A stretch of DNA of 64,000 nucleotides from the NCBI RefSeq assembly GCF_039778605.1, contig NZ_CP156060.1, positions 3,123,501 through 3,187,500 on the forward strand. Direction: 5' to 3'. Under the pieces are notes generated by a model that saw only the letters and a list, made by a program, of their open reading frames with translations, did no database searches and was not told the origin of the DNA. Position 1 is the stretch's first letter. Every line of letters starts with the position of its first letter. The stretch is from Flavobacterium sp. WV_118_3 (GTDB lineage Bacteria > Bacteroidota > Bacteroidia > Flavobacteriales > Flavobacteriaceae). Shown one piece after another: positions 1 to 64,000 of this stretch. Both the position numbers and the translations under genes were made by a program.

Positions 1-2
1 GA

Positions 3-749
3 AACGTTATTCCTTCCGGAAGTCCGCATCCTTATACAATATTTACTAGCGTTCCTGGATTCACAAACCAGTTTTTCCGCGCAGAAAGCAGAACTCCAGA
101 GCACATAGAGGAATCTCGAGGAATTATCGGAGATGACAATGACGATCAGACCTATCTGACCTGGGGAGAAAATGTAGAACAAATGAGTTTATACCTACAT
201 TCCAGATCTGAGACGAGGGATTCTTATGGTTACATAAGCATTAACAACTCTCTTGAAAGGGCTTATATCGAGGGAAACCGGTTATTTAGTCGTCTGCAGA
301 CTTCTTATATTTATGTAATTGCTCAGGCCCCTAATATTTTTTATACTTCTAATATCCTTGGACAATTCAGAAACAGAGAAAATCAATTTTCTGCCATGGG
401 CGGCATCCCTATAAGTCAGATTATAGGATGGTATACCGTTGCAAACGGATCTATTTCCGGGCCAATGACTCCAAATCCAAGTTACAGAGAAAATCAATTT
501 TCCGGCCTTCACATTGTTGATGGCGCTGCTGGTTATCCCTATGCCGGATTCCCATTGGGCCACAGAGCATGGCTGGAAAGTCCCTGGAGAAATTTTGCTC
601 CTGAATATTGTAAAAGATGGGATCGTTATCCCGACCTTAAAAGAGATGTTTCATTATCATGGTGCGAACATAATACCGATGTAAGATCAAAAGCTAAATT
701 TAAAGAACTTAAAGCCCGACTATATACGAAAAATCCTAATCCACGTTAA
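3..749 (+). CDS. Cholera toxin A-like ADP-ribosyltransferase, 5' end outside window
   Basis: The reading frame is open from the window edge and ends at TAA 747-749. It strongly resembles the A chain of cholera/heat-labile enterotoxins. FFRAESRTP matches the NAD-binding Arg segment (YRADSRPP). LYLHSR matches the His44 segment. YIYVIAQAPN, SAMGGIP and SQIIGWY match the A1 core. AGFPLGHRAWLESPW and two Cys around a Lys/Arg-rich loop match the A1/A2 junction. Family members transfer ADP-ribose from NAD to host proteins such as Gs-alpha. Oddities: the ExE motif that holds the catalytic Glu reads E-N-Q (codons 378-386), and the STS motif reads S-I-N, so activity is doubtful. No B-subunit gene is visible; the next gene is convergent. 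Family assignment is firm; toxin function is inference. Confidence 0.85.
   Translation, partial: NVIPSGSPHPYTIFTSVPGFTNQFFRAESRTPEHIEESRGIIGDDNDDQTYLTWGENVEQMSLYLHSRSETRDSYGYISINNSLERAYIEGNRLFSRLQTSYIYVIAQAPNIFYTSNILGQFRNRENQFSAMGGIPISQIIGWYTVANGSISGPMTPNPSYRENQFSGLHIVDGAAGYPYAGFPLGHRAWLESPWRNFAPEYCKRWDRYPDLKRDVSLSWCEHNTDVRSKAKFKELKARLYTKNPNPR
373..391 (+). repeat. 19-bp direct repeat, copy 1, over the active-site motif
   Basis: acagagaaaatcaattttc occurs here and again at 484-502, in the same reading frame and 37 codons apart. It encodes RENQFS. This copy covers the position where cholera toxin has its catalytic ExE motif. Confidence 0.9.
484..502 (+). repeat. 19-bp direct repeat, copy 2
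   Basis: Identical to 373-391. Here the encoded RENQFS aligns with the YRDRYYS segment of cholera toxin A. Confidence 0.9.
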
Positions 750-760
750 TCTATATATGA

Positions 761-792
761 AAAGCCCTTGCCAACTAGTTGGCAAGGGCTTT
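761..792. terminator. Bidirectional hairpin terminator
   Basis: Perfect 15-bp arms (761-775 and 778-792, aaagcccttgccaac) with a 2-base loop lie between two convergent genes. A T-rich run follows on the plus strand, so it can serve both the toxin-like gene and the crotonase operon. Confidence 0.8.
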
Positions 793-809
793 CTCTTTAT
801 TCTCTTAAT

Positions 810-1592
810 CTATTTCCCCGGAAATTCGGCTTTTCTTTTTTCTAAAAAAGCAGTCGTTCCTTCTTTAAAATCTTCGGTTCCGAAACATTCTCCGAAAGCC
901 CGGATCTCTGTATGGTATCCATTTACGCCTTCTTCGAATCCGGCATTTACCGACTGGATCGCTTTTCCGATCGCTACACTGGAATTTTTAGTGATTTTGG
1001 TTGCTATATTTTTAGCAAGATCCAGTAATTCCGCTTGTGGTACCACATGGTTCACCAATCCGTACCCTAATGCAGTTGGAGCATCGATCATTCCGGCTGT
1101 CATAATCATTTCCATAGCACGCCCTTTTCCAATTAATTGTGGTAAACGTTGTGTTCCGCCATAACCTGGAATTACACCCAAAGATACTTCCGGAAGTCCC
1201 ATTTTGGCATTGTCGGAAGCAATACGGAAATGAGCCGACATCGCCAGCTCCAATCCACCGCCTAAAGCAAATCCGTTTACTGCAGCAATAACCGGGGTTT
1301 CCAGATTCTGAACAAAATCGAAAAGCATTTCCTGTCCTTGTGCGGCCAGTCTTCCTCCTTCTTTAATTGAAAAATTAGCAAATTCCGAAATATCCGCTCC
1401 GGCTACAAAGGCCTTGTCGCCACTACCGGTAATGATGATTACTTTTATCGATCGGTCTTCGTTTTCTGACTTAAATGCTTTGTGTAATTCTTCTATCGTT
1501 GCCTTATTAAGGGCGTTTAACTTCGTGGGACGGTTAATCGTGATTACCGCGATACCGTTTTCTCTTTCAATTAAAATGTTCTCGTAGTTCAT
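810..1592 (-). CDS. Enoyl-CoA hydratase/isomerase family protein
   Basis: A 260-residue crotonase-fold protein of normal length. It has the N-terminal NRP..LNAL segment, the oxyanion-hole segment AGADI near residue 65, and GGGLELA and PEVSLGVIPGYGGTQRL. The last two place both catalytic Glu residues of enoyl-CoA hydratases. Expected role is hydration of trans-2-enoyl-CoA in fatty-acid or butanoate metabolism in the cytoplasm; the exact substrate cannot be told. It is the last gene of a tightly packed minus-strand run (hemH, hemJ, kinase, this gene) with 10 bp to the kinase gene. Confidence 0.9.
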   Translation of the reverse strand: MNYENILIERENGIAVITINRPTKLNALNKATIEELHKAFKSENEDRSIKVIIITGSGDKAFVAGADISEFANFSIKEGGRLAAQGQEMLFDFVQNLETPVIAAVNGFALGGGLELAMSAHFRIASDNAKMGLPEVSLGVIPGYGGTQRLPQLIGKGRAMEMIMTAGMIDAPTALGYGLVNHVVPQAELLDLAKNIATKITKNSSVAIGKAIQSVNAGFEEGVNGYHTEIRAFGECFGTEDFKEGTTAFLEKRKAEFPGK

Positions 1593-1602
1593 AATCTGAT
1601 TT

Positions 1603-3078
1603 TTAGGTGTTTATGATTGGTAATGTTACCAAAAAAACGGTTCCTTTTCCTTCTTCGCTCTGGAAGGTGATGGTTCCGTGATAATTCTCCACAATATTTT
1701 TTATAATTCCCAATCCCAATCCCATACCGCTGGTTTTGGTGGTGAATTTAGGTTCGAAAATACGATTTTTATGCTCCATACTGATACCTACACCATTGTC
1801 TTTAACAATAATTTTAGCATTGTTGTGCTCTTTGTAAACCTTTACTTCAATTTTTGGTTCCGGCTCGGTTTCCGGAATCGCCTGTATCGCATTTTTAACC
1901 AGATTCGTAATAATACGGATCAACTGTGTCCGGTCGATTTTTGTAATAATTTCTTCCTGATCCGCTTCAAAATAAATATAGTATTCATTGAAAATCTCCA
2001 GTGCCAGTCGGACAACCTTTACCACATCGAGCGTTTCATTTTGCTGTGCCGGCATCGATGCAAAGTTGGAAAAAGCCGACGCTACCGAACTCATCGTATC
2101 GATTTGCTGGATTAATGTTTTCGAATAATCATCCACTTTTTGATTCACATTGGGGTCATTCGGATCAAATTTACGTTGAAAACTCTGAACCGTAAGACGC
2201 ATCGGTGTCAGTGGATTTTTAATTTCATGAGCCACCTGTTTGGCCATTTCACGCCAGGCTTGTTCCCGTTCACTTTGCGCCAACTTGACCGCACTTTCTT
2301 CCAGTTTGTCTACCATTCCGTTATAGGCCGTAATCAGGGAAATAATTTCTTTACTACTGGAGGCTTCTATCGGTATTTTTTCGTTTTTCTTGTTAAAACG
2401 GGTATCAAAAATTCGTTCACTAATCGCCTGTAAGGATTTGGTAATATAACTGGACAGGAAATACGCCAGCATAATGGAAGTGAGTAACATAAAAAAGTAA
2501 ACCTGTCCAAAACGGATCAGGAAGTTTTTCACCTCATTTTCGTAAAAACTGGTTTCCTCCGGGTATGGTAAATTGAGAATCCCCAACGGTTTGAATTTGG
2601 TATCTTTCAAATAACTATAGGACGAACGGTACCGTTGCCCGTCTATCTGTCGCAAGTCGACAAAACGTTTGCTTGTTGACGATTGTATGATTTTTAAAAT
2701 GATTGGCGATATGGGACGCGCCAGACTATCGATCGAAAAGTTTCCTTTGGACGAAATCAACAGGTTTCCTTTCAGATCGTGGATATTGATTTCCAGTGCA
2801 TGAATATTGGCCAATTCCTGGATTTTGTCTTTAAAAATTAACGGTAGGTTTTCCGTTGTTAGCGGATAGGTTGTCGTAGAAAGGATATAATTGATGTGCT
2901 GCGTAATCGCATCTTCTTTCCGTTCCAATCGGTCCTGATGGTAAATCCGGGCTTCTTTTCGGAACTGATAAATCGACACGGTAGCGATCAAAACCGACGC
3001 AATCAGCGTAAGACAAATCATCGAGAAAAAAATCCGGACTTGTAATGATAATTGCGTTATTTTGAAATCTTTGAACAT
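1603..3078 (-). CDS. NtrY-like membrane sensor histidine kinase
   Basis: 491 residues. A membrane segment lies near 13-38, then an extracytoplasmic sensor region of about 145 residues, a second membrane segment near 190-211, and a HAMP-like linker. The HisKA phospho-acceptor motif HEIKNPL has its His at 284. The C-terminal HATPase domain shows an N-box (NLVKNAIQA), DNGVGI and GLGLGI. Kinases of this form autophosphorylate on His and pass the phosphate to a response regulator. No response regulator is encoded nearby, so the partner is unlinked. The gene abuts hemJ with no gap, which suggests co-transcription with the haem genes. Confidence 0.9.
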   Translation of the reverse strand: MFKDFKITQLSLQVRIFFSMICLTLIASVLIATVSIYQFRKEARIYHQDRLERKEDAITQHINYILSTTTYPLTTENLPLIFKDKIQELANIHALEINIHDLKGNLLISSKGNFSIDSLARPISPIILKIIQSSTSKRFVDLRQIDGQRYRSSYSYLKDTKFKPLGILNLPYPEETSFYENEVKNFLIRFGQVYFFMLLTSIMLAYFLSSYITKSLQAISERIFDTRFNKKNEKIPIEASSSKEIISLITAYNGMVDKLEESAVKLAQSEREQAWREMAKQVAHEIKNPLTPMRLTVQSFQRKFDPNDPNVNQKVDDYSKTLIQQIDTMSSVASAFSNFASMPAQQNETLDVVKVVRLALEIFNEYYIYFEADQEEIITKIDRTQLIRIITNLVKNAIQAIPETEPEPKIEVKVYKEHNNAKIIVKDNGVGISMEHKNRIFEPKFTTKTSGMGLGLGIIKNIVENYHGTITFQSEEGKGTVFLVTLPIINT

Positions 3079-3636
3079 TTATGACTGGTTTCTTTCCCGA
3101 ATTCGTTTGTACAGTTTATATCCTAACATGAGCAGGATCGAAAATACAAAAATTCCGATTACGCCATAAATCCAATTCAACGCATCTTTTAAAATAACCA
3201 AAAACACTACCGCAAACAGGATAAGGGTTGCGCCTTCGTTCCATATTCTAAAAAAAGCCGACGTATGGCGAATTTCATTGCGTTGTAATTGCAGAAAAAT
3301 CTGATGGCATTTTAAATGATACAAGTACAACAGGAACACAAATCCCAATTTTACATGCATCCACGGCATTTGTAACCAGGCATTTCCCAGTGTTGTAAAA
3401 AACAACATCCAAAAAGCAAAAACACTTGCCAATATGGCCGAAGGCCAGGTAATTATATACCACAAACGGTAGGACATCAATTGATACTGTTTGATCAGGA
3501 TCTCTTTTTCCGGCGACGGTTTATCTTTGGCCTCAGCATGATAAACGAATAACCGAACGATATAAAAAAGCCCCGCAAACCATGTGATTACAAAGATGAG
3601 ATGCAGGGACTTTATATAATTATAATATTCTTCCAT
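3079..3636 (-). CDS. hemJ: HemJ-type protoporphyrinogen IX oxidase (CopD-like membrane protein)
   Basis: A 185-residue integral membrane protein with four to five hydrophobic segments. The HemJ signature SLHLIFVITWFAGLFY..RLFVYH at 10-33 and MHVKLG in the middle supply the conserved His residues for haem binding. HemJ oxidises protoporphyrinogen IX to protoporphyrin IX, the step before iron insertion, and it lies 10 bp after hemH in the same operon. No HemG or HemY gene is seen in the window, so HemJ is the likely oxidase here. The function rests on family knowledge and context. Confidence 0.88.
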   Translation of the reverse strand: MEEYYNYIKSLHLIFVITWFAGLFYIVRLFVYHAEAKDKPSPEKEILIKQYQLMSYRLWYIITWPSAILASVFAFWMLFFTTLGNAWLQMPWMHVKLGFVFLLYLYHLKCHQIFLQLQRNEIRHTSAFFRIWNEGATLILFAVVFLVILKDALNWIYGVIGIFVFSILLMLGYKLYKRIRERNQS

Positions 3637-3646
3637 CTAAATGGCG

Positions 3647-4663
3647 TTAATTTTTAGACCAGTCTTTAATCCAGTTGCTCATCGTGTCAACCCAATTATC
3701 GTCGTCATTTAAACACGGTATCGCCAAAAAGTTTTCGCCGCCGTGTTCTTTAAACTGATGGTTGGCTTCCATGGCAATTTCTTCCAGCGTCTCCAAACAA
3801 TCGGCTACGAAAGCCGGCGTTACAACGGCCAGATTTTTAATGCCCTTTTCCGGCATTTTGTTGATCTCAATATCGGTATACGGTTCCAACCATTTGTCTC
3901 CGGACAAACGCGATTGAAACGTCTGACTGTATTTTTCTTTGGGGATATTTAATAATTCCACCACCTGTCTTGTCGTTTCAAAACATTGGTGACGGTAACA
4001 GAATTCGTGTGCCGGTGATGGTGTATTACAACAGCTTCCGTCGATTTTACAATGCGATTTGGTTACATCGGTTTTACGGATATGACGCTCCGGAATACCG
4101 TGGTACGAAAACAATAAATGATCGTATGCAAAACCTTCCAGATGCTTTTTAATTGAATCGGCCAGATTTTGGATATAATCCTTTTTATTGTAAAAAGCCG
4201 GTACTATCGTAAACTTCATTTGCGGGAAATGCTTCTGACGCAATTCCTCGGCCAATACCAGAATGGTTGTAGTCGATGCCATCGCATGTTGCGGATATAG
4301 CGGAAACAACAGCACTTCTGTTACGCCTTTATCGGCCAATTCCTGTAAACCACTTAAAATGGAAGGATTTCCATAACGCATGGCCAATGCTACCGGAAGT
4401 TCTACTCTTTCCTGTACTTTTTTATGCGTACGCTTGGAAAGTACAATTAAAGGGGAACCTTCTTCCCACCATATTTTTTTATACGCTTCCGACGAACGCT
4501 CCGGGCGTTTTCTCAGGATAATCCCTCTTACCAGTAAGGCACGCAGTAAAAAAGGTACATCGATTACATATTTATCCATTAAGAATTCATCCAGATACGG
4601 CTTTACATCTTTCGGTTCCGGACTTTCCGGCGAACCCAGGTTTACTAACAATACTCCTTTCAT
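3647..4663 (-). CDS. hemH: Ferrochelatase
   Basis: 338 residues, normal bacterial length. It starts MKGVLLVNLGSPESP, the standard ferrochelatase N-terminus. It has LFSYHGIPERH with the catalytic His at 188, and later a CLETLEEI segment carrying the conserved acidic residue. It inserts Fe2+ into protoporphyrin IX to make protohaem. A Cys-rich stretch (HCKIDGSCC and CYRHQC) follows the catalytic His and may be a metal or [2Fe-2S] site, as some bacterial ferrochelatases have internal clusters; this is inference. First gene of the minus-strand haem operon. Confidence 0.95.
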   Translation of the reverse strand: MKGVLLVNLGSPESPEPKDVKPYLDEFLMDKYVIDVPFLLRALLVRGIILRKRPERSSEAYKKIWWEEGSPLIVLSKRTHKKVQERVELPVALAMRYGNPSILSGLQELADKGVTEVLLFPLYPQHAMASTTTILVLAEELRQKHFPQMKFTIVPAFYNKKDYIQNLADSIKKHLEGFAYDHLLFSYHGIPERHIRKTDVTKSHCKIDGSCCNTPSPAHEFCYRHQCFETTRQVVELLNIPKEKYSQTFQSRLSGDKWLEPYTDIEINKMPEKGIKNLAVVTPAFVADCLETLEEIAMEANHQFKEHGGENFLAIPCLNDDDNWVDTMSNWIKDWSKN

Positions 4664-4754
4664 AAATCTTTTTTTCGCAAAATTATCGGCTTGCGAAGTA
4701 TTTTATGGTTTCTACTAATCTCTTTTTTTAATACTCCTATAACTACTTTATATA

Positions 4755-5627
4755 TTAAGAACTGATATTGATCGACATCAGGTATTTTTTGGGCGTCGTT
4801 CCGAATTTCTTTTTAAAAGCCGAAATAAAATGACTCGCCGTACTATATCCTATTTTCAATCCGACTTCATTTACGTTATACGAACCGCTATCCAGCAATT
4901 TTCGCGCATATTCCATTTTATAGTCAAATAGAAAACTGTATACCGAATCACCATAAATCTGTTTGAATCCCATTTTAAGTTTTTTCAGATTTAAGCCCAC
5001 CTGATCGGCCAGTTCCTGTAATCCTGGTGGCTCCGCCATATTAGCCAACACAATATCTTTGGCTTTCCGGATCTTTAATACGTTCTCTTCGTCAATCAGA
5101 AACGGGCATTGTTCGGCATCGGGATCTTCACTTCGGTTAAAAAACAAACTCAGCAATTCATATCCTTTACCTTTATAATATAGCTTTTTAATGGACGGAT
5201 TCAGGTTATAATTAAAAATCTGATTCAATACAATCGCCATCGACGGACTGATATTTTCTTCCTTATAATATTTTTTATCCCGGTTCTCATCGCTAAGAAA
5301 CGGAATATATTCGGCTTCGGACGAAAATAACGCGTGGAATTTCTGAATCGAAATCAATACCGATACCACCCACGAATGTGGTTCGATGGTTAAATGTAAC
5401 GGCAATTCCTTTTGCGGATTGTAAAGCAACAGTGATTTTTCCTCAACCAGATCCAGACCATAACTCCCCTGATTAAACAAAAACTTCGCTTTTCCCTTCA
5501 GTCCAAAATGAAACTGGATCAACCCCATACTCACCGGACGTTCAAACTTTACAACTTCATTCGTATCATTCTGAAAACGAATTAAAGAAAAGTCGTCTTC
5601 AATTTTTATGTCTTCCTGAGAACCCAT
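4755..5627 (-). CDS. AraC family transcriptional regulator
   Basis: 290 residues. The N-terminal half is a sensor-like region without a clear signature. The C-terminal 100 residues carry the double helix-turn-helix of AraC proteins, with LQELADQVGLNLKKLKMGFK and then VNEVGLKIGYSTASHFISAFKKKFGTTPKKY. It is divergent from hemA and about 90 bp upstream of hemH, so it may regulate haem synthesis or respond to an iron-related ligand. That is inference from position only. Full-length. Confidence 0.9.
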   Translation of the reverse strand: MGSQEDIKIEDDFSLIRFQNDTNEVVKFERPVSMGLIQFHFGLKGKAKFLFNQGSYGLDLVEEKSLLLYNPQKELPLHLTIEPHSWVVSVLISIQKFHALFSSEAEYIPFLSDENRDKKYYKEENISPSMAIVLNQIFNYNLNPSIKKLYYKGKGYELLSLFFNRSEDPDAEQCPFLIDEENVLKIRKAKDIVLANMAEPPGLQELADQVGLNLKKLKMGFKQIYGDSVYSFLFDYKMEYARKLLDSGSYNVNEVGLKIGYSTASHFISAFKKKFGTTPKKYLMSINISS

Positions 5628-5822
5628 AGCGGTATTTTTTCGTATATAAATAAAAACTCACGGATTTTCTTTATTTAGAATAATTCCAAATAAAAATTAC
5701 GTAAGGCATTGATTTCGCTACAAATTTAAAAGATTTTGAGCAGACAATCCTATTTTAGTTTAAAATATCTCGAAGCGATACAAAAAGACCTTTGAGCGTT
5801 ATTTTTATAAATCAGATAGTAA

Positions 5823-5830
5823 TACTTTTG
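5823..5830 (+). promoter_or_regulatory. Likely -7 promoter element for hemA
   Basis: tacttttg fits the Bacteroidota -7 consensus TAnnTTTG and lies 27 bases before the ATG. The nearest upstream TTTG (5791-5794) is 28 bases away, longer than usual, so the -33 box is weak or absent. Confidence 0.45.
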
Positions 5831-5856
5831 TTTAACTTTAGATTAAAGTGGAAAAA

Positions 5857-7116
5857 ATGGAGAACAATACAATATCGAAGCATCCAACTTTTTATGCCGT
5901 TGGATTGAGTTACAAGAAAGCGGATGCCGAGATGAGAGGGAAATTCAGCCTTGACAATGAGGCGAAAAACAACTTACTGATTCAAGCCAAAAACGATGGC
6001 CTTGACGCCATGATCGTTACCTCTACCTGTAACCGAACCGAAATTTACGGTTATGCACAACATCCTTTTCAGTTAATAAAATTACTTTGCGAAAACAGTC
6101 AGGGTACTATCGAAGATTTTCAGAAAGTAGCCTATGTCTATAAAAACAACGAAGCCATTAACCATATGTTTCGTGTCGGAACCGGATTAGATAGTCAGAT
6201 TTTAGGTGATTTCGAAATTATCAGTCAGCTGAAAAATGCTTTTATGGAATCTAAAAATCATACCTTAGTCAATAATTTTCTGGAACGCTTGATCAACGCT
6301 GTAATCCAGTCCAGCAAACGTATCAAAAATGAAACCGAGATCAGTTCCGGTGCTACTTCCGTTTCGTTTGCCGCCGTGCAATATATTATGAATAACGTTC
6401 CGGATATCAGTTCGAAAAATATTTTATTGTTCGGAACCGGTAAAATCGGACGGAATACCTGTGAAAATCTCGTTAAACATACCAAAAATGATCATATTAC
6501 ACTGATCAACAGAACCAAAGACAAAGCGGAAAAAATTGCCGGTAAATTCAACCTGATCGTAAAAGATTATGCCGACCTGCAATTGGAAATTCAAAAAGCC
6601 GATGTGCTTGTTGTCGCTACCGGAGCACAAAATCCAACAATCGACAAAGCCATCCTGAATCTGAAAAAACCGTTGTTAATTCTGGATTTATCGGTACCTA
6701 AAAATGTTGATGACAATGTAAAAGAATTGTCGGATGTAACATTGGTCCATATGGATCATCTTTCGCAAATGACCGATGAAACCCTGGAAAACCGCAAAAA
6801 ACACATTCCGGCAGCCGAGGCCATTATCGAAGAAATAAAAGAAGAATTCTTTAACTGGACCAAAGCCCGAAAATTTGCACCAACCATTCATGCGTTAAAA
6901 GAAAAACTCAACACGATTAAAGAAAGTGAATTGAATTTTCAACGCAAAAAATTCGATAACTTCGACGAGGAGCAGGCTGAAATTATCAGTACCCGCATCA
7001 TACAGAAAATAACCACCCATTTTGCCAATCATCTGAAAGACAACAATACCATGGTCGACGAAAGTATCGAATGGATTGAAAAAATTTTCCAGATAGAAAC
7101 TGCTAAAAATGAATAA
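5857..7116 (+). CDS. hemA: Glutamyl-tRNA reductase
   Basis: 419 residues from ATG 5857. An in-frame GTG at 5848 would add three residues, but ATG is preferred. The N-terminal catalytic domain has VTSTCNRTE, with the Cys nucleophile that forms the thioester with glutamate. GTGLDSQILGD.EI lies near 109. A Rossmann NADPH domain (LLFGTGKIGRNTCENL) follows, then a C-terminal helical dimerisation domain. It converts Glu-tRNA(Glu) to glutamate-1-semialdehyde, the first step of C5 tetrapyrrole synthesis. Its stop overlaps the start of hemC by 8 bp. HemL is not in the window. Confidence 0.96.
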   Translation: MENNTISKHPTFYAVGLSYKKADAEMRGKFSLDNEAKNNLLIQAKNDGLDAMIVTSTCNRTEIYGYAQHPFQLIKLLCENSQGTIEDFQKVAYVYKNNEAINHMFRVGTGLDSQILGDFEIISQLKNAFMESKNHTLVNNFLERLINAVIQSSKRIKNETEISSGATSVSFAAVQYIMNNVPDISSKNILLFGTGKIGRNTCENLVKHTKNDHITLINRTKDKAEKIAGKFNLIVKDYADLQLEIQKADVLVVATGAQNPTIDKAILNLKKPLLILDLSVPKNVDDNVKELSDVTLVHMDHLSQMTDETLENRKKHIPAAEAIIEEIKEEFFNWTKARKFAPTIHALKEKLNTIKESELNFQRKKFDNFDEEQAEIISTRIIQKITTHFANHLKDNNTMVDESIEWIEKIFQIETAKNE

Positions 7117-8026
7117 AACAATACGTATTGGTACGCGCGACAGTGAGCTGGCGTTATGGCAGGCGCACACCGTGGCCAAAAAACTAAACGACTTAGGATA
7201 CCCTACAGAAATTGTCGCCGTAAAATCTACAGGCGACATTATTTTGGATAAACCTTTGTATGAATTGGGCATCACCGGTATTTTTACCAAAACGCTCGAC
7301 ATCGCGATGATTAAAGGCGAAGTAGACATTGCCGTTCATTCGATGAAAGATGTTCCCACAGCACTTCCAACAGGAATTGTGCAGGCAGCCGTTTTGGAAC
7401 GCGCGAATACTGTCGATATTTTAGTCCATAAAGGAAACCTTGATTTTTTAAACGGTAATGGAATTATTGCCACCGGAAGCCTTCGTCGTAAAGCGCAATG
7501 GCTCCATAAATATCCAACGCACGAAGTGGTCGATTTACGCGGAAATGTAAATACCCGTATGCAAAAATTACACGACAACAACTGGAACGGTGCTGTTTTT
7601 GCTGCAGCCGGACTGGAACGTATCAATCTGAAACCCGATACGTATATCGATCTGGATTGGATGACTCCCGCACCCGCTCAAGGGGCAATGGTTGTTGTTG
7701 CGATGGAAAATGATGCTTTTTGTCGTGAAGCCGTAGCCCGATTAAACCATAACGAAACCGAAATCTGTACGCATATCGAACGGCAGTTTTTACGGGAACT
7801 GGAAGGTGGTTGTACCGCTCCGATCGGTGCTTTGGCAACCATTTCCGAAAATACTATCACCTTTAAAGGGGTTCTATTTTCGCTGGACGGAACCGAAAAA
7901 CACGAGATTGAAAAAGTGGTTTCCCGGGACGATTACCGCGAACTCGGTCAAAAAGCCGCTCGCGAAGTATTGGATAATGGTGGAAGTGTCCTGATGACGC
8001 TTATCAAAAAAACATTACAAAAATAA
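7109..8026 (+). CDS. hemC: Hydroxymethylbilane synthase (porphobilinogen deaminase)
   Basis: 305 residues, standard length. RIGTRDSELALWQAH opens the protein, DIAVHSMKDVP lies near residue 75, and ATGSLRRKAQ and LRGNVNTRM carry the substrate-binding Arg residues. LEGGCTAPIG near 232 carries the Cys that anchors the dipyrromethane cofactor. It polymerises four porphobilinogens to hydroxymethylbilane. It overlaps hemA at its start and shares one base with the hemD start, so translation is probably coupled. Confidence 0.96.
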   Translation: MNKTIRIGTRDSELALWQAHTVAKKLNDLGYPTEIVAVKSTGDIILDKPLYELGITGIFTKTLDIAMIKGEVDIAVHSMKDVPTALPTGIVQAAVLERANTVDILVHKGNLDFLNGNGIIATGSLRRKAQWLHKYPTHEVVDLRGNVNTRMQKLHDNNWNGAVFAAAGLERINLKPDTYIDLDWMTPAPAQGAMVVVAMENDAFCREAVARLNHNETEICTHIERQFLRELEGGCTAPIGALATISENTITFKGVLFSLDGTEKHEIEKVVSRDDYRELGQKAAREVLDNGGSVLMTLIKKTLQK

Positions 8027-8703
8027 TGCCCGAACCGATTCGTATCATCAGCACCAAAAAACTTCTGTCTAACCAGAAGCAATACCTGCTGAATGCCGGT
8101 TTTTCGGTTATTGAATCGGATTTTATTAAAACGGAAGACTTGCCTTTTTCAATGCCAATCCTTCACGATTCCCTGCTTTTTACCAGTCAGAATGCGGTTC
8201 ATAGTATCCTGAGACATGCCGATCTGACAACCTTACAACATAAAGACGTTTTTTGCGTTGGCACCAAAACCAAAGCCTTACTCGAAGCAAATGGTTTTAC
8301 AGTAATCGCTTGTACCGGATATGCCGCGGAACTGGCCGATTATATTACACAACATTATCCGCAAACCAGTTTTACCTTTTTTAATGGTAATTTGCGTCGG
8401 GATACACTACCCGAAGCCTTGCATCTGGCTGGAATCGCTTTTAACGAAGTGACCGTTTATGCCACCTTATTAACCCCGCATCCGATAAAAACCAAAGCCA
8501 ATGGCATTTTGTTTTTTAGTCCGTCGGGGGTTGAAAGTTATCTAAAAGAAAATACCATAACCGACGAAATGTGTTTTTGTATCGGAACAACCACGGCCGA
8601 AGCATTGGAAAATACCACACAAAACCGTATTATTGCCAATCAGCCTACCATTGAAAACACGATAATTCAATGTCTTACTCATTTCAAATCCGTATCGTCA
8701 TGA
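8026..8703 (+). CDS. hemD: Uroporphyrinogen-III synthase
   Basis: 225 residues. The sequence is weakly conserved, as usual for this family. Recognisable parts are LLFTSQNAVHSIL near 48-60, FCVGTKTKALLEANGF, ..FFNGNLRRDTLPEAL and LFFSPSGVESYL. It closes hydroxymethylbilane to uroporphyrinogen III. The call depends partly on its position between hemC and hemE; start and stop overlap both neighbours. Confidence 0.88.
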   Translation: MPEPIRIISTKKLLSNQKQYLLNAGFSVIESDFIKTEDLPFSMPILHDSLLFTSQNAVHSILRHADLTTLQHKDVFCVGTKTKALLEANGFTVIACTGYAAELADYITQHYPQTSFTFFNGNLRRDTLPEALHLAGIAFNEVTVYATLLTPHPIKTKANGILFFSPSGVESYLKENTITDEMCFCIGTTTAEALENTTQNRIIANQPTIENTIIQCLTHFKSVSS

Positions 8704-9212
8704 ATTATCTTTTAGAAAATCAGGAAACCAATCGTTTAGTATTCCGAAAACTGACTGCGTCGGATTTCGAAAACTGGCTACCGTATCACCATGATGACGA
8801 GGCCATCGAATTTTATAATGCCGGAAAAGCACCCGAAGAAGCTTGTAAAAAATGGTTTGAAGAGCAATTTTTACGATACGAACAGCAATCCGGAGGTTTG
8901 AATGCCCTGATCGATAAAAAAAGTAACATCCTTATCGGACAATGCGGATTGGAACCCGATGCGAACGATCCTAAAAAAGTAGTCCTTCGCTATGCACTTC
9001 TTCCCAAATTTCGCGATAAAGGTTATGCCGAAGAAGCCTTGCAACATTGCATTAAAACGGCTTTTGACACCATGAAAATCAAAGCACTATTCGCCCATGT
9101 AAGCCCGGCCGATCAGGAACGCGAAGCTATTTTCAGTGAACTCGGAATGGAATGGGAAGATACCGACATAGTAAACCACACCATTGTCAATATATTTAAA
9201 ATAAAAAAATAA
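8700..9212 (+). CDS. GNAT family N-acetyltransferase
   Basis: 170 residues from ATG 8700, which overlaps the hemD stop as ATGA. It is RimJ/RimL-like: [17 protein letters not shown] at the N-terminus, [10 protein letters not shown], then the acetyl-CoA loop [16 protein letters not shown]. It would transfer acetyl from acetyl-CoA to an amine; the substrate is unknown. It sits inside the hem operon between hemD and hemE, with no obvious role in haem synthesis. Confidence 0.87.
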
Positions 9213-9247
9213 GCAATCGATTAGACGATTGTTCAAAACAACAGATT

Positions 9248-10273
9248 ATGATACAGAACGATTTATTTTTAAGAGCTTTAAAAGGAGAAACCGTGGAAAG
9301 ACCACCGGTATGGATGATGCGTCAGGCAGGTCGTTATTTACCGGAATTCCGGGCATTGCGCGACAAATATGATTTTTTCACCCGTTGTAAAACTCCCGAA
9401 CTGGCTGCTGAAATAACCGTTCAGCCGATCCGTATTGTAAAACCCGATGCGGCGATCCTTTTTTCGGATATCCTTGTCGTTCCACAAGCCATGGGAATTG
9501 ATGTGGAACTAAAAGACAATTTAGGTCCAATTATTCCAAATCCGATTCGATCGGCTGCCGATGTGGCGAAAGTTTACAATCCGGATATTCAGGAATCGTT
9601 AGGTTATGTGATGGATGCCATCAAACTGACCAAAGAAATGCTAAACAATGAAGTGCCGCTGATCGGTTTTGCCGGTTCACCGTGGACGATTTTCTGTTAT
9701 GCTGTAGAAGGAAAAGGTTCGAAAAGTTTCGATACCGCCAAAGGGTTTTGCTTTTCGCAACCGGAAGCGGCGCATGCTTTATTGCAAAAGATCACCGATA
9801 CCACGATTGCCTATCTGATCGAAAAAGTAAAAACCGGAGTGAATGCCGTTCAGATTTTCGATAGCTGGGGCGGAATGCTTTCACCAGTCGACTATCAGGA
9901 GTTCTCCTGGAAATATATCAACCAGATTGTAGAAGCTCTGGCACCACATACAGAAGTGATTGTTTTTGGAAAAGGATGTTGGTTTGCGCTAAACGAAATG
10001 TCCAAAAGTAAAGCTTCTGCCATAGGAGTAGACTGGACGTGTTCGCCGCAAAATGCGCGTTACTTAACTGGTGGAAACATCACCTTACAAGGAAACTTCG
10101 ACCCTTCGCGTTTGTTATCGCCTATTCCAACCATCAAAAAAATGGTACACGAAATGATCGATGCCTTCGGAAAAGACAAATATATCGTAAACCTGGGACA
10201 CGGTATTTTACCGAATATCCCTGTTGATCATGCAAAAGCATTTGTAGAAGCGGTAAAAGAATACCAAAAATAA
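9248..10273 (+). CDS. hemE: Uroporphyrinogen decarboxylase
   Basis: 341 residues, full length. It has the diagnostic N-terminal [45 protein letters not shown], and the C-terminal [15 protein letters not shown]. It removes the four acetate carboxyls of uroporphyrinogen III to give coproporphyrinogen III. It lies 35 bp after the GNAT gene in the hem operon. Confidence 0.97.
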
Positions 10274-10308
10274 AAAAGAGTATCCCCTAATAAATCCCCC
10301 CTTTCCCT

Positions 10309-10863
10309 GTGACATACAAAAACATGTTTTACCTGTTGGTTTGCCTGATAACTTCGGTTACTTTCGGTCAGACCCGTATTAAAGGAAATGTTGCGACAGC
10401 TTTGGCGGCCATTCCGAATTTTGGAATCGAAACCAAAATCGGTGAGAAAATGACGTTCCAGTTCGATGCGACCGCTTCTTTCTGGAAATCGGTAAAAGGT
10501 AGTCCGTTGGAATTTACATTGGCTTTTGCAGAAGTTCGCTATTATACCAAAGATATAAACAAAGGTTTTTTTGTTGGCGCACACATTGGTGGAAGTCAAT
10601 ATAAAATCCAGAAATGGGATTCCTTTCATATGGATTATTATCAGGAAGGTATTGGCGTGATGATCGGTGCTACTATTGGTTATTTGTATCCGATAAATGA
10701 TCGCTTTAGCCTTGAATTATTTTTAGGTGGCGGAACCCATCAGGGTTTTTACAAAGGATATACAATTTCAACTCATGAGCGACTTGATGGCGCTGAGAAA
10801 TACAATAAAAGCGGGGAATCTCTTCCGTACCGCGGTGGTTTAATGCTCGTTTATAAATTATAA
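10309..10863 (+). CDS. DUF3575-like small outer membrane protein
   Basis: 184 residues from GTG 10309, or 179 from ATG 10324. The N-terminus is a signal peptide (MFYLLVCLITSVTFGQ). The rest alternates beta-strand-like segments and ends in GGLMLVYKL, a typical outer-membrane beta-barrel C-terminus. I see resemblance to DUF3575 proteins; function unknown. It lies between hemE and hemF on the same strand with one base before hemF, so it is probably co-transcribed. Confidence 0.7.
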   Translation: MTYKNMFYLLVCLITSVTFGQTRIKGNVATALAAIPNFGIETKIGEKMTFQFDATASFWKSVKGSPLEFTLAFAEVRYYTKDINKGFFVGAHIGGSQYKIQKWDSFHMDYYQEGIGVMIGATIGYLYPINDRFSLELFLGGGTHQGFYKGYTISTHERLDGAEKYNKSGESLPYRGGLMLVYKL

Positions 10864-10864
10864 T

Positions 10865-11770
10865 ATGAAAGAACAATTTTATACCTACATACAAAATTTA
10901 CAGGATACCATTACCGCAGCTCTGGAAAAAGCCGACGGTAAGGCTGTTTTTCACCAGGATATCTGGGAACGTCCCGAAGGTGGTGGTGGCAGAACCCGTG
11001 TGATCGAAAATGGTAACGTATTCGAAAAAGGTGGCGTTAATATTTCTGCCGTTTACGGACCACTTCCTGCGGCGATGCAAGCCTATTTTAATGTAGGTGA
11101 CGTTGATTTTTTTGCCTGTGGTTTGAGTTTGGTTCTTCACCCTAAAAATCCGATGGTGCCAACGGTTCATGCGAACTGGCGTTATTTCGAAATGTATGAT
11201 AAAGACGGAAACGTTATCAACCAATGGTTTGGTGGCGGACAAGATTTAACGCCTTATTACCTGTTTGAAGAAGACGCCAGACACTTCCATCAGGTTTGTA
11301 AAACGGCCTGCGACAAACACAATCCGACATTTTACGATCAGTTTAAAAAACAATGTGATGCCTATTTCTGGAATGCACATCGCGAGGAAGCCAGAGGAAT
11401 CGGCGGACTTTTCTTTGATCATTGCAAAGCCACCGAAACAATGACCATGGAGCAATGGTATGCTTTTGTTACCGAAGTCGGAAACAGCTTTTTGGAGGCT
11501 TATCTTCCAATTGTTGAAAAACGGAAAACACTGGATTATACACCGGAAAACAGAACCTGGCAGGAAATCCGACGTGGCCGTTATGTGGAATTCAACCTTG
11601 TACACGACAAAGGAACCTTGTTCGGATTAAAAACCAATGGCCGTATCGAAAGTATCTTAATGAGCTTACCACCTCATGTACAGTGGGTTTATGATCATCA
11701 CCCGGAAAAAGACAGTGTTGAAGAACAGTTGCTTTCCGTTTTAAAAACACCCGTTGACTGGCTAAAATAG
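10865..11770 (+). CDS. hemF: Oxygen-dependent coproporphyrinogen III oxidase
   Basis: 301 residues. It shows the HemF signatures WERPEGGGGRTRVIENG.VFEKGGVN, NPMVPTVHANWRYFE, WFGGGQDLTPYYL, and RRGRYVEFNLVHDKGT..GLKTNGR.ESILMSLPP. It decarboxylates coproporphyrinogen III to protoporphyrinogen IX using O2, which implies aerobic haem synthesis. It is the last gene of the plus-strand hem run before the peptide island; hemB follows the island at 34193. Confidence 0.97.
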   Translation: MKEQFYTYIQNLQDTITAALEKADGKAVFHQDIWERPEGGGGRTRVIENGNVFEKGGVNISAVYGPLPAAMQAYFNVGDVDFFACGLSLVLHPKNPMVPTVHANWRYFEMYDKDGNVINQWFGGGQDLTPYYLFEEDARHFHQVCKTACDKHNPTFYDQFKKQCDAYFWNAHREEARGIGGLFFDHCKATETMTMEQWYAFVTEVGNSFLEAYLPIVEKRKTLDYTPENRTWQEIRRGRYVEFNLVHDKGTLFGLKTNGRIESILMSLPPHVQWVYDHHPEKDSVEEQLLSVLKTPVDWLK

Positions 11771-11834
11771 TTTTTTGTACCTTGCGGGCTTAAATCGATT
11801 CATGACCGATACGCTAACCATTCCCCTCTAACCG

Positions 11835-12881
11835 ATGGATTTTAGAAAACTTGTTTTCATCGGATATTGCATATTCCTGTCGACTTTTGCTTTTTCACAG
11901 AATGATTCCATTCAAGAAGTTACGCAAAAATACGACACGCTGTATCGTGTCAATTATGCTAATAAAATGATATGCAAACTGAATATCGATTCCGATATTA
12001 ACAATCTGTATATCCGCAATGTCAAGGAAAAATCGGAAAATAAATTTATTCCGAATGAGATTTTTAAGCTCCGTTTTTCATTTGACTATCGTTTTTTGGG
12101 GCTTACGGTTTCTTTTTCGCCCAGTTTCTTCCCGGGAAATAACGACAATGCTATTAAAGGGAATACTTTAATTTTGGATTTGGGTTTTAAGTTTTTCTAT
12201 TCCGATCGACTTCGACAGGAGATTATCTATAAAAACGTACAGGGGTATTATTTGGTCGATCCGGATAATGATGCCCTTATCGAGGCTTTCGCACAAATGA
12301 AAGTGAATACCTATGGCGGAAAAACATTCTTTATTGTTAATCGTAATTTTTCCTATCGCGCCTACGAATCCCAAACGGAACGGCAAATGAAAAGCGTGGG
12401 TTCTTTTATTCCAAGCATTTATTATGCCTACAATACACTGGAAACCAATGCAGATAATAGCAGCAAGCTCTTTATCGATAAGATTTATTCCTATGATGTG
12501 ATCGTTCAGGCCGGCTATATGTACAATCTGGTGTTGGACAAAAAATGGTTTGCCACAGCCGGATTACATCCCGGAATCGGCTATAATCATTCCAAAAACT
12601 TTTACCTCAACAATCAAAGCAGTCAGGAATTAGAAAAAAATTCACAAGGTGTTAATATTAACATCGATGCCAACCTCGCTTTGGGCTTTAACAACAGTAA
12701 CTTTTTTTCCGGCTTCAAAGCAAATTACCGGAATTTTAACTACATCAACGAACTGAATACGGAATTTATCAGTAGCCGTATTGGATTCGATTTTTTTATC
12801 GGATATCGCTTTAAAGAGTCCAAACCCATTAAAAAAGTTTTTCAAAAAATCGAAAAACAATTGGACAGACTTCCGATATAA
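11835..12881 (+). CDS. DUF4421 family outer-membrane protein
   Basis: 348 residues with an N-terminal signal peptide (LVFIGYCIFLSTFAFSQ). The body is rich in aromatic, alternating segments typical of an outer-membrane beta-barrel, with DTLYRVNYANKMICKL near the start. It resembles the DUF4421 family of Bacteroidota; no function is known. It is on the same strand as the export operon but about 310 bp upstream, so co-transcription is uncertain. It could be an accessory of the export system or an unrelated neighbour. Confidence 0.7.
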   Translation: MDFRKLVFIGYCIFLSTFAFSQNDSIQEVTQKYDTLYRVNYANKMICKLNIDSDINNLYIRNVKEKSENKFIPNEIFKLRFSFDYRFLGLTVSFSPSFFPGNNDNAIKGNTLILDLGFKFFYSDRLRQEIIYKNVQGYYLVDPDNDALIEAFAQMKVNTYGGKTFFIVNRNFSYRAYESQTERQMKSVGSFIPSIYYAYNTLETNADNSSKLFIDKIYSYDVIVQAGYMYNLVLDKKWFATAGLHPGIGYNHSKNFYLNNQSSQELEKNSQGVNINIDANLALGFNNSNFFSGFKANYRNFNYINELNTEFISSRIGFDFFIGYRFKESKPIKKVFQKIEKQLDRLPI

Positions 12882-13083
12882 TTCGTCAAAAAACACCTTT
12901 TTATTCCTTTTTTAGGGACGCTGTTTTGCACCTCTTTCCCTTTCGAAAGGACAACTTTCCTCCTTTTTCACTGTATGCTTCCAAAAGCAGCTTCTCAAAA
13001 TCCAAAACAACATAAATAATTGTAAATCAGTATTTTACAACCTTAAAAACCAGTCATTTTTTATAAATTTCGGGTTCCTTCAC

Positions 13084-13114
13084 TTGTGTACGCTATATAT
13101 TATTCGTTGTTTTG
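13084..13114 (+). promoter_or_regulatory. Probable promoter of the export/modification operon
   Basis: In the otherwise empty stretch 12882-13133, TTG (13084-13086) and ttgttttg (13107-13114) are 20 bases apart. This is close to the Flavobacterium consensus TTTG-N19-TAnnTTTG with one mismatch in the -7 box. The aaaacccacac that follows recurs downstream of the promoter at 33830-33860. Nothing else was seen in 12882-13133. Confidence 0.4.
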
Positions 13115-13133
13115 GATCAAAACCCACACGATT

Positions 13134-13199
13134 ATGAACACTGAATTTTTTAAGCGAAAAGGTCAGTTAAGTCCAACTCAAAACTTAATAGCGCTATGA
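13134..13199 (+). CDS. Possible 21-residue leader ORF upstream of hlyD
   Basis: ATG 13134 opens a 21-codon frame (MNTEFFKRKGQLSPTQNLIA, last residue Leu) whose TGA overlaps the ATG of the HlyD gene as ATGA. It may couple translation or be chance. It does not resemble the precursor peptides. Confidence 0.3.
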   Translation: MNTEFFKRKGQLSPTQNLIAL

Positions 13200-14353
13200 A
13201 CGACCAAAACATTTTTCCGGAGGATATTCTAAAAAGTACGGTAGAATATCATATTGCAAAACACAACAAAAAAACCAACATTATTTTCTGGGCCATTTTT
13301 GTTACCCTGTTTAGTATCATTATTGCCACTCCTTTTATCTATGTCGATTTGTATACGACAAGCCGTGGACAAATTATTCCACAGGAGAAAAAAGCAGCCT
13401 TATATGCTCCGGCTAGCGGGCGCGTAGTCTTTTCCCGGCTGGAAGAAAATAAAAAAGTACAGGCCGGTGATACTTTACTTGTAATTGATCACAAAATAAT
13501 TGAAGAAAAAGGACGCCTAAATAATGTACAAACCAGCGAGTACCGGGATTATATCACGGATCTACGTCACCTTTTAAAAAGAAATTACGGCGCACTGAAA
13601 ACCGAACAATACAAAAAAGAATACCTGAAACACGAACAGGAGCTGTACAATATTGATGTTGTAATCAAAACTTCACAAGCCGAATTCGACCGCGCCGATC
13701 GTTTGTATAACAAACAAATTATTGCCAAAGCCGAATATGAAAAAACGCTGTTGGAATTAAACAAATTGAAGAATGACCGGGTAAACATCATCAAACAGGC
13801 GGAATTAGGTTGGCAAAAACAACTAACCGATTATTTACAGTCCGTTACCAATATTCACTCGAATTCCAATCAGTTACGCGAAGAAGAAAAAACGTATGTC
13901 CTGATCGCTCCAATTAGCGGGGAATTACTAAACGTACAGGGAATCACTAAAGGAAGTACCGTAACACCAGGGAATGTGATTGCCGAAATCTCACCCGATA
14001 AAGATATTATCGTGGAAACCTATGTATCGCCTTCGGACATCGGATTTATCAAAGAAGGAGAAAACGTAAAATACCAGATTGATGCCTACAACTCCAATCA
14101 ATGGGGATTTGCAACCGGAGAAATTATTGATGTCGGAAAAGACGTGGTTTTTATAAGCGATACACCGGTATATAAGATCAGAAGCTCGATCGCTAAAAAA
14201 AGTTTGTATCTGAAAAACGGTTCGGAAGGAAAACTAAAAAAAGGAATGACACTAACCAGTCGTTTTTTTCTGACCAAGAGAAGTATGTTCCAGCTATTAT
14301 TTGATGAAATTGAAGATTGGTTAAACCCTTATAACAGCATTAAAAATGAATAA
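13196..14353 (+). CDS. HlyD family periplasmic adaptor of peptide exporter
   Basis: 385 residues. There is one N-terminal membrane segment near 27-52. A biotinyl-lipoyl-like half (YAPASGRVVF..VQAGDTLLVID) is followed by a coiled-coil hairpin near 110-220, the second half-motif (VLIAPISGELLNVQGITKGSTVTPG), and a beta-barrel domain. Such adaptors join an inner-membrane ABC exporter to an outer-membrane channel. It overlaps the C39-ABC gene by 8 bp, so the two form one exporter. No TolC-type gene is in the window. Confidence 0.92.
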   Translation: MNDQNIFPEDILKSTVEYHIAKHNKKTNIIFWAIFVTLFSIIIATPFIYVDLYTTSRGQIIPQEKKAALYAPASGRVVFSRLEENKKVQAGDTLLVIDHKIIEEKGRLNNVQTSEYRDYITDLRHLLKRNYGALKTEQYKKEYLKHEQELYNIDVVIKTSQAEFDRADRLYNKQIIAKAEYEKTLLELNKLKNDRVNIIKQAELGWQKQLTDYLQSVTNIHSNSNQLREEEKTYVLIAPISGELLNVQGITKGSTVTPGNVIAEISPDKDIIVETYVSPSDIGFIKEGENVKYQIDAYNSNQWGFATGEIIDVGKDVVFISDTPVYKIRSSIAKKSLYLKNGSEGKLKKGMTLTSRFFLTKRSMFQLLFDEIEDWLNPYNSIKNE

Positions 14354-16505
14354 GATTGCTATAAAACAACACGATTTCAGTGACTGTGGCGCCACTTGTC
14401 TGGCATCAGTTGCCGAACACTATAACCTAAGTCTGCCAATCGCTCGTATCCGACAATACGCCAGTACGAGTCAAAAAGGAACTACCCTTTTGGGATTACG
14501 CGAAGCAGCTATTAAATTGGGGTTTCTTGCAAAAGGAGTAAAAGCTTCTTTCGACAGTATCAAAGACATTCCGCTTCCGGCAATTGCGCATGTGATCATT
14601 AAACATGAAGAACACGAATTTCCACATTATGTCGTGATTTACAAAGTAACCGATAAGTATATCCAGATCATGGACCCGGCTTCCGGAAAAATTGAAAAAA
14701 AATCACACGGGGAATTCAAGGAAATGTCCACCGAATATTTTCTGATCCTGATTCCGGATGAAGATATTTTTAAGGAACGAAACGAAAAAATATCCAACCT
14801 GAAACGCATTACGTTCTTATTAAAACCACATAAATACATCCTGATTCAGGCATTTATCGGCGCGGTCATCTACACTTTGCTCGGGTTTTCGATGTCTATC
14901 TACGTAGAAAAAATTACCGATTTCGTATTGGTTAGTGGCAACAAAAGTCTGTTAAACCTCATGAGTGTTATCGTTTTAGGCTGCATCCTGTTGCAATTTA
15001 CGTTTGGTGCCTTAAAGGATTTTTTCCTGCTGAAAACGAGCCAGCAACTGGATTCCCGCTTAATTCTGGGGTATTACAAGCATTTGTTCACCATGCCGCA
15101 AAAGTTCTTCGACACGATGCGTATCGGTGAAATTATGTCCCGGATTGGTGATGCCGTTAAAATTCGTTTGTTGATCAACGAAACAGCGCTAAGTGTATCG
15201 GTAAATATCCTGATCGTGATTTTCTCTTTTATCTTTATGTATACCTATTACTGGAAACTGGCCTTGATTGTTTCCCTGATTATTCCGGTTTATGTGATCA
15301 TATATTTTATCGTCAACAATCTGAATAAAAAAGCAGAACGTCAGGTGATGGAAAAAAATGCTATGTTGGAAGCACAATTAGTCGAGTCCATTAAAAATAT
15401 CGGAACCATAAAGCGGTTATCGTTGGAAGATTTCTCCAAAAATAAAACGGAATTGCGTTTTATTGATCTTCTAAAAAGTATTTACACTTCCGGTATTAAC
15501 AGTATTTTTTCAAGGGTCTCAACCGAGTTTGTATCGCGCATTTTTACTGTGATTTTGTTATGGGCCGGGACGCATTATGCTATCGACGGACAAATTACGC
15601 CGGGAGAATTGTTCTCGTTCTATTCGGTAATCGGCTATTTTACAGGTCCGGCTTCGCAGTTAATCGGAACCAATGTTCAGATTCAGAATGCCATGATTGC
15701 AGCCGATCGTTTGTTTGGTATCATGGATTTGGATACGGAAAAAACGGAAGCAACCATCAACCTCAATAAAAATAATCTGGGTGATATCGAATTCAAAAAT
15801 GTGGATTTCTCCTATGAAATCGGAAGAAATACTTTTAAAGAGCTGAATCTTACCATTCAAAAAGGAAAATTCACTGCGATTGTCGGGGAAAGTGGTAGTG
15901 GAAAAAGTACGATCGCTTCTCTGATTCAGAATATTTATCATCCAACCGACGGGAAGATTTCGGTAGGAAATTACGATCTGAAATATATTGCAAAAGACAG
16001 TATCAACAAATTGATCACTACCGTACCACAGAATGTGGAACTTTTTGACGGTTCGATTATCTCCAATATTGCGATTGGTGATCAAAATCCGGATATGGAA
16101 CGCATTATTGAAGTGAGTAAAAAAGTAGGGGCCTACGATTTTATCGAATCGTTACCAAACGGTTTTGATACCTATTTAGGGGAATTTGGCGCCAATTTAT
16201 CCGGTGGAGAACGCCAGCGTATTGCTTTTGCCAGAGCCTTATATAAAGATCCGGAAGTGATCATCCTGGACGAAGCCACATCCGCTCTGGATTCGGAATC
16301 GGAACTGGTAATCAAACGTTTAATTGATGATTTATCCAAACAGGGGAAAACAATTATTGTGATCGCACATAAACTACATTCCATAAAAAATGCCGATATT
16401 ATCATGGCGTTTAAAAAAGGGGAACTGATCGAAAACGGAACCCACGACGATTTACTAAACCAAAAAGGCTACTACTACAAAATGTGGCAAAACAATTTAA
16501 ACTAA
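14346..16505 (+). CDS. Peptidase-containing ABC transporter (C39 leader peptidase, PCAT)
   Basis: 719 residues in three parts. The N-terminal C39 peptidase (1-130) has KQHDFSDCGATCLAS with the catalytic Cys14, the His of EFPHYVVIY, and the Asp of IMDPASG. Six membrane helices lie near 160-440. The C-terminal ABC domain has Walker [10 protein letters not shown] near 515, signature LSGGERQR near 618, and Walker B VIILDEATSALD. PCATs cut precursors after a Gly-Gly motif and export the core. The many GG-leader genes downstream are the expected substrates. It is followed by lanB 21 bp later. Confidence 0.95.
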   Translation: MNKIAIKQHDFSDCGATCLASVAEHYNLSLPIARIRQYASTSQKGTTLLGLREAAIKLGFLAKGVKASFDSIKDIPLPAIAHVIIKHEEHEFPHYVVIYKVTDKYIQIMDPASGKIEKKSHGEFKEMSTEYFLILIPDEDIFKERNEKISNLKRITFLLKPHKYILIQAFIGAVIYTLLGFSMSIYVEKITDFVLVSGNKSLLNLMSVIVLGCILLQFTFGALKDFFLLKTSQQLDSRLILGYYKHLFTMPQKFFDTMRIGEIMSRIGDAVKIRLLINETALSVSVNILIVIFSFIFMYTYYWKLALIVSLIIPVYVIIYFIVNNLNKKAERQVMEKNAMLEAQLVESIKNIGTIKRLSLEDFSKNKTELRFIDLLKSIYTSGINSIFSRVSTEFVSRIFTVILLWAGTHYAIDGQITPGELFSFYSVIGYFTGPASQLIGTNVQIQNAMIAADRLFGIMDLDTEKTEATINLNKNNLGDIEFKNVDFSYEIGRNTFKELNLTIQKGKFTAIVGESGSGKSTIASLIQNIYHPTDGKISVGNYDLKYIAKDSINKLITTVPQNVELFDGSIISNIAIGDQNPDMERIIEVSKKVGAYDFIESLPNGFDTYLGEFGANLSGGERQRIAFARALYKDPEVIILDEATSALDSESELVIKRLIDDLSKQGKTIIVIAHKLHSIKNADIIMAFKKGELIENGTHDDLLNQKGYYYKMWQNNLN

Positions 16506-16526
16506 AAAACCCAAACCAACTATAGT

Positions 16527-19500
16527 ATGAAAAATTATTCTTTTGCTAATAAAGCTATCGTTAGAACGCCCCTTGAGCCGAAAAAAATGGATATCACCTG
16601 GGAAATGATCCAGGAGGTTTTTAAAAACCCTAAAAACCGTGAGGCTTTGTTTATCGGATCTCCGAGTATTTACAAAGCGCTGGAATTATGGGAAAAAGGA
16701 GAAGCTTTCCAGGATGAAAGCGATCTGAAAAACCTGAAAGGTTCGCTTTATAAATATACGTCCAGAATGTCGAACCGCTGTACGCCTTTCGGTATGTTTG
16801 CCCATGTATCGGCTATCGATATGGGACCGGAAACCAAAATTGATTTCGAAAACGCAACCATCAGTCGTTCTACCAAATACGATATGTACTTTTTGGGTAG
16901 TTTTATGCCGGTGATCACGAAAGATAATGCGATCCGAAATGTCCTGAAATATTTCCCGAACAATTCTATCTATACCGTTTTCGACAAATACCGTTATGTG
17001 GAATACTATTTTAAAAAGAACGCACGACTTCATAAAATATCGGAAGTTATGGCTACCGAATATCTGGATGTGATCCTGAAAAATGCAACGAACGGCGCCA
17101 CTATTTCCGAAATGGCTCAATATCTTATTTCGGACGACATTACCGAAAAAGATGCGGTTGCCTTTATCAATACCATTATCGACAGCCAGTTTTTGGTGAG
17201 TGAACTGGAATTTACATTAACTGGTGCGGATTATTTCGAAAAACTGATCACTATATTTAATGAGGATCGTTTTAATTTCCACGAAGCACAAGTGATCCGC
17301 GAACTGATCGTGAACTTAAAAGAAAAAATCAGCACGCTGGATGAAAAGGTATTTAACGATCCTGAAAAATATCAGGAAATTTATAGCTTGTTGAATCAGG
17401 AACTGGACGAAGTGGACGAATCTAAATTATTCCAGGTGGACGGTTACCGAAACCTGCCGAATGCCAGTCTGAGCAATAAGGTGCTTAAAAAGCTGCGCAA
17501 CGGTGTAACCGCTTTAAACAAATTACAACCAGTACACGAAAAAGGAAACCTAAAAGAATTCAAACGTAAATTCTCGGAGCGATACGAAGAATACGAACAA
17601 CCACTGATCAAGGTATTAGATCCGGATGTGGGAATCGGTTACGGAAAACAATCCGGTGCCAAAACACCATTGGTTGACGAATTAAATATTATTCCGAACT
17701 ATTCGAATCAGAAACAAGTGAATCTGAGCCCGGAACGCGCTTTCTTATTCCGAAAACTGATTCAGGCGACGCAATCCGGAACCAAAACCATTGCTTTAAC
17801 CGATGAGGAAATCAACCAGTTTGACGAAAAAGAACGTTTGTATCCGGACAGTTTCTCGGTTTTCTTTAATATGTTCCACGAAAACAACGAAGAGAAAATC
17901 GCCTTGTCCTATGTTAGCGGTCCTTCGGCTAATGGTCTTATCGGGCGTTTCGGTCACCTGAACGAAAATATTATGAACCTGTGTAACGAGATTTCCGAAA
18001 AAGAAAATGCGTTACATCCGGATAAAATTATTGCCGAAATTATCCACTTACCACAAGCCCGAACAGGTAATATCCTGTACCGCGGTTTCCAGAGAGACTA
18101 TGAAATTCCGTATCTGGGTAGTTCCTCTTTGGATCTGGACCACCAAATACTGGTTGATGATTTATATGTTTCAGTAAAAAACAACCGTATCATCCTGCGT
18201 TCGAAAAGACTGGGTAAAGAGGTTATTCCTCGCCTTGGAAATGCACATAACTTTAGCGCTAATGCTTTACCGATTTATCACTTCCTTTGCGACCTTCAAA
18301 ATCAGGAGTCTTCAGGAATCGGTTTCTCATGGAGTGATCTTCAAAACGATTTTGACTTTCTTCCGAGGTTGTCTTATAACGATATTATCTTATCGAGAGC
18401 GACCTGGAATTTGTCTGAAAAGGACATTAAATTCATTACTGGTTTAAAAGAGGAAAACGTGATCGAATCGGTGCGTGCTTTCCAACGCGAACGTCAAATC
18501 CCGGATGTGGTTGCTTTTGTACAGGGCGATAACGAAGTGGTGGTAAACTTTACTAACGATTTAAGCTGCAAAGTATTTGCCCTGATGTTAAAAGGGGAAC
18601 GTTTTATTCAATTAAAAGAGTTCTTGTTTAAAGACGATACCGTTACCGAAAACTATTGCAATGAGTTTATTGTTTCGGCCTACCGAAATGCGGAAGTGAA
18701 AAAAGAATCCAACAACAAGCACACCGAAGTCGTATCGGCCTATAAAACCAAATCGTTTGCAGAAGGTACTCCAAATGAGATTACTGCTATTCCGTCGTTC
18801 TCTATCGGTGAAGAATGGTTGTACTATAAATTCTATTGTGGTGAAAGAGCCGGTGAAGAACTTTTAAATCGCGCCATCAATCCTATTGTTGCCGAACTGG
18901 AAGCTAAAAACCTGATTCAAAAATGGTTTTTTATCCGCTATCATGATGCTTTAGGTCATCACTTACGCTTTCGCGTATTGTTAAACGACAAGCAACATTT
19001 TACGGAATGCATCAATAGCATTAAAAAACACGTTCAACCGTTTGAAAAGAACAATATCATCTGGAAAACCCAAACGGATACCTATCTGAGAGAATTACAA
19101 CGTTACGGTCATCTGGCAATTGCCGAAACCGAAAGTTTATTCCATTACGACAGTGAATGTACGTTGCGATTTTCCGATATGATCGAAGGCGATCAGGGCG
19201 AGAAAATCCGTTGGAAATTCTGTTTACTATCGATGCATTTCTTATTGGAAGACCTTGGCTTTAGCCTTAAAGATCGCGTGGAAATGCTTAAAGTGGCCAA
19301 AACGAGTTTCGGAAATGAGTTTAATCGTTCCGGTTCCGGCGACCTGAACAAACAGATCAACGAGATGTTTGCCAAAAACGAACGCGATATCGAATTGTTT
19401 ATGGATGAATCGCTAACCGATGCTATGTATGCACCGATATGGGATATCTTAAAGGAACGTTCGGCTAAAAATAGTACGATTTCACAACACCTTCAGGAAC

Positions 19501-19700
19501 TGGCACGGGAACAAAAACTGCCTACTTCTTTCGGTTCTATTGCTTTAAGCTACCTGCATATGATCTGTAACCGGGTATTTATCGCAAAACAACGCGTTCA
19601 CGAAATGGTGGTTTACGATTATCTGTATCGTTATTACAGCAAACAATTGTACACCTCGAAAGCTAAAAACACCGATTCCAAACAAGTTGAAATGCTATAA
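16527..19700 (+). CDS. lanB: Class I lanthipeptide dehydratase LanB, full length
   Basis: 1057 residues, comparable with NisB. The N-terminal glutamylation domain (about 1-740) includes SRMSNRCTPFGMFAHVS near 77-93, where NisB has its Arg/TPFG motif for tRNA-glutamate use. The C-terminal elimination domain (about 755-1040) starts IPSFSIGEEWLYYKFYCG and has WFFIRYHDALGHHLRFRV. LanB enzymes glutamylate Ser/Thr of a core peptide with Glu-tRNA and eliminate glutamate to give Dha/Dhb. Both domains are in one chain, unlike the split enzymes of some Bacteroidota clusters. No LanC accompanies it. Its Glu-tRNA donor is also the substrate of HemA. Confidence 0.95.
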   Translation: MKNYSFANKAIVRTPLEPKKMDITWEMIQEVFKNPKNREALFIGSPSIYKALELWEKGEAFQDESDLKNLKGSLYKYTSRMSNRCTPFGMFAHVSAIDMGPETKIDFENATISRSTKYDMYFLGSFMPVITKDNAIRNVLKYFPNNSIYTVFDKYRYVEYYFKKNARLHKISEVMATEYLDVILKNATNGATISEMAQYLISDDITEKDAVAFINTIIDSQFLVSELEFTLTGADYFEKLITIFNEDRFNFHEAQVIRELIVNLKEKISTLDEKVFNDPEKYQEIYSLLNQELDEVDESKLFQVDGYRNLPNASLSNKVLKKLRNGVTALNKLQPVHEKGNLKEFKRKFSERYEEYEQPLIKVLDPDVGIGYGKQSGAKTPLVDELNIIPNYSNQKQVNLSPERAFLFRKLIQATQSGTKTIALTDEEINQFDEKERLYPDSFSVFFNMFHENNEEKIALSYVSGPSANGLIGRFGHLNENIMNLCNEISEKENALHPDKIIAEIIHLPQARTGNILYRGFQRDYEIPYLGSSSLDLDHQILVDDLYVSVKNNRIILRSKRLGKEVIPRLGNAHNFSANALPIYHFLCDLQNQESSGIGFSWSDLQNDFDFLPRLSYNDIILSRATWNLSEKDIKFITGLKEENVIESVRAFQRERQIPDVVAFVQGDNEVVVNFTNDLSCKVFALMLKGERFIQLKEFLFKDDTVTENYCNEFIVSAYRNAEVKKESNNKHTEVVSAYKTKSFAEGTPNEITAIPSFSIGEEWLYYKFYCGERAGEELLNRAINPIVAELEAKNLIQKWFFIRYHDALGHHLRFRVLLNDKQHFTECINSIKKHVQPFEKNNIIWKTQTDTYLRELQRYGHLAIAETESLFHYDSECTLRFSDMIEGDQGEKIRWKFCLLSMHFLLEDLGFSLKDRVEMLKVAKTSFGNEFNRSGSGDLNKQINEMFAKNERDIELFMDESLTDAMYAPIWDILKERSAKNSTISQHLQELAREQKLPTSFGSIALSYLHMICNRVFIAKQRVHEMVVYDYLYRYYSKQLYTSKAKNTDSKQVEML

Positions 19701-19703
19701 TTT

Positions 19704-20792
19704 ATGAGAGCCTTAGCTGTATTAAGTCCGTCATTATATGAAAAAACAGATGCCCGAAAAAGGCATCTGTTTGCTATCGATCAACATCAGATTCCACTTG
19801 GTTTTGTAACTGCCAATCCACCGGATTTTGATACAAACGCTACCACTACTGCCAATTATGTTTTGGTTCGTAAAACCAGTTTTTCACTAAACTACCGGGA
19901 TCTGGGCATTATTGAACAAGCCTGGAAAAAGGTACGCGATATGGAACAGGAAACGTTTTATCCTATCGGATCGGATTTTTGTGGTATTGTTGAAGAAGTG
20001 GGTTCAAATGTAACCACTTTACAAGTGGGCGACAAAGTAATCGGGAATAACTTCTTTCCGTATCCGGAAGATAATGCAATGCCAGGAATCCCTTCCAATC
20101 ATGCCAGTAGAGAATTTGAAATTTATCATCACGGTAAACTGATGAAAGTTCCAGACGAAATACCGGAAGAACAGGCCGGAAGTATGAGTATCGGAGCGCA
20201 AACCGCGGCAGCAATGATTCGCAAAGCGAATATCAAGGACGGTGATGTGGTTTTGGTGACTTCAGTAACTTCCAATACCTCTTTTTTCTTTTTAAACCTT
20301 CTAAAGGATAAAAACTGTACGGTGTACGGATTGTCCTATTCCGGAAAAAATACGGATACCGTAAAACGTCATTTTCCGTTTATCAAGGAAATTTTTTCTT
20401 TTAAAGACATGGTGTTCCCGGATCATTTGTATTTTGATGTGGTACTGGATGCTTTTGCCGATACCTATTTAACGGCACTATGCAGTCGTTTAAACTTCAA
20501 CGCACGCTATCTTACCTGCGGCGTCTATAACCAGTCGTCTGAAAAAATGAAAACGACTGAAAAAATAAATCTTACTACATTGATCGCCGATCTGATGTTC
20601 CGCAATGTGCAATTGATCGCCAACTGCCTCGGAACCGGTGAGGATCTTAAAAATGGCATTGATGGTTTTAAAAATGACACCCTGGTTATCGACCAGGTTT
20701 TTACCGACGAAAATGCCCTTACTTCATTTTTAGAAAAAACGTATAATTCGGAAGGAAACAAATTCGGGAAAGTTTCTTTTAAATATTCCTGA
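19704..20792 (+). CDS. MDR-type (alcohol dehydrogenase-like) reductase, LanJ candidate
   Basis: 362 residues. The N-terminal GroES-like domain has FSLNYRDLGI, GSDFCGIVEEVGSNVTTLQVGDKVIG near 88-113, and NHASREFEIYH. The nucleotide-binding domain starts near 178. Its loop reads VLVTSVTSNTSFFF, without the usual Gly-rich AxxGGVG, and the four-Cys structural zinc lobe is absent. MDR-family LanJ enzymes reduce Dha/Dhb to D-Ala/D-Abu in other lanthipeptides, and the gene follows lanB by three bases, so a reductase acting on dehydrated cores is the best inference. It could instead bind another electrophilic substrate. Confidence 0.75.
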   Translation: MRALAVLSPSLYEKTDARKRHLFAIDQHQIPLGFVTANPPDFDTNATTTANYVLVRKTSFSLNYRDLGIIEQAWKKVRDMEQETFYPIGSDFCGIVEEVGSNVTTLQVGDKVIGNNFFPYPEDNAMPGIPSNHASREFEIYHHGKLMKVPDEIPEEQAGSMSIGAQTAAAMIRKANIKDGDVVLVTSVTSNTSFFFLNLLKDKNCTVYGLSYSGKNTDTVKRHFPFIKEIFSFKDMVFPDHLYFDVVLDAFADTYLTALCSRLNFNARYLTCGVYNQSSEKMKTTEKINLTTLIADLMFRNVQLIANCLGTGEDLKNGIDGFKNDTLVIDQVFTDENALTSFLEKTYNSEGNKFGKVSFKYS

Positions 20793-20816
20793 TACGTTCC
20801 TCCTCTCTTCTTCTTC

Positions 20817-20843
20817 AACCCCCATTAGTTGCTAATGGGGGTT
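20817..20843 (+). terminator. Terminator after the export/modification operon
   Basis: 12-bp arms (aacccccattag at 20817-20828 and its complement at 20832-20843) are followed by ttttctttg. It closes the hlyD-C39-lanB-reductase run. Confidence 0.8.
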
Positions 20844-20974
20844 TTCTTTGTTCTAAAAACCGATCCGAGATTTCGATAATACAGCAATACTATATCCTAA
20901 AAAACGTATTATTGCTATTGTTGCTTTTATAGCTTCCTCCTGTGGTTTTTATTTTTACATAGCTGTGGAATATC

Positions 20975-21172
20975 CTAGTCTCTCGTTACGGTATGATAAT
21001 ACTGGGCAGTAGGTTTTTTGTTATATGTTATTTCCCAAAACCCGTGATCCAATTGCCATAAAGAACCTACTGAGAACGTTCCTCCATTTACTTGTTGCAA
21101 CTGATCCTTATTTAATATTACAATAGCTGTTTTATCGAAAACAAGCTTATTGTTTGATTTCTGCTTTTTCAT
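20975..21172 (-). CDS. GG-leader precursor, Cys-free Trp/Tyr-rich core
   Basis: 65 residues. The leader MKKQKSNNKLVFDKTAIVIL continues NKDQLQQVNGG and matches the leader consensus of the array (K-L-x-F-x-K, L-N, V-N-G-G). The core starts TFSVGSLWQLDHGFW and ends YYHTVTRD. It has several Ser/Thr but no Cys. It is isolated, about 1.6 kb from the main array and just downstream of the short regulator, on the same strand. Probably a LanB/C39 substrate. Confidence 0.85.
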   Translation of the reverse strand: MKKQKSNNKLVFDKTAIVILNKDQLQQVNGGTFSVGSLWQLDHGFWEITYNKKPTAQYYHTVTRD

Positions 21173-21268
21173 TCTAAATTATTGTATTTAAAATTATCCC
21201 TTACTCTATTTCAGGATTTTCAGGTTACTCCTGTCAGGACTTTACGCGCGCCAGTCCAATAGCTATTT

Positions 21269-21436
21269 TTAGTTAAAAAGGGATTGAAATCCTCTTTTAA
21301 CCGTTTTAATAACAGTACCGCCAATCGGCTGAAAAATCAAACCGTTTCTTCTTGTTTTAGGGGAAACTTTACAATTCAGACAAATTGTAAATAATCGTTG
21401 TTCCTTTTTTCTTAAAGGGGTGTATTCGTGTTTCAT
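21269..21436 (-). CDS. Weak candidate small cationic protein
   Basis: 55 residues from ATG 21436. Rich in Lys/Arg, with a CLNC pair, a RRNG stretch and PIGG followed by TVIKTVKRGFQSLFN. The GG and cationic tail could make it a divergent precursor, but the leader lacks the LxFxK..ELN motif. It may be chance. Confidence 0.3.
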   Translation of the reverse strand: MKHEYTPLRKKEQRLFTICLNCKVSPKTRRNGLIFQPIGGTVIKTVKRGFQSLFN

Positions 21437-21560
21437 TTCAAAATTTGAAACTGTCTGTATTTGATTGGAGATTTTTAGACAGACATCAGGGGAGTTGTAT
21501 TCCATTTAACAGGGATACCTATGAGATATAAGAACTCTATTTCCTGTTTTGTGTTTTTGA

Positions 21561-21570
21561 AGTAGCTACT
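21561..21570. promoter_or_regulatory. Palindrome AGTAGCTACT, copy 1 (upstream of precursor 20975-21172)
   Basis: Perfect 10-bp palindrome within sequence shared with 31621-31630. In both places it lies 3' of a membrane AraC regulator gene and 5' of precursor genes on the same strand, so it could be an operator. Function not shown. Confidence 0.4.
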
Positions 21571-21772
21571 CATATTTAATAAAATACTTTCGCTACACAA
21601 AAACCCATCCGTTGCTGCTCTCGAAATGCCTTGATTGTATCGTCACATCTCTCCTTCATCAACACGGCAAAGAAATGTCGCTTTTTTGGCTTCCACAAAC
21701 AAACTCACCCTATTTTTATAAAAAACCGGTACACTTTTAACCAATTAAAAACCTAATTAACAGCAACTTAAT

Positions 21773-22450
21773 TCAGATTGAAGTATGTTTCATTTTTTCT
21801 ATTTTTCTGATGTAAACTGCGGGTGAAACACCAGTAGCTACTTTAAAATATTTAGTAAAAGAATCCGGACTTTTATATCCGATCTCATCTGCTATCGCAC
21901 TTATCGAATAAGACCGAAGCCTTGAATTACTTTTTAATTCCGAAATGACATAATTAATTCGAAGCTCGTTAATATAATTGCTAAAGCTCTTCCCCAGTTC
22001 ATTGTTTACAATTCTGGACAGGTAAGCGGTATTTGTTTTTAATTTTTTAGCAACATTATGTAGGGTACAATCCTGACGCAGAAAATATTTTTGTTGTGCC
22101 AGTTTTTTTAATTTCTCAAGTATGTCCTTTATCCGTTCGTCCGTAATCGTAAATGTTGCATCATCCGGAAAATCTTTTCGACCATTGTTATTTTCAGAAA
22201 TAAACAATACGTTCTTCTGCTGTCCTTTTCTCAGTTCAAAATCATTAATCTTATTGAATAAAATCTGAAACTTTTCCTTATGCTCCTTTTCACTTTTACT
22301 GTACCAGTAATAACAAAAAACAAAAATGATTAAGACAATAACCAACAGTATACCCAATAAACAGAATATATATGTGGCTTCTAAAGTCGAAAAAAAAGTT
22401 ATTTTCAGAAACACCGTAAAACAAATGTTATTGTTTTCAAATACTACCAT
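21773..22450 (-). CDS. Short membrane AraC-type regulator lacking TPR sensor
   Basis: 225 residues. One strong membrane segment (FCLLGILLVIVLIIFVFCYY) lies near 28-50. Then comes a short linker with FNKINDFE, and the AraC domain (about 110-218): RQDCTLHNVAKKLKTNTAYL and DEIGYKSPDSFTKYFKVATGVSP. From the linker to the end it is closely similar to the C-terminal third of the 618-residue regulator at 31842, but the signal peptide and TPR region are missing. It is either a truncated paralogue still able to bind the same DNA, or a decayed copy. The frame is intact, so I call it a gene. Confidence 0.85.
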   Translation of the reverse strand: MVVFENNNICFTVFLKITFFSTLEATYIFCLLGILLVIVLIIFVFCYYWYSKSEKEHKEKFQILFNKINDFELRKGQQKNVLFISENNNGRKDFPDDATFTITDERIKDILEKLKKLAQQKYFLRQDCTLHNVAKKLKTNTAYLSRIVNNELGKSFSNYINELRINYVISELKSNSRLRSYSISAIADEIGYKSPDSFTKYFKVATGVSPAVYIRKIEKMKHTSI

Positions 22451-22471
22451 ATTTAGCTTTTTTCAAGAAAA

Positions 22472-22479
22472 CAAAAATA
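22472..22479 (-). promoter_or_regulatory. -7-like element upstream of short regulator
   Basis: caaaaata (tatttttg on the minus strand) fits TAnnTTTG. It lies 22 bases before the start codon, the same place as the element 23 bases upstream of the long regulator (33721-33728). No -33 box at normal spacing. Otherwise nothing was seen in 22451-22726. Confidence 0.4.
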
Positions 22480-22726
22480 ACCATTTGACTATCAGACCAC
22501 TAAAAAACAATTCAACTTTAACAAGTAGCTTATAAACATGATTTTGTATAACATATGATTTCTATTATGACTTACTTTCTATAAACTAGAATGGTTAAAA
22601 AAAAATTGAAAATAAACAACTTAAATACTGTTTATAATGCTAAAAAAATATTTTTTAAATCGTTATAATAATTACTCCTGGCAAACAGAATCTACTCTTC
22701 TTTTATTTGATTTAATGCCAATAAAA

Positions 22727-22757
22727 AAGGCTATCTATTACAGATAGCCTTTTTTAC
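22727..22757. terminator. Terminator at the 3' end of the precursor array
   Basis: aaaaaaggctatct pairs with agatagcctttttt across ATTAC. It has A/T runs on both sides and lies just beyond the last (leftmost) precursor gene of the minus-strand array. Confidence 0.8.
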
Positions 22758-22771
22758 GTCTGCTGTAAAAC

Positions 22772-22924
22772 TTATTCAGCCAGCAGGTAATAGGTCATTA
22801 CTCCTGAAGTACAAGGACACATATAAGGAGTGGTTCCACCATTCACATCGTGAAACGGATTGTCGTTTAATTTCGCTAATGCTCTTTTAGTAAAAACTAA
22901 TCCGGTTTCGCTTTGTGTTTTCAT
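22772..22924 (-). CDS. GG-leader precursor with CPC core (array unit 1, 3'-most)
   Basis: 50 residues. The leader MKTQSETGLVFTKRALAKLN is followed by DNPFHDVNGG. The core is TTPYMCPCTSGVMTYYLLAE: the same TTP start as its 16 neighbours but with two Cys (CPC) and three further Ser/Thr. It is a diverged end member of the tandem family. The first residue after GG is Thr, as in most of the set. Confidence 0.9.
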   Translation of the reverse strand: MKTQSETGLVFTKRALAKLNDNPFHDVNGGTTPYMCPCTSGVMTYYLLAE

Positions 22925-22950
22925 AATTCTTTCGTTGTTGTTGTCTTGAA

Positions 22951-23112
22951 TTAGTCCAGTGCTTTGTCGATTGCGACATAAATTGAAAGGCCAATGATCA
23001 CTCCTACACATACCGGAGTCGTCCCACCGTTTACATCGTTTAATTGGTTGTCGTTTAGTTCTACTAATGAACTTTTAGCGAAAGCTAATTTGTTGGAAGT
23101 TTGTGTTTTCAT
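22951..23112 (-). CDS. Tandem precursor 1, core type SIYVA
   Basis: 53 residues: leader MKTQTSNKLAFAKSSLVELN, DNQLNDVNGG, then the core TTPVCVGVIIGL + SIYVA + IDKALD. The core is hydrophobic with one Cys four residues after Thr1. T-P-V-C has the spacing of nisin ring B (T-P-G-C). It is the reference sequence for the 16 copies: the others differ only at leader positions 5-6, the five-residue block and the last residue. The start is fixed at ATG 23112 because an A-rich initiation region lies directly upstream and all copies share it; an upstream in-frame ATG would read through the preceding gene. Confidence 0.95.
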   Translation of the reverse strand: MKTQTSNKLAFAKSSLVELNDNQLNDVNGGTTPVCVGVIIGLSIYVAIDKALD

Positions 23113-23140
23113 AATTTTTGTGTTTTTTGTTGGTTAAAGA

Positions 23141-23302
23141 TTAGTCTAAAGCTTTGTCGATTGCGATGCTCATTGTTAGGCCGATGATTACTCCTACACA
23201 TACCGGAGTGGTTCCACCGTTTACATCGTTTAATTGGTTGTCGTTTAGTTCTACTAATGAACTTTTAGCGAAAGCTAATTTGTTGGAAGTTTGTGTTTTC
23301 AT
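23141..23302 (-). CDS. Tandem precursor 2, core type TMSIA
   Basis: 53 residues. TSN leader; variable block TMSIA, end ALD. Alpha spacer upstream. Confidence 0.95.
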   Translation of the reverse strand: MKTQTSNKLAFAKSSLVELNDNQLNDVNGGTTPVCVGVIIGLTMSIAIDKALD

Positions 23303-23330
23303 AATTTTTGTGTTTTTTGTTGGTTAAGGA

Positions 23331-23492
23331 TTAGTCTAAAGCTTTGTCGATTGCGATGCTCATTGTTAGGCCAATGATCACTCCTACACATACCGGAGTG
23401 GTTCCACCGTTTACATCGTTTAATTGGTTGTCGTTTAGTTCTACTAATGAACTTTTAGCGAAAGCTAATTTGTTGGAAGTTTGTGTTTTCAT
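23331..23492 (-). CDS. Tandem precursor 3, core type TMSIA
   Basis: 53 residues. TSN leader; block TMSIA, end ALD. Differs from copy 2 only by silent changes. Confidence 0.95.
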   Translation of the reverse strand: MKTQTSNKLAFAKSSLVELNDNQLNDVNGGTTPVCVGVIIGLTMSIAIDKALD

Positions 23493-23520
23493 AATTTTTG
23501 TGTTTTTTGTTGGTTAAGGA

Positions 23521-23682
23521 TTAGTCTAAAGCTTTGTCGATTGCGATGCTCATTGTTAGGCCAATGATCACTCCTACACATACCGGAGTGGTTCCACCAT
23601 TTACATCGTTTAACTGGTTGTCGTTTAGTTCTACTAATGAACTTTTAGCGAAAGCTAATTTGTTGGAAGTTTGTGTTTTCAT
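23521..23682 (-). CDS. Tandem precursor 4, core type TMSIA
   Basis: 53 residues. TSN leader; block TMSIA, end ALD. Silent changes near the GG codons. Confidence 0.95.
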   Translation of the reverse strand: MKTQTSNKLAFAKSSLVELNDNQLNDVNGGTTPVCVGVIIGLTMSIAIDKALD

Positions 23683-23710
23683 AATTTTTGTGTTTTTTGT
23701 TGGTTAAAGA

Positions 23711-23872
23711 TTAGTCTAAAGCTTTGTCAATTGCGATGCTCATTGTTAGGCCGATGATCACTCCTACACATACCGGAGTCGTTCCACCGTTTACATCGTT
23801 TAATTGGTTGTCGTTTAGTTCTACTAATGAACTTTTAGCGAAAGCTAATTTGTTGGAAGTTTGCGTTTTCAT
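23711..23872 (-). CDS. Tandem precursor 5, core type TMSIA
   Basis: 53 residues. TSN leader; block TMSIA, end ALD. Alpha spacer upstream. Confidence 0.95.
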   Translation of the reverse strand: MKTQTSNKLAFAKSSLVELNDNQLNDVNGGTTPVCVGVIIGLTMSIAIDKALD

Positions 23873-23900
23873 AATTTTTGTGTTTTTTGTTGGTTAAAGA

Positions 23901-24062
23901 TTAGTCTAAAGCTTTGTCGATTGCGACATAAATTGAAAGTCCGATGATTACTCCTACACATACCGGAGTGGTTCCACCATTTACATCATTTAATTGGTTG
24001 TCGTTTAGTTCTACTAATGAACTTTTAGCGAAAGCTAATTTGTTGGTAGTTTGCGTTTTCAT
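23901..24062 (-). CDS. Tandem precursor 6, core type SIYVA
   Basis: 53 residues. TTN leader (residues 5-7); block SIYVA, end ALD. First copy preceded by the beta spacer. Confidence 0.95.
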   Translation of the reverse strand: MKTQTTNKLAFAKSSLVELNDNQLNDVNGGTTPVCVGVIIGLSIYVAIDKALD

Positions 24063-24088
24063 GTTTTTAAAGTTTTGTTGGTTAGAGA

Positions 24089-24250
24089 TTAGTCTAAAGC
24101 TTTGTCGATTGCGATGCTCATTGTTAGGCCGATGATCACTCCTACACATACCGGAGTGGTTCCGCCGTTTACATCGTTTAACTGGTTGTCGTTTAGTTCT
24201 ACTAATGAACTTTTAGCGAAAGCTAATTTGTTGGAAGTTTGCGTTTTCAT
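24089..24250 (-). CDS. Tandem precursor 7, core type TMSIA
   Basis: 53 residues. TSN leader; block TMSIA, end ALD. Beta spacer upstream. Confidence 0.95.
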   Translation of the reverse strand: MKTQTSNKLAFAKSSLVELNDNQLNDVNGGTTPVCVGVIIGLTMSIAIDKALD

Positions 24251-24276
24251 GTTTTTAAAGTTTTGTTGGTTAGAGA

Positions 24277-24438
24277 TTAACTTAAGGCTTTGTCGATTGC
24301 GATGCTCATTGTTAGGCCAATGATCACTCCTACACATACCGGAGTCGTTCCACCGTTTACATCGTTTAATTGGTTGTCGTTTAGTTCTACTAATGAACTT
24401 TTAGCGAAAGCTAATTTGTTGGTAGTTTGCGTTTTCAT
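24277..24438 (-). CDS. Tandem precursor 8, core type TMSIA, C-terminal Ser
   Basis: 53 residues. TTN leader; block TMSIA; ends ALS instead of ALD, adding a C-terminal Ser. Confidence 0.95.
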   Translation of the reverse strand: MKTQTTNKLAFAKSSLVELNDNQLNDVNGGTTPVCVGVIIGLTMSIAIDKALS

Positions 24439-24464
24439 GCTTTTAAAGTTTTGTTGGTTAGAGA

Positions 24465-24626
24465 TTAACTTAAGGCTTTGTCGATTGCGATGCTCATTGT
24501 TAGACCGATGATCACTCCTACACATACCGGAGTCGTTCCGCCATTTACATCATTTAACTGGTTGTCGTTTAGTTCTACTAATGAACTTTTAGCGAAAGCT
24601 AATTTGTTGGTAGTTTGCGTTTTCAT
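24465..24626 (-). CDS. Tandem precursor 9, core type TMSIA, C-terminal Ser
   Basis: 53 residues. TTN leader; block TMSIA; ends ALS. Confidence 0.95.
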   Translation of the reverse strand: MKTQTTNKLAFAKSSLVELNDNQLNDVNGGTTPVCVGVIIGLTMSIAIDKALS

Positions 24627-24652
24627 GTTTTTAAAGTTTTGTTGGTTAGAGA

Positions 24653-24814
24653 TTAGTCTAAAGCTTTGTCGATTGCGACATAAATTGAAAGTCCGATGAT
24701 CACTCCTACACATACCGGAGTGGTTCCACCATTTACATCGTTTAACTGGTTGTCGTTTAGTTCTACTAATGAACTTTTAGCGAAAGCTAATTTGTTGGAA
24801 GTTTGTGTTTTCAT
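24653..24814 (-). CDS. Tandem precursor 10, core type SIYVA
   Basis: 53 residues. TSN leader; block SIYVA, end ALD. Alpha spacer upstream, so it carries the older-looking flank inside a run of beta units. Confidence 0.95.
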   Translation of the reverse strand: MKTQTSNKLAFAKSSLVELNDNQLNDVNGGTTPVCVGVIIGLSIYVAIDKALD

Positions 24815-24842
24815 AATTTTTGTGTTTTTTGTTGGTTAAAGA

Positions 24843-25004
24843 TTAGTCTAAAGCTTTGTCAATTGCGACATAAATTGAAAGTCCGATGATCACTCCTACA
24901 CATACCGGAGTGGTTCCACCATTTACATCGTTTAACTGGTTGTCGTTTAGTTCTACTAATGAACTTTTAGCGAAAGCTAATTTGTTTGCGTTTTGCGTTT
25001 TCAT
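24843..25004 (-). CDS. Tandem precursor 11, core type SIYVA, NAN leader
   Basis: 53 residues. Leader residues 5-7 are NAN; block SIYVA, end ALD. Confidence 0.95.
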   Translation of the reverse strand: MKTQNANKLAFAKSSLVELNDNQLNDVNGGTTPVCVGVIIGLSIYVAIDKALD

Positions 25005-25030
25005 GTTTTTAAAGTTTTGTTGGTTAGAGA

Positions 25031-25192
25031 TTAGTCTAAAGCTTTGTCGATTGCGATGCTCATTGTTAGGCCGATAATTACTCCTACACATACCGGAGTG
25101 GTTCCACCATTTACATCGTTTAACTGGTTGTCGTTTAGTTCTACTAATGAACTTTTAGCGAAAGCTAATTTGTTTGCGTTTTGCGTTTTCAT
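25031..25192 (-). CDS. Tandem precursor 12, core type TMSIA, NAN leader
   Basis: 53 residues. NAN leader as in copy 11 but block TMSIA, a clear leader/core shuffle between adjacent copies. Confidence 0.95.
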   Translation of the reverse strand: MKTQNANKLAFAKSSLVELNDNQLNDVNGGTTPVCVGVIIGLTMSIAIDKALD

Positions 25193-25218
25193 GTTTTTAA
25201 AGTTTTGTTGGTTAGAGA

Positions 25219-25380
25219 TTAGTCTAAAGCTTTGTCGATTGCGATGCTCATTGTTAGGCCGATGATTACTCCTACACATACCGGAGTGGTTCCACCATTT
25301 ACATCGTTTAACTGGTTGTCGTTTAGTTCTACTAATGAACTTTTAGCGAAAGCTAATTTGTTGGAAGTTTGTGTTTTCAT
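25219..25380 (-). CDS. Tandem precursor 13, core type TMSIA
   Basis: 53 residues. TSN leader; block TMSIA, end ALD. Alpha spacer upstream. Confidence 0.95.
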   Translation of the reverse strand: MKTQTSNKLAFAKSSLVELNDNQLNDVNGGTTPVCVGVIIGLTMSIAIDKALD

Positions 25381-25408
25381 AATTTTTGTGTTTTTTGTTG
25401 GTTAAGGA

Positions 25409-25570
25409 TTAGTCTAAAGCTTTGTCGATTGCGATGCTCATTGTTAGGCCAATGATCACTCCTACACATACCGGAGTGGTTCCACCATTTACATCATTTA
25501 ATTGGTTGTCGTTTAGTTCTACTAATGAACTTTTAGCGAAAGCTAATTTGTTGGAAGTTTGCGTTTTCAT
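25409..25570 (-). CDS. Tandem precursor 14, core type TMSIA
   Basis: 53 residues. TSN leader; block TMSIA, end ALD. Beta spacer upstream. Confidence 0.95.
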   Translation of the reverse strand: MKTQTSNKLAFAKSSLVELNDNQLNDVNGGTTPVCVGVIIGLTMSIAIDKALD

Positions 25571-25596
25571 GTTTTTAAAGTTTTGTTGGTTAGAGA

Positions 25597-25758
25597 TTAA
25601 CTTAAAGCTTTGTCAATTGCGATGCTCATTGTTAGGCCAATGATCACTCCTACACATACCGGAGTCGTTCCGCCATTTACATCATTTAATTGGTTGTCGT
25701 TTAGTTCTACTAATGAACTTTTAGCGAAAGCTAATTTGTTGGAAGTTTGTGTTTTCAT
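25597..25758 (-). CDS. Tandem precursor 15, core type TMSIA, C-terminal Ser
   Basis: 53 residues. TSN leader; block TMSIA; ends ALS. Alpha spacer upstream. Confidence 0.95.
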   Translation of the reverse strand: MKTQTSNKLAFAKSSLVELNDNQLNDVNGGTTPVCVGVIIGLTMSIAIDKALS

Positions 25759-25786
25759 AATTTTTGTGTTTTTTGTTGGTTAAGGA

Positions 25787-25948
25787 TTAGTCTAAAGCTT
25801 TGTCAATTGCGACATAAATTGAAAGGCCGATGATTACTCCTACACATACCGGAGTCGTCCCACCATTTACATCGTTTAATTGGTTGTCGTTTAGTTCTAC
25901 TAATGAACTTTTAGCGAAAGCTAATTTGTTGGAAGTTTGCGTTTTCAT
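25787..25948 (-). CDS. Tandem precursor 16, core type SIYVA
   Basis: 53 residues. TSN leader; block SIYVA, end ALD. It is the 5'-most copy; its upstream spacer (attgtttgatttttaaaggt) is of neither type, marking the edge of the amplification. Confidence 0.95.
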   Translation of the reverse strand: MKTQTSNKLAFAKSSLVELNDNQLNDVNGGTTPVCVGVIIGLSIYVAIDKALD

Positions 25949-25974
25949 ATTGTTTGATTTTTAAAGGTTAAGAA

Positions 25975-26142
25975 TTAATTTACTGCTTGATCAGCCAATA
26001 AAGTAGTCGTAGAAGTAACCGTAAACAGTGTTGTTAAAATAAGAGGCGAGGTTCCACCTTTCACATCAATCATCTGACTGTTGTTTAATTCTACCAGGTC
26101 GTTTTTGGCAAAGGCCAGTTTGTTCGTGTTTTGTGTTTTCAT
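25975..26142 (-). CDS. GG-leader precursor, Cys-free Thr-rich core
   Basis: 55 residues. The leader MKTQNTNKLAFAKNDLVELN continues NSQMIDVKGG. The core starts TSPLILTTLFTVTSTTTLLA and ends DQAVN. Ten of 25 core residues are Ser/Thr and there is no Cys, so the LanB product could not form lanthionine on its own. Confidence 0.92.
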   Translation of the reverse strand: MKTQNTNKLAFAKNDLVELNNSQMIDVKGGTSPLILTTLFTVTSTTTLLADQAVN

Positions 26143-26166
26143 CGTTGTTGTTTTTATCGTTAAGAC

Positions 26167-26346
26167 TTAATTTTTTTCCGCTTGATCAAATATTACAGGA
26201 GATGTAGCTGTAACAAGAGATGTGGATCCAACTATTGTTGTCGCAATGATAGAGGTTCCACCTTGCACATTGATCATCTGGTTACTGTTTAATTCTACCA
26301 GGTCGTTTTTGGCAAAGGCCAGTTTGTTGTGGTGTGTTGTTTTCAT
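26167..26346 (-). CDS. GG-leader precursor, Cys-free Thr/Ser-rich core
   Basis: 59 residues. The leader MKTTHHNKLAFAKNDLVELN continues SNQMINVQGG. The core starts TSIIATTIVGSTSLVTATSP and ends FDQAEKN. Ten of 29 core residues are Ser/Thr; no Cys. The DQA near the end recurs in the gene at 25975. Confidence 0.92.
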   Translation of the reverse strand: MKTTHHNKLAFAKNDLVELNSNQMINVQGGTSIIATTIVGSTSLVTATSPVIFDQAEKN

Positions 26347-26364
26347 GGTTTTATGGTTTAAGGT

Positions 26365-26529
26365 TTAGTTGCTCGTTTCCATTTCTTTTTCTATAAAAAT
26401 GGTTATGCCTATAATGGATGAAGGAAAAAAGGGAGATGTTCCGCCTTGTACGTCCAACATCTGACTGTTATTTAGTTCGACTAAATCGTTTTTGGCAAAG
26501 GCCAGTTTGTTGCGGTGTGTTGTTTTCAT
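26365..26529 (-). CDS. GG-leader precursor, Cys-free Phe/Pro core
   Basis: 54 residues. The leader MKTTHRNKLAFAKNDLVELN continues NSQMLDVQGG. The core starts TSPFFPSSIIGITIFIEKEM and ends ETSN. No Cys; sister of the two genes on its left by leader sequence. Confidence 0.92.
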   Translation of the reverse strand: MKTTHRNKLAFAKNDLVELNNSQMLDVQGGTSPFFPSSIIGITIFIEKEMETSN

Positions 26530-26551
26530 GGTTTTCGTTTTTGAGTATTGC

Positions 26552-26707
26552 TTATTCCGCCATCATGGCTTCAATAACCACTATGGTTACTATGGCTAAT
26601 GTTACTGTTGGTGTCGATCCTCCATTGATTTCCATTAAATGTGCATCGTTTAATTCGGTAACAGCGCTTTTGGTAAAAGCGAGTTTGTTGGTGTTTTGTG
26701 TTTTCAT
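26552..26707 (-). CDS. GG-leader precursor, Cys-free hydrophobic Thr core
   Basis: 51 residues from ATG 26707. The leader MKTQNTNKLAFTKSAVTELN continues DAHLMEINGG. The core is STPTVTLAIVTIVVIEAMMA plus a final Glu. It is almost purely aliphatic apart from Thr, so it could span or insert into a membrane. Confidence 0.92.
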   Translation of the reverse strand: MKTQNTNKLAFTKSAVTELNDAHLMEINGGSTPTVTLAIVTIVVIEAMMAE

Positions 26708-26976
26708 ACTGTTGTTGTTTTTTAGGTTGTGAATAATCATACCGGTTCCGACGCAAGTAAACAGATGTTCTCTTACCGCTGGTTTTCTCCGTTATGTCGT
26801 GTGATTTTTTCCGCTTAAAGTCCGGACGACTTTCTGTTTTACTTACGACAAATCCGTCGTAATTCGTTATCGTAACGATTATGATCCGCTTTTTATATAG
26901 TTGTAATGATCCTTGTTAAGAATCTTATTCCGAAAAAAGCAGTCAATGGATCGTATCGGTTTTCCGGTTTTATTTA

Positions 26977-27129
26977 TTATGCTTCCAGATAAGTGGCTGC
27001 CAATATCGATACCGTTACAATAAGGGTTACTGTTATCGAACCACCATTTACAGTGTTCAATTGATCGTCATTTAATTCTACTACAGAATTTTTGGCAAAA
27101 GCCAATTTGTTGGTGTTTTGTGTTTTCAT
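26977..27129 (-). CDS. GG-leader precursor, Cys-free SITVT core, copy 1
   Basis: 50 residues from ATG 27129. The leader MKTQNTNKLAFAKNSVVELN continues DDQLNTVNGG. The core is SITVTLIVTVSILAATYLEA: six Ser/Thr, no Cys, otherwise aliphatic. Confidence 0.93.
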   Translation of the reverse strand: MKTQNTNKLAFAKNSVVELNDDQLNTVNGGSITVTLIVTVSILAATYLEA

Positions 27130-27398
27130 ACTGTTGTTGTTTTTTAGGTTGTGAATAGTCATACCGGTTCCGACGCAAGTAAACAGATGTTCTCTTACCG
27201 CTGGTTTTCTCCGTTATGTCGTGTGATTTTTTCCGCTTAATGTCCGGGCGACTTTCTGTTTTACTTACGACAAATCCGTCGTAATTCGTTATCGTAACGA
27301 TTATGATCCGCTTTTTATATAGTTGTAATGATCCTTGTTAAGAATCTTATTCCGAAAAAAGCAGTCAATGGATCGTTTCGGTTTTCCGGTTTTATTTA

Positions 27399-27551
27399 TT
27401 ATGCTTCCAGATAAGTGGCTGCCAATATCGATACCGTTACAATAAGGGTTACTGTTATCGAACCACCATTTACAGTGTTCAATTGATCGTCATTTAATTC
27501 TACTACAGAATTTTTGGCAAAAGCCAATTTGTTGGTGTTTTGTGTTTTCAT
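27399..27551 (-). CDS. GG-leader precursor, Cys-free SITVT core, copy 2
   Basis: Protein identical to that at 26977-27129, created by the 422-bp duplication. Confidence 0.93.
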   Translation of the reverse strand: MKTQNTNKLAFAKNSVVELNDDQLNTVNGGSITVTLIVTVSILAATYLEA

Positions 27552-27682
27552 ACTGTTATTGTTTTTTAGGTTGTGAATAGTCATACCGGTTCCGACGCAA
27601 GTAAACAGATGTTCTCTTACCGCTGGTTTTCTCCGTTATGTCGTGTGATTTTTTCCGCTTAAAGTCCGGACGACTTTCTATT

Positions 27683-27856
27683 TTACTTACGACAAATACG
27701 TCGTTTACAACCGTTTGTACCGTAGCATCCGTATCCCGAACAGGTTTCTCCGTCAACAATAGTCAATCCATCATTACCATTGATTCTGTCTGCAGGGTTT
27801 AATGCTGCTACCGAACTTTTCGCAAAAGTCTGTTTCGTGTACTGTGTTGTTTTCTT
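27683..27856 (-). pseudogene. Precursor pseudogene with start codon changed to AAG
   Basis: The frame matches the 58-residue gene at 28361-28537 nearly end to end: FAKSSVAALNPAD versus FAKISVAELNPAD, then TIVDGETCSGYGC versus TIVGGETCSGCVC. The initiator ATG reads AAG and no alternative start lies upstream. The GG motif has become DG, and ELN has become ALN. The array therefore also loses members. Confidence 0.85.
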
Positions 27857-27868
27857 GAGATCGCCTTT

Positions 27869-28045
27869 CTATTCCTGAGCCAATACGGTATTCATCGTTC
27901 CCGTATAAACAATCGTATAAAAGATTGCCGAACCGGAACATAACGGGGTTGATCCGCCGTTGATATCGTGTAACTGATTGTTATTTAATTCCACTAAAGA
28001 ATTTTTAGCAAAAGCAAGCTTTGTTGGTGTGTTTGTTGTTTTCAT
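27869..28045 (-). CDS. GG-leader precursor, STPLC core
   Basis: 58 residues. The leader starts MKTTNTPTKLAFAKNSLVEL and ends NNNQLHDINGG. The core starts STPLCSGSAIFYTIVYTGTM and ends NTVLAQE. It has one Cys in the same T-P-x-C spacing as the 16 tandem copies. Confidence 0.92.
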   Translation of the reverse strand: MKTTNTPTKLAFAKNSLVELNNNQLHDINGGSTPLCSGSAIFYTIVYTGTMNTVLAQE

Positions 28046-28068
28046 CTTTTTTTGTTTTTTATGTATAT

Positions 28069-28233
28069 TTAATTCAGGTTTTTTCCAACTGTGTAACCTG
28101 CAGCTACAGATATAGCCACTACAATTGCACTAAGTAACAGAGATCCGCCATTTACATTGTTTAAATGATCATCGTTTAATTCCACGATGGCGTTTTTGGC
28201 AAAGGCCAGTTTGGTTGTGTTTTGTGTTTTCAT
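28069..28233 (-). CDS. GG-leader precursor, Cys- and Thr-poor hydrophobic core
   Basis: 54 residues from ATG 28233. The leader MKTQNTTKLAFAKNAIVELN continues DDHLNNVNGG. The core starts SLLLSAIVVAISVAAGYTVG and ends KNLN. Three Ser and one Thr, no Cys; resembles a membrane helix with a polar end. Confidence 0.92.
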   Translation of the reverse strand: MKTQNTTKLAFAKNAIVELNDDHLNNVNGGSLLLSAIVVAISVAAGYTVGKNLN

Positions 28234-28360
28234 ACTGTTGTTGTTTTTAGGTTCTGAATAGCCATGCCAAGCCTGACGCAAGCAAACATTCGTTTCTTAC
28301 CGCAGTTGTATCCGCTATCTATTGTGATTTTTTTCGCTTAATGTCCGGTCGACCTTGCAT

Positions 28361-28537
28361 TTAGGCTACGGCAAATCTATCGTTTACAATTGTTTGCACC
28401 GGAAGGCATACGCATCCCGAACAGGTTTCTCCACCTACAATTGTCGATCCGCCGTTAATCATTATCATATCTGCAGGATTTAATTCTGCTACCGAAATTT
28501 TGGCAAAAGCCAGTCTGTTGTTGTGTGTTGTTTTCAT
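28361..28537 (-). CDS. GG-leader precursor, CSGCVC core
   Basis: 58 residues. The leader MKTTHNNRLAFAKISVAELN continues PADMIMINGG. The core starts STIVGGETCSGCVCLPVQTI and ends FAVA. Three Cys in C-x2-C-x-C, shared with the gene at 30075. The second GG inside the core could be an alternative cleavage site. Confidence 0.92.
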   Translation of the reverse strand: MKTTHNNRLAFAKISVAELNPADMIMINGGSTIVGGETCSGCVCLPVQTIVNDRFAVA

Positions 28538-28548
28538 AGGGCTTTCGT

Positions 28549-28731
28549 TTAGGGCTGTAGTTTCGTGATATTGCGAATCGGTCCCGGAACCAAAATACAG
28601 TCACCACAAATCAATGTCGTTTGTTCGTTGATGGTGTCTCCTCCGCCGGCAATCTGGCGCATTGTGGATTGGTTTAATTCTGTAATATCATTTTTCTTAA
28701 AATGAAGCTTGTTTTGGTCTGCTTTTTTCAT
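28549..28731 (-). CDS. GG-leader precursor, CGDC core with PGPI
   Basis: 60 residues from ATG 28731. The leader MKKADQNKLHFKKNDITELN continues QSTMRQIAGGG. The core includes EQTTLICGDCILVPGPI and ends NITKLQP. Very similar to the gene at 30522. Confidence 0.92.
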   Translation of the reverse strand: MKKADQNKLHFKKNDITELNQSTMRQIAGGGDTINEQTTLICGDCILVPGPIRNITKLQP

Positions 28732-28744
28732 ATTTCTTATTTTT

Positions 28745-28909
28745 TTAGTTGTTGTCAAATTTTTCGGTAATCGTTTGTAAGGTCATCGTGATCAAAGTTG
28801 TACTCGATGGTGTCAGCGTTCCGCCGGCTATAGCAGCCATGGTTTGTTCGTTTAACTCGGTTATCGAGCGCTTTTGAAACGTCAGTTGGTGGGTTGTTCC
28901 TTTTTTCAT
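28745..28909 (-). CDS. GG-leader precursor, Cys-free Thr-rich core (TLTPSS)
   Basis: 54 residues. The leader MKKGTTHQLTFQKRSITELN continues EQTMAAIAGG. The core starts TLTPSSTTLITMTLQTITEK and ends FDNN. Ten of 24 core residues are Ser/Thr, no Cys. Confidence 0.92.
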   Translation of the reverse strand: MKKGTTHQLTFQKRSITELNEQTMAAIAGGTLTPSSTTLITMTLQTITEKFDNN

Positions 28910-28919
28910 AGCTCCCGCT

Positions 28920-29090
28920 TTATAATAATGTCATGTCATTTTCGGTTCCCACGGTAAGAATCACCAGTGACGTTGTCCCGATAAAGGTTGTACTTCCGGT
29001 TCCTCCGGCAATCGCATTCATTTTTTGTTCGTTTAATTCAACCAGTGAATTTTTACGAAACATCAGTGCGTTATTCGTTTGCTGTTTCAT
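28920..29090 (-). CDS. GG-leader precursor, Cys-free Thr-rich core (TGSTT)
   Basis: 56 residues. The leader MKQQTNNALMFRKNSLVELN continues EQKMNAIAGG. The core starts TGSTTFIGTTSLVILTVGTE and ends NDMTLL. Ten of 26 core residues are Ser/Thr, no Cys. The 293 bases upstream (29091-29383) hold no gene I can recognise. Confidence 0.92.
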   Translation of the reverse strand: MKQQTNNALMFRKNSLVELNEQKMNAIAGGTGSTTFIGTTSLVILTVGTENDMTLL

Positions 29091-29383
29091 GTTTCTTATT
29101 TTTTTGGTTTATCCGTTTTCGTGACGATATAGCATACCGCCTGGTTATTTTCAATCCCCGGAACGACTGGCAAACAGGCAGAATTGGTCGGCGTTGCGCT
29201 GTTGCAACGTACGGTTCCCTTCTATCATCGGGTTATACATGCCCGTTTGCTATGGTTCACGGATGATGCTGTTTTTTGATCTTTTGGCAGACATCTTTTC
29301 GATATCGCTATCGGATCCAATCAATAATGGCGCTTCTTTCTTATGAAAGTTTTTTTCGTTTTTATGAGATTACGTCATTGCTT

Positions 29384-29548
29384 TTAGCGCACTACTTTAT
29401 TGATGGCCGTATACATCGTTATCATTACTAATGATGTACCTCCTGCCATAGTTAATGTACCTCCGATAATGGTCGCCATTTTCGGTTCGTTTAATTCAAC
29501 TAATGCTGTTTTATGGAATTCCAGCTTACTGATGGTTTTCTTTTTCAT
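29384..29548 (-). CDS. GG-leader precursor, Cys-free Thr/Met core
   Basis: 54 residues. The leader MKKKTISKLEFHKTALVELN continues EPKMATIIGG. The core starts TLTMAGGTSLVMITMYTAIN and ends KVVR. No Cys; a second GG lies within the core. Confidence 0.92.
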   Translation of the reverse strand: MKKKTISKLEFHKTALVELNEPKMATIIGGTLTMAGGTSLVMITMYTAINKVVR

Positions 29549-29560
29549 AGCTTTATTTTT

Positions 29561-29722
29561 TTAGTTGATCGCCATTCCATTTTTAATGCGACTGGTAACC
29601 ACTACACACTCTCCACATACGAAGGTTGTCGCGCCGCCATTTACCTGGTTCATCACTTCTAAATCCAGTTCTGCAACCGCACTCGATTGAAATGCAAGTT
29701 TATTTGTTGCTTGTGTTTTCAT
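29561..29722 (-). CDS. GG-leader precursor, CGEC core
   Basis: 53 residues. The leader MKTQATNKLAFQSSAVAELD continues LEVMNQVNGG. The core starts ATTFVCGECVVVTSRIKNGM and ends AIN. Paralogue of the next gene. Confidence 0.92.
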   Translation of the reverse strand: MKTQATNKLAFQSSAVAELDLEVMNQVNGGATTFVCGECVVVTSRIKNGMAIN

Positions 29723-29797
29723 AAGGTTTTACTTTTTGTTGTTGTTAAATCTTCCGTGCAATGTTCCTGGAATTATGTTCAAATTCCGGACGTATTG

Positions 29798-29953
29798 TTA
29801 GTCCAATGCCTTCTCGATACGGCTGGTAATTACCACGCAGTCACCACAGATAAAGGTTGTCACGCCGCCAATTACCTGATGCATTGTTGTTACATCCAGT
29901 TCGGCAACTGCATTCGATTGGAATACCAATTTGTTTGTTACTTGTGTTTTCAT
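29798..29953 (-). CDS. GG-leader precursor, CGDC core
   Basis: 51 residues. The leader MKTQVTNKLVFQSNAVAELD continues VTTMHQVIGG. The core starts VTTFICGDCVVITSRIEKAL with a final Asp. Core and leader pair with the gene at 29561. Confidence 0.92.
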   Translation of the reverse strand: MKTQVTNKLVFQSNAVAELDVTTMHQVIGGVTTFICGDCVVITSRIEKALD

Positions 29954-30074
29954 ACTACTGTATTTTTTCGTTTTGATTATGGATTACTTCATCATAGTCC
30001 ATAATTATCCTGTTGCCAAACAGCTGCCGCTGTTCACATTATAAAGAATAGGACTATAAAGAGAGGGGATTTAC

Positions 30075-30251
30075 TTACAGCGCTTCGATCTGCATGATGG
30101 TTCCGATAACGGAGATACATACGCATCCCGTACAGGTTTCGCCACCCATAATCGTACTACCGCCATTAATCGTTATCATTTCCGTAGCATTTAATTCTGC
30201 GATGTCATTTTTTGCAAATAACAATCGGTTTGTTGTGTGTGTAGTTTTCAT
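30075..30251 (-). CDS. GG-leader precursor, CTGCVC core
   Basis: 58 residues. The leader MKTTHTTNRLLFAKNDIAEL continues NATEMITINGG. The core starts STIMGGETCTGCVCISVIGT and ends MQIEAL. Paralogue of 28361-28537. Confidence 0.92.
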   Translation of the reverse strand: MKTTHTTNRLLFAKNDIAELNATEMITINGGSTIMGGETCTGCVCISVIGTIMQIEAL

Positions 30252-30262
30252 AAGGTTGTCGT

Positions 30263-30421
30263 TTATACCTGTGGTTTTATCATGTCTTTTAACTTATCAC
30301 CTATATAGTTGATGATCGCATCCATTGAACCGCCGTTTACGTTTTGTAACTGGTTGTCGTTTAGTTCTACTATTGCATTTTTTGCAAAATCAAGACGATT
30401 GTTGTGTTTTGTCGTTTTCAT
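30263..30421 (-). CDS. GG-leader precursor, amphipathic core with one Ser
   Basis: 52 residues from ATG 30421. The leader starts MKTTKHNNRLDFAKNAIVEL and ends NDNQLQNVNGG. The core is SMDAIINYIGDKLKDMIKPQ with a final Val: one Ser, no Thr, no Cys, alternating hydrophobic and charged residues as in an amphipathic helix. Little for LanB to modify. Confidence 0.9.
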   Translation of the reverse strand: MKTTKHNNRLDFAKNAIVELNDNQLQNVNGGSMDAIINYIGDKLKDMIKPQV

Positions 30422-30521
30422 AAGATTGTTTTTTGTGTTAAACATTGTTTTTTAGAAGAAAAACCGTTGCTTTCGTAGTGTTTTAACCGAATAGTACGGT
30501 TTTTCCTCTTTTGAAATTATA

Positions 30522-30707
30522 TTAGAACTGTGCTTTAATTATTGTTCTGATGGGTCCCGGAACCGGAATACAATCACCACAGATAATGGTTGTTTGCTCT
30601 TCAACGATGGTTGTTCCACCACCTACTACGTTGCGCATTGCTGTTTGATCTAATTCTGCTACTGAACTTTTCTTAAAAGTAAGTACGCTTTTGTTTTCTT
30701 TTTTCAT
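30522..30707 (-). CDS. GG-leader precursor, CGDC core with PGPI
   Basis: 61 residues. The leader MKKENKSVLTFKKSSVAELD continues QTAMRNVVGGG. The core includes EQTTIICGDCIPVPGPI and ends TIIKAQF. Sister of 28549-28731. Confidence 0.92.
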   Translation of the reverse strand: MKKENKSVLTFKKSSVAELDQTAMRNVVGGGTTIVEEQTTIICGDCIPVPGPIRTIIKAQF

Positions 30708-30769
30708 GATTTAAAAATTAAGAGTTATTACAATTGATTAAAATTTGTTTTTACAGTGCCTGATAACCA

Positions 30770-30970
30770 TTATAGTGGTCCGGTCATAGGGTTGAATTCG
30801 GTGGTATAGTGTCCTTTACTGGAGTTCACACAAAACGTGCAGCTCAATGGATTGTTGGTTAGCAGTACGTCTGTACCACCGCCACCGTTGATTCTTTTTA
30901 ATTCTTCTCCGTTAAGTTCCGCTACGGAACTTTTATAGAAGAATAGCATGTCGATTCTTTGATTTTTCAT
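30770..30970 (-). CDS. GG-leader precursor, CTFC core
   Basis: 66 residues, the longest of the set. The leader MKNQRIDMLFFYKSSVAELN continues GEELKRINGGGG. The core includes NNPLSCTFCVNSSKGHYTTE and ends PMTGPL. Two Cys in C-x2-C and a polar tail. Confidence 0.9.
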   Translation of the reverse strand: MKNQRIDMLFFYKSSVAELNGEELKRINGGGGTDVLLTNNPLSCTFCVNSSKGHYTTEFNPMTGPL

Positions 30971-31055
30971 AATTCTCGTTTTATTTAGTTACTAGATATC
31001 CTGTTCAAAATACTTTTTGAATGCAATCTTAACCACGAGGAATCTGATCAATCGG

Positions 31056-31217
31056 CTATTGCTTTTTTTGAGGCTTTGCTGTAAAAAATCGGGTTACAGC
31101 CCTAAAAAATCGCTTCACCGAAGCATAAAATCGAGATTCTTGTACCGCTTCGTCATTCAATTCGACGATGGTGTTCTTTTTAAATCGCGACGGGTTGATC
31201 ATTTTTTTCGTTTTCAT
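31056..31217 (-). CDS. Leader-like small protein without GG and with a cationic tail
   Basis: 53 residues. Positions 11-22 read RFKKNTIVELND, the array's leader motif, but the expected M..INGG is replaced by EAVQESRF. The tail is strongly basic and aromatic (YASVKRFFRAVTRFFTAKPQ, then KKQ). It is the 5'-most gene of the array. It cannot be a normal C39 substrate; possible roles are an immunity or helper peptide, or a decayed precursor. Confidence 0.65.
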   Translation of the reverse strand: MKTKKMINPSRFKKNTIVELNDEAVQESRFYASVKRFFRAVTRFFTAKPQKKQ

Positions 31218-31484
31218 GGTTTCTTTTAAATTTTCTGCTGTAACGTCCCGTACTATGAAATGTTTTCATTCCTGGAACGCCATTAATTTTCAGTTTGTGA
31301 TTGGCGCAAGTATGGTTTTGTTGTAACCATTCGAATGGCGCAATACGGCCTGAATAAATTCGGTTCATTCGGATCCGATACGAGTCGGTTCCTGAGCATT
31401 TTACCCATTTAGGGCTTAAAATTTACCAACGAAAGAAGGGAGTGAGTGGGTCTTTAGAAAGGAGGGAACTTTTTGTATCAAAGC

Positions 31485-31514
31485 TTGGCTTTAATAAATA
31501 AAAAGTTATCTTTG
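31485..31514 (+). promoter_or_regulatory. Consensus promoter for the small-RNA candidate
   Basis: TTG (31485-31487), 19 bases, then tatctttg (31507-31514), a full match to the -33 and -7 boxes of Flavobacterium promoters. Confidence 0.55.
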
Positions 31515-31518
31515 TAAA

Positions 31519-31600
31519 GATACTCCAACCTATAATTTGTTGGATTTCGTTTTGTAATTCATTCTATAAAACAGGGCCTTCCACGCTCTGTTTTATTTTT
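31519..31600 (+). ncRNA. Small RNA candidate antisense to the array leader region
   Basis: A consensus promoter precedes this stretch by a few bases. It contains a first hairpin tccaac/gttgga (31524-31529 and 31539-31544) and a second ataaaacag/ctgttttat (31566-31574 and 31588-31596) followed by a T run, as in an intrinsic terminator. No ORF with an initiation codon fits. If the array transcript starts to the right of 31600, this RNA would be antisense to its 5' leader. Prediction only. Confidence 0.4.
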
Positions 31601-31620
31601 TATGCCTTTTGTGTTTTTTG

Positions 31621-31630
31621 AGTAGCTACT
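31621..31630. promoter_or_regulatory. Palindrome AGTAGCTACT, copy 2 (upstream of main array)
   Basis: Same palindrome and neighbouring bases as 21561-21570. It is 5' of the array on the minus strand and 3' of the long regulator. Confidence 0.4.
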
Positions 31631-31841
31631 CATATTAGAAATACTTTCGCTACCTAAAAACCCATCCGTTAATGTTTTTAAAATGTTCTGATCAAATCAT
31701 TTCATTTCTCATTCATCAACAGGACAAAGTAAAGCCGTTTTTTTTTCTCCCACAAACAAACAATGCCTATTTTTATAAAAAAACAGGCATTGTTTAAGGT
31801 GTTATTGTTTTGACTTTCAGATCGTTACAAAAAATATCATT

Positions 31842-33698
31842 TTATAATGTACTTTCTTCTTTATGTTTCATTTCTTCTATTTTTTTGATGTAAATCGATG
31901 GTGTAATACCTGTTGCCGCCTTAAAATATTTGGTAAAAGAGTCGGAACTTTTATAGCCAATCTCATCGGCAATCGAACTTACCGAGTACGCCCGTAACTT
32001 CGAATTGTTCTTTAATTCCAATATTACATAGTTAATCCGAAGCTCATTAATATAGGTACTAAAGCTTTTTCCAAGCTCATTGTTCACAATCTTGGACAGA
32101 TAGGCCGTATTGGTTTTTAATTTTTTGGCCACATTATGTAGCGTACAGTCCTGTCGGAGGAAGTATTTCTTTTCCTGAAGTTTTTCCAGTTTTTCCAATA
32201 TATCATTTACCCGCTCATCTTTAATGATAAAGGTTGCATCGGTAGGCACAACATCCTGATGCGCAATCGTTTCGCTTTCTACATCAAAGGTTTCTTGCGA
32301 TTCCAGAGGTTCTTCCAGTGGAACTTCTCTTGCTCCGGATTCCGCTGTCTCAATAATGTCTTCTTCCTTGCTAATGGTTATGTTTGGAATAAGCTGACTT
32401 TCGAGGATGTCTTCTTTTGTCTTACTTTTTGTTGTTTTTTCCTGTTCTTCTAATAGCTTTTTAGCCTCGAAATCGTTGATCTTCCCAATCAAAATATCAA
32501 ATTTCTCCTGGTTGACTCTTGCGTTTCTCTTATTTCGGAAATAGAAAAAGCCTAAAAATCCGATTAACAATAAAACCGCAACAATCAGAATGTTTTTTTG
32601 TTTTACCTCATCAGTCTTTTCCTTATCAATCTTTTCAATGTCGATTTTATGTAAATCTTCCAGTGTTCCGATTTTTTTTGCCGATTTTTTGGAGTTTTCA
32701 TCAATAAACTTCTGATAATAAAAGTTCGATTGTCCAATACTATCTATCGCTTTATAGTTTTCGGCCAGCAATTTGTAATAATCCGTTAGCTCTTCCGGTG
32801 CAAAGTCCGATTTATTCTGTTTGGATAAACCAGCCTTTAGTACTCGGTTCGATTCATTATACTGCTTCTGTTCGCTCCTTAAACCGGCCAAGCTTAGCAT
32901 TACTGTGGCTTCGATCCGTTTGTTTTTGATTTTAATCGCTTTTTGCAAGGCTTCATTCAAAACCGCTTCGGTGTCTTTGTAGTCTTTTTTCTTTAAAAAG
33001 CTCAATCCTTTTACGTTTAGGAAATAGACTTCCAGTTCTTTATCGTTTGCCGCTTTGCAATAGTCCAACCCCTTATTGATATAAATCATCGACGAATCCG
33101 GCTGGTTCATTTTCAGATAGGTCTTCGCGATTTTGAGTTCCAGCGAGGCCCGTTCTGATTTGGAAATATCGTCGTTGTTCAAATATCGTTTAAAAACTGC
33201 CAGTGCTTCACTGTGTTTCCCGATTTCGTATTTGATATTCGCAATACTAATACTGATGCTCCGAACGCTATAGGAATCTTTTAATTTATTAGCCAGTTGA
33301 AGTGCTTCGTTGTACAATAATAAGGCCTGTTCAAAATTGTAGGTCTGGTAGAGTAAACTCGCTTTGTTGATCTTGGCTCGCAAAACCAGATTCTGGTTAT
33401 TGGCTCCGTAGGCCTTGATAATCGCTTTGTCACAAAAATAAAAAGCGCTATCGGTTTCCGATAACGTCATACATACATACCCCAAATAATTATACGCAAT
33501 GATTACATCGTTGTCTTCTTTTTGCTTTTCACTAATCGACAAATACCGATGAATGTATTTTTTGGCCAGCGCCGGATTGCTGTAAATATATTTCTGAATA
33601 GAATCTTTTAACTGATTCTTTGTATCTGTTGCTAAAATCGATTGAAAACTCAATAGAAATGCACAAAGAAAAACTCTTTTTAGTAGGGAAAGCAACAT
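31842..33698 (-). CDS. TPR-sensor transmembrane AraC-type regulator
   Basis: 618 residues. The N-terminal signal sequence (LKRVFLCAFLLSFQSILA) is followed by TPR-like helical repeats to about 350, for example AYNYLGYVCMTLSETDSAFY and AKTYLKMNQPDSSMIYINKG. A membrane segment ILIVAVLLLIGFLGFFYF lies near 370-390, then an acidic linker, then the AraC domain (about 500-605) with RQDCTLHNVAKKLKTNTAYL and DEIGYKSSDSFTKYFK. This topology puts the TPR sensor outside the inner membrane and the DNA-binding domain in the cytoplasm. It lies next to the array and probably controls it. The domain order is seen; the target is inference. Confidence 0.9.
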   Translation of the reverse strand: MLLSLLKRVFLCAFLLSFQSILATDTKNQLKDSIQKYIYSNPALAKKYIHRYLSISEKQKEDNDVIIAYNYLGYVCMTLSETDSAFYFCDKAIIKAYGANNQNLVLRAKINKASLLYQTYNFEQALLLYNEALQLANKLKDSYSVRSISISIANIKYEIGKHSEALAVFKRYLNNDDISKSERASLELKIAKTYLKMNQPDSSMIYINKGLDYCKAANDKELEVYFLNVKGLSFLKKKDYKDTEAVLNEALQKAIKIKNKRIEATVMLSLAGLRSEQKQYNESNRVLKAGLSKQNKSDFAPEELTDYYKLLAENYKAIDSIGQSNFYYQKFIDENSKKSAKKIGTLEDLHKIDIEKIDKEKTDEVKQKNILIVAVLLLIGFLGFFYFRNKRNARVNQEKFDILIGKINDFEAKKLLEEQEKTTKSKTKEDILESQLIPNITISKEEDIIETAESGAREVPLEEPLESQETFDVESETIAHQDVVPTDATFIIKDERVNDILEKLEKLQEKKYFLRQDCTLHNVAKKLKTNTAYLSKIVNNELGKSFSTYINELRINYVILELKNNSKLRAYSVSSIADEIGYKSSDSFTKYFKAATGITPSIYIKKIEEMKHKEESTL

Positions 33699-33720
33699 AT
33701 TTTAACAGGTTTTTGTATAA

Positions 33721-33728
33721 CAAAAATA
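33721..33728 (-). promoter_or_regulatory. -7-like element upstream of long regulator
   Basis: caaaaata (tatttttg on the minus strand), 23 bases from the start codon, matching the arrangement at the short regulator. No -33 box at normal distance. Confidence 0.4.
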
Positions 33729-33829
33729 ACATTTTTTTATTAAGAAAAATTTATTTATAACAAACTGATTCACAAATGTTTACAAATTCAAAAAACAGTA
33801 TTTTTTTTATAAATTTAGGCATACTTGAC

Positions 33830-33860
33830 TTTGATTATCAGGCTTTTAGGTCTAGTTTTG
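33830..33860 (+). promoter_or_regulatory. Consensus promoter for the plus-strand precursor
   Basis: TTTG (33830-33833), exactly 19 bases, then tagttttg (33853-33860): a full Flavobacterium consensus. The expected start is about 20 bases before ATG 33887. Confidence 0.7.
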
Positions 33861-33886
33861 AATCAACAAATAAAAACCCACACACC

Positions 33887-34066
33887 ATGAAAACTACAAA
33901 AAACAATTTACTTGCGTTCAAAAAAACATCAATTGTTGAACTATCAAAAAGCGACTGTTCTAAAATAAAAGGCGGTAACGATGTTACCGATCCAATCACC
34001 GATCCGGACCGAAGCGGAATCTATTCCTTACTGTGTCCGACCACTCACCCCACAAGACCGAATTAA
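33887..34066 (+). CDS. GG-leader precursor on the opposite strand, Asp/Pro-rich core
   Basis: 59 residues from ATG 33887; the frame is open further upstream but the promoter at 33830-33860 fixes this start. The leader MKTTKNNLLAFKKTSIVELS continues KSDCSKIKGG. The core starts NDVTDPITDPDRSGIYSLLC and ends PTTHPTRPN: polar, one Cys, unlike the array cores. The single gene has its own promoter and terminator and is divergent from the regulator, so it may be separately controlled. Confidence 0.85.
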   Translation: MKTTKNNLLAFKKTSIVELSKSDCSKIKGGNDVTDPITDPDRSGIYSLLCPTTHPTRPN

Positions 34067-34074
34067 AACACTGA

Positions 34075-34100
34075 GAGCCTCGATTGAGGCTCTTTTTTTT
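34075..34100 (+). terminator. Terminator of the plus-strand precursor
   Basis: gagcctc/gaggctc arms with a 4-base loop and a run of eight T, 8 bases after the stop codon. Confidence 0.8.
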
Positions 34101-34161
34101 GCCCCTGTGTTAAACTTATTCTAATGCAATGACCGAAATCGCAAATGCCGTTTTAAATACC

Positions 34162-34169
34162 TAAATTTG
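34162..34169 (+). promoter_or_regulatory. Likely -7 element for hemB
   Basis: taaatttg fits TAnnTTTG, 23 bases before ATG 34193. No clear -33 box. Confidence 0.45.
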
Positions 34170-34180
34170 CGACACACTAA

Positions 34181-35167
<987 letters not shown>

Positions 35168-35171
35168 TCCC

Positions 35172-35561
35172 ATGAAAAAGACGCTACTTATCCTGGGTTG
35201 CATGACGCTTTTAGCCGCTTGTAACAAAAAAGAAGAAAAAAAAGAAAGCCTGTATCCGGAAGTTAAAAAAACGCAAGCCCAGTTAACACTGGAATTAGGA
35301 CAGGAGGTTTTCGATGGTAAAGGGATGTGTTATTCCTGTCATAAACCCGATCAGAAAGTGATTGGCCCCAGTATTGCCGAAATTGCCAAAATCTATAAAG
35401 AAAAAGGTGCCAGTATCGTTGATTTCCTAAAAGAAAAAGGAGAACCTATTGTCGATCCGTCGCAATATTCCGTGATGAAAACCAATTTTGCCATTACCAA
35501 AAATCTTCCCGAGGAAGAATTGGTGGCCTTGGAAGCCTATATTTTGAGTCACGCGAAATAA
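35172..35561 (+). CDS. Cytochrome c-type lipoprotein
   Basis: 129 residues. The lipoprotein signal LLILGCMTLLAAC puts the lipidated Cys at 16, and a Lys/Glu-rich tether follows. The haem motif CYSCH lies near 53-57, and YSVMKTNFAITKNLPEEEL supplies the distal Met. It is a class I monohaem cytochrome c anchored in the membrane, an electron carrier in periplasmic respiration. It lies 4 bp after hemB, so it is probably co-transcribed. Confidence 0.9.
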   Translation: MKKTLLILGCMTLLAACNKKEEKKESLYPEVKKTQAQLTLELGQEVFDGKGMCYSCHKPDQKVIGPSIAEIAKIYKEKGASIVDFLKEKGEPIVDPSQYSVMKTNFAITKNLPEEELVALEAYILSHAK

Positions 35562-35569
35562 GAATAGAA

Positions 35570-35597
35570 AAAACCGGTTTTACAACCGGTTTTTTTA
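35570..35597 (+). terminator. Terminator after hemB-cytochrome c
   Basis: aaaaaccggtt/aaccggttttttt stem with a 4-base loop and T run just after the cytochrome stop codon. Confidence 0.75.
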
Positions 35598-35611
35598 TGC
35601 AAACTTTTGAT

Positions 35612-35643
35612 TTGCAACCTAAAAACGAAACCGATATCTTTAC
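35612..35643 (+). promoter_or_regulatory. Near-consensus promoter for ogt
   Basis: TTTG (35612-35615), 20 bases, then tatcttta (35636-35643), one mismatch to TAnnTTTG. It ends 3 bases before the ATG, so the mRNA would be almost leaderless. Confidence 0.4.
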
Positions 35644-35646
35644 GCC

Positions 35647-36117
35647 ATGGACACTATTTTTATAAAAACACCCCTTGGAATCGCAAAAATAGAAGGCGAT
35701 GCAAACGGTATTTCCGTTATATCGGTGCATCAGGACGGATTGGTTTCCGAAAGTATTCCGGAGCATTTTCAGGAAGCTGTTTCCCAGCTAAACGAATATT
35801 TCGACGGACAACGAAAAACGTTCACCTTTACACTCAATCCTAAGGGAACCGATTTCCAGCAAAAAGTATGGCAGGCACTTTTGGAAATACCCTACGGAAA
35901 AACCATGTCCTATCTCGAATTATCTAAAAAACTGGGCGATGTAAAAGCCATTCGCGCCGTGGCTGCTGCCAATGGTAAAAATCCGATTTGGATTGTCGTT
36001 CCCTGCCACAGAGTAATTGGTTCCGATGGTTCGCTAACTGGTTATGCCGGCGGATTATGGCGGAAACAATGGCTGTTGGAACACGAAAATCCGGTAAAAC
36101 AGGAAAGCCTTTTTTAA
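35647..36117 (+). CDS. ogt: Methylated-DNA-protein-cysteine methyltransferase
   Basis: 156 residues. It has the active-site motif WIVVPCHRVIGSDG with the acceptor Cys, the preceding IPYGKTMSYLELSKKLG (DNA-binding helix-turn-helix) and AVAAANGKNP. It repairs O6-alkylguanine by irreversible transfer to Cys. Single-domain form without an Ada N-terminal domain. Confidence 0.95.
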   Translation: MDTIFIKTPLGIAKIEGDANGISVISVHQDGLVSESIPEHFQEAVSQLNEYFDGQRKTFTFTLNPKGTDFQQKVWQALLEIPYGKTMSYLELSKKLGDVKAIRAVAAANGKNPIWIVVPCHRVIGSDGSLTGYAGGLWRKQWLLEHENPVKQESLF

Positions 36118-36187
36118 ATCCTTCCGAAACCGAAAAAAATCCGATAATTTCCTTAAATTCGTAAGATACGTTACAAATTCCGTGCTT

Positions 36188-37345
36188 ATGAAGTTTCTGA
36201 AAAAATTCCTGCTGTGGTTTTTAATCATCCTTACCGGTATCATTATCCTGATGTATATTTTCGATGTCGATTATTTGCTTCGCGCGGTCAGGACTATTTA
36301 TTTCAAAGGGTATACCACTGCTTTTCTGGACGATTATAAGGAATTTCCAAACCGCGAAATCAAAAAAGGAACCGCGCAACCGTGGGCAATCGCCAAAGAT
36401 TATAACAGCGTTCCCGCTACGGAAATACTCAACAAAAATCATAAGGAACTTCAAACCGTTGCCTATCTGATCATCAAAAATGACAGTATCTGGCACGAAA
36501 GTTATTTCGACGGTTACGGAAAAGATTCCAAATCCAATTCCTTTTCGATGGCCAAGAGTATTGTTTCGGCTTGTCTGGGGAAAGCAATCATGGATGGAAA
36601 AATTAAAAGTCTCGATCAGAAAGTATCCGATTTCTTCCCGGAATTAAAAGGGAAATATGCCAAAGAGGTAACGGTAGGCGATTTGTCATCCATGTCATCC
36701 GGCTTAAGCTGGGATGAACATTATTATAGCCCGTTTTCCATTGTAACCCGCGCTTATTTTGACAACGATCTCAAAAAGGTCATCTTAGGACTGGAAGTAA
36801 ACGAAGCGCCCGGAAAAAGCTTTAAATACCTGAGTGGCGCAACCGAATTACTCGCAATGGTTATCGAAAAAGCCACTGGTGAATACCTGTCGGATTATAT
36901 GTCAAAAAATTTCTGGCAACCCATGGGTGCCGAAAACGAAGCCTTATGGCAATTGGATCATGCACCCGACGGAATTGAAAAAGCCTATTGTTGTATTGCC
37001 AGTAATGCCCGCGATTTTGCCCGTTTCGGAAAATTATACCTGCAAAACGGAAAATGGAATGAAAAACAATTGTTGGACAGTACTTTTGTCGCAAAATCGA
37101 TTACACCACGTTTTCCGGAATCGCCCGAATATGGCTATGGCTGGTGGTTGCATAATTACCTTGGAAAGAAAATGTACTATATGAGAGGTCATTTGGGACA
37201 ATTCGTTATCGTGGTTCCGGAAGACAATGTTATTATTGTCCGCCTGGGGCATCTAAAAGGCCTTCAAACCGAAACCGATCCGCATAGTAACGATTTTTAT
37301 GTGTATGTGGGTGAAGCCTATAAAATGCTTGAAAAAAGAAAATAA
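36188..37345 (+). CDS. Beta-lactamase family serine hydrolase
   Basis: 385 residues from ATG 36188. There is an N-terminal membrane anchor (LKKFLLWFLIILTGIIILMY). The beta-lactamase/DD-peptidase fold shows the SxxK motif in SFSMAKSIVSACLG near 120, LSSMSSGLSWDEHYYSP, and a late MRGHLGQFVIVVPE in the place of the K/H-x-G motif. It is probably an envelope-anchored esterase or peptidase; the substrate is unknown. Confidence 0.87.
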   Translation: MKFLKKFLLWFLIILTGIIILMYIFDVDYLLRAVRTIYFKGYTTAFLDDYKEFPNREIKKGTAQPWAIAKDYNSVPATEILNKNHKELQTVAYLIIKNDSIWHESYFDGYGKDSKSNSFSMAKSIVSACLGKAIMDGKIKSLDQKVSDFFPELKGKYAKEVTVGDLSSMSSGLSWDEHYYSPFSIVTRAYFDNDLKKVILGLEVNEAPGKSFKYLSGATELLAMVIEKATGEYLSDYMSKNFWQPMGAENEALWQLDHAPDGIEKAYCCIASNARDFARFGKLYLQNGKWNEKQLLDSTFVAKSITPRFPESPEYGYGWWLHNYLGKKMYYMRGHLGQFVIVVPEDNVIIVRLGHLKGLQTETDPHSNDFYVYVGEAYKMLEKRK

Positions 37346-37363
37346 CAGAATACACTATAAGCC

Positions 37364-38077
37364 ATGTTAGAAAAAATAAGATTGGAAAACATTCTTTTTC
37401 TGGATATTGAAACCGTTCCCGAAGAAGAAAATTTTAACGACTTAGACGAAACCAAACAGGAACTGTACAGCCTGAAAACACAATACCAGCGTAAAGACGA
37501 TTTTACCCCGGAGGAATTTTATGAACGCGCCGGAATCTGGGCCGAGTTTGGAAAAATCATCTGTATATCAGTGGGGTATTTTACCATTCGCGGCGACATC
37601 CGCCATTTTAGAGTAACATCTTTTTTTGGGGATGAAATCAAAATATTAAAAGATTTCAGCAATTTGCTGGCGAATCATTTTAACCAGCCGCAACATATAC
37701 TCTGCGGTCACAATGCCAAGGAATTCGATTTTCCGTTTATCGCCCGCCGAATGATTATCAACGGGATATCGATTCCTCCCAAACTGAATCTTTTCGGAAA
37801 AAAACCGTGGGAAGTGCCACACCTGGATACGATGGAATTGTGGAAATTTGGCGATTTTAAACATTTTACGTCTTTAAAACTACTCACAAACATTCTGGGT
37901 ATTCCGTCACCAAAAGACGACATCGATGGTAGTCAGGTAGGTCATGTATATCATATCGAAAAAGATATCGACCGGATTATTCGCTATTGCGAAAAAGACG
38001 TCATTGCCGTAGCGCAGATCCTGTTGCGTTTTCGCCGGGAAGATTTATTGGTGGAAGACGAAATCGTCTTTGTTTAA
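37364..38077 (+). CDS. Predicted 3'-5' exonuclease (PolB exonuclease-like, DnaQ fold)
   Basis: 237 residues. Exo I motif ILFLDIETVPEE (D, E), exo II segment CGHNAKEFDFPFIARRM, and YCEKDVIAVAQILL near the end supplying the third acidic motif. These give the DEDD nuclease set, so it should be an active single-domain exonuclease. The biological target is unknown. Stop codon 14 bp before the next gene. Confidence 0.87.
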   Translation: MLEKIRLENILFLDIETVPEEENFNDLDETKQELYSLKTQYQRKDDFTPEEFYERAGIWAEFGKIICISVGYFTIRGDIRHFRVTSFFGDEIKILKDFSNLLANHFNQPQHILCGHNAKEFDFPFIARRMIINGISIPPKLNLFGKKPWEVPHLDTMELWKFGDFKHFTSLKLLTNILGIPSPKDDIDGSQVGHVYHIEKDIDRIIRYCEKDVIAVAQILLRFRREDLLVEDEIVFV

Positions 38078-38091
38078 TTACCTTTGCACTA

Positions 38092-39780
38092 ATGAAAGCG
38101 CCTCTTTTACAACTACAAAATGTAACGGTTTCGTTCCGCAAAGAAGGAAACTGGACACCTATTGTCAAAAACAGCCGGTTTGACCTGTATGAAAATGAAA
38201 TTCTGGGCATTGTGGGCGAATCCGGATCCGGAAAATCGGTGACCTCACTGGCCATTATGGGACTTTTACCCAAAGCGATTGCAAAGGTTAGCGAAGGTGA
38301 AATTATACTGGACGGTAAAAATATCGCTGCTTTATCCGAAAAAGAATGGCAAAAATTAAAAGGGAACGATATTGCCATGATTTTCCAGGAGCCTATGAGT
38401 TCGTTGAATCCATCGCTGAAATGTGGTCCGCAAGTCGCCGAAATCCTGGCACAACATACCCATTTATCCCAAAAAGAAATCCGACAGGAAGTACTTTCAC
38501 TATTTGAAAAGGTGAAATTACCCAATCCCGAGAGTATTTATAACAAATACCCGCACCAGATTTCGGGCGGGCAAAAACAGCGTGTGATGATCGCTATGGC
38601 GATTGCCTGTAAACCGAAAATTCTAATTGCCGACGAGCCTACTACCGCACTGGATGTGACGGTTCAAAAGGAAATCATCCAGCTTTTAAAAGAACTGCAG
38701 CAACAAACCCGGATGAGTATTATTTTTATCTCACACGATTTGTCGCTGGTTTCCGATATTGCCAATCGCGTATTGGTGATGTATAAAGGCGAGATTGTAG
38801 AACAGGGCGAAGCACAACAGATTTTTAAAAACCCACAGCACAATTATACCAAAGCCTTAATCGCGTCGCGCCCTTCATTGGAATACCGCGCCAAACGATT
38901 GCCTACGATTCAGGATTTTTTAAACGACACCATTGATACGGCTGTTATTACCGCTGAAGACCGAGCCGAAAATCATAAAAAAATGTATGCCCAAACACCG
39001 ATTTTGGAAGTACAAAACATAGAAAAAGAATATTTTTCGACAGCCGGTTTGTTTGGCAAAAAAACAACCTTTAAGGCGGTCGACGATGTTAGTTTTAAAA
39101 TTTATGAAGGCGAAACTTTAGGTCTTGTCGGCGAAAGCGGTTGCGGAAAATCCACGTTGGGAAATGCTATTTTACAGCTGGACAAAGCCACAGCCGGTCA
39201 TATTTTATATAAAGGAAAAGATATTACAAGGCTTTCGACAACTGAGATCCGTACGCTCCGAAAAGAAATTCAAATTATTTTCCAGGATCCCTATTCTTCG
39301 TTAAATCCCCGGATTCCCGTTGGAAAGGCGATAATGGAACCTATGAAAGTACACGGCTTATATAAAAACGATGCCGAACGCAAACAAAAAACAATCGAAT
39401 TACTGGAAAGAGTCGGTTTAGGAGAAGACTATTTTAACCGTTATCCACATGAATTTTCCGGTGGTCAACGGCAACGGATCGGAATTGCGCGTACGATTGC
39501 TTTACAACCTAAAATTATTGTTTGTGACGAATCGGTTTCGGCACTCGATATTTCCGTTCAGGCGCAGGTTCTGAATCTGCTAAATGAATTAAAAGAAAAT
39601 TTTGGCTTTACCTATATTTTTATTTCACACGATCTGGCCGTCGTTAAATATATGTCGGATCAGGTGTTGGTAATGAATAAAGGAAAAATAGAGGAAATTG
39701 GCGATGCCGACGCGCTTTATGCCCATCCGCAAAAAGAATATACCAAAAAACTGATTGCCGCTATTCCGAAAGGGAATTAA
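38092..39780 (+). CDS. Double-ATPase ABC transporter protein (oligopeptide/dipeptide type)
   Basis: 562 residues from ATG 38092. Two complete ABC domains are joined in one chain. The first has GESGSGKS and [13 protein letters not shown], the second GESGCGKST and [15 protein letters not shown], each with Walker B and LSLVSD/LAVVKY switch regions. The oligopeptide-type C-terminal element ([15 protein letters not shown]) follows each domain. It is equivalent to DppD plus DppF fused, as in GsiA/YejF, and powers import of peptides or similar solutes. No permease or binding-protein genes are adjacent. Confidence 0.93.
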
Positions 39781-39790
39781 CCGCAGGATT

Positions 39791-39823
39791 ACACCTGACA
39801 GGTTTTAAAAACCTGTCAGGTGT
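39791..39823. repeat. ACCTGTCAGGT-type inverted repeat
   Basis: acacctgacaggttt pairs with aaacctgtcaggtgt (39809-39823); a further half-copy aaacctgtcaggt is at 39839-39851. A degenerate relative lies at 56974-57008. It looks like a dispersed intergenic palindromic element. Confidence 0.65.
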
Positions 39824-39853
39824 TGGGAAACTGTTGAGAAACCTGTCAGGTAT

Positions 39854-39887
39854 AAAAAAGCCTGTTCGAAATCGAACAGGCTTTTTT
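39854..39887. terminator. Bidirectional terminator between ABC ATPase and CoA-transferase genes
   Basis: Perfect 16-bp arms aaaaaagcctgttcga (39854-39869 and 39872-39887) between convergent genes. Confidence 0.85.
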
Positions 39888-39905
39888 ATAAAATACGGCT
39901 TTGTA

Positions 39906-40565
39906 TTAGTCGATTTTCATTTCCGGAATATCACCGTCAATAATAAGATTCGCTTCCGTAGCCTTGATGATTTCTTCAACCGTAACACCCGGTGCTCTCT
40001 CCAATAGTTTAAATCCGTTTGGTGTGATTTCCATAACAGCCAACTCGGTTACTACTTTTTTCACGCATTTTACACCCGTTAACGGTAGCGTACATTCTTT
40101 TAGAATTTTAGATTCTCCGGCTTTGTTTACGTGCATCATGGCAACGATGATATTTTCGGCCGACGCTACCAAATCCATAGCACCACCCATACCTTTTACC
40201 ATTTTCCCCGGAATTTTCCAGTTCGCAATATTACCGTTTTCCGATACTTCCATCGCACCCAGAATCGTTAAATCCACGTGTTGTCCACGGATCATTCCGA
40301 AACTTGTAGCCGAATCAAAAAAAGAAGCTCCCGGCAATGTCGTGATGGTTTGTTTTCCAGCGTTGATCACATCGGCATCTTCGTCTCCTTCAAACGGAAA
40401 AGGTCCCATACCCAAAACACCGTTTTCACTTTGGAATTCCACACTAATTCCCTGTGGGATATAGTTGGCGACCAAGGTCGGGATTCCAATTCCAAGGTTC
40501 ACAAAATAACCGTCTTTTAACTCCTGTGCAATTCTCTTTGCAATTCCAATTTTATCTAATGCCAT
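39906..40565 (-). CDS. scoB: 3-oxoacid CoA-transferase subunit B
   Basis: 219 residues. VNLGIGIPTLVANYIP at the N-terminus and SENGVLGMGPFP with the catalytic Glu that forms the CoA thioester; GGAMDLVASAENIIVAM follows. With subunit A it moves CoA from succinyl-CoA to acetoacetate (or a related acid). Two bp from subunit A, on the same transcript. Confidence 0.93.
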   Translation of the reverse strand: MALDKIGIAKRIAQELKDGYFVNLGIGIPTLVANYIPQGISVEFQSENGVLGMGPFPFEGDEDADVINAGKQTITTLPGASFFDSATSFGMIRGQHVDLTILGAMEVSENGNIANWKIPGKMVKGMGGAMDLVASAENIIVAMMHVNKAGESKILKECTLPLTGVKCVKKVVTELAVMEITPNGFKLLERAPGVTVEEIIKATEANLIIDGDIPEMKID

Positions 40566-40567
40566 GA

Positions 40568-41269
40568 TTACTGTCTTTGTCTTACTGTGCGTTGTTCGAT
40601 TCTCTTTTCATATTTTTCTCCCTGGAAAATTCGTTTTACGAAGATCCCCGGAATATGAATCTGGTTCGGATCCAATGTCCCGGCCGGTACCAATTCTTCA
40701 ACCTCAGCAATTGTGATTTTTGCAGCACCCGCCATACAGGAATTAAAGTTTCGTGCCGTTCCTTTAAAAATCAGGTTTCCGGCTTCGTCTCCTTTCCAGG
40801 CTTTAACGATGGCGAAATCGGCTTTATAAGCTTCTTCCATCACGTGCATTTTTCCGTTGAATTCGCGTACTTCTTTTCCTTCGGCTACTTCGGTTCCGTA
40901 ACCTGCCGGTGTAAAAAAGGCCGGAATTCCCGCTTGTGCCGCACGACATTTTTCAGCTAAGGTTCCCTGCGGTGTTAATTCCACTTCCAGTTCACCACTC
41001 AACATCTGACGTTCGAATTCGGCATTTTCACCTACATACGAAGAGATCATTTTTTTAATCTGACGTTTTTGCAATAATAATCCCAATCCGAAATCGTCTA
41101 CTCCGGCATTATTTGAAATACAGGTTAGGTCTTTCACATCCATTTTTACCAGTTCGGCGATACTGTTTTCCGGGATTCCGCAAAGTCCGAAACCGCCCAA
41201 CATAATGGTCTGTCCGTCTTTTATATCGTGTAGCGCTTCCTGCACACTACTTACTTTTTTATTAATCAT
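40568..41269 (-). CDS. scoA: 3-oxoacid CoA-transferase subunit A
   Basis: 233 residues. It has [16 protein letters not shown], the CoA-transferase family I glycine loop, [14 protein letters not shown], and [16 protein letters not shown]. It is the partner of the adjacent subunit B in ketone-body or butanoate metabolism. Confidence 0.93.
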
Positions 41270-41304
41270 ATTGTGGTTGTTTAATTTTGGTTAAAAATAT
41301 AAAA

Positions 41305-41330
41305 AAAACGCCTTTTTAAAAAGGCGTTTT
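41305..41330 (-). terminator. Terminator after PBP1A gene
   Basis: aaaacgccttttt/aaaaaggcgtttt arms immediately 3' of the minus-strand PBP gene. Confidence 0.75.
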
Positions 41331-41334
41331 GTAT

Positions 41335-43635
41335 TTAGAAATCAAATTCTTCTGTTGTTGGCTCTTCGACTGCCGTACTGTCGGCCACTTTTTTCGGTGC
41401 CCAGCAATCTACTTTTATCGAAAGATTCGCCGGTCGTTCGAATGGTTTTTGCGAAACATTCAGCTTATCGTCGGCATAACATTTTTTCATGAATAATCCC
41501 CAGATTGGAAGTGCCATCGTAGCTCCTTGTCCCATTTGCGTACTTTTGAAGTGCGCCGAACGGTCTTCGTTTCCAACCCAGACACCCATGGCGAGGTTCG
41601 GTACCATTCCGATAAACCATCCGTCACTGTTGTTCTGACTGGTCCCCGTTTTCCCGGCAATCGGGTTTAAGAACGCATACGGTAATCCGGTTACCCTTTT
41701 ATAGGTTGGTCCGCCCGATCCATAACGCAAACGCGCTCCGGAACCGGATTCGGTTACCCCTTCCAGTAATTTGATAATGGCATAGGAAACGTCTTTACTC
41801 AACACGTCTTTTGACTCCGGAATCGATTCGTATAACACCACTCCGTTTTTATCTTCAATTTTGGTAATTACCTGCGGTTTCATATAAACCCCTTGGTTGG
41901 CAAACGTACTATAGGCCGCTACCATGTCGCTTACGGTAATTTCAACAGCTCCTAATGCAATTGCAGGTCGTTCCGGAATATTGGAGCTTACTCCCAATTT
42001 TTTCGTTAAATCAACTACTGCATGTGGTCCTACTTTGTCCATCAATTTTGCCGAAACGGTATTGATGGAGTTGGCCAATGCCGATTTTAAGGTTACCAGT
42101 CCCCTATAGTTTCCACTGGAGTTTTTAGGCGTCCAGTCGGCATCAATTCCATAACGCCCTTTTGGCATGGTGAATGGTGAATCGTAAATGGAGTCACATG
42201 GCGACATTTTTAATTGCTCGATAGCGGTAGCATATACAAACGGTTTGAATGTCGATCCCACCTGACGCGCTCCCTGTCCTACGTGGTCGTACTGGAAGTG
42301 TTTGTAGTTGATTCCTCCAACCCAAACTTTTACATATCCGGTTTGTGGCTCCATGGCCATTACTCCGGTTTGTAAAAAGTGTTTGTAGTAGATAATGGAA
42401 TCTTTCGGCGTCATGATCGTGTCTTTTTCGCCTTTCCAGGTAAATACCGACATTTTTGTTTTGACATCGAATGATTTTTTGATCTGCTCTTCTGAAATTC
42501 CTTTTTCAGACATAATACGCCAACGCTCGGAATTTTTCATCGAACGCTCAATAATTTTCCTCGTTTCATCCGAAGTAATATTGATAAACGGTGCGTTTTC
42601 GTTTTTCTTTTGCTGAATAAAAAATTCTTCCTGAAGATTCGCCAAATGCTCGTCTACCGCTTCTTCGGCATATTCCTGCATACGGGAATCGATCGTGGTA
42701 TAAATTTTTAATCCGTCGCGATAGATATCGTATTCGCCGCCACCGTCTTTCTTAGGGTTTTCTTTTACCCATTTCTTCATAAATTCACGCAGGTATTCTC
42801 TGAAATACGTTGCTTTTCCTTCGATATGACTTTCCGGTGTGAATTTTAATACGATGGGCTGGCTCTGATAATATTCTTTTTTCTCTTTGGTCAGGAAGTC
42901 GTTTTTCTCCATCTGACGCAATACTACATTACGACGTTCTCTTACTTTTTCCAATCGGCGGATCGGATTAAATAGCGATGGATTTTTTAGCATTCCCACA
43001 AACATAGCAGCTTCGTCTACCGTTAGGTCTTTCGGTTCTTTTCCAAAATATACTTTGGCTGCTGAACGGATTCCTACCGCAGTATTCACGAAATCGGCTT
43101 TGTTCAGGTACATTGCGATAATTTCCTGTTTGGTATACTGTCGCTCCAGTTTGGTCGCAATGATCCATTCTTTTGCTTTCTGAACAATACGGAATGGTAA
43201 AAATTTAGATCCTTCTCCGTGAAATAACAATTTGGCCAGCTGTTGCGTAAGCGTACTTGCTCCACCACTTCCTCCAAGACTCAAAACAGCACGAAGTGTT
43301 CCTCTGGAATCGATACCGGAATGTTCGTAAAAACGTTCATCTTCGGTAGCAATCAATGCTTTTACCAGATGATCCGGTAAATCGGCATATTTAATAGGGG
43401 TTCTGTTTTCCAGATAAAATTTACCAATCGTTTCGCCGTCTGATGAAATGATTTCGGTAGCCACATTGGAATTCGGATTTTCCAGCTCGTCGAACGACGG
43501 CATCGCTCCGAATAATCCCCATGAAGCAAAAAGGAAGAATAATATGATTCCTCCAAATGTGTAAAGAAAAAATTTCCAGAATTTCTTTACGTAAGGTGAA
43601 AAATCTTCTTTCTGATTTTTATTGTTTTGTGCCAT
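41335..43635 (-). CDS. Class A penicillin-binding protein 1A
   Basis: 766 residues. One N-terminal membrane segment (about 18-38). A glycosyltransferase-51 domain has ATEDERFYEHSGID and TLTQQLAK. The transpeptidase domain has VGSTFKPFVY (SxxK), NSINTVSA (SxN) and GKTGTSQNNSDGWF (KTG). It polymerises and cross-links peptidoglycan on the outer side of the inner membrane. Full-length with all catalytic motifs. Confidence 0.95.
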   Translation of the reverse strand: MAQNNKNQKEDFSPYVKKFWKFFLYTFGGIILFFLFASWGLFGAMPSFDELENPNSNVATEIISSDGETIGKFYLENRTPIKYADLPDHLVKALIATEDERFYEHSGIDSRGTLRAVLSLGGSGGASTLTQQLAKLLFHGEGSKFLPFRIVQKAKEWIIATKLERQYTKQEIIAMYLNKADFVNTAVGIRSAAKVYFGKEPKDLTVDEAAMFVGMLKNPSLFNPIRRLEKVRERRNVVLRQMEKNDFLTKEKKEYYQSQPIVLKFTPESHIEGKATYFREYLREFMKKWVKENPKKDGGGEYDIYRDGLKIYTTIDSRMQEYAEEAVDEHLANLQEEFFIQQKKNENAPFINITSDETRKIIERSMKNSERWRIMSEKGISEEQIKKSFDVKTKMSVFTWKGEKDTIMTPKDSIIYYKHFLQTGVMAMEPQTGYVKVWVGGINYKHFQYDHVGQGARQVGSTFKPFVYATAIEQLKMSPCDSIYDSPFTMPKGRYGIDADWTPKNSSGNYRGLVTLKSALANSINTVSAKLMDKVGPHAVVDLTKKLGVSSNIPERPAIALGAVEITVSDMVAAYSTFANQGVYMKPQVITKIEDKNGVVLYESIPESKDVLSKDVSYAIIKLLEGVTESGSGARLRYGSGGPTYKRVTGLPYAFLNPIAGKTGTSQNNSDGWFIGMVPNLAMGVWVGNEDRSAHFKSTQMGQGATMALPIWGLFMKKCYADDKLNVSQKPFERPANLSIKVDCWAPKKVADSTAVEEPTTEEFDF

Positions 43636-43644
43636 TTTATTGAG

Positions 43645-44133
43645 TTATTCTGCTTTTTCAATTCTAAATCCAACTTCCGAAATACCTTGTAATTGTTCCA
43701 TACCGGATACTTTTCCGGTTTCGCGAACCGCTTGCTGAATGTTTACGGTATATTTACCCACTTTTGGAAAACGGGTGTTTTCCTTATACCATAACTTGCT
43801 TTCCTTAATGTCGGAAAAACCATCACCCAGTAGCGTTCCGTCTTCTTTGGCCATCTGATATTCCAATGTATCTACTTTGGTCACACCATCCGGCTGTAAT
43901 AGCGATACAATCAGGAATAAGTTATTAAACGGATAACTATTGTTATTTCTTATGTTTACAAACATATTATAGTTGGTTATCGTATCGTTCTGGTCGAAAG
44001 CGAACGTTACTTTCTGACCTTTATGCCAGGATCCGTCTATTTCCTGATATTCATCAAAAACTCTATTCTTATCGCACGACAAGAATAATACCGATAGTAA
44101 TCCTACAACTAAAAAATTATTTTTTCGGAGCAT
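43645..44133 (-). CDS. gldH: Gliding motility lipoprotein GldH
   Basis: 162 residues from ATG 44133. The lipoprotein signal NNFLVVGLLSVLFLSCDK is followed by VFDEYQEIDGSWHKGQKVTF, typical of GldH. GldH is needed for gliding in Flavobacterium and acts with the Gld/T9SS machinery. This start overlaps the ricT stop by 17 bp, which makes translational coupling likely. The gene order with PBP1A and RicT is that of flavobacteria. Confidence 0.9.
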   Translation of the reverse strand: MLRKNNFLVVGLLSVLFLSCDKNRVFDEYQEIDGSWHKGQKVTFAFDQNDTITNYNMFVNIRNNNSYPFNNLFLIVSLLQPDGVTKVDTLEYQMAKEDGTLLGDGFSDIKESKLWYKENTRFPKVGKYTVNIQQAVRETGKVSGMEQLQGISEVGFRIEKAE

Positions 44134-45301
44134 TTTTTTCTTTTGAAGAATTATTTGAAGTATTGTTTGGTTTACGTTTTTTATTAGGTCGTTTCTTTTT
44201 CTTAGGTTGATCAAAACGTGTTAAACTGTCTTGTCCAACTACATTCTGGAAGTTATTTTCCGCCGCTTCTTCGGTGATTTCAATAGCAAAATCTTCGATC
44301 GCTGCGACTTTCTTTTTCTGTTTGTTGATCGCGATGATTTCTTTTACCTGTTCTACTTTTAATACATGCCAGTGTGCAAAATCATTTGTATAGGCAAACC
44401 ACATTAAACCTTTAAAGATGTCCAGTTTCTGACAAACTGCGTCACCTTTCTCGGTATATAATTTGGTTTCCATTTCCGGGAAATCTTTTAAAGCATCCAG
44501 ATACGTATCCAATTCGTAATTTAAACAGCATTTTAGTTTTCCGCATTGTCCGGCCAGTTTTTGCGGGTTTAATGACAATTGCTGGTAACGGGCGGCCGCA
44601 GTATTAACACTTCTGAAATCGGTTAGCCAGGTCGAACAACACAATTCGCGTCCGCAAGAACCTACACCTCCCAATCGGGCTGCTTCCTGACGGAATCCCA
44701 CCTGTTTCATTTCGATACGGGTGTTAAATTCTTTTGCAAAATCTTTAATCAGTTGTCGGAAATCGACTCTGTCATTGGCCGTATAATAAAAGGTTGCTTT
44801 GGAAGCGTCTCCCTGAAATTCGATATCGGAAATTTTCATTTCCAGGTTTAATTTAATCGCAATCTCACGGGCGCGTACTTTCATCGGCTCTTCCTTATCG
44901 CGGGCTTCAATCCAGATATCAATATCCTTTTGTGTCGCTTTGCGATAAATCTTAGCTACTTCGCCCTCGGGATTCACATTTTTTTTCTTCATCTGGATTT
45001 TCACCAGTTCTCCCGTAAGGGTTACAATTCCCACATCGTGTCCCGGTGAAGCTTCGGTAGCAACAATATCACCAATACTCAGAGTTAGTTTTTCCGCATT
45101 TCTGAAAAATTCTTTTCTCCCGTTTTTAAAGCGAACCTCAACACAGTTGAAGGGTTCCTGGCCTCCGGGCAGGCTCATGTTGGATAACCAGTCGAAAACC
45201 GTTAGTTTATTACAACTGTCGGTACCACAGGTTCCATTATTTTTACATCCCCTAGGAGTTCCGTCTTTGGCGCTCCCAGTGGAACAGTTTGTACATGCCA
45301 T
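44117..45301 (-). CDS. ricT: RicT/PSP1-domain regulatory protein
   Basis: 394 residues from ATG 45301. A Cys-rich N-terminus (CTNCSTGS.., CKNNGTCGTDSC) precedes the PSP1 domain (LPGGQEPFNCVEVRFKNGRK to about 270) with GRELCCSTW and QCGKLKCCLNYE. A Lys/Asn-rich tail ends the protein. The Bacillus homologue YaaT works in an Fe-S complex that tunes RNase Y and development; the role in Bacteroidota is not established. The N-terminal Cys cluster suggests an extra metal site. Confidence 0.88.
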   Translation of the reverse strand: MACTNCSTGSAKDGTPRGCKNNGTCGTDSCNKLTVFDWLSNMSLPGGQEPFNCVEVRFKNGRKEFFRNAEKLTLSIGDIVATEASPGHDVGIVTLTGELVKIQMKKKNVNPEGEVAKIYRKATQKDIDIWIEARDKEEPMKVRAREIAIKLNLEMKISDIEFQGDASKATFYYTANDRVDFRQLIKDFAKEFNTRIEMKQVGFRQEAARLGGVGSCGRELCCSTWLTDFRSVNTAAARYQQLSLNPQKLAGQCGKLKCCLNYELDTYLDALKDFPEMETKLYTEKGDAVCQKLDIFKGLMWFAYTNDFAHWHVLKVEQVKEIIAINKQKKKVAAIEDFAIEITEEAAENNFQNVVGQDSLTRFDQPKKKKRPNKKRKPNNTSNNSSKEKNAPKK

Positions 45302-45432
45302 ATGCTTTGAATATATATAGATCGTGACCGTGTCACTACTTGTTCGTAAAATGTTTTTGTGTGTAAAGATACTATTTTTTAGCATCATTCATATACCGTT
45401 ACCGGTGGCGACCTCCAAATTATGAAAAATTT

Positions 45433-45470
45433 AAAAGCCTGTTACATTTTTTATAACGTAACAGGCTTTT
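45433..45470 (-). terminator. Hairpin terminator after the ferredoxin gene
   Basis: aaaagcctgtta/taacaggctttt arms with a 14-base loop, in the 187-base gap between the ferredoxin and ricT genes. Confidence 0.7.
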
Positions 45471-45488
45471 TATAAAGCAATTCGGTTT

Positions 45489-45719
45489 TTAGATTTCTTT
45501 TACCGTGATGATGTTTACCGGACAGGCTTTGGCGGCCAGTTCACAATTTTCGGCTATGGTATGATCGGGCGATTTTAAGGTGTGAAATCCTTTGGTATCG
45601 ACGGCTTTTAACAACACCGTTTTCCCATCTTTTTTCGACATCTGAAACTGACCCGGTGCCATTTCGACACAGTAATTACAACCGATGCATTTGTTCCGCT
45701 GTAAGGTTACGATTACCAT
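45489..45719 (-). CDS. Single-cluster ferredoxin
   Basis: 76 residues. NKCIGCNYCVEMAP gives C-x2-C-x2-C and CELAAKACPV supplies the last Cys before Pro, an arrangement that binds one [4Fe-4S] or [3Fe-4S] cluster. It lies one base from the U32 protein gene; TrhP-type tRNA hydroxylation is reported to depend on Fe-S biogenesis, so a functional link is possible. Confidence 0.88.
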   Translation of the reverse strand: MVIVTLQRNKCIGCNYCVEMAPGQFQMSKKDGKTVLLKAVDTKGFHTLKSPDHTIAENCELAAKACPVNIITVKEI

Positions 45720-46960
45720 CAGGCTTCTACAATTTTATACAATTTATCAGACAAACGGATACGGAACGGTACTTTAATCGTACAACTGTCGCCACGGGTA
45801 GCTTTATCGGTTGCCGTATCATTAACAAACAATTCTTCGATGACCATTTCCTGCGCTCCTGTGCTTGGTCCGGTAATCAATACCGTATCTCCTTTTTTAA
45901 TATCGTAGGCTTCAATTTTAAATTCACCAATACCGGATTTTTGATAAAAATGCATGCCTTTCCCAACATATACTTTTTTCTGTGTCGCGTTCGATCCCGG
46001 ATTATCACTCCATTCTCCCAATTTCTGACCCAAATAGTAACCCGACCAGAAACCGCGGTTGTAAACCGTATTTAATGCTTCCATCCATACGGCGACTTTT
46101 TCTTTGGAATAGGTTTTGTCGTAATAGGCGTCTATCGCTTCCCGATAGGTTTTGATCACCGTTGCCACATATTCCGGCGCACGACCACGCCCTTCAATTT
46201 TTAGCACCTGGATTCCGGAATCGATGACCTGATCCATGAAATCGATCGTACATAAATCTTTAGGCGACATCATGTATTCGTTATCGATTTCGATCTCAAA
46301 TCCGGATTCCTGATCGATAACCGTGTATTTTTTTCGGCAGTTTTGTTTACACGCACCGCGATTGGCCGAGGAGTTATGCGAATGCAGACTCAGGTAACAT
46401 TTTCCCGATACCGCCATACATAACGCGCCATGACCAAATATTTCAATTTCAACCAAATCCCCGGATGGCCCTTTGATTTGTTCTTTTTCAATTTGTTCGG
46501 TGATTTTTTTAACCTGGCGTAAACTCAATTCGCGGGACAATACCATGGTATCGGCAAAAAGGCTGTAGAATTTTACCGTTTCAATATTGGTCACATTCAA
46601 CTGTGTTGAAATGTGCACTTCAATTCCCAAAGTTCTCGCCGAGGCAATTACCGCCTGATCGGAGGCAATCACCGCTGTTATATTCGCCTCTTTGGCTTTT
46701 GTCAGCAATGTTTTTACAACCGACAAATCATGGTCGTATATAATCGTGTTTAATGTCAGATAGGTTCTAACGTTTTTAGCGTCGCAACGTCGGGCAATTT
46801 CCGGCAGGTCATCGATGGTAAAATTCACCGTAGACCGGGCACGCATGTTTAATTGTTCGACACCAAAATACACCGAATCGGCTCCATTATCCAACGCAGC
46901 CTGAAGCGACTCAAAGTTCCCCGCGGGAGCCATGAGTTCAATTTTTCCAGAAGATGTCAT
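45719..46960 (-). CDS. trhP: Peptidase U32 family tRNA hydroxylation protein (TrhP type)
   Basis: 413 residues. It has ELMAPAGNFESLQAALDNGADSVYFG at the N-terminus and the U32 signature EIFGHGALCMAVSGKCYLS with later Cys residues (CKQNCRKKY). A C-terminal beta domain (about 335-413) ends PFRIRLSDKLYKIVEA. U32 proteins of the YegQ/TrhP group act with prephenate in making 5-hydroxyuridine at tRNA wobble position 34. The assignment rests on family and on the neighbouring trhO. Confidence 0.88.
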   Translation of the reverse strand: MTSSGKIELMAPAGNFESLQAALDNGADSVYFGVEQLNMRARSTVNFTIDDLPEIARRCDAKNVRTYLTLNTIIYDHDLSVVKTLLTKAKEANITAVIASDQAVIASARTLGIEVHISTQLNVTNIETVKFYSLFADTMVLSRELSLRQVKKITEQIEKEQIKGPSGDLVEIEIFGHGALCMAVSGKCYLSLHSHNSSANRGACKQNCRKKYTVIDQESGFEIEIDNEYMMSPKDLCTIDFMDQVIDSGIQVLKIEGRGRAPEYVATVIKTYREAIDAYYDKTYSKEKVAVWMEALNTVYNRGFWSGYYLGQKLGEWSDNPGSNATQKKVYVGKGMHFYQKSGIGEFKIEAYDIKKGDTVLITGPSTGAQEMVIEELFVNDTATDKATRGDSCTIKVPFRIRLSDKLYKIVEA

Positions 46961-46966
46961 CGCGAT

Positions 46967-48331
46967 TTATTCTGTAATTTTAAACAATTTATCCGATAAT
47001 CGAATGCGGAACGGTAAGGCAAACGTCACTTTATCACCTTTAACGGCTTTTTCGGAAGCGGCTCCGTTAACCTGCATTTTTGCTACGGTTACTTTTTGTT
47101 CCCCAGTGGTTGGCCCAACGATAAGGATGGCGTCTCCAAGGTTCAATTCTCCGTTTTCGATTGTAAATTGTCCCACTTGTGCTTTCGGGTAGTAGTGTTC
47201 ACCTTTTCCGATCAATACTTTTTTTACCGCGATACGCTGACGGATTGATTTTGGTTTTTCCGCAACGGCAACCGCCAAAGGTTGTTCGGCAGACGTTTCT
47301 GCTTTTTTAAATTTCAGGGCGTCCGATTTTCCTTTTTTGAAAATCATGTTTCCATTTTTGACACCACGACGCAATTGAACCTGTTCTACCAACGTCATAT
47401 GTGTAATGTCCTGACATTCGGACGAGCAACAGTTTTCCATAGCCGCTTTACAGTCATCACATTGGATAAATAAAAGGTGGCAACCTTCGTTCGCACAATT
47501 GGTATGATTGTCGCATGGTTTTCCGCACTGATGACACTGCGAAATAATATCATCCGTAATCCGTTCGCCTAAACGGTGGTCAAAAACGAAATTTTTACCG
47601 ATAAATTTACTTTCCAGTCCTTCTGCTTTTACCTGACGTGTATATTCAATAATTCCACCTTCCAACTGGTACACGTTTTTAAACCCTTTGTGTCTGAAAA
47701 AAGCACTTGCTTTTTCACAACGGATACCACCGGTACAGTACATTAAAAGGTTTTTATCTTCTTTATGTTCGGAAAGTTGTGCTTCTATAATAGGTAAGGA
47801 TTCCCGAAACGTATCGACGTCGGGCGTAATTGCCCCAACAAAATGTCCGATTTCACTTTCGTAGTGATTTCTAAAATCCACCACAATCGTATTCGGATCT
47901 TCCAGCATCGCATTAAACTCCGTTGCTTTTAAATGTACCCCTTTATTGGTCACATCGAACGTACTATCGTCCAAACCGTCGGCAACGATTTTGTGACGTA
48001 CTTTGATCGTCAATTTCAAAAACGAGTGATCATCGTGTTCTACCGCTACATTCAAGCGAATGCCTTTCATAAAATCATAGACTTCTATAGTGTCTTTGAA
48101 TTCATAAAAATGATCGGCAGGAACCGACAACTGGGCATTAATCCCTTCGGTTGCTACATAAATACGCCCTAAAACACCTAATGGGTTCCAGGCTAAAAAT
48201 AAATCGTCTCTGAATTTTTTCGGATCTTCGATGTTGGCATACGCATAGAAAGACAAAGTAAGTCTTTGTTGGCCCGCTTCGTCGATAAGCTGAGCTCTTT
48301 CTTCTGCGCTTAAAGTGTTATACAGTTGCAT
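46967..48331 (-). CDS. trhO: tRNA uridine(34) hydroxylase TrhO with TrhP-like C-terminal domain
   Basis: 454 residues from ATG 48331. The N-terminal YceA/TrhO domain has LGVLGRIYVATEGINAQLS. The rhodanese domain has MYCTGGIRCEKASAFF with the active Cys. A Cys-rich zinc-like region follows (CHQCGKPCDNHTNCANEGC). After a linker near 370, the last 80 residues (KVLIGKGEHYYPKAQVGQF to PFRIRLSDKLFKITE) match the C-terminal domain of the adjacent TrhP. TrhO makes ho5U34 using O2. The shared tail is an unusual fusion and may bind tRNA. Confidence 0.9.
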   Translation of the reverse strand: MQLYNTLSAEERAQLIDEAGQQRLTLSFYAYANIEDPKKFRDDLFLAWNPLGVLGRIYVATEGINAQLSVPADHFYEFKDTIEVYDFMKGIRLNVAVEHDDHSFLKLTIKVRHKIVADGLDDSTFDVTNKGVHLKATEFNAMLEDPNTIVVDFRNHYESEIGHFVGAITPDVDTFRESLPIIEAQLSEHKEDKNLLMYCTGGIRCEKASAFFRHKGFKNVYQLEGGIIEYTRQVKAEGLESKFIGKNFVFDHRLGERITDDIISQCHQCGKPCDNHTNCANEGCHLLFIQCDDCKAAMENCCSSECQDITHMTLVEQVQLRRGVKNGNMIFKKGKSDALKFKKAETSAEQPLAVAVAEKPKSIRQRIAVKKVLIGKGEHYYPKAQVGQFTIENGELNLGDAILIVGPTTGEQKVTVAKMQVNGAASEKAVKGDKVTFALPFRIRLSDKLFKITE

Positions 48332-48589
48332 GCTATAAACGTTTAAGTGAGATATTATGTTTGGGACTCTAATTGGAAGAATCCGCGGCAAAGATACAAA
48401 AATCATTTTGGAAACAAAAAGCCCTTTTTATTTTCTATCCCATTCGATTTCAGCAAGGTTACCCTTATTATATACTTTAAACATGCTATTCCGGAATAGT
48501 TTTTCCGATGTTGATAACATCCTGTTTGAAACTTAAAAAAAAGCACTATTTTTACAGAAAATAAAAGCCAATTTTTAAGACAAAGAAAG

Positions 48590-49594
48590 ATGAGTGCAGA
48601 TAAAGAAGCGAAGTTAAAAGCGTTACAATTAACGCTGGACAAACTAGATAAAACCTACGGAAAAGGTACCGTAATGAAACTTGGAGACAGCGCTGTAGAA
48701 GAAGTGGAGGCCATTCCTTCCGGTTCTCTTGGAGTTGACCTTGCTTTGGGTGTAAACGGATATCCGCGTGGTAGAATAATTGAAATATACGGACCGGAAT
48801 CGTCGGGTAAAACGACCTTAACCCTTCACGCTATTGCCGAAGCGCAAAAAGCCGGAGGTATCGCTGCTTTTATCGATGCGGAACACGCTTTCGACCGTTT
48901 TTATGCGCAAAAATTAGGGATCGATATCGATAACCTGATTATTTCACAACCGGACAACGGGGAACAGGCGTTGGAAATTGCCGAAAACCTGATCCGTTCC
49001 GGAGCGATCGACATTGTAGTTATTGACTCGGTGGCAGCTTTAACACCTAAAAGTGAGATAGAAGGCGAAATGGGTGATTCCAAAATGGGATTACACGCAC
49101 GTTTAATGTCACAGGCATTGCGAAAACTAACCGCTACGATCAGCAAAACAAACTGTACCGTTTTCTTTATTAACCAGTTGCGTGAAAAAATCGGAGTTAT
49201 GTTCGGAAATCCGGAAACCACTACCGGTGGTAACGCCCTTAAATTCTACGCATCCGTTCGTTTGGACATCCGTAAATCATCACAGATTAAAGATGGTGAA
49301 CACGTTATCGGTAACCGTACAAAAGTGAAAGTCGTTAAAAATAAAGTAGCACCACCATTCCGTACTGCCGAATTCGACATTATGTATGGTGAAGGTGTTT
49401 CGAAAGTGGGTGAAATTTTAGATTTGGCCGTTGATTTCGAAATCATCAAAAAAAGCGGCTCCTGGTTTAGCTATGGCGATACCAAATTAGGTCAGGGACG
49501 CGACGCGGTAAAATCCATTATTAAAGATAATCCGGAACTGATGGATGAATTAGAGCTTAAAATCAAAGATTTAATCAAACAACAGGAAGCCTAA
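48590..49594 (+). CDS. recA: Recombinase RecA
   Basis: 334 residues. Walker [23 protein letters not shown] (Walker B), and the L1/L2 loop region with [22 protein letters not shown]. RecA forms filaments on ssDNA for recombination and LexA cleavage. The 258-base upstream gap holds only a weak promoter-like tgtttg..tattttta pair. Confidence 0.97.
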
Positions 49595-49599
49595 ATAAA

Positions 49600-49631
49600 A
49601 AAACCCGAAAAAAAATTTCGGGTTTTTTTAT
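49600..49631 (+). terminator. Terminator after recA
   Basis: aaaaacccgaaa/tttcgggttttttt stem with a short A/T loop and T run. Confidence 0.8.
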
Positions 49632-49694
49632 TTTATGACGCAACCTTTTTTATTTTCGTATATCTACCTATAAAGCAACAAAAGTAAAATACAA

Positions 49695-50105
49695 ATGAAA
49701 AAGATATTGGTTCTGCTTTTTTCTGTTATTTTTCTTAGTGCATGCACTTCGGATTCTGAATTGAAAGACATTTCTTTCGAATTGTTACCTGTTCAGGATG
49801 TCGAATTACCAGGCACTTTTAAAGCAGGCCAACAAACGGTAATTTATCTAAAATATAAACGACCTACTAACTGCTATTCATTTAATGGCATTTATTATGA
49901 AAAAAACGGCAATACCATTACAATGGCAGTTGATGCCCTAAGACAACACCTGAGTAATTGTGAAACCGTGAACGAGAATTCTTTTGAAGTGAGCTATCCA
50001 TTGTTCATTAAAACTTCAGGGGTTCATGTGCTACGATTTTGGCAAGGAAAAAATTCCCAGGGCATAGATCAGTTTTTAGTCCGGGAGATTGATGTACAAG
50101 AATAA
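49695..50105 (+). CDS. Hypothetical lipoprotein
   Basis: 136 residues. The lipoprotein signal ILVLLFSVIFLSACTSD puts the lipidated Cys near 17. The rest looks like an all-beta domain with one Cys pair (C56 and C85 region). No family recognised. It lies just upstream of the sigma factor gene and may share its transcript. Confidence 0.75.
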   Translation: MKKILVLLFSVIFLSACTSDSELKDISFELLPVQDVELPGTFKAGQQTVIYLKYKRPTNCYSFNGIYYEKNGNTITMAVDALRQHLSNCETVNENSFEVSYPLFIKTSGVHVLRFWQGKNSQGIDQFLVREIDVQE

Positions 50106-50117
50106 AATGTAATTCGT

Positions 50118-50669
50118 TTGAGTCTCGAGCAATTAATATACGAGTGTAGAAATAACGACCGCAAAGCCCAGGAACAGCTTTACAAGCTCCTGTCCCAAAA
50201 GCTTTATGCCGTCTGTATGAAATATTCCCGTAATTATGCCGAAGCAGAAGACAATTTACAAGATGGTTTTATTTTACTGTTCAAAAAAATTGATCAGTAT
50301 CAGTTTAAAGGTTCTTTTGAAGGTTGGGCCAAACGATTGATGATTAATAATATTCTTCAAAAATACCGCAATCAGGGTGTTTATGAGTTAGTGAATGATA
50401 ATATTATTGATCAGAATCCAACGGTCGATTTTGACGATGAAGATGTCTCTTTGGATTATCTGATTTCCATTATTCAGGAATTACCGGATCGTTACCGGTT
50501 GGTTTTTAACCTCTATGTAATGGACGATTATTCCCACAAGGAGATTGCAGAAATGCTGAACATTACCATAGGAACCTCAAAATCAAATCTGGCACGCGCC
50601 CGAATGATTTTAAAAGAAAAAATTGAATTGCAACAACACAACAGAAAAGTAGTCCCCTCTATACAATGA
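50118..50669 (+). CDS. ECF-type RNA polymerase sigma factor
   Basis: 183 residues, start TTG 50118 (gives MSLEQLIYECRNNDRKAQEQ, the usual N-terminus of this family). Region 2 has YSRNYAEAEDNLQDGFILLFKKIDQY; region 4 has LPDRYRLVFNLYVMDDYSHKEIAEMLNITIGTSKSNLARAR. It directs RNA polymerase to extracytoplasmic-stress-type promoters. It overlaps the next gene by 4 bp, as sigma/anti-sigma pairs do. Confidence 0.93.
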   Translation: MSLEQLIYECRNNDRKAQEQLYKLLSQKLYAVCMKYSRNYAEAEDNLQDGFILLFKKIDQYQFKGSFEGWAKRLMINNILQKYRNQGVYELVNDNIIDQNPTVDFDDEDVSLDYLISIIQELPDRYRLVFNLYVMDDYSHKEIAEMLNITIGTSKSNLARARMILKEKIELQQHNRKVVPSIQ

Positions 50670-52126
50670 GTGAAAGAAAAAATATAGATCGTCTTTTTCA
50701 GGAAAAATTCAAAGATTTTGAAGCCATTCCTCCAAAAAACGCATGGAATAACATTTTATCCGAATTGGATGGCGAAAAGAAAAAACGTAGGTTTATCGCT
50801 CCTTTCTGGCTGAAACTTTCGGGTATAGCCGCTGTTTTTCTATTGGGCTTTTTAACCGCCACCTATTTTATTTCCGGTCCTGGAACAGGTACTATTACTC
50901 CTGCTCCAATGGTAAATTCGGGTAACGGACAAGACAATACGAATACTACCCATAAGAATAAAAACGGTAGTATTAACGATAAAAACGGCATTTTGACCGA
51001 ACCGGCGAATGCTGTTGTGACAAATGAAAACACTCTCAAAGGTAATCGTAACGCTTCCGGCTTTAATTCGGAAGCGGAAACGACCGCCCAAAAAGAACAT
51101 CAGAATCACGTTCAGAAACAGTATAAAAAACAACGCAATACACATATCGCCGCTGCTAATAGTCGTAAAAAATCCAATACAGCATCAGCCGATAAGCTGT
51201 TTGCAGAACGAAATACCAATGAAGGCAGTTCTAAAAACAACGGGCGTTTTAAACAATTTAATTTTAAGAAAAACAATACGATTGCCAATTATATCGTAAT
51301 GCCTAAAAAAGATAGTTCCGAAATCGCTACGATCGAAGAACAGGAAAATGCCCTGGAAAAAGTTCAGAAAGAAAAATTCCTGGTTGCCGAAAAGAAAAAA
51401 ATAAAGGACAAAGAAGCTAAAGTTTCACGCTGGTCGGTTACCGCTTTAACCACGCCTATTTTCTTTAGTTCTACTTCGAAAGGATCGCCAATTGATAATC
51501 AGTTTGCGTCTAATTCGAAAGATTATGAAAACACGATGAGTTACGGCTTAGGGTTACGTTATGAATTAAATGACAAGCTTACCTTAAGAACCGGCATCAA
51601 CCGACTTGCTTTCGAATACAACACCGATAATATTGTATATTACGAAAGTTCGAATGCACGTTCTTTACAAAATGTAAACCAAACCAAAAACAATATTCAG
51701 ATTCAGAATAAAGATTATAGCAATTTAGCCACAGGACCAAACGGAGAAGTTATCGAAAAAATGAATTCCGGTTCCTTAACACAGCGAATGGGTTATATCG
51801 AAGTTCCAATGGAATTATCCTATAAATTAATCGACAAGAAATTTGGAGTCGCTTTAATTGGAGGTTTCAGTACTCTATTCCTGAATCAAAACAAGATTGA
51901 CCTGGTATCGCCGGAGTTGAACACAACTATAGGAGAAGCCAACAATCTGAATAATGTACACGTAAGCAGCAATATCGGTGTAGGTGTTAAATACCGCTTC
52001 GCAAAAGCATTCGAAGCCAATTTTGAGCCTACCTTTAAATATCAACTGAACATGTTCAGTAATGATGCCGGAAATTTCAAACCGTATCTGTTTGGTTTGT
52101 ACACCGGTGTCAGTTATAGATTTTAA
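50666..52126 (+). CDS. Sigma-partner protein: cytoplasmic tail, membrane segment, beta-barrel-like C-terminus
   Basis: 486 residues. The N-terminal 45 residues are charged and cytoplasmic-like (DRLFQEKFKDFEAIPPKNAW). One membrane helix is near 49-70 (LKLSGIAAVFLLGFLTATYF). A long low-complexity Asn/Lys linker runs to about 250, and the C-terminal half is a porin-like beta-barrel domain ending LFGLYTGVSYRF. Position and topology suggest an anti-sigma factor, but the barrel-type end is normally an outer-membrane domain. Function is inference. Confidence 0.7.
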   Translation: MSERKNIDRLFQEKFKDFEAIPPKNAWNNILSELDGEKKKRRFIAPFWLKLSGIAAVFLLGFLTATYFISGPGTGTITPAPMVNSGNGQDNTNTTHKNKNGSINDKNGILTEPANAVVTNENTLKGNRNASGFNSEAETTAQKEHQNHVQKQYKKQRNTHIAAANSRKKSNTASADKLFAERNTNEGSSKNNGRFKQFNFKKNNTIANYIVMPKKDSSEIATIEEQENALEKVQKEKFLVAEKKKIKDKEAKVSRWSVTALTTPIFFSSTSKGSPIDNQFASNSKDYENTMSYGLGLRYELNDKLTLRTGINRLAFEYNTDNIVYYESSNARSLQNVNQTKNNIQIQNKDYSNLATGPNGEVIEKMNSGSLTQRMGYIEVPMELSYKLIDKKFGVALIGGFSTLFLNQNKIDLVSPELNTTIGEANNLNNVHVSSNIGVGVKYRFAKAFEANFEPTFKYQLNMFSNDAGNFKPYLFGLYTGVSYRF

Positions 52127-52164
52127 GCTTTTAGTTAGTTAGCTTGAATTTTAGTTAAGTTGAA

Positions 52165-52198
52165 AAAGCACTCTTTTGGGTTAGAGTGCTTTTTTGTT
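52165..52198. terminator. Terminator between convergent genes
   Basis: aaaaagcactct/agagtgctttttt arms with a gggtt-type loop. Confidence 0.75.
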
Positions 52199-52939
52199 TT
52201 TATACATTTCGAGTAATTCGCTCAGTATTGTTTCTCTTACTTTTTCTTTAATCTCTTTTTTATCGTCCATTGTTTTTCCTGCCGTTACGACCGGTTGGTG
52301 TATTTTGATTCGCATACATCCCGGACTTCCACTAAAAAAGGTAAAGGAAAAGCGTTCTTTTACGTCACCAAATGTCATCGGAACAATCGGAATCTGATGT
52401 TCGATCGCCAGTCGGAAAGCACCATCTTTAAATTCGTCCAACACCACATTTTCGTTATCCGGTACGCCGCCTTCCGGAAAAATGCAGATACTTAATCCCT
52501 GCTCCAAACGTTTTTGCGCTCTTTTAAAAACTTCAAAACGGCTTTTGGAACTACTTCTATCCACTAAAATACAGGTACGTTTATAGAAAAATCCGAAAAT
52601 CGGAATTTTAACCAGCTCTTTTTTCCCTACAAAAACAAACGGGTTATCTTTAACCAACATCAACATCAGCATGATATCAATCATTGAAGTATGATTGGCA
52701 ACCAACATATAACTCTTTCCTTTTTCCAGTTCCGCTTCCTTTTCCAACGTATAGCGGAATCCCATTCCGTAGAATATAATTTTAGCCCAGACACGCGCCA
52801 GAATAAAAAACTGCGGATACGTTTTTTCCGATAGTATCGAAAGAAATAAAAAAGGGAATAATAAAATAATCGGCACCGTTACCAACACATAGAACCAGAT
52901 CCGCCAAAGGGTCCAAAATAGGATTTTTAGTATTTTCAT
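52181..52939 (-). CDS. plsC: 1-acylglycerol-3-phosphate acyltransferase
   Basis: 252 residues from ATG 52939. Two N-terminal hydrophobic stretches precede the acyltransferase block I NHTSMIDIMLML (HX4D), block II near RSSSKSRFEVFKRAQ, block III FPEGGVPDNE and block IV IVPMTFGD. It acylates lysophosphatidate at the membrane to give phosphatidate. Confidence 0.92.
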   Translation of the reverse strand: MKILKILFWTLWRIWFYVLVTVPIILLFPFLFLSILSEKTYPQFFILARVWAKIIFYGMGFRYTLEKEAELEKGKSYMLVANHTSMIDIMLMLMLVKDNPFVFVGKKELVKIPIFGFFYKRTCILVDRSSSKSRFEVFKRAQKRLEQGLSICIFPEGGVPDNENVVLDEFKDGAFRLAIEHQIPIVPMTFGDVKERFSFTFFSGSPGCMRIKIHQPVVTAGKTMDDKKEIKEKVRETILSELLEMYKNKKAL

Positions 52940-53035
52940 TCGTCTTTTTAATTGTTTTTGATTATCAGGACCTTTTTGCCCTTTGTTTACAGTAATCAAA
53001 AGTAAGAATTCTCCAAAACTTTTTACCAAAACCGT

Positions 53036-53043
53036 TACCTTTG
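53036..53043 (+). promoter_or_regulatory. -7 element for trpS
   Basis: tacctttg fits TAnnTTTG, 17 bases before ATG 53061. No clear -33 box. Confidence 0.45.
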
Positions 53044-53060
53044 CAGAAAATTATTTAATA

Positions 53061-54032
53061 ATGGCAAAAATCTTAACCGGTGTTCAAAGTACAGGAACAC
53101 CACACTTAGGAAATTTACTCGGCGCTATTTTACCGGCTATTGAAATGGCCAATAAGCCCGAGAACGAATCTTTTCTTTTTATTGCCGACTTACATTCGGC
53201 TACACAGATAAAAGACGGGAAAACATTACGTGAAAACACCTATAGTGTTGCTGCAACCTGGCTTGCATGCGGTTTGGATATCAATAAAATTACATTCTAT
53301 CGGCAATCGGATGTTCCACAAACGGCAGAACTATCCTGGTATCTGAGTTGTTTTTTTCCGTACCAGCGACTAACACTGGCGCATTCGTTTAAAGACAAAG
53401 CCGATCACCTGAGCGATGTTAATGCAGGATTATTCACCTATCCCATGTTAATGGCCGCTGATATTTTATTATATGATGCTGAATTTGTACCGGTTGGAAA
53501 AGATCAGTTACAACACCTGGAAATCACACGCGATGTCGCTTCACGATTTAACCACCAAATGGGGGATACATTTGTATTACCGGAAGCGAAAATCGAAGAA
53601 CACATTATGATCATTCCGGGAACCGATGGCCATAAAATGAGTAAATCCCGAAATAATTTTATCAATATTTTCCTGGATGATAAAGCATTGCGCAAACAGG
53701 TTATGAGCATCGAAACGGATAGTACGCCACTGGAAGCTCCAAAAAACCCGGATACGTGTAATACTTTTGCAATCTATAAATTACTGGCAACTCCGGAAGC
53801 TACCGAAACTATGCGAGCCAATTATTTGGGTGGTAATTACGGTTACGGCCATGCCAAACAGGCGCTGTTTGAACTGATCGTGGAAAAATTCAAAAAAGAA
53901 CGGGAACAGTACCATTACTACATGAATCATCTGGACGAAGTAGACGCACTGTTGCAAAAAGGGGCCGAAAAAGCCGGCGCAATTGCAAACGGTGTTCTAA
54001 AACGCGTTCGTGAAAAATTAGGATATTTATAA
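53061..54032 (+). CDS. trpS: Tryptophanyl-tRNA synthetase
   Basis: 323 residues from ATG 53061. Class I motifs: GTPHLGNLLGA (HIGH equivalent) and GHKMSKSRNN (KMSKS). It charges tRNA(Trp). The in-frame codons upstream back to 52983 are excluded because the promoter element lies inside them. Confidence 0.96.
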   Translation: MAKILTGVQSTGTPHLGNLLGAILPAIEMANKPENESFLFIADLHSATQIKDGKTLRENTYSVAATWLACGLDINKITFYRQSDVPQTAELSWYLSCFFPYQRLTLAHSFKDKADHLSDVNAGLFTYPMLMAADILLYDAEFVPVGKDQLQHLEITRDVASRFNHQMGDTFVLPEAKIEEHIMIIPGTDGHKMSKSRNNFINIFLDDKALRKQVMSIETDSTPLEAPKNPDTCNTFAIYKLLATPEATETMRANYLGGNYGYGHAKQALFELIVEKFKKEREQYHYYMNHLDEVDALLQKGAEKAGAIANGVLKRVREKLGYL

Positions 54033-54035
54033 AAA

Positions 54036-54062
54036 GACAGAGCGGAAATTTCCGCTCTGTTT
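54036..54062. terminator. Terminator between trpS and dprA
   Basis: acagagcggaaa/tttccgctctgtttt stem between convergent genes. Confidence 0.8.
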
Positions 54063-54066
54063 TGTT

Positions 54067-55170
54067 TTACAATATTTCGAACAGCTTACCCGGCAGCGGG
54101 CGGATAACTCCTTTTAATTCCATCCGTAATAGCAATGACGACACTTTATGAACCGGAAGTTGACAATTGAGTGCGATCAGATCGAGTAGTTCCCTTCCGT
54201 TTTGTGACAGAAAATCGTATATACTTTGTTCGTCCGGTTCCAATTCGACAAAAAGTTGTCGCTGTACCGCTTTTTCAGCAACGTCTACCCGATCCCAATT
54301 GAGCATATAAACCAGATCGGCTGCTTCCGTTAATATCTGTGCCCGTTGCGTTTTTAAAAGCGTATGACATCCGAAACTGAACACATCGGTAGTTCTTCCC
54401 GGAACGGCAAAAACATCCCGATTATAACCATCGGCCATATACGCCGTGATTAATGCGCCGCCTTTTTCGGCACTTTCGATTACGATGGTTGCTTCCGATA
54501 TACCCGCTATAATACGATTTCTTTGGATAAAATGTTCCCGCTCGGGTTTGGCATCACTCCAAAACTCAGTCAGAAAACCGCCATTTTCCATAATCGGATG
54601 CTGAAACCGGGCATGAGCCGCCGGATACATCCGGTTTAAACCATGCGCCAATACGGCAACTGTCTGCAGTTTATTTCCCATCGCTTCCCTATGAGCCGTT
54701 ATATCGGTTCCATAGGCTAATCCACTAATTATTACCGGATTCCACGGTGCTAAATCGGCAATTAACTTACGACAAAAGGCAATTCCATGACTGGTTATTT
54801 GTCGCGTTCCTACAATGCTGATTATTTTTGACTGTTCCAATCGGATGTTTCCTTTTGAGAATAACAGTACCGGGCCATCATTACAATATTTCAGGAGGTA
54901 CGGATAATTGTCGTCCTTAAAAAATGCCGCCTGAATGTTATGTTTCCGGATCAATTTGAGTTCCGTTTCTGCAGCACTAAAAACGGTTCTATCGCGAAGC
55001 TTATTACAAAGTATGGTACCAATCCCTTCTACCGCCAACAATTCTCCCGACCGTACATGGAATATTTTTTCGGCCGTTCCAAAGTGATTTAGCAATCTTT
55101 TCGCAATTACATTCCGTATTCCCGCTACTTTTAAAAGTGCTAATGTGTAAAACAATTCTGTATCTTTCAT
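54067..55170 (-). CDS. dprA: DNA-processing protein DprA
   Basis: 367 residues from ATG 55170. An N-terminal helix-hairpin-helix region (about 1-70) precedes the Rossmann core with SIVGTRQITSHG, VISGLAYGTDITAHREAM and GGFLTEFWSDAKPEREHFIQRNRIIAGISEATIVIES. A C-terminal winged-helix domain follows (about 310-367). DprA loads RecA on incoming ssDNA during natural transformation, so it hints at competence. Confidence 0.95.
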   Translation of the reverse strand: MKDTELFYTLALLKVAGIRNVIAKRLLNHFGTAEKIFHVRSGELLAVEGIGTILCNKLRDRTVFSAAETELKLIRKHNIQAAFFKDDNYPYLLKYCNDGPVLLFSKGNIRLEQSKIISIVGTRQITSHGIAFCRKLIADLAPWNPVIISGLAYGTDITAHREAMGNKLQTVAVLAHGLNRMYPAAHARFQHPIMENGGFLTEFWSDAKPEREHFIQRNRIIAGISEATIVIESAEKGGALITAYMADGYNRDVFAVPGRTTDVFSFGCHTLLKTQRAQILTEAADLVYMLNWDRVDVAEKAVQRQLFVELEPDEQSIYDFLSQNGRELLDLIALNCQLPVHKVSSLLLRMELKGVIRPLPGKLFEIL

Positions 55171-55362
55171 CACGCATAATCGAATAAAGCAATTAGTAAG
55201 TTACTCCTTTAGAATCATATTTTCAAATTGTCCCTTAAACGGGCAAATTCTGACCTCCATTCGGTCGTATTTAGCCTTAATTCCGAAGATACCCCAAACA
55301 AAAAACTAACAACCAGCGGTTTACAACTATATTTCAATTGTTAATAAAATTTGTTGATAAAA

Positions 55363-55393
55363 TTTGGGATTCACTATTGAATATCTAATTTTG
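55363..55393 (+). promoter_or_regulatory. Consensus promoter, likely leaderless transcript
   Basis: TTTG (55363-55366), 19 bases, then taattttg (55386-55393), a full match. The ATG is at 55399, about where transcription should start. Confidence 0.65.
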
Positions 55394-55398
55394 TAGAT

Positions 55399-56346
55399 AT
55401 GAAGATAGAAAACTACATCTCGGCTTTGTTATATCGTTATCAATGTGTTACCGTTCCTGGGTTTGGCGCATTTTTAACTGAAATCCAATCGGCACAACTG
55501 AATGGAAGTACGAACACGTTCTATCCTCCTAAAAAGTTGGTGTCTTTTAATCCGCATTTGAAAAACAACGACGGATTGTTGGCCAATCATATTGCACTAC
55601 AGGAAAACATGCCGTATGAAGATGCGGTACGCACTATCCAACACGAAGTAGGAACATGGATTGAAAAGCTACAACGTCGCGAAGCATTAACGTTAAAAAA
55701 CATCGGAGAAATAACTGTTAACACTGAGTTTAACTGGGTTTTCGAACCGGTAGCTTCGGTAAATTACCTTTCGGATTCTTTCGGTCTGACTTCAGTCGTG
55801 TCACCTTCCATCAAAAGAGAAGTCCTAAAAGCACAGGTTGAAGAACTGGAAGAAAAAGCACCGATTATCTTTACGCCGGAAAGAAAGAAAAATTATGCCT
55901 TCTTAAAATATGCCGCAGTTTTCACCCTATCCTTAGGTGTTGGTGCTGCTGCGTATAATTCATATAGCGCTCAGCAAATTGAAAAAGAAAATATCCTGGT
56001 TACGAAAAATGTGCAGGAAAAAGTACAGCATGAAATTCAGCAGGCTACTTTCTTTATCGAAAGTCCACTACCTCCGGTAACGTTAAACGTTAAAAACAAC
56101 CAGACAAAAGTGGTCAAGCCGTACCATATTATGGCCGGTGCTTTTCGAAGTGAAGCCAATGCCGAACGTATCTTTAACGAATTGACACGTTTAGGCTACG
56201 AACCGGTTCGTCTGGAAAAAAATAATTTCGGGCTTTATCCCGTTTTATACGGCAGTTTTACGTCGTATGCTGATGCTCAGGAAAAATTACGAGAAATTCA
56301 CAAACACCATAATAAAGAAGCCTGGGTGCTTATCAAAGAGCTTTAA
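55399..56346 (+). CDS. HU-CCDC81 and SPOR domain protein
   Basis: 315 residues. The N-terminal HU/CCDC81-like domain (ISALLYRYQCVTVPGFGAFL) runs to about 140. One membrane helix is near 170-190 (AAVFTLSLGVGAAAYNSY). The C-terminal SPOR domain (about 235-312) starts PYHIMAGAFRSEANAERIFN. SPOR domains bind denuded glycan strands at the division septum, so this is probably a bitopic envelope/division protein. Conserved in flavobacteria. Confidence 0.87.
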   Translation: MKIENYISALLYRYQCVTVPGFGAFLTEIQSAQLNGSTNTFYPPKKLVSFNPHLKNNDGLLANHIALQENMPYEDAVRTIQHEVGTWIEKLQRREALTLKNIGEITVNTEFNWVFEPVASVNYLSDSFGLTSVVSPSIKREVLKAQVEELEEKAPIIFTPERKKNYAFLKYAAVFTLSLGVGAAAYNSYSAQQIEKENILVTKNVQEKVQHEIQQATFFIESPLPPVTLNVKNNQTKVVKPYHIMAGAFRSEANAERIFNELTRLGYEPVRLEKNNFGLYPVLYGSFTSYADAQEKLREIHKHHNKEAWVLIKEL

Positions 56347-56353
56347 AATTATC

Positions 56354-56380
56354 AAATCCTGAATTTTTCAGGATTTTTTT
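56354..56380 (+). terminator. Terminator after the SPOR gene
   Basis: aaatcctgaa/ttcaggattt stem followed by T run. Confidence 0.7.
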
Positions 56381-56413
56381 ATGCTTCTATTGTTATCTTT
56401 GCAATAAAAAAAG

Positions 56414-56929
56414 ATGCAAGAAAGATTTCCATCCGATTCGATCACCGTTTTGACCGATTTGGTGTTGCCTGGTGAAACCAATCCTTTAAATAATCTTTTC
56501 GGAGGTGAATTATTAGCACGTATGGATCGTGCAGCCAGTATTACAGCCAGAAGACATTCCCGTCGCGTTTGTGTAACCGCTTCGGTAAATCACGTTGCCT
56601 TTAACCGGGCGATTCCGTTGGGAAGTGTAGTTACGGTTGAAGCGAAAGTATCCCGTACTTTTAAGACATCTATGGAAATTTTTATTGATGTATGGATCGA
56701 AGATCGTGAATCGGGTATTAAAAATAAAGCTAATGAAGCCATTTATACGTTTGTTGCCGTTGATGAAACCGGACGACCTGTAGAAGTTCCGGCGATAGTG
56801 CCACAAACCGAAGAAGAGAAAAAACGCTTTGAAGCCGCATTGCGCCGCAAGCAATTAAGTCTGGTACTTGCCGGTAAAATGAAACCACATGAAGCAACCG
56901 AATTAAAAGCATTGTTTATGCAGGAATAA
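56414..56929 (+). CDS. Hot-dog acyl-CoA thioesterase
   Basis: 171 residues. DLVLPGETNPLNNLFGGELLARMDRAA is the typical cytoplasmic acyl-CoA hydrolase N-terminus with the catalytic Asn/Asp; VTASVNHVAFNRAIPLGSVV follows. It hydrolyses acyl-CoA to free acid and CoA; chain-length preference unknown. Confidence 0.92.
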   Translation: MQERFPSDSITVLTDLVLPGETNPLNNLFGGELLARMDRAASITARRHSRRVCVTASVNHVAFNRAIPLGSVVTVEAKVSRTFKTSMEIFIDVWIEDRESGIKNKANEAIYTFVAVDETGRPVEVPAIVPQTEEEKKRFEAALRRKQLSLVLAGKMKPHEATELKALFMQE

Positions 56930-56964
56930 AAAAATCCCCTTGAAAATTCAAGGGGATTTTTTTA
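56930..56964 (+). terminator. Terminator after the thioesterase gene
   Basis: aaaaatccccttgaa/ttcaaggggattttttt stem overlapping the stop region, T-rich end. Confidence 0.8.
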
Positions 56965-56973
56965 TTTACTGAT

Positions 56974-57008
56974 CACACCTGACCCGTTTTGGAAACCTGT
57001 AAGGTGTA
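56974..57008. repeat. Degenerate ACCTGTCAGGT-type inverted repeat
   Basis: cacacctgac..aacctgtaaggtgt resembles the element at 39791-39823 with mismatches. Confidence 0.5.
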
Positions 57009-57019
57009 GCCATACCATT

Positions 57020-58306
57020 TTACATATTCGCTAACCAACTTTGTGGATTTAGCGTTGTGGTATTTTGTGAGATCAGGAATTTCAGAACCGCTCTACCGGA
57101 TGAGTTCGTATGGATCTCACCGATACTTTGTTTGATCGATACTTTGTCTCCTTTTCCAACAAATACCTTACTTAAGTTCAGGTAAACCGTTACATAATCC
57201 CCGTGCTGAATAAATACCGCTCTATTGTTCGCTGAAATCACCTGTACCTGTAGTACTTCGCCTCCAAAAACGGCTCTGGCATTGGTTCCCGGTTCGGTAC
57301 TGATTTCCACACCACTGTTGTGAACGATAAGACTTTTATGAATCGGGTGCGGTTGATCACCAAAACCTAAGGATACAAATCCTTTTTCTACCGGCCACGG
57401 CAAACGTCCTTTATTGGCTCTGAAATTATCCGCTAAGGCTTTACCTTCCGGTGTTAAATAGAATTTTGTAGTCGATTCGGCTGCCGCTGGTGTTGCTTCA
57501 ACTTTTTCTGTTTTTTTACCTGCTGCTTTATTTCGCGCTGCTAATGCTGCCGCCGCTTCCCTGGCTTTTCGGTTGGCTTCGGCAATCGCTTCACGGATTA
57601 ATCGCTGAATCTGTCGGTCGATCGCTCTGGATTCTTCCTGTTTTTTCTTGATGTCACCAGCCAGTTTTTTCTGGTCTTTCTGGATTACTTTCATCAATTT
57701 TTCCTGCTCTTTTTTGTCTTCCTCCAGTTCGCGTTTTTCTTTTTCACTTTCGACAATCAGTTTTTCCTTAACCTTTTTCTTGGTCTCCAAAACAACGGTA
57801 GCATTCTGAAGTTGCAGGGTTTTGTTTTTGATCTCTACTCCTTGCATTTTTCGGAAGCTCGCATATTGTTTCATATACTGAATCCGTTTGTACGCCTGCA
57901 AAAAGTTTTCGGAAGAAAGGACAAACATAATCCGACTTTGCTCCGAACGACTCTTGTAGGATTTGACAATCATCTTGGCATAATCCTCTTTTAAAACCGT
58001 TAATTCCCGACCCAGTTTATTAATCTCAAGTTGTTTTAAATAAATATCGTCTGTTAATAGCCGCGTTTGCTTTTGCGTGGTATTGATTAATTTTTCGCTT
58101 AATTTGATTTTGGTGCTCTGCTGTGATATTTGTACCAATACCGATTTCTCCTTCTTTTTTTCGGTTTGAAGGAGTTTTTGTACTTCTCGGATTTCTTTCT
58201 GGATTTGCGCTTTTCGCTCCTCTAGCTGACGCTGTTTGTCTTCCGTCTGCGACCAGGAGATTACGGATAGCAATAACAACAATATACTAAAGCGGGTTTT
58301 GTACAT
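57020..58306 (-). CDS. EnvC-like murein hydrolase activator (degenerate LytM/M23 domain)
   Basis: 428 residues. A signal peptide (FSILLLLLSVISWSQ) is followed by long coiled coils from about 20 to 260, then a LytM domain near 300-428. The usual zinc residues are altered: HNSGVEI replaces HxGxD and LKFLI replaces the final HxH. The protein therefore should not cut peptidoglycan itself but, like EnvC, activate an amidase during cell separation. Confidence 0.87.
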   Translation of the reverse strand: MYKTRFSILLLLLSVISWSQTEDKQRQLEERKAQIQKEIREVQKLLQTEKKKEKSVLVQISQQSTKIKLSEKLINTTQKQTRLLTDDIYLKQLEINKLGRELTVLKEDYAKMIVKSYKSRSEQSRIMFVLSSENFLQAYKRIQYMKQYASFRKMQGVEIKNKTLQLQNATVVLETKKKVKEKLIVESEKEKRELEEDKKEQEKLMKVIQKDQKKLAGDIKKKQEESRAIDRQIQRLIREAIAEANRKAREAAAALAARNKAAGKKTEKVEATPAAAESTTKFYLTPEGKALADNFRANKGRLPWPVEKGFVSLGFGDQPHPIHKSLIVHNSGVEISTEPGTNARAVFGGEVLQVQVISANNRAVFIQHGDYVTVYLNLSKVFVGKGDKVSIKQSIGEIHTNSSGRAVLKFLISQNTTTLNPQSWLANM

Positions 58307-58326
58307 TTTTTATATTTTTTTCAAAT

Positions 58327-59094
58327 TTAGTCAATAATTATTTCTTCGTAGCCTTCCGGAATCGTATACGGAAAATTCAGTTTTTCGTCGAAACTAATAC
58401 TGTTATAGCTCACCTCGATTTTTACCTTTGTTTTTTCATAAGCATCAATGTTCATGCTCAATGGCAATGTGGCCTTATCATAGGATTTATAGGCCGGATA
58501 ATTTACTTCCAGCGAACGCAACGGGTTTTGTTGCGAAACAATCTGGTCTTTTAGCAGGAAATTGGCGCCTTCAAACAAAAACTCTTTGATAATGTTGTTG
58601 CCCTCTTTCGTTTTTAGCTTGTATTTTTCCCCTTCAATTGAAACGTTGTATTTTGCTTTTGTCAGATCGTCGATTGCTCTTCCCAACAGTAGGTTTTGAA
58701 CTTTGTTAAAATCCAGGTCGGTTCCCAGCCATTTACTTAATAAACGGTAATCCCCATCAAAATATTTTCCGTCTTTGCTGTAAAAACTGACTCTTTCGGG
58801 TGTGATCAGTGCTTTCGCTACCGTGATCAGTCCTAAAGCACGGGCCGTTACCATAATGGTTTCGTCTTTTTTAATTCGGATATCACAGTTGATCGACAAG
58901 GCTGTTTTTCCGTCGTCATAGCCGACCGTACTTCTGATACTGGCTGTTTGAAAATCGAGCTTATTGGCATAGTGCCCCTGAATGATCTTCGAAACTTCCA
59001 CTTTCTCGGATGCACCCTGTTCGGTCACAATGTTTTGTTTGGATTTACAGGATACCAACACTATCAGGGTTAGTACGATACTGATTCGCTTCAT
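58327..59094 (-). CDS. DUF4292 lipoprotein
   Basis: 255 residues. The lipoprotein signal ISIVLTLIVLVSCKSK puts the lipidated Cys at 16. The body (VTARALGLITVAKALITPER and LLSKWLGTDLDFNKVQNLLLGR) matches the DUF4292 family of Bacteroidota; the fold may be LolA/LolB-like. Function unknown. One base overlap with the TPR gene. Confidence 0.82.
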   Translation of the reverse strand: MKRISIVLTLIVLVSCKSKQNIVTEQGASEKVEVSKIIQGHYANKLDFQTASIRSTVGYDDGKTALSINCDIRIKKDETIMVTARALGLITVAKALITPERVSFYSKDGKYFDGDYRLLSKWLGTDLDFNKVQNLLLGRAIDDLTKAKYNVSIEGEKYKLKTKEGNNIIKEFLFEGANFLLKDQIVSQQNPLRSLEVNYPAYKSYDKATLPLSMNIDAYEKTKVKIEVSYNSISFDEKLNFPYTIPEGYEEIIID

Positions 59095-60449
59095 TATTTT
59101 TTCTGTTTTAACAATTGATCGGCTTTGATAAAATAGCTTTCTTTTTTCTTTTCATCACCCAAACCGTGGTAGGCTTCACCCATCTGGATATTCAGGTTGA
59201 TTTCCAGGGCTCTGTCTTCTACAACAAAATCCATTCCTGTTTGTAATAACTCAAGGGCTTTTTTATAATTTTTTAGTTGATTTTGTGCCATGCCTGCAAA
59301 AAAGTACAACTTTGCATGCGTTGGAAATAAATCCAGATAATCCGCTGCTTTTTTAGTAACCGCATCATATTGTCCGGTATCGGTGTAGGCTTGCAACAAC
59401 AATTCTATCGTACCGATATCATCTTTTTTTCGCTCCAGACTTTTTTCAAAATAAGCAATCGCATCGGCGTATTTCTTTTTTTCCAGAAAAAAGGTTCCGA
59501 TTTCTTTTGATACGTTTACATTCGGATCTTCCGCGAGGTAATCGACCGCTTGTGCCAGTTCCTTTTTAAAGGAATTGGTGTTGTTTGAAAAGATCAGGAA
59601 TTCGTTTAGTACCCGATGCTTGATTTTGGAATCGATTTTTTTGCTTTTTAATACCCGAAACATCGCATCGGCGGCTTTTTGTGGCTCTCTGTTATTCAGA
59701 TGAAATTTAAAAAGACTTACCTGCGCCCAATCGGAAGTGGGTATTGCTTTTTCCAACTTTTTGGCCACTTCCAGCGCTTTGTCTTCCTGATTGCTTTCGG
59801 AATACAAATAGATCAGCTGAATATAATTGCTTTCCTCGGTCGGATTATTTTTAATAGCCTGTTCGAGGTTTTCTTTTTCCGGTTTTCGGAATTTGGCATC
59901 ACTCAGGATTTGTAGCTTATACATTTCCAGTGTTGCTGTTAATCCCGTGGTTATATCCATTTCATTGATCAGTGCTAAAGCTTTATCAAATTGTTGAGTG
60001 TACATATATAAAGACACCAAATCGTCCTGGAACTTTTTGTCAAAACTGATCAGTTTCTCCACAACCGGAATCGAACGGTTAAAGTCTTTGGTTTCGTAAT
60101 ACACATCATACAAACCATTCCAGTACCAACGTTGTTTCGGATCCAGGTCTATCGCTTTTTGAAACGATTTTTCGGCTTCGGCATAGTTTTTCTGAGCCAG
60201 AAAATTTTTTCCGAGTTCGTGATGAATCACCGGGTTTTCTGGTTGGGTTTTAAGACATTTATAAAGCGACTGTATGGCTTTATCATAATTTTCGATTCCT
60301 TTTTGTTTTAACGATTCGTAGAAGTTATTCTGGAATTCGTCGTTTTCCAAAGCAATAGCATCCGGTTCCTGTTGTTGCGCCGATACCAATGCCGGAACAC
60401 TCAGAAACCCAAGCAATGTAAAAATTATGAGCTGTCTTTTTATTTTCAT
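59094..60449 (-). CDS. Periplasmic TPR protein
   Basis: 451 residues. A signal peptide (ALVSAQ) precedes about ten tetratricopeptide repeats covering the rest, for example HHELGKNFLAQKNYAEAEKS and AYHGLGDEKKKESYFIK. TPR proteins act as scaffolds. It lies within the envelope operon together with DUF4292 and EnvC-like genes. Confidence 0.87.
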   Translation of the reverse strand: MKIKRQLIIFTLLGFLSVPALVSAQQQEPDAIALENDEFQNNFYESLKQKGIENYDKAIQSLYKCLKTQPENPVIHHELGKNFLAQKNYAEAEKSFQKAIDLDPKQRWYWNGLYDVYYETKDFNRSIPVVEKLISFDKKFQDDLVSLYMYTQQFDKALALINEMDITTGLTATLEMYKLQILSDAKFRKPEKENLEQAIKNNPTEESNYIQLIYLYSESNQEDKALEVAKKLEKAIPTSDWAQVSLFKFHLNNREPQKAADAMFRVLKSKKIDSKIKHRVLNEFLIFSNNTNSFKKELAQAVDYLAEDPNVNVSKEIGTFFLEKKKYADAIAYFEKSLERKKDDIGTIELLLQAYTDTGQYDAVTKKAADYLDLFPTHAKLYFFAGMAQNQLKNYKKALELLQTGMDFVVEDRALEINLNIQMGEAYHGLGDEKKKESYFIKADQLLKQKK

Positions 60450-60450
60450 C

Positions 60451-61461
60451 TTATTCTAAAACGGAATAATCTCCGATGCTGATACTGGTAAAATTACCAT
60501 CGAACGACGCATGATTCCCGATCATCGCATTGTCTAATGTTGCATTTTTAATCGTGACATTGGTTTGTACCAAACTATTTTTAATAGTACTGTTATCTAC
60601 GATTGTTCCTTTGCCCAACGATACGTTTGGTCCAACTGTTGCGTTAATCAGTACGACATCATCCCCAATAAAACACGGTGGAATGATGGTTGAGTTTTCA
60701 TTTTTAATGTTTGTCGAAACCAGCGTTTCTCCGTCGTTATGTAAAAAGTTCAACATTCTGGAGTTGGTTTCCACGGTTACATTTTTATTCCCACAGTCCA
60801 TCCACTCGTCTACCGTACCCGGAACGAACTTCAGTCCTTTTTGTTTCATGTTTTCCAAACCGTCCGTTAGCTGGTATTCGCCACCTTTTACGACATTATT
60901 GTCTAATAAATATTGTAGTTCGCTACGTAGGGTTTCACCACTTTTAAAATAATAAATACCGATGATTGCCAGATCGGAAACAAATTCTTTTGGTTTTTCC
61001 ACAAAATCAACAATCTCGTTTTTGTCGTTTAATTGTACGACACCAAAAGCACTCGGATCATCTACCTGTTTTACCCAGATAACGCTATCGGCAGTGGTGT
61101 CTAAAGTAAAGTCGGCTCTGAAAAGCGTATCGGCGTAGGCCACCACAATGGGCCCCGACATACTTTCTTTGGCGCACATAATGGCATGTGCTGTTCCCAA
61201 CGGTTCGTTCTGGTAATAAATCGTTCCTTTTGCACCTAATTTTTCAGCAATAGCAATTAATTCGCCCGGCACTTTGTCGCCAAAATCTTTATGAATAATG
61301 AATGCTATTTCTTCGATTTCCTGATTTAAAACCCCGGCAATATCTTCTACCAATCGGTGAACAATAGGCTTACCGGCAATCGGAATTAACGGTTTTGGTA
61401 CTGTTAAGGTATGCGGTCTAAGTCGTGATCCACGACCAGCCATAGGGACAATTATCTTCAT
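60451..61461 (-). CDS. Sugar-phosphate nucleotidyltransferase
   Basis: 336 residues. The N-terminal nucleotidyltransferase domain has IIVPMAGRGSRLRPHTLTVPKPLIPIAGKPIV, YADTLF and VKGGEYQLTDGLENM. A left-handed beta-helix of hexapeptide repeats follows near 250-330 (IIPPCFIGDDVVL..). It resembles glucose-1-phosphate thymidylyl/uridylyltransferases; the exact nucleotide and sugar cannot be told. Confidence 0.9.
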   Translation of the reverse strand: MKIIVPMAGRGSRLRPHTLTVPKPLIPIAGKPIVHRLVEDIAGVLNQEIEEIAFIIHKDFGDKVPGELIAIAEKLGAKGTIYYQNEPLGTAHAIMCAKESMSGPIVVAYADTLFRADFTLDTTADSVIWVKQVDDPSAFGVVQLNDKNEIVDFVEKPKEFVSDLAIIGIYYFKSGETLRSELQYLLDNNVVKGGEYQLTDGLENMKQKGLKFVPGTVDEWMDCGNKNVTVETNSRMLNFLHNDGETLVSTNIKNENSTIIPPCFIGDDVVLINATVGPNVSLGKGTIVDNSTIKNSLVQTNVTIKNATLDNAMIGNHASFDGNFTSISIGDYSVLE

Positions 61462-61540
61462 TTATTTTATATGTTTTTAGGGGTGATACTTTCCTAAAAG
61501 CAAGTATCATTTATATATAACGTTTTTTTCTTTTTATCGT

Positions 61541-61975
61541 TTATTTTACACCGGTGCTTCCAAATCCGCCTTCACCTCTTACGGTTTCCGATAGTGTTCC
61601 CACCAGCTCCCATTCGGCTCTTTCGTGTTTCGCAATTACCAATTGAGCCACACGTTCTCCATTTTCAATAACAAACGGCTCGTTGGATAAATTTACTAAA
61701 ATAACACCTATCTCGCCCCGGTAATCGGCATCAACTGTTCCCGGACTGTTTAGTACGGTAATTCCTTTTTTAAAAGCCAGTCCGCTACGAGGGCGTACCT
61801 GCGCTTCATATCCGATCGGTAATTCGATAAAAAGTCCGGTTTTTACTAAAGCTCTTTCCAGCGGATTTAACGTTATCGGATCGGTAATATTGGCTCTCAG
61901 ATCCATTCCGGCTGAGGCTATTGTTTCATATTCGGGTAATGCGTGTTGTGATTTATTAATTATTTTTATGGTCAT
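61541..61975 (-). CDS. dut: dUTP diphosphatase
   Basis: 144 residues from ATG 61975. The five trimeric dUTPase motifs are visible: [40 protein letters not shown] and [10 protein letters not shown] at the C-terminus. It hydrolyses dUTP to dUMP and protects DNA from uracil. Confidence 0.96.
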
Positions 61976-62033
61976 TGTATATGTATTTGCTTTGCGTATT
62001 CTATTTTGCAATTGTCTTTAAAATTAGAAAAAA

Positions 62034-63503
62034 TCAGGCAACTTTTTTCTTCATAATTCGCAATAAGGTATCTTTTTCGTTTCGGTAAATAAAATATCCG
62101 AACGCCAGGATCGCCAATACCCCAAAATAGTAATTGTGAAGTGTCGGAACATAAAAGGAAAGTCCGGCCAGGACTGACGAAACGATCAGATAGCCCAGGA
62201 TTCTTTTTTTATCATAAGGTATCGGATAGTATTTATTTCCCATAAAATAGGAAATACTCATCATAGTTCCGTAGGCCGCCAGTGTTGCGATGGCCGATCC
62301 CATATAACTATAGGTCGGAATTAAAGCATAATTTAGTACCAATGTTACTACAGCACCAACAATGGAAATATAAGCACCCACTTTTGTTCGGTCAATTAAT
62401 TTGTACCAAACGGATAAACTGGTATAAATTCCTAAAAAGAAATTCGCCAGAATAATGAGTGGTACGACTTTCATCGCCTCCCAATAACTGCTGTTTGGAA
62501 CCAGGATTTGTTTTAGTACATCGGCAAAAACCACCACACCTAATAAAATCATCGAACCAAAAATAACGAAGTATTTCGTAACAACCGCATAAGTTTGCGG
62601 CGCATCTTTTTTATCGGCATGATTAAAAAAGAACGGTTCAATTCCCAAGGTATACGCCGTGCGGAACAATACCATAAAAAGGCCTAGTTTATAACAGGCC
62701 GAATAAGCGCCAACTTCTGCTTTGGCAATATTCTGCGGCAATAATTTCCCCAGTAGGATTTTATCGAAATGCTCGTTGATTCCAAATGCCAGCCCGGCAA
62801 ATAATATCGGTAATCCATAATCCATCATATTTTTCCATAACGGGAAATTGAAATGCCATTTTAATCGGACATAATCCGGTAGGAAAACCAACAGCGTCGC
62901 TAAACTCGCAATCAGATTGGCAATAAAAATATAACCTACCTGGTAATCGTGAATATAGAAACTACTGATGAATCCGTCGGGATCGGCTTTGGCTATTTTA
63001 GGAAGGAATACTAAAAAGAACACGTTTAGACCAACGTTAATCGTAACGTTGGCTATTTTGATCACTGCATATTTAATCGGTCGCTGGAACGCTCTGAGTT
63101 TGGAAAACGGTATCACAACCAAAGCATCCAAAACCAGAATCCAGATGGCATAGGTTACAAACTGGGTTTCCACATCGGCCCATTCGGCCAGCGTACTCCG
63201 GAATAATAATCCCATTGCCAGGAATAACATAGACGACCAGAATAACGAAATAGTAGTCGTTTCGATAACGCTTTTTTTGTTTTCCTCTTTGTTGTAAAAA
63301 CGGAAAAAAGCGGTTTCCATTCCGTACGAAAGGATAACGTTAAAAAAGACCATCCACGAAAGGACAATGGTTACGTTTCCATAGTCACTCTTTGGCATCA
63401 GGTCCGTATGAAGGCGAACCAGTAAAAAGCTAAGCATTCTTGGCAGTACCGTCGCTACGCCGTAGATAAATGTTTGCTTGAATAGGTTTTTATATAATCC
63501 CAA
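62034..63503 (-). CDS. Wzx-like polysaccharide flippase
   Basis: 489 residues with about 12-14 membrane helices throughout (FIYGVATVLPRMLSFLLVRL at the start). It belongs to the MATE/MVF-like oligosaccharide flippase group that moves lipid-linked sugars across the inner membrane. First gene of the minus-strand envelope operon. Confidence 0.88.
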   Translation of the reverse strand: MGLYKNLFKQTFIYGVATVLPRMLSFLLVRLHTDLMPKSDYGNVTIVLSWMVFFNVILSYGMETAFFRFYNKEENKKSVIETTTISLFWSSMLFLAMGLLFRSTLAEWADVETQFVTYAIWILVLDALVVIPFSKLRAFQRPIKYAVIKIANVTINVGLNVFFLVFLPKIAKADPDGFISSFYIHDYQVGYIFIANLIASLATLLVFLPDYVRLKWHFNFPLWKNMMDYGLPILFAGLAFGINEHFDKILLGKLLPQNIAKAEVGAYSACYKLGLFMVLFRTAYTLGIEPFFFNHADKKDAPQTYAVVTKYFVIFGSMILLGVVVFADVLKQILVPNSSYWEAMKVVPLIILANFFLGIYTSLSVWYKLIDRTKVGAYISIVGAVVTLVLNYALIPTYSYMGSAIATLAAYGTMMSISYFMGNKYYPIPYDKKRILGYLIVSSVLAGLSFYVPTLHNYYFGVLAILAFGYFIYRNEKDTLLRIMKKKVA

Positions 63504-63638
63504 AATATTTACTTATAACGAATAACGAACAAAAATAGGGATTTCTTTTTGTTTATTTATGCTCCTGTTTTTCTATTCCGATCAGTATTTTGCAGATAAT
63601 ATAAAAAGAATTCCAATATAGTTTATATTTGATTCCAA

Positions 63639-64000
63639 ATGACTTTAAAAATGGAAACACCAAGCTGTTATCTTGAATTTAATTTTCCGAATGATACAAT
63701 TTTTAACGATTTAAAAGCTGTTTTTGACAAATTTAAAGACGCTCGGGATAATGACTCTGAGCTAAATGATCAATATTGGCTTGAGACCTTTCCGGAATAT
63801 GCAGCATCCCAATTTTGGTTTTTGGATACCGATATAAAACCACTTAATACAACTGTAGTAAAAACGGAAAATAGCTGGCATTTTTATTCGTTAGTGGAAT
63901 TACTTTATAAGAATTATGAGGTTGATTTTGTCGGTTTAAGAGTACTTAGTCCCAATATTGGAATTCTAGAATATGATCCGTATTCGTATCCCTATGGTGG
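63639..64000 (+). CDS. Unrecognised protein, 3' end outside window
   Basis: 120 codons are visible from ATG 63639 (a second ATG is at 63651) and the frame is open at the window edge. The protein is acidic and aromatic, with no signal peptide (SCYLEFNFPNDTIFNDLKAV at the start). No family recognised. Confidence 0.6.
   Translation, partial: MTLKMETPSCYLEFNFPNDTIFNDLKAVFDKFKDARDNDSELNDQYWLETFPEYAASQFWFLDTDIKPLNTTVVKTENSWHFYSLVELLYKNYEVDFVGLRVLSPNIGILEYDPYSYPYG

Follow-up and report, generated by a model that had tools for sequence, protein, structure and literature searches.

Results

The window analysed here is a stretch of 64,000 nt from Flavobacterium sp. WV_118_3 (assembly GCF_039778605.1, contig NZ_CP156060.1, positions 3,123,501-3,187,500 of the forward strand). 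It contains a cluster encoding one HlyD-type adaptor, one C39-ABC exporter, one full-length LanB and one reductase, together with a large array of small precursor genes. The single set of LanB, LtnJ-like reductase and C39 exporter agrees with the preliminary description of this DNA. The HlyD-type periplasmic adaptor of the exporter (13196..14353, plus strand) matched TIGR01843 (1.5e-35, below the curated cut-off) and PF13437 (1.4e-14), and its gene is syntenic in relatives. The exporter (14346..16505, plus strand; PF03412, 6.7e-31; PF00664; PF00005) was found to keep the C39 Cys/His/Asp pattern, the Walker A motif and the signature. Given a C39 domain with its catalytic residues and the presence of GG-leader substrates, it was assigned to the C39 peptidase-exporters and is predicted to cleave and export the GG-leader peptides.

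The LanB dehydratase (16527..19700, plus strand) comprises both the glutamylation and the elimination domains of class I enzymes (PF04738, 8.7e-129; PF14028, 6.5e-63), and it matched NisB (4wd9/6m7y) and 9g04. The motifs R...R.TPFG, E..RYG and H(M/L)..NR are kept in all 13 LanBs of the array clade; the less general patterns GRF and DF..PR occur in 12 and 4 of them, respectively. A pattern for the region of NisB R786 matched none of the 13, and by eye the loop preceding HLRFR is longer. An elimination domain counts against a PEARL-like LanB, and this assignment was rejected because the domain is present here. One other LanB is encoded in the same genome, at C1:534707.

The reductase (19704..20792, plus strand) is homologous over its full length to LtnJ of pMRC01 (29% identity, 150 bits, E 1e-46) and shares with it the stretches PGIP(S/T)N, TCG and NCLG, which identifies it as an LtnJ-like (LanJA) dehydroamino-acid reductase. 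It was detected in 3 of the 397 genomes of a family sample, its own included, the other two belonging to one genus. A protein search returned 102 proteins, with named sources that include Flavobacterium, Corallibacter, Lacinutrix and Aquimarina. In the fetched stretches, the gene is absent from the cluster in three of the nine genomes of the genus with this LanB (G183, G386 and G391), so that D-residues cannot be a general feature of the products. The Ser/(Ser+Thr) ratio of the cores did not separate genomes with the reductase from those without it.

With regard to LanC, a search of the whole genome placed none in the cluster, and none was found in the fetched stretches of related loci. The two LanCs of the genome lie elsewhere in the company of separate dehydratase sets, a split LanB for one and a class V-like set for the other, and were rejected as members of the cluster. 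LanC is missing altogether from five of the 11 genomes that carry this LanB system (three of nine in the genus, two of two in another genus); the other six of the nine hold a LanC, for which a role in trans is conceivable. The cyclase expected of class I systems, whether encoded next to LanB or elsewhere in the same genome, is thus not a property of this system. Among nine comparison loci of less similar LanBs (L054-L062), six have a LanC-like gene adjoining LanB. In the other three (L060-L062), LanB is split and a LanC was not recognised; these loci were therefore left outside the cysteine comparison given below.

A regular-expression scan identified 38 GG-leader open reading frames, 37 on the minus strand (20975-30970) and one on the plus strand (33887-34066). 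The pattern was specific, with 38 matches in the region and none in the rest of the window, and 60 first-order Markov sequences modelled on the region gave 0-2 matches each (six in total). A looser pattern produced one spurious antisense match at 16748, and another looser expression gave 39 matches in the window; 38 is the number used here. These genes encode 28 distinct precursors with 24 distinct cores. Scan and alignment thus bear out the previously reported 38 intact precursors, GG-less relative and pseudogene, as well as the prevalence of Thr or Ser after the GG run (34/38). The leader motifs said to be common to all of them fared less uniformly: L-x-F and GG are present in 38/38, the strict K-L-x-F-x-K in 27/38 and the strict (V/I)-x-E-L-(N/D) in 13/38.

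All coordinates of the array refer to the minus strand. The most distal precursor (20975..21172; NF038153, 40.3 bits) lies beyond a truncated regulator copy. It is followed by a tandem block (22772..25948; period 190, 16.6 copies and 91% matches in TRF) that starts from a diverged member at 22772-22924 and continues, over 22951-25948, with 16 nearly identical precursors that have only three distinct cores (TTPVCVGVIIGL...). Eight precursors, seven of them with Cys-free cores, occupy 25975..28233, a block that includes a 422-bp repeat (26668-27704). A precursor pseudogene that has lost its GG (27695..27859) was recovered when the region, with its intact precursors masked, was searched with them by tblastn (E 1.8e-12), and shows 63% identity over 43 residues to the precursor at 28361-28537. 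The latter belongs to a block of 11 precursors (28361..30970), nine of which have collinear reciprocal-best orthologues in a related genome (G382). Finally, a GG-less leader-like peptide with a cationic C-terminus (31056..31217), conserved in relatives, adjoins the regulator gene. Counterparts occur in eight of the nine Flavobacterium genomes with this LanB, its own included (G186 has two), a count that is not independent because the expression used was built from sequences already seen.

The leaders are of a known class I type: NF038153 (NCBIfam lant_leader_L1a) matched 24/24 members of the alignment at E up to 1, and of three scores seen, 40.3 lies above the cut-off of 22 bits and 16.2 and 21.3 lie below it. 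Other models matched fewer members, namely TIGR04149 for rSAM-modified peptides (13/24, best 1.7e-4), TIGR03949 for class IIb bacteriocins (10/24, best 1.5e-6) and PF10439 (8/24, best 0.0066).

Every one of the 24 cores of the window contains Ser or Thr, 13 also contain Cys and 11 have none. In most, the first two residues behind the GG are Ser/Thr and a Pro often comes next; several have a C-x-x-C motif (CGDC, CTGC, CTFC). Many cores appear hydrophobic by eye. Across the 85 different cores collected from 11 sets of loci (divergent peptides included, G591 and G391 left out), Ser/Thr accounts for 79% at position 1 and 66% at position 2. Cys is absent from 36 of these 85, compared with 0 of 8 same-genus precursors adjoining a LanC. 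A Thr/Ser-Pro-x-Cys spacing recurs in several species, and cores of G183 and G386 carry TSPLC or TTP(F/I/V)C.

Next to the array lies a TPR-TM-AraC regulator gene (31842..33698, minus strand; PF13424, PF12833), whose product exhibits, by hydropathy and domain matches, an N-terminal hydrophobic segment (residues 5-23), TPRs, a second hydrophobic segment (365-389) and HTH_18 (524-605). Among 398 sampled Flavobacterium genomes, with the best two or best three candidates per genome scored, it was present in all nine that have this LanB and in none of the other 389. The truncated copy (21773..22450, minus strand; HTH_18, 4.5e-16) retains a hydrophobic segment and the AraC HTH without the TPR part. 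It is 79% identical to regulator residues 484-613 and also occurs in F. supellecticarium (L005). The plus-strand GG peptide (33887..34066), transcribed divergently, adjoins the regulator and, from this position, is a candidate for its signal; a GG peptide occupies the same place in all 10 loci seen. In one clade this peptide ends in T(D/N)PRSM(Y/F)SMFC, the core in the window carrying TDPDRSGIYSLLC; a PRSMYSMFC-type motif is absent from the divergent peptides of G758 and G186a. The regulator and its neighbouring peptide had no part in the preliminary interpretation of the locus.

A candidate promoter of the flavobacterial consensus type, TTG-N19-TAGTTTTG, precedes this plus-strand peptide gene (33831..33860, plus strand). 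Matches of this type number eight on both strands of the 64 kb; none was found on the minus strand upstream of the array. A sigma-70 scan gave 28 sites versus 40.5 expected from shuffles. Terminator-like hairpins lie between the reductase gene and the array end (20817..20843; a 12-pair stem, consensus match only) and past the divergent peptide gene (34073-34094).

The same module and layout recur in related Flavobacterium genomes and in another genus, with array expansions that differ between species; the 16 kb fetched from G591 yielded no precursor. For 10 reciprocal-best pairs with G382, dN/dS was about 0.10 in the cores and 0.18 in the leaders, the pairs having been chosen by core score, which introduces a bias; nine of the 10 form a collinear block. 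The remaining 14 of the 24 distinct cores have no reciprocal-best partner in G382. These ratios indicate that the orthologous cores are under purifying selection, and the comparison indicates that the array is partly a lineage-specific amplification and partly a collinear, conserved core set.

Discussion

At the level of gene content, this cluster resembles a lantibiotic pathway without a ring-forming enzyme. It shares with class I lanthipeptides of the nisin type and of the GG-leader type of Bacteroidota a full-length LanB, an L1a-type GG leader and a C39 exporter, and differs from them in having no LanC, numerous Cys-less cores, tens of precursors and a dedicated TPR-AraC regulator. A passage in PMC7268733 notes GG leaders with C39 proteases in class I clusters of Bacteroidetes. 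LanJA-type dehydrogenases are listed there for each of the four classes, and thus also for class I, so the reductase by itself does not set the cluster apart. The two-component lantibiotics lacticin 3147 and rodencin likewise combine an LtnJ homologue, GG leader, C39 exporter and a core starting with TTP, as in LtnA2 after its GG; in contrast, they are class II products of LanM with thioether rings, whereas the present cluster has LanB and no cyclase. LanJ action is attributed primarily to class II, with one class V case, in a portion of PMC11519912. A LanC-free LanB/LanJ array was not recognised in the literature searched, which was covered largely at the level of listings.

The system had also been proposed to be combinatorial. 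One modifying enzyme serving tens of GG-leader precursors is indeed what links it to the prochlorosins and ProcM, for which up to 16 consecutive precursors are mentioned in part of PMC10783134. Prochlorosins, however, are class II peptides with conserved leaders, less conserved cores and often scattered genes. Here, the genes form one locus and, in the G382 pairs, the orthologous cores are at least as conserved as the leaders and do not diversify much faster. The purifying selection on a collinear core set kept between species argues against a freely diversifying library, and the combinatorial view holds for the enzyme-to-precursor ratio rather than for the cores.

In RRNPP quorum sensing, a TPR sensor with a DNA-binding part is paired with a neighbouring exported peptide. 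The regulator and divergent peptide resemble this arrangement, with a TPR protein that has a predicted DNA-binding part adjoining a predicted exported peptide, and differ in that the regulator is an AraC-type protein, predicted to be membrane-anchored, in a Gram-negative host. A passage of PMC10352776 mentions TPR genes near RiPP clusters of Bacteroidales and a pheromone-type role that they may have.

We consider it reasonably likely that the locus is a LanC-free, LanB-based multi-peptide RiPP operon under regulation, yielding a mainly linear, exported, bacteriocin-like cocktail with a peptide signal. The TPR-TM-AraC protein would turn on the minus-strand array, and the L1a-type leaders would deliver each precursor to the single LanB for Ser/Thr dehydration. 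In clusters that include the LtnJ homologue, part of the dehydro residues would be converted to D-Ala or D-Abu. The C39-ABC/HlyD exporter would then cleave at GG and secrete the peptides. As the ring-forming enzyme is lacking, the cluster probably yields, under regulation, a blend of modified peptides that are for the most part linear and contain dehydro and D-residues, rather than a ring-bearing lanthipeptide library; some products may have Cys residues that stay free, form disulfides or react spontaneously to thioethers, and ring closure is conceivable for the amplified TTPVC core. Together, the peptides may function in the manner of bacteriocins, as a cocktail of which one part is conserved and the other is a lineage-specific amplification. 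From its location, and in one clade also from its conserved sequence, the divergent GG peptide is probably exported and sensed as a signal by the TPR domain of the regulator.

The product set had initially been taken for class I lanthipeptides, a view that the missing LanC of the cluster, the five LanC-free genomes and the 11 Cys-less cores speak against. In its strict form, a LanC from elsewhere would ring the Cys-bearing cores in trans, with the Cys-less ones as side products. The two LanC genes of the genome, the class I name of the leader family and the 13 cores with Cys, among which TTPVC, TSPLC and SSPAC could form a small thioether ring, agree with this. Nevertheless, we regard it as unlikely: both LanCs sit with their own dehydratase sets, and the LanC-free genomes include G183 and G386, whose cores carry the same kind of spacing. 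Non-enzymatic addition of Cys to residues dehydrated by LanB, giving lanthipeptides from the Cys cores and linear peptides from the rest, would account for the Thr/Ser-Pro-x-Cys spacing repeated across species and for the retention of LanB in G183 and G386 despite a LanC-free genome and a reductase-free cluster. The C-x-x-C cores equally suit disulfides, however, and we consider this explanation quite unlikely.

Two further readings dispense with the modification or with the function altogether. The matches to TIGR03949 and PF10439 and the hydrophobic look of many cores would fit essentially unmodified GG-leader bacteriocin-like peptides, few of them touched by LanB; for the one member with coordinates shown, the bacteriocin-model match falls in the leader. 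The three LanB motif groups kept in all 13 loci and the strong preference for Ser/Thr at core positions 1-2, of which position 1 could reflect a cleavage preference, make this reading improbable. That the array is a decaying or selfish tandem repeat is highly improbable: the 16 near-identical copies, the pseudogene and the species-specific expansions are what such a repeat would leave, yet 38 intact members stand against one recognised pseudogene, the orthologous cores are under purifying selection, and the module also occurs in another genus.

The favoured account of a mainly linear, exported cocktail leads to a broader and more tentative proposal, possible rather than probable in our judgement: a new RiPP type of Flavobacteriaceae, with LanB, often LanJA, no cyclase and big arrays, which would produce a linear cocktail of D-residue and dehydro peptides, induced by an exported peptide through a membrane-anchored, extracytoplasmic TPR receptor-AraC activator. 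If true, a class I dehydratase would be making ribosomal peptides without rings, partly with D-residues, and the array would supply dozens of natural substrates for a single LanB. Genome mining that takes LanC as its entry point and drops Cys-less cores, as described in a section of PMC7268733, would miss such clusters lacking a nearby LanC. The regulator-peptide pair, in turn, is a candidate for peptide signalling in Bacteroidota.

Results

This analysis showed that a LanB, an exporter and an array of precursor genes are organized in one module in the 3.85 Mb, single-contig genome. Genes for an HlyD adaptor (13196-14353), a C39-peptidase ABC exporter (14346-16505), a full-length LanB (16527-19700) and a medium-chain reductase (19704-20792), all on the plus strand, face 37 GG-leader precursor genes on the minus strand (20975-30970). 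A 38th is found on the plus strand (33887-34066). A pattern scan confirmed the 38 precursors of the preliminary description; the GG-less relative (31056-31217) and the pseudogene (27859-27695) are also present. The pattern matched nothing in the remaining window and only six times in total in 60 first-order Markov sequences built from the region. The GG is present in all 38 precursors, but the other motifs proved looser than claimed: strict K-L-x-F-x-K occurs in 27 and strict (V/I)-x-E-L-(N/D) in 13, while L-x-F occurs in all. Thr or Ser directly follows the GG run in 34.

The 38 genes encode 28 different precursors with 24 different cores, the core being the part after GG. Sixteen tandem-copy genes (22951-25948; TRF period 190, 16.6 copies) encode only three cores, in five, eight and three genes, respectively. 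Their intergenic gaps are 26-28 bp, so the block reads as one operon. The precursor adjoining the GG-less gene (30770-30970) has CTFCVNSSKG, and stretches like C(T/S)(F/Y)C(I/V).SS(N/K)G were also observed in the related genomes G382, G098 and, three times, G186.

The LanB comprises Lant_dehydr_N (8.7e-129) and Lant_dehydr_C (6.5e-63), and it matches NisB and 9g04. The closest named match found is from Flavobacterium supellecticarium (99% identity). All 13 LanBs of the clade to which the window LanB belongs retain R...R.TPFG, E..RYG and H(M/L)..NR, which we associate with catalytic residues of NisB; GRF (12/13) and DF..PR (4/13) are less general. The reductase aligns with the lacticin 3147 enzyme LtnJ from end to end (29%, 150 bits), with family motifs common to both; its top match among solved structures is partial (33 bits). 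LtnJ-type enzymes convert dehydroalanine to a D-residue, and RodJA also takes dehydrobutyrine, according to PMC11519912.

Nine of 398 sampled Flavobacterium genomes encode a LanB with 59% or more identity to that of the window; the remaining matches listed reach 39% at most. The cluster is flanked by hemF/DUF4421 (10865-12881) and hemB (34193-35167), as in G382. A search of eight stretches of other relatives turned up no hemE, hemF, DUF4421 or hemB; the module therefore resides at more than one genomic location.

No LanC gene is present in the window cluster. The genome has two elsewhere. One is accompanied by a split LanB and a five-cysteine precursor, the other by a HopA1-family protein and an LxmK-like kinase whose score of 67.7 bits falls far short of the model threshold. 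This second set (L012:7761-11042, about 1688761-1692042 of contig C1) resembles a class V lanthipeptide set, here in a Flavobacterium. LanC is absent genome-wide from three of the nine Flavobacterium genomes (G179, G386 and G183, listed as 99-100% complete) and from both genomes of another genus that were found via the reductase, that is, from five of the 11 genomes with this LanB. Among nine contrast loci with less similar LanBs (L054-L062), LanB is joined by a LanC-like gene plus one or two precursors containing Cys in six (L054-L059); in the other three (L060-L062) LanB is split and no LanC was recognised. These three (in G157, G312 and G004) also carry a regulator of TPR type and just one small GG-type peptide, and may represent a second LanC-less LanB arrangement in Flavobacterium; the neighbour in L061 is a subtilase (PF00082). 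Cys-free cores account for 36 of the 85 distinct cores in 11 loci sets of the LanB clade (11/24 in the window) and for none of the eight beside LanC (L011, L054-L059).

The regulator (31842-33698) exhibits TPRs, a hydrophobic segment (365-389) and an AraC-type HTH. With the best three candidates per genome scored, matches at E <=1e-50 were found in exactly the nine LanB-clade genomes and in none of 389 others. This co-occurrence follows from linkage, but still marks the gene as part of the module. In the drafts G179, G186, G345 and G386 the regulator and some array genes share another contig, and the G391 regulator is at the end of a contig. All ten loci seen (window, G382, G183, G098, G179, G345, G386, G391, G186 and G758) have a GG peptide gene oriented divergently from the regulator; in G186 there are two regulators, both accompanied by one or more divergent peptides of their own. 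The window gene (33887-34066) has a promoter-like site (33831-33860) and a terminator-like hairpin. All 16 database relatives of the G345 peptide, some of which share source genomes, carry T(D/N)PRSM(Y/F)SMFC at or near their end, preceded by a variable stretch from the GG. The matching stretch is TDPDRSGIYSLLC in the window and INPRTIFTTC in G098; the G758 peptide and the first G186 peptide have no such motif. A GG-less peptide gene accompanies the regulator in eight of the nine Flavobacterium genomes. A truncated regulator copy (21773-22450), which retains the hydrophobic segment and HTH but not the TPR part, is also found in F. supellecticarium (L005) and is possibly a modulator or a relic.

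The amplified peptide varies among relatives: TTPVCVGV cores in F. supellecticarium, a SLLISIAVAAGGALVGAGIAYLLS core in G382 and TSPLC(I/V)GVIIG cores in G183. The fetched stretches contain 30 GG genes in F. supellecticarium, 27 in G382, 32 in G186, 24 in G345, 22 in G179, 19 in G183, nine in G386, eight in G758, four in G098 and one in G391 (81% complete), and none in the 16 kb fetched from G591. These counts, made with a looser pattern and including divergent peptides, are rough, as several contigs break inside arrays and copies may be missed or double-counted; draft genomes may also be incomplete.

Discussion

The leader family is already known, NF038153 matching 24 of 24 members at E up to 1, and GG leaders with C39 proteases had been noted for Bacteroidetes class I precursors (PMC7268733). 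The survey in that paper took LanC as its starting point and discarded Cys-free cores, listed LanJA-type dehydrogenases for clusters of all four classes, and placed the D-amino acids observed until then in class II only. The combination of a LanC-free LanB, large arrays and a paired regulator was not found described in the literature searched, although such absence is weak evidence.

The divergent peptide and the regulator could be a signal peptide and its receptor, judging from gene arrangement and sequence, with the TPR part presumably in the periplasm. Adjoining TPR genes, with a possible pheromone-type role, had been remarked on for Bacteroidales RiPP clusters (PMC10352776). Having no cleavage site, the GG-less peptide should remain inside the cell; immunity or control would be guesses at its role.

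With regard to chemistry, the constant step is likely dehydration rather than ring formation, given the missing LanC in five of 11 genomes, the many Cys-free cores and the Ser/Thr-rich core starts. All 24 window cores contain Ser or Thr, which occupy position 1 in 79% and position 2 in 66% of the 85 cores; the LtnA2 core likewise has TTP after GG. The reductase is in the cluster in only six of the nine Flavobacterium genomes (not in G183, G386 and G391), so reduction would be optional, not required. Dehydro- and D-residue formation, and secretion of all members, are predicted from sequence.

The array could be regarded as a diversifying library or as a conserved peptide set. Prochlorosin leaders are strongly conserved, more so than the cores (PMC10783134), whereas here the pooled dN/dS between the window and G382 is 0.10 for cores and 0.18 for leaders over ten reciprocal-best core pairs, whose choice by core similarity favours conserved cores. 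For LanB (89% identical) it is 0.04. Nine of the core pairs keep the same order, among the 11 genes of 28361-30970, the tenth being the plus-strand peptide; this collinearity supports orthology despite the core-based choice. The other 14 of the 24 window cores have no reciprocal-best partner. With collinear conserved pairs alongside partnerless cores, the array is partly a conserved peptide set and partly lineage-specific.
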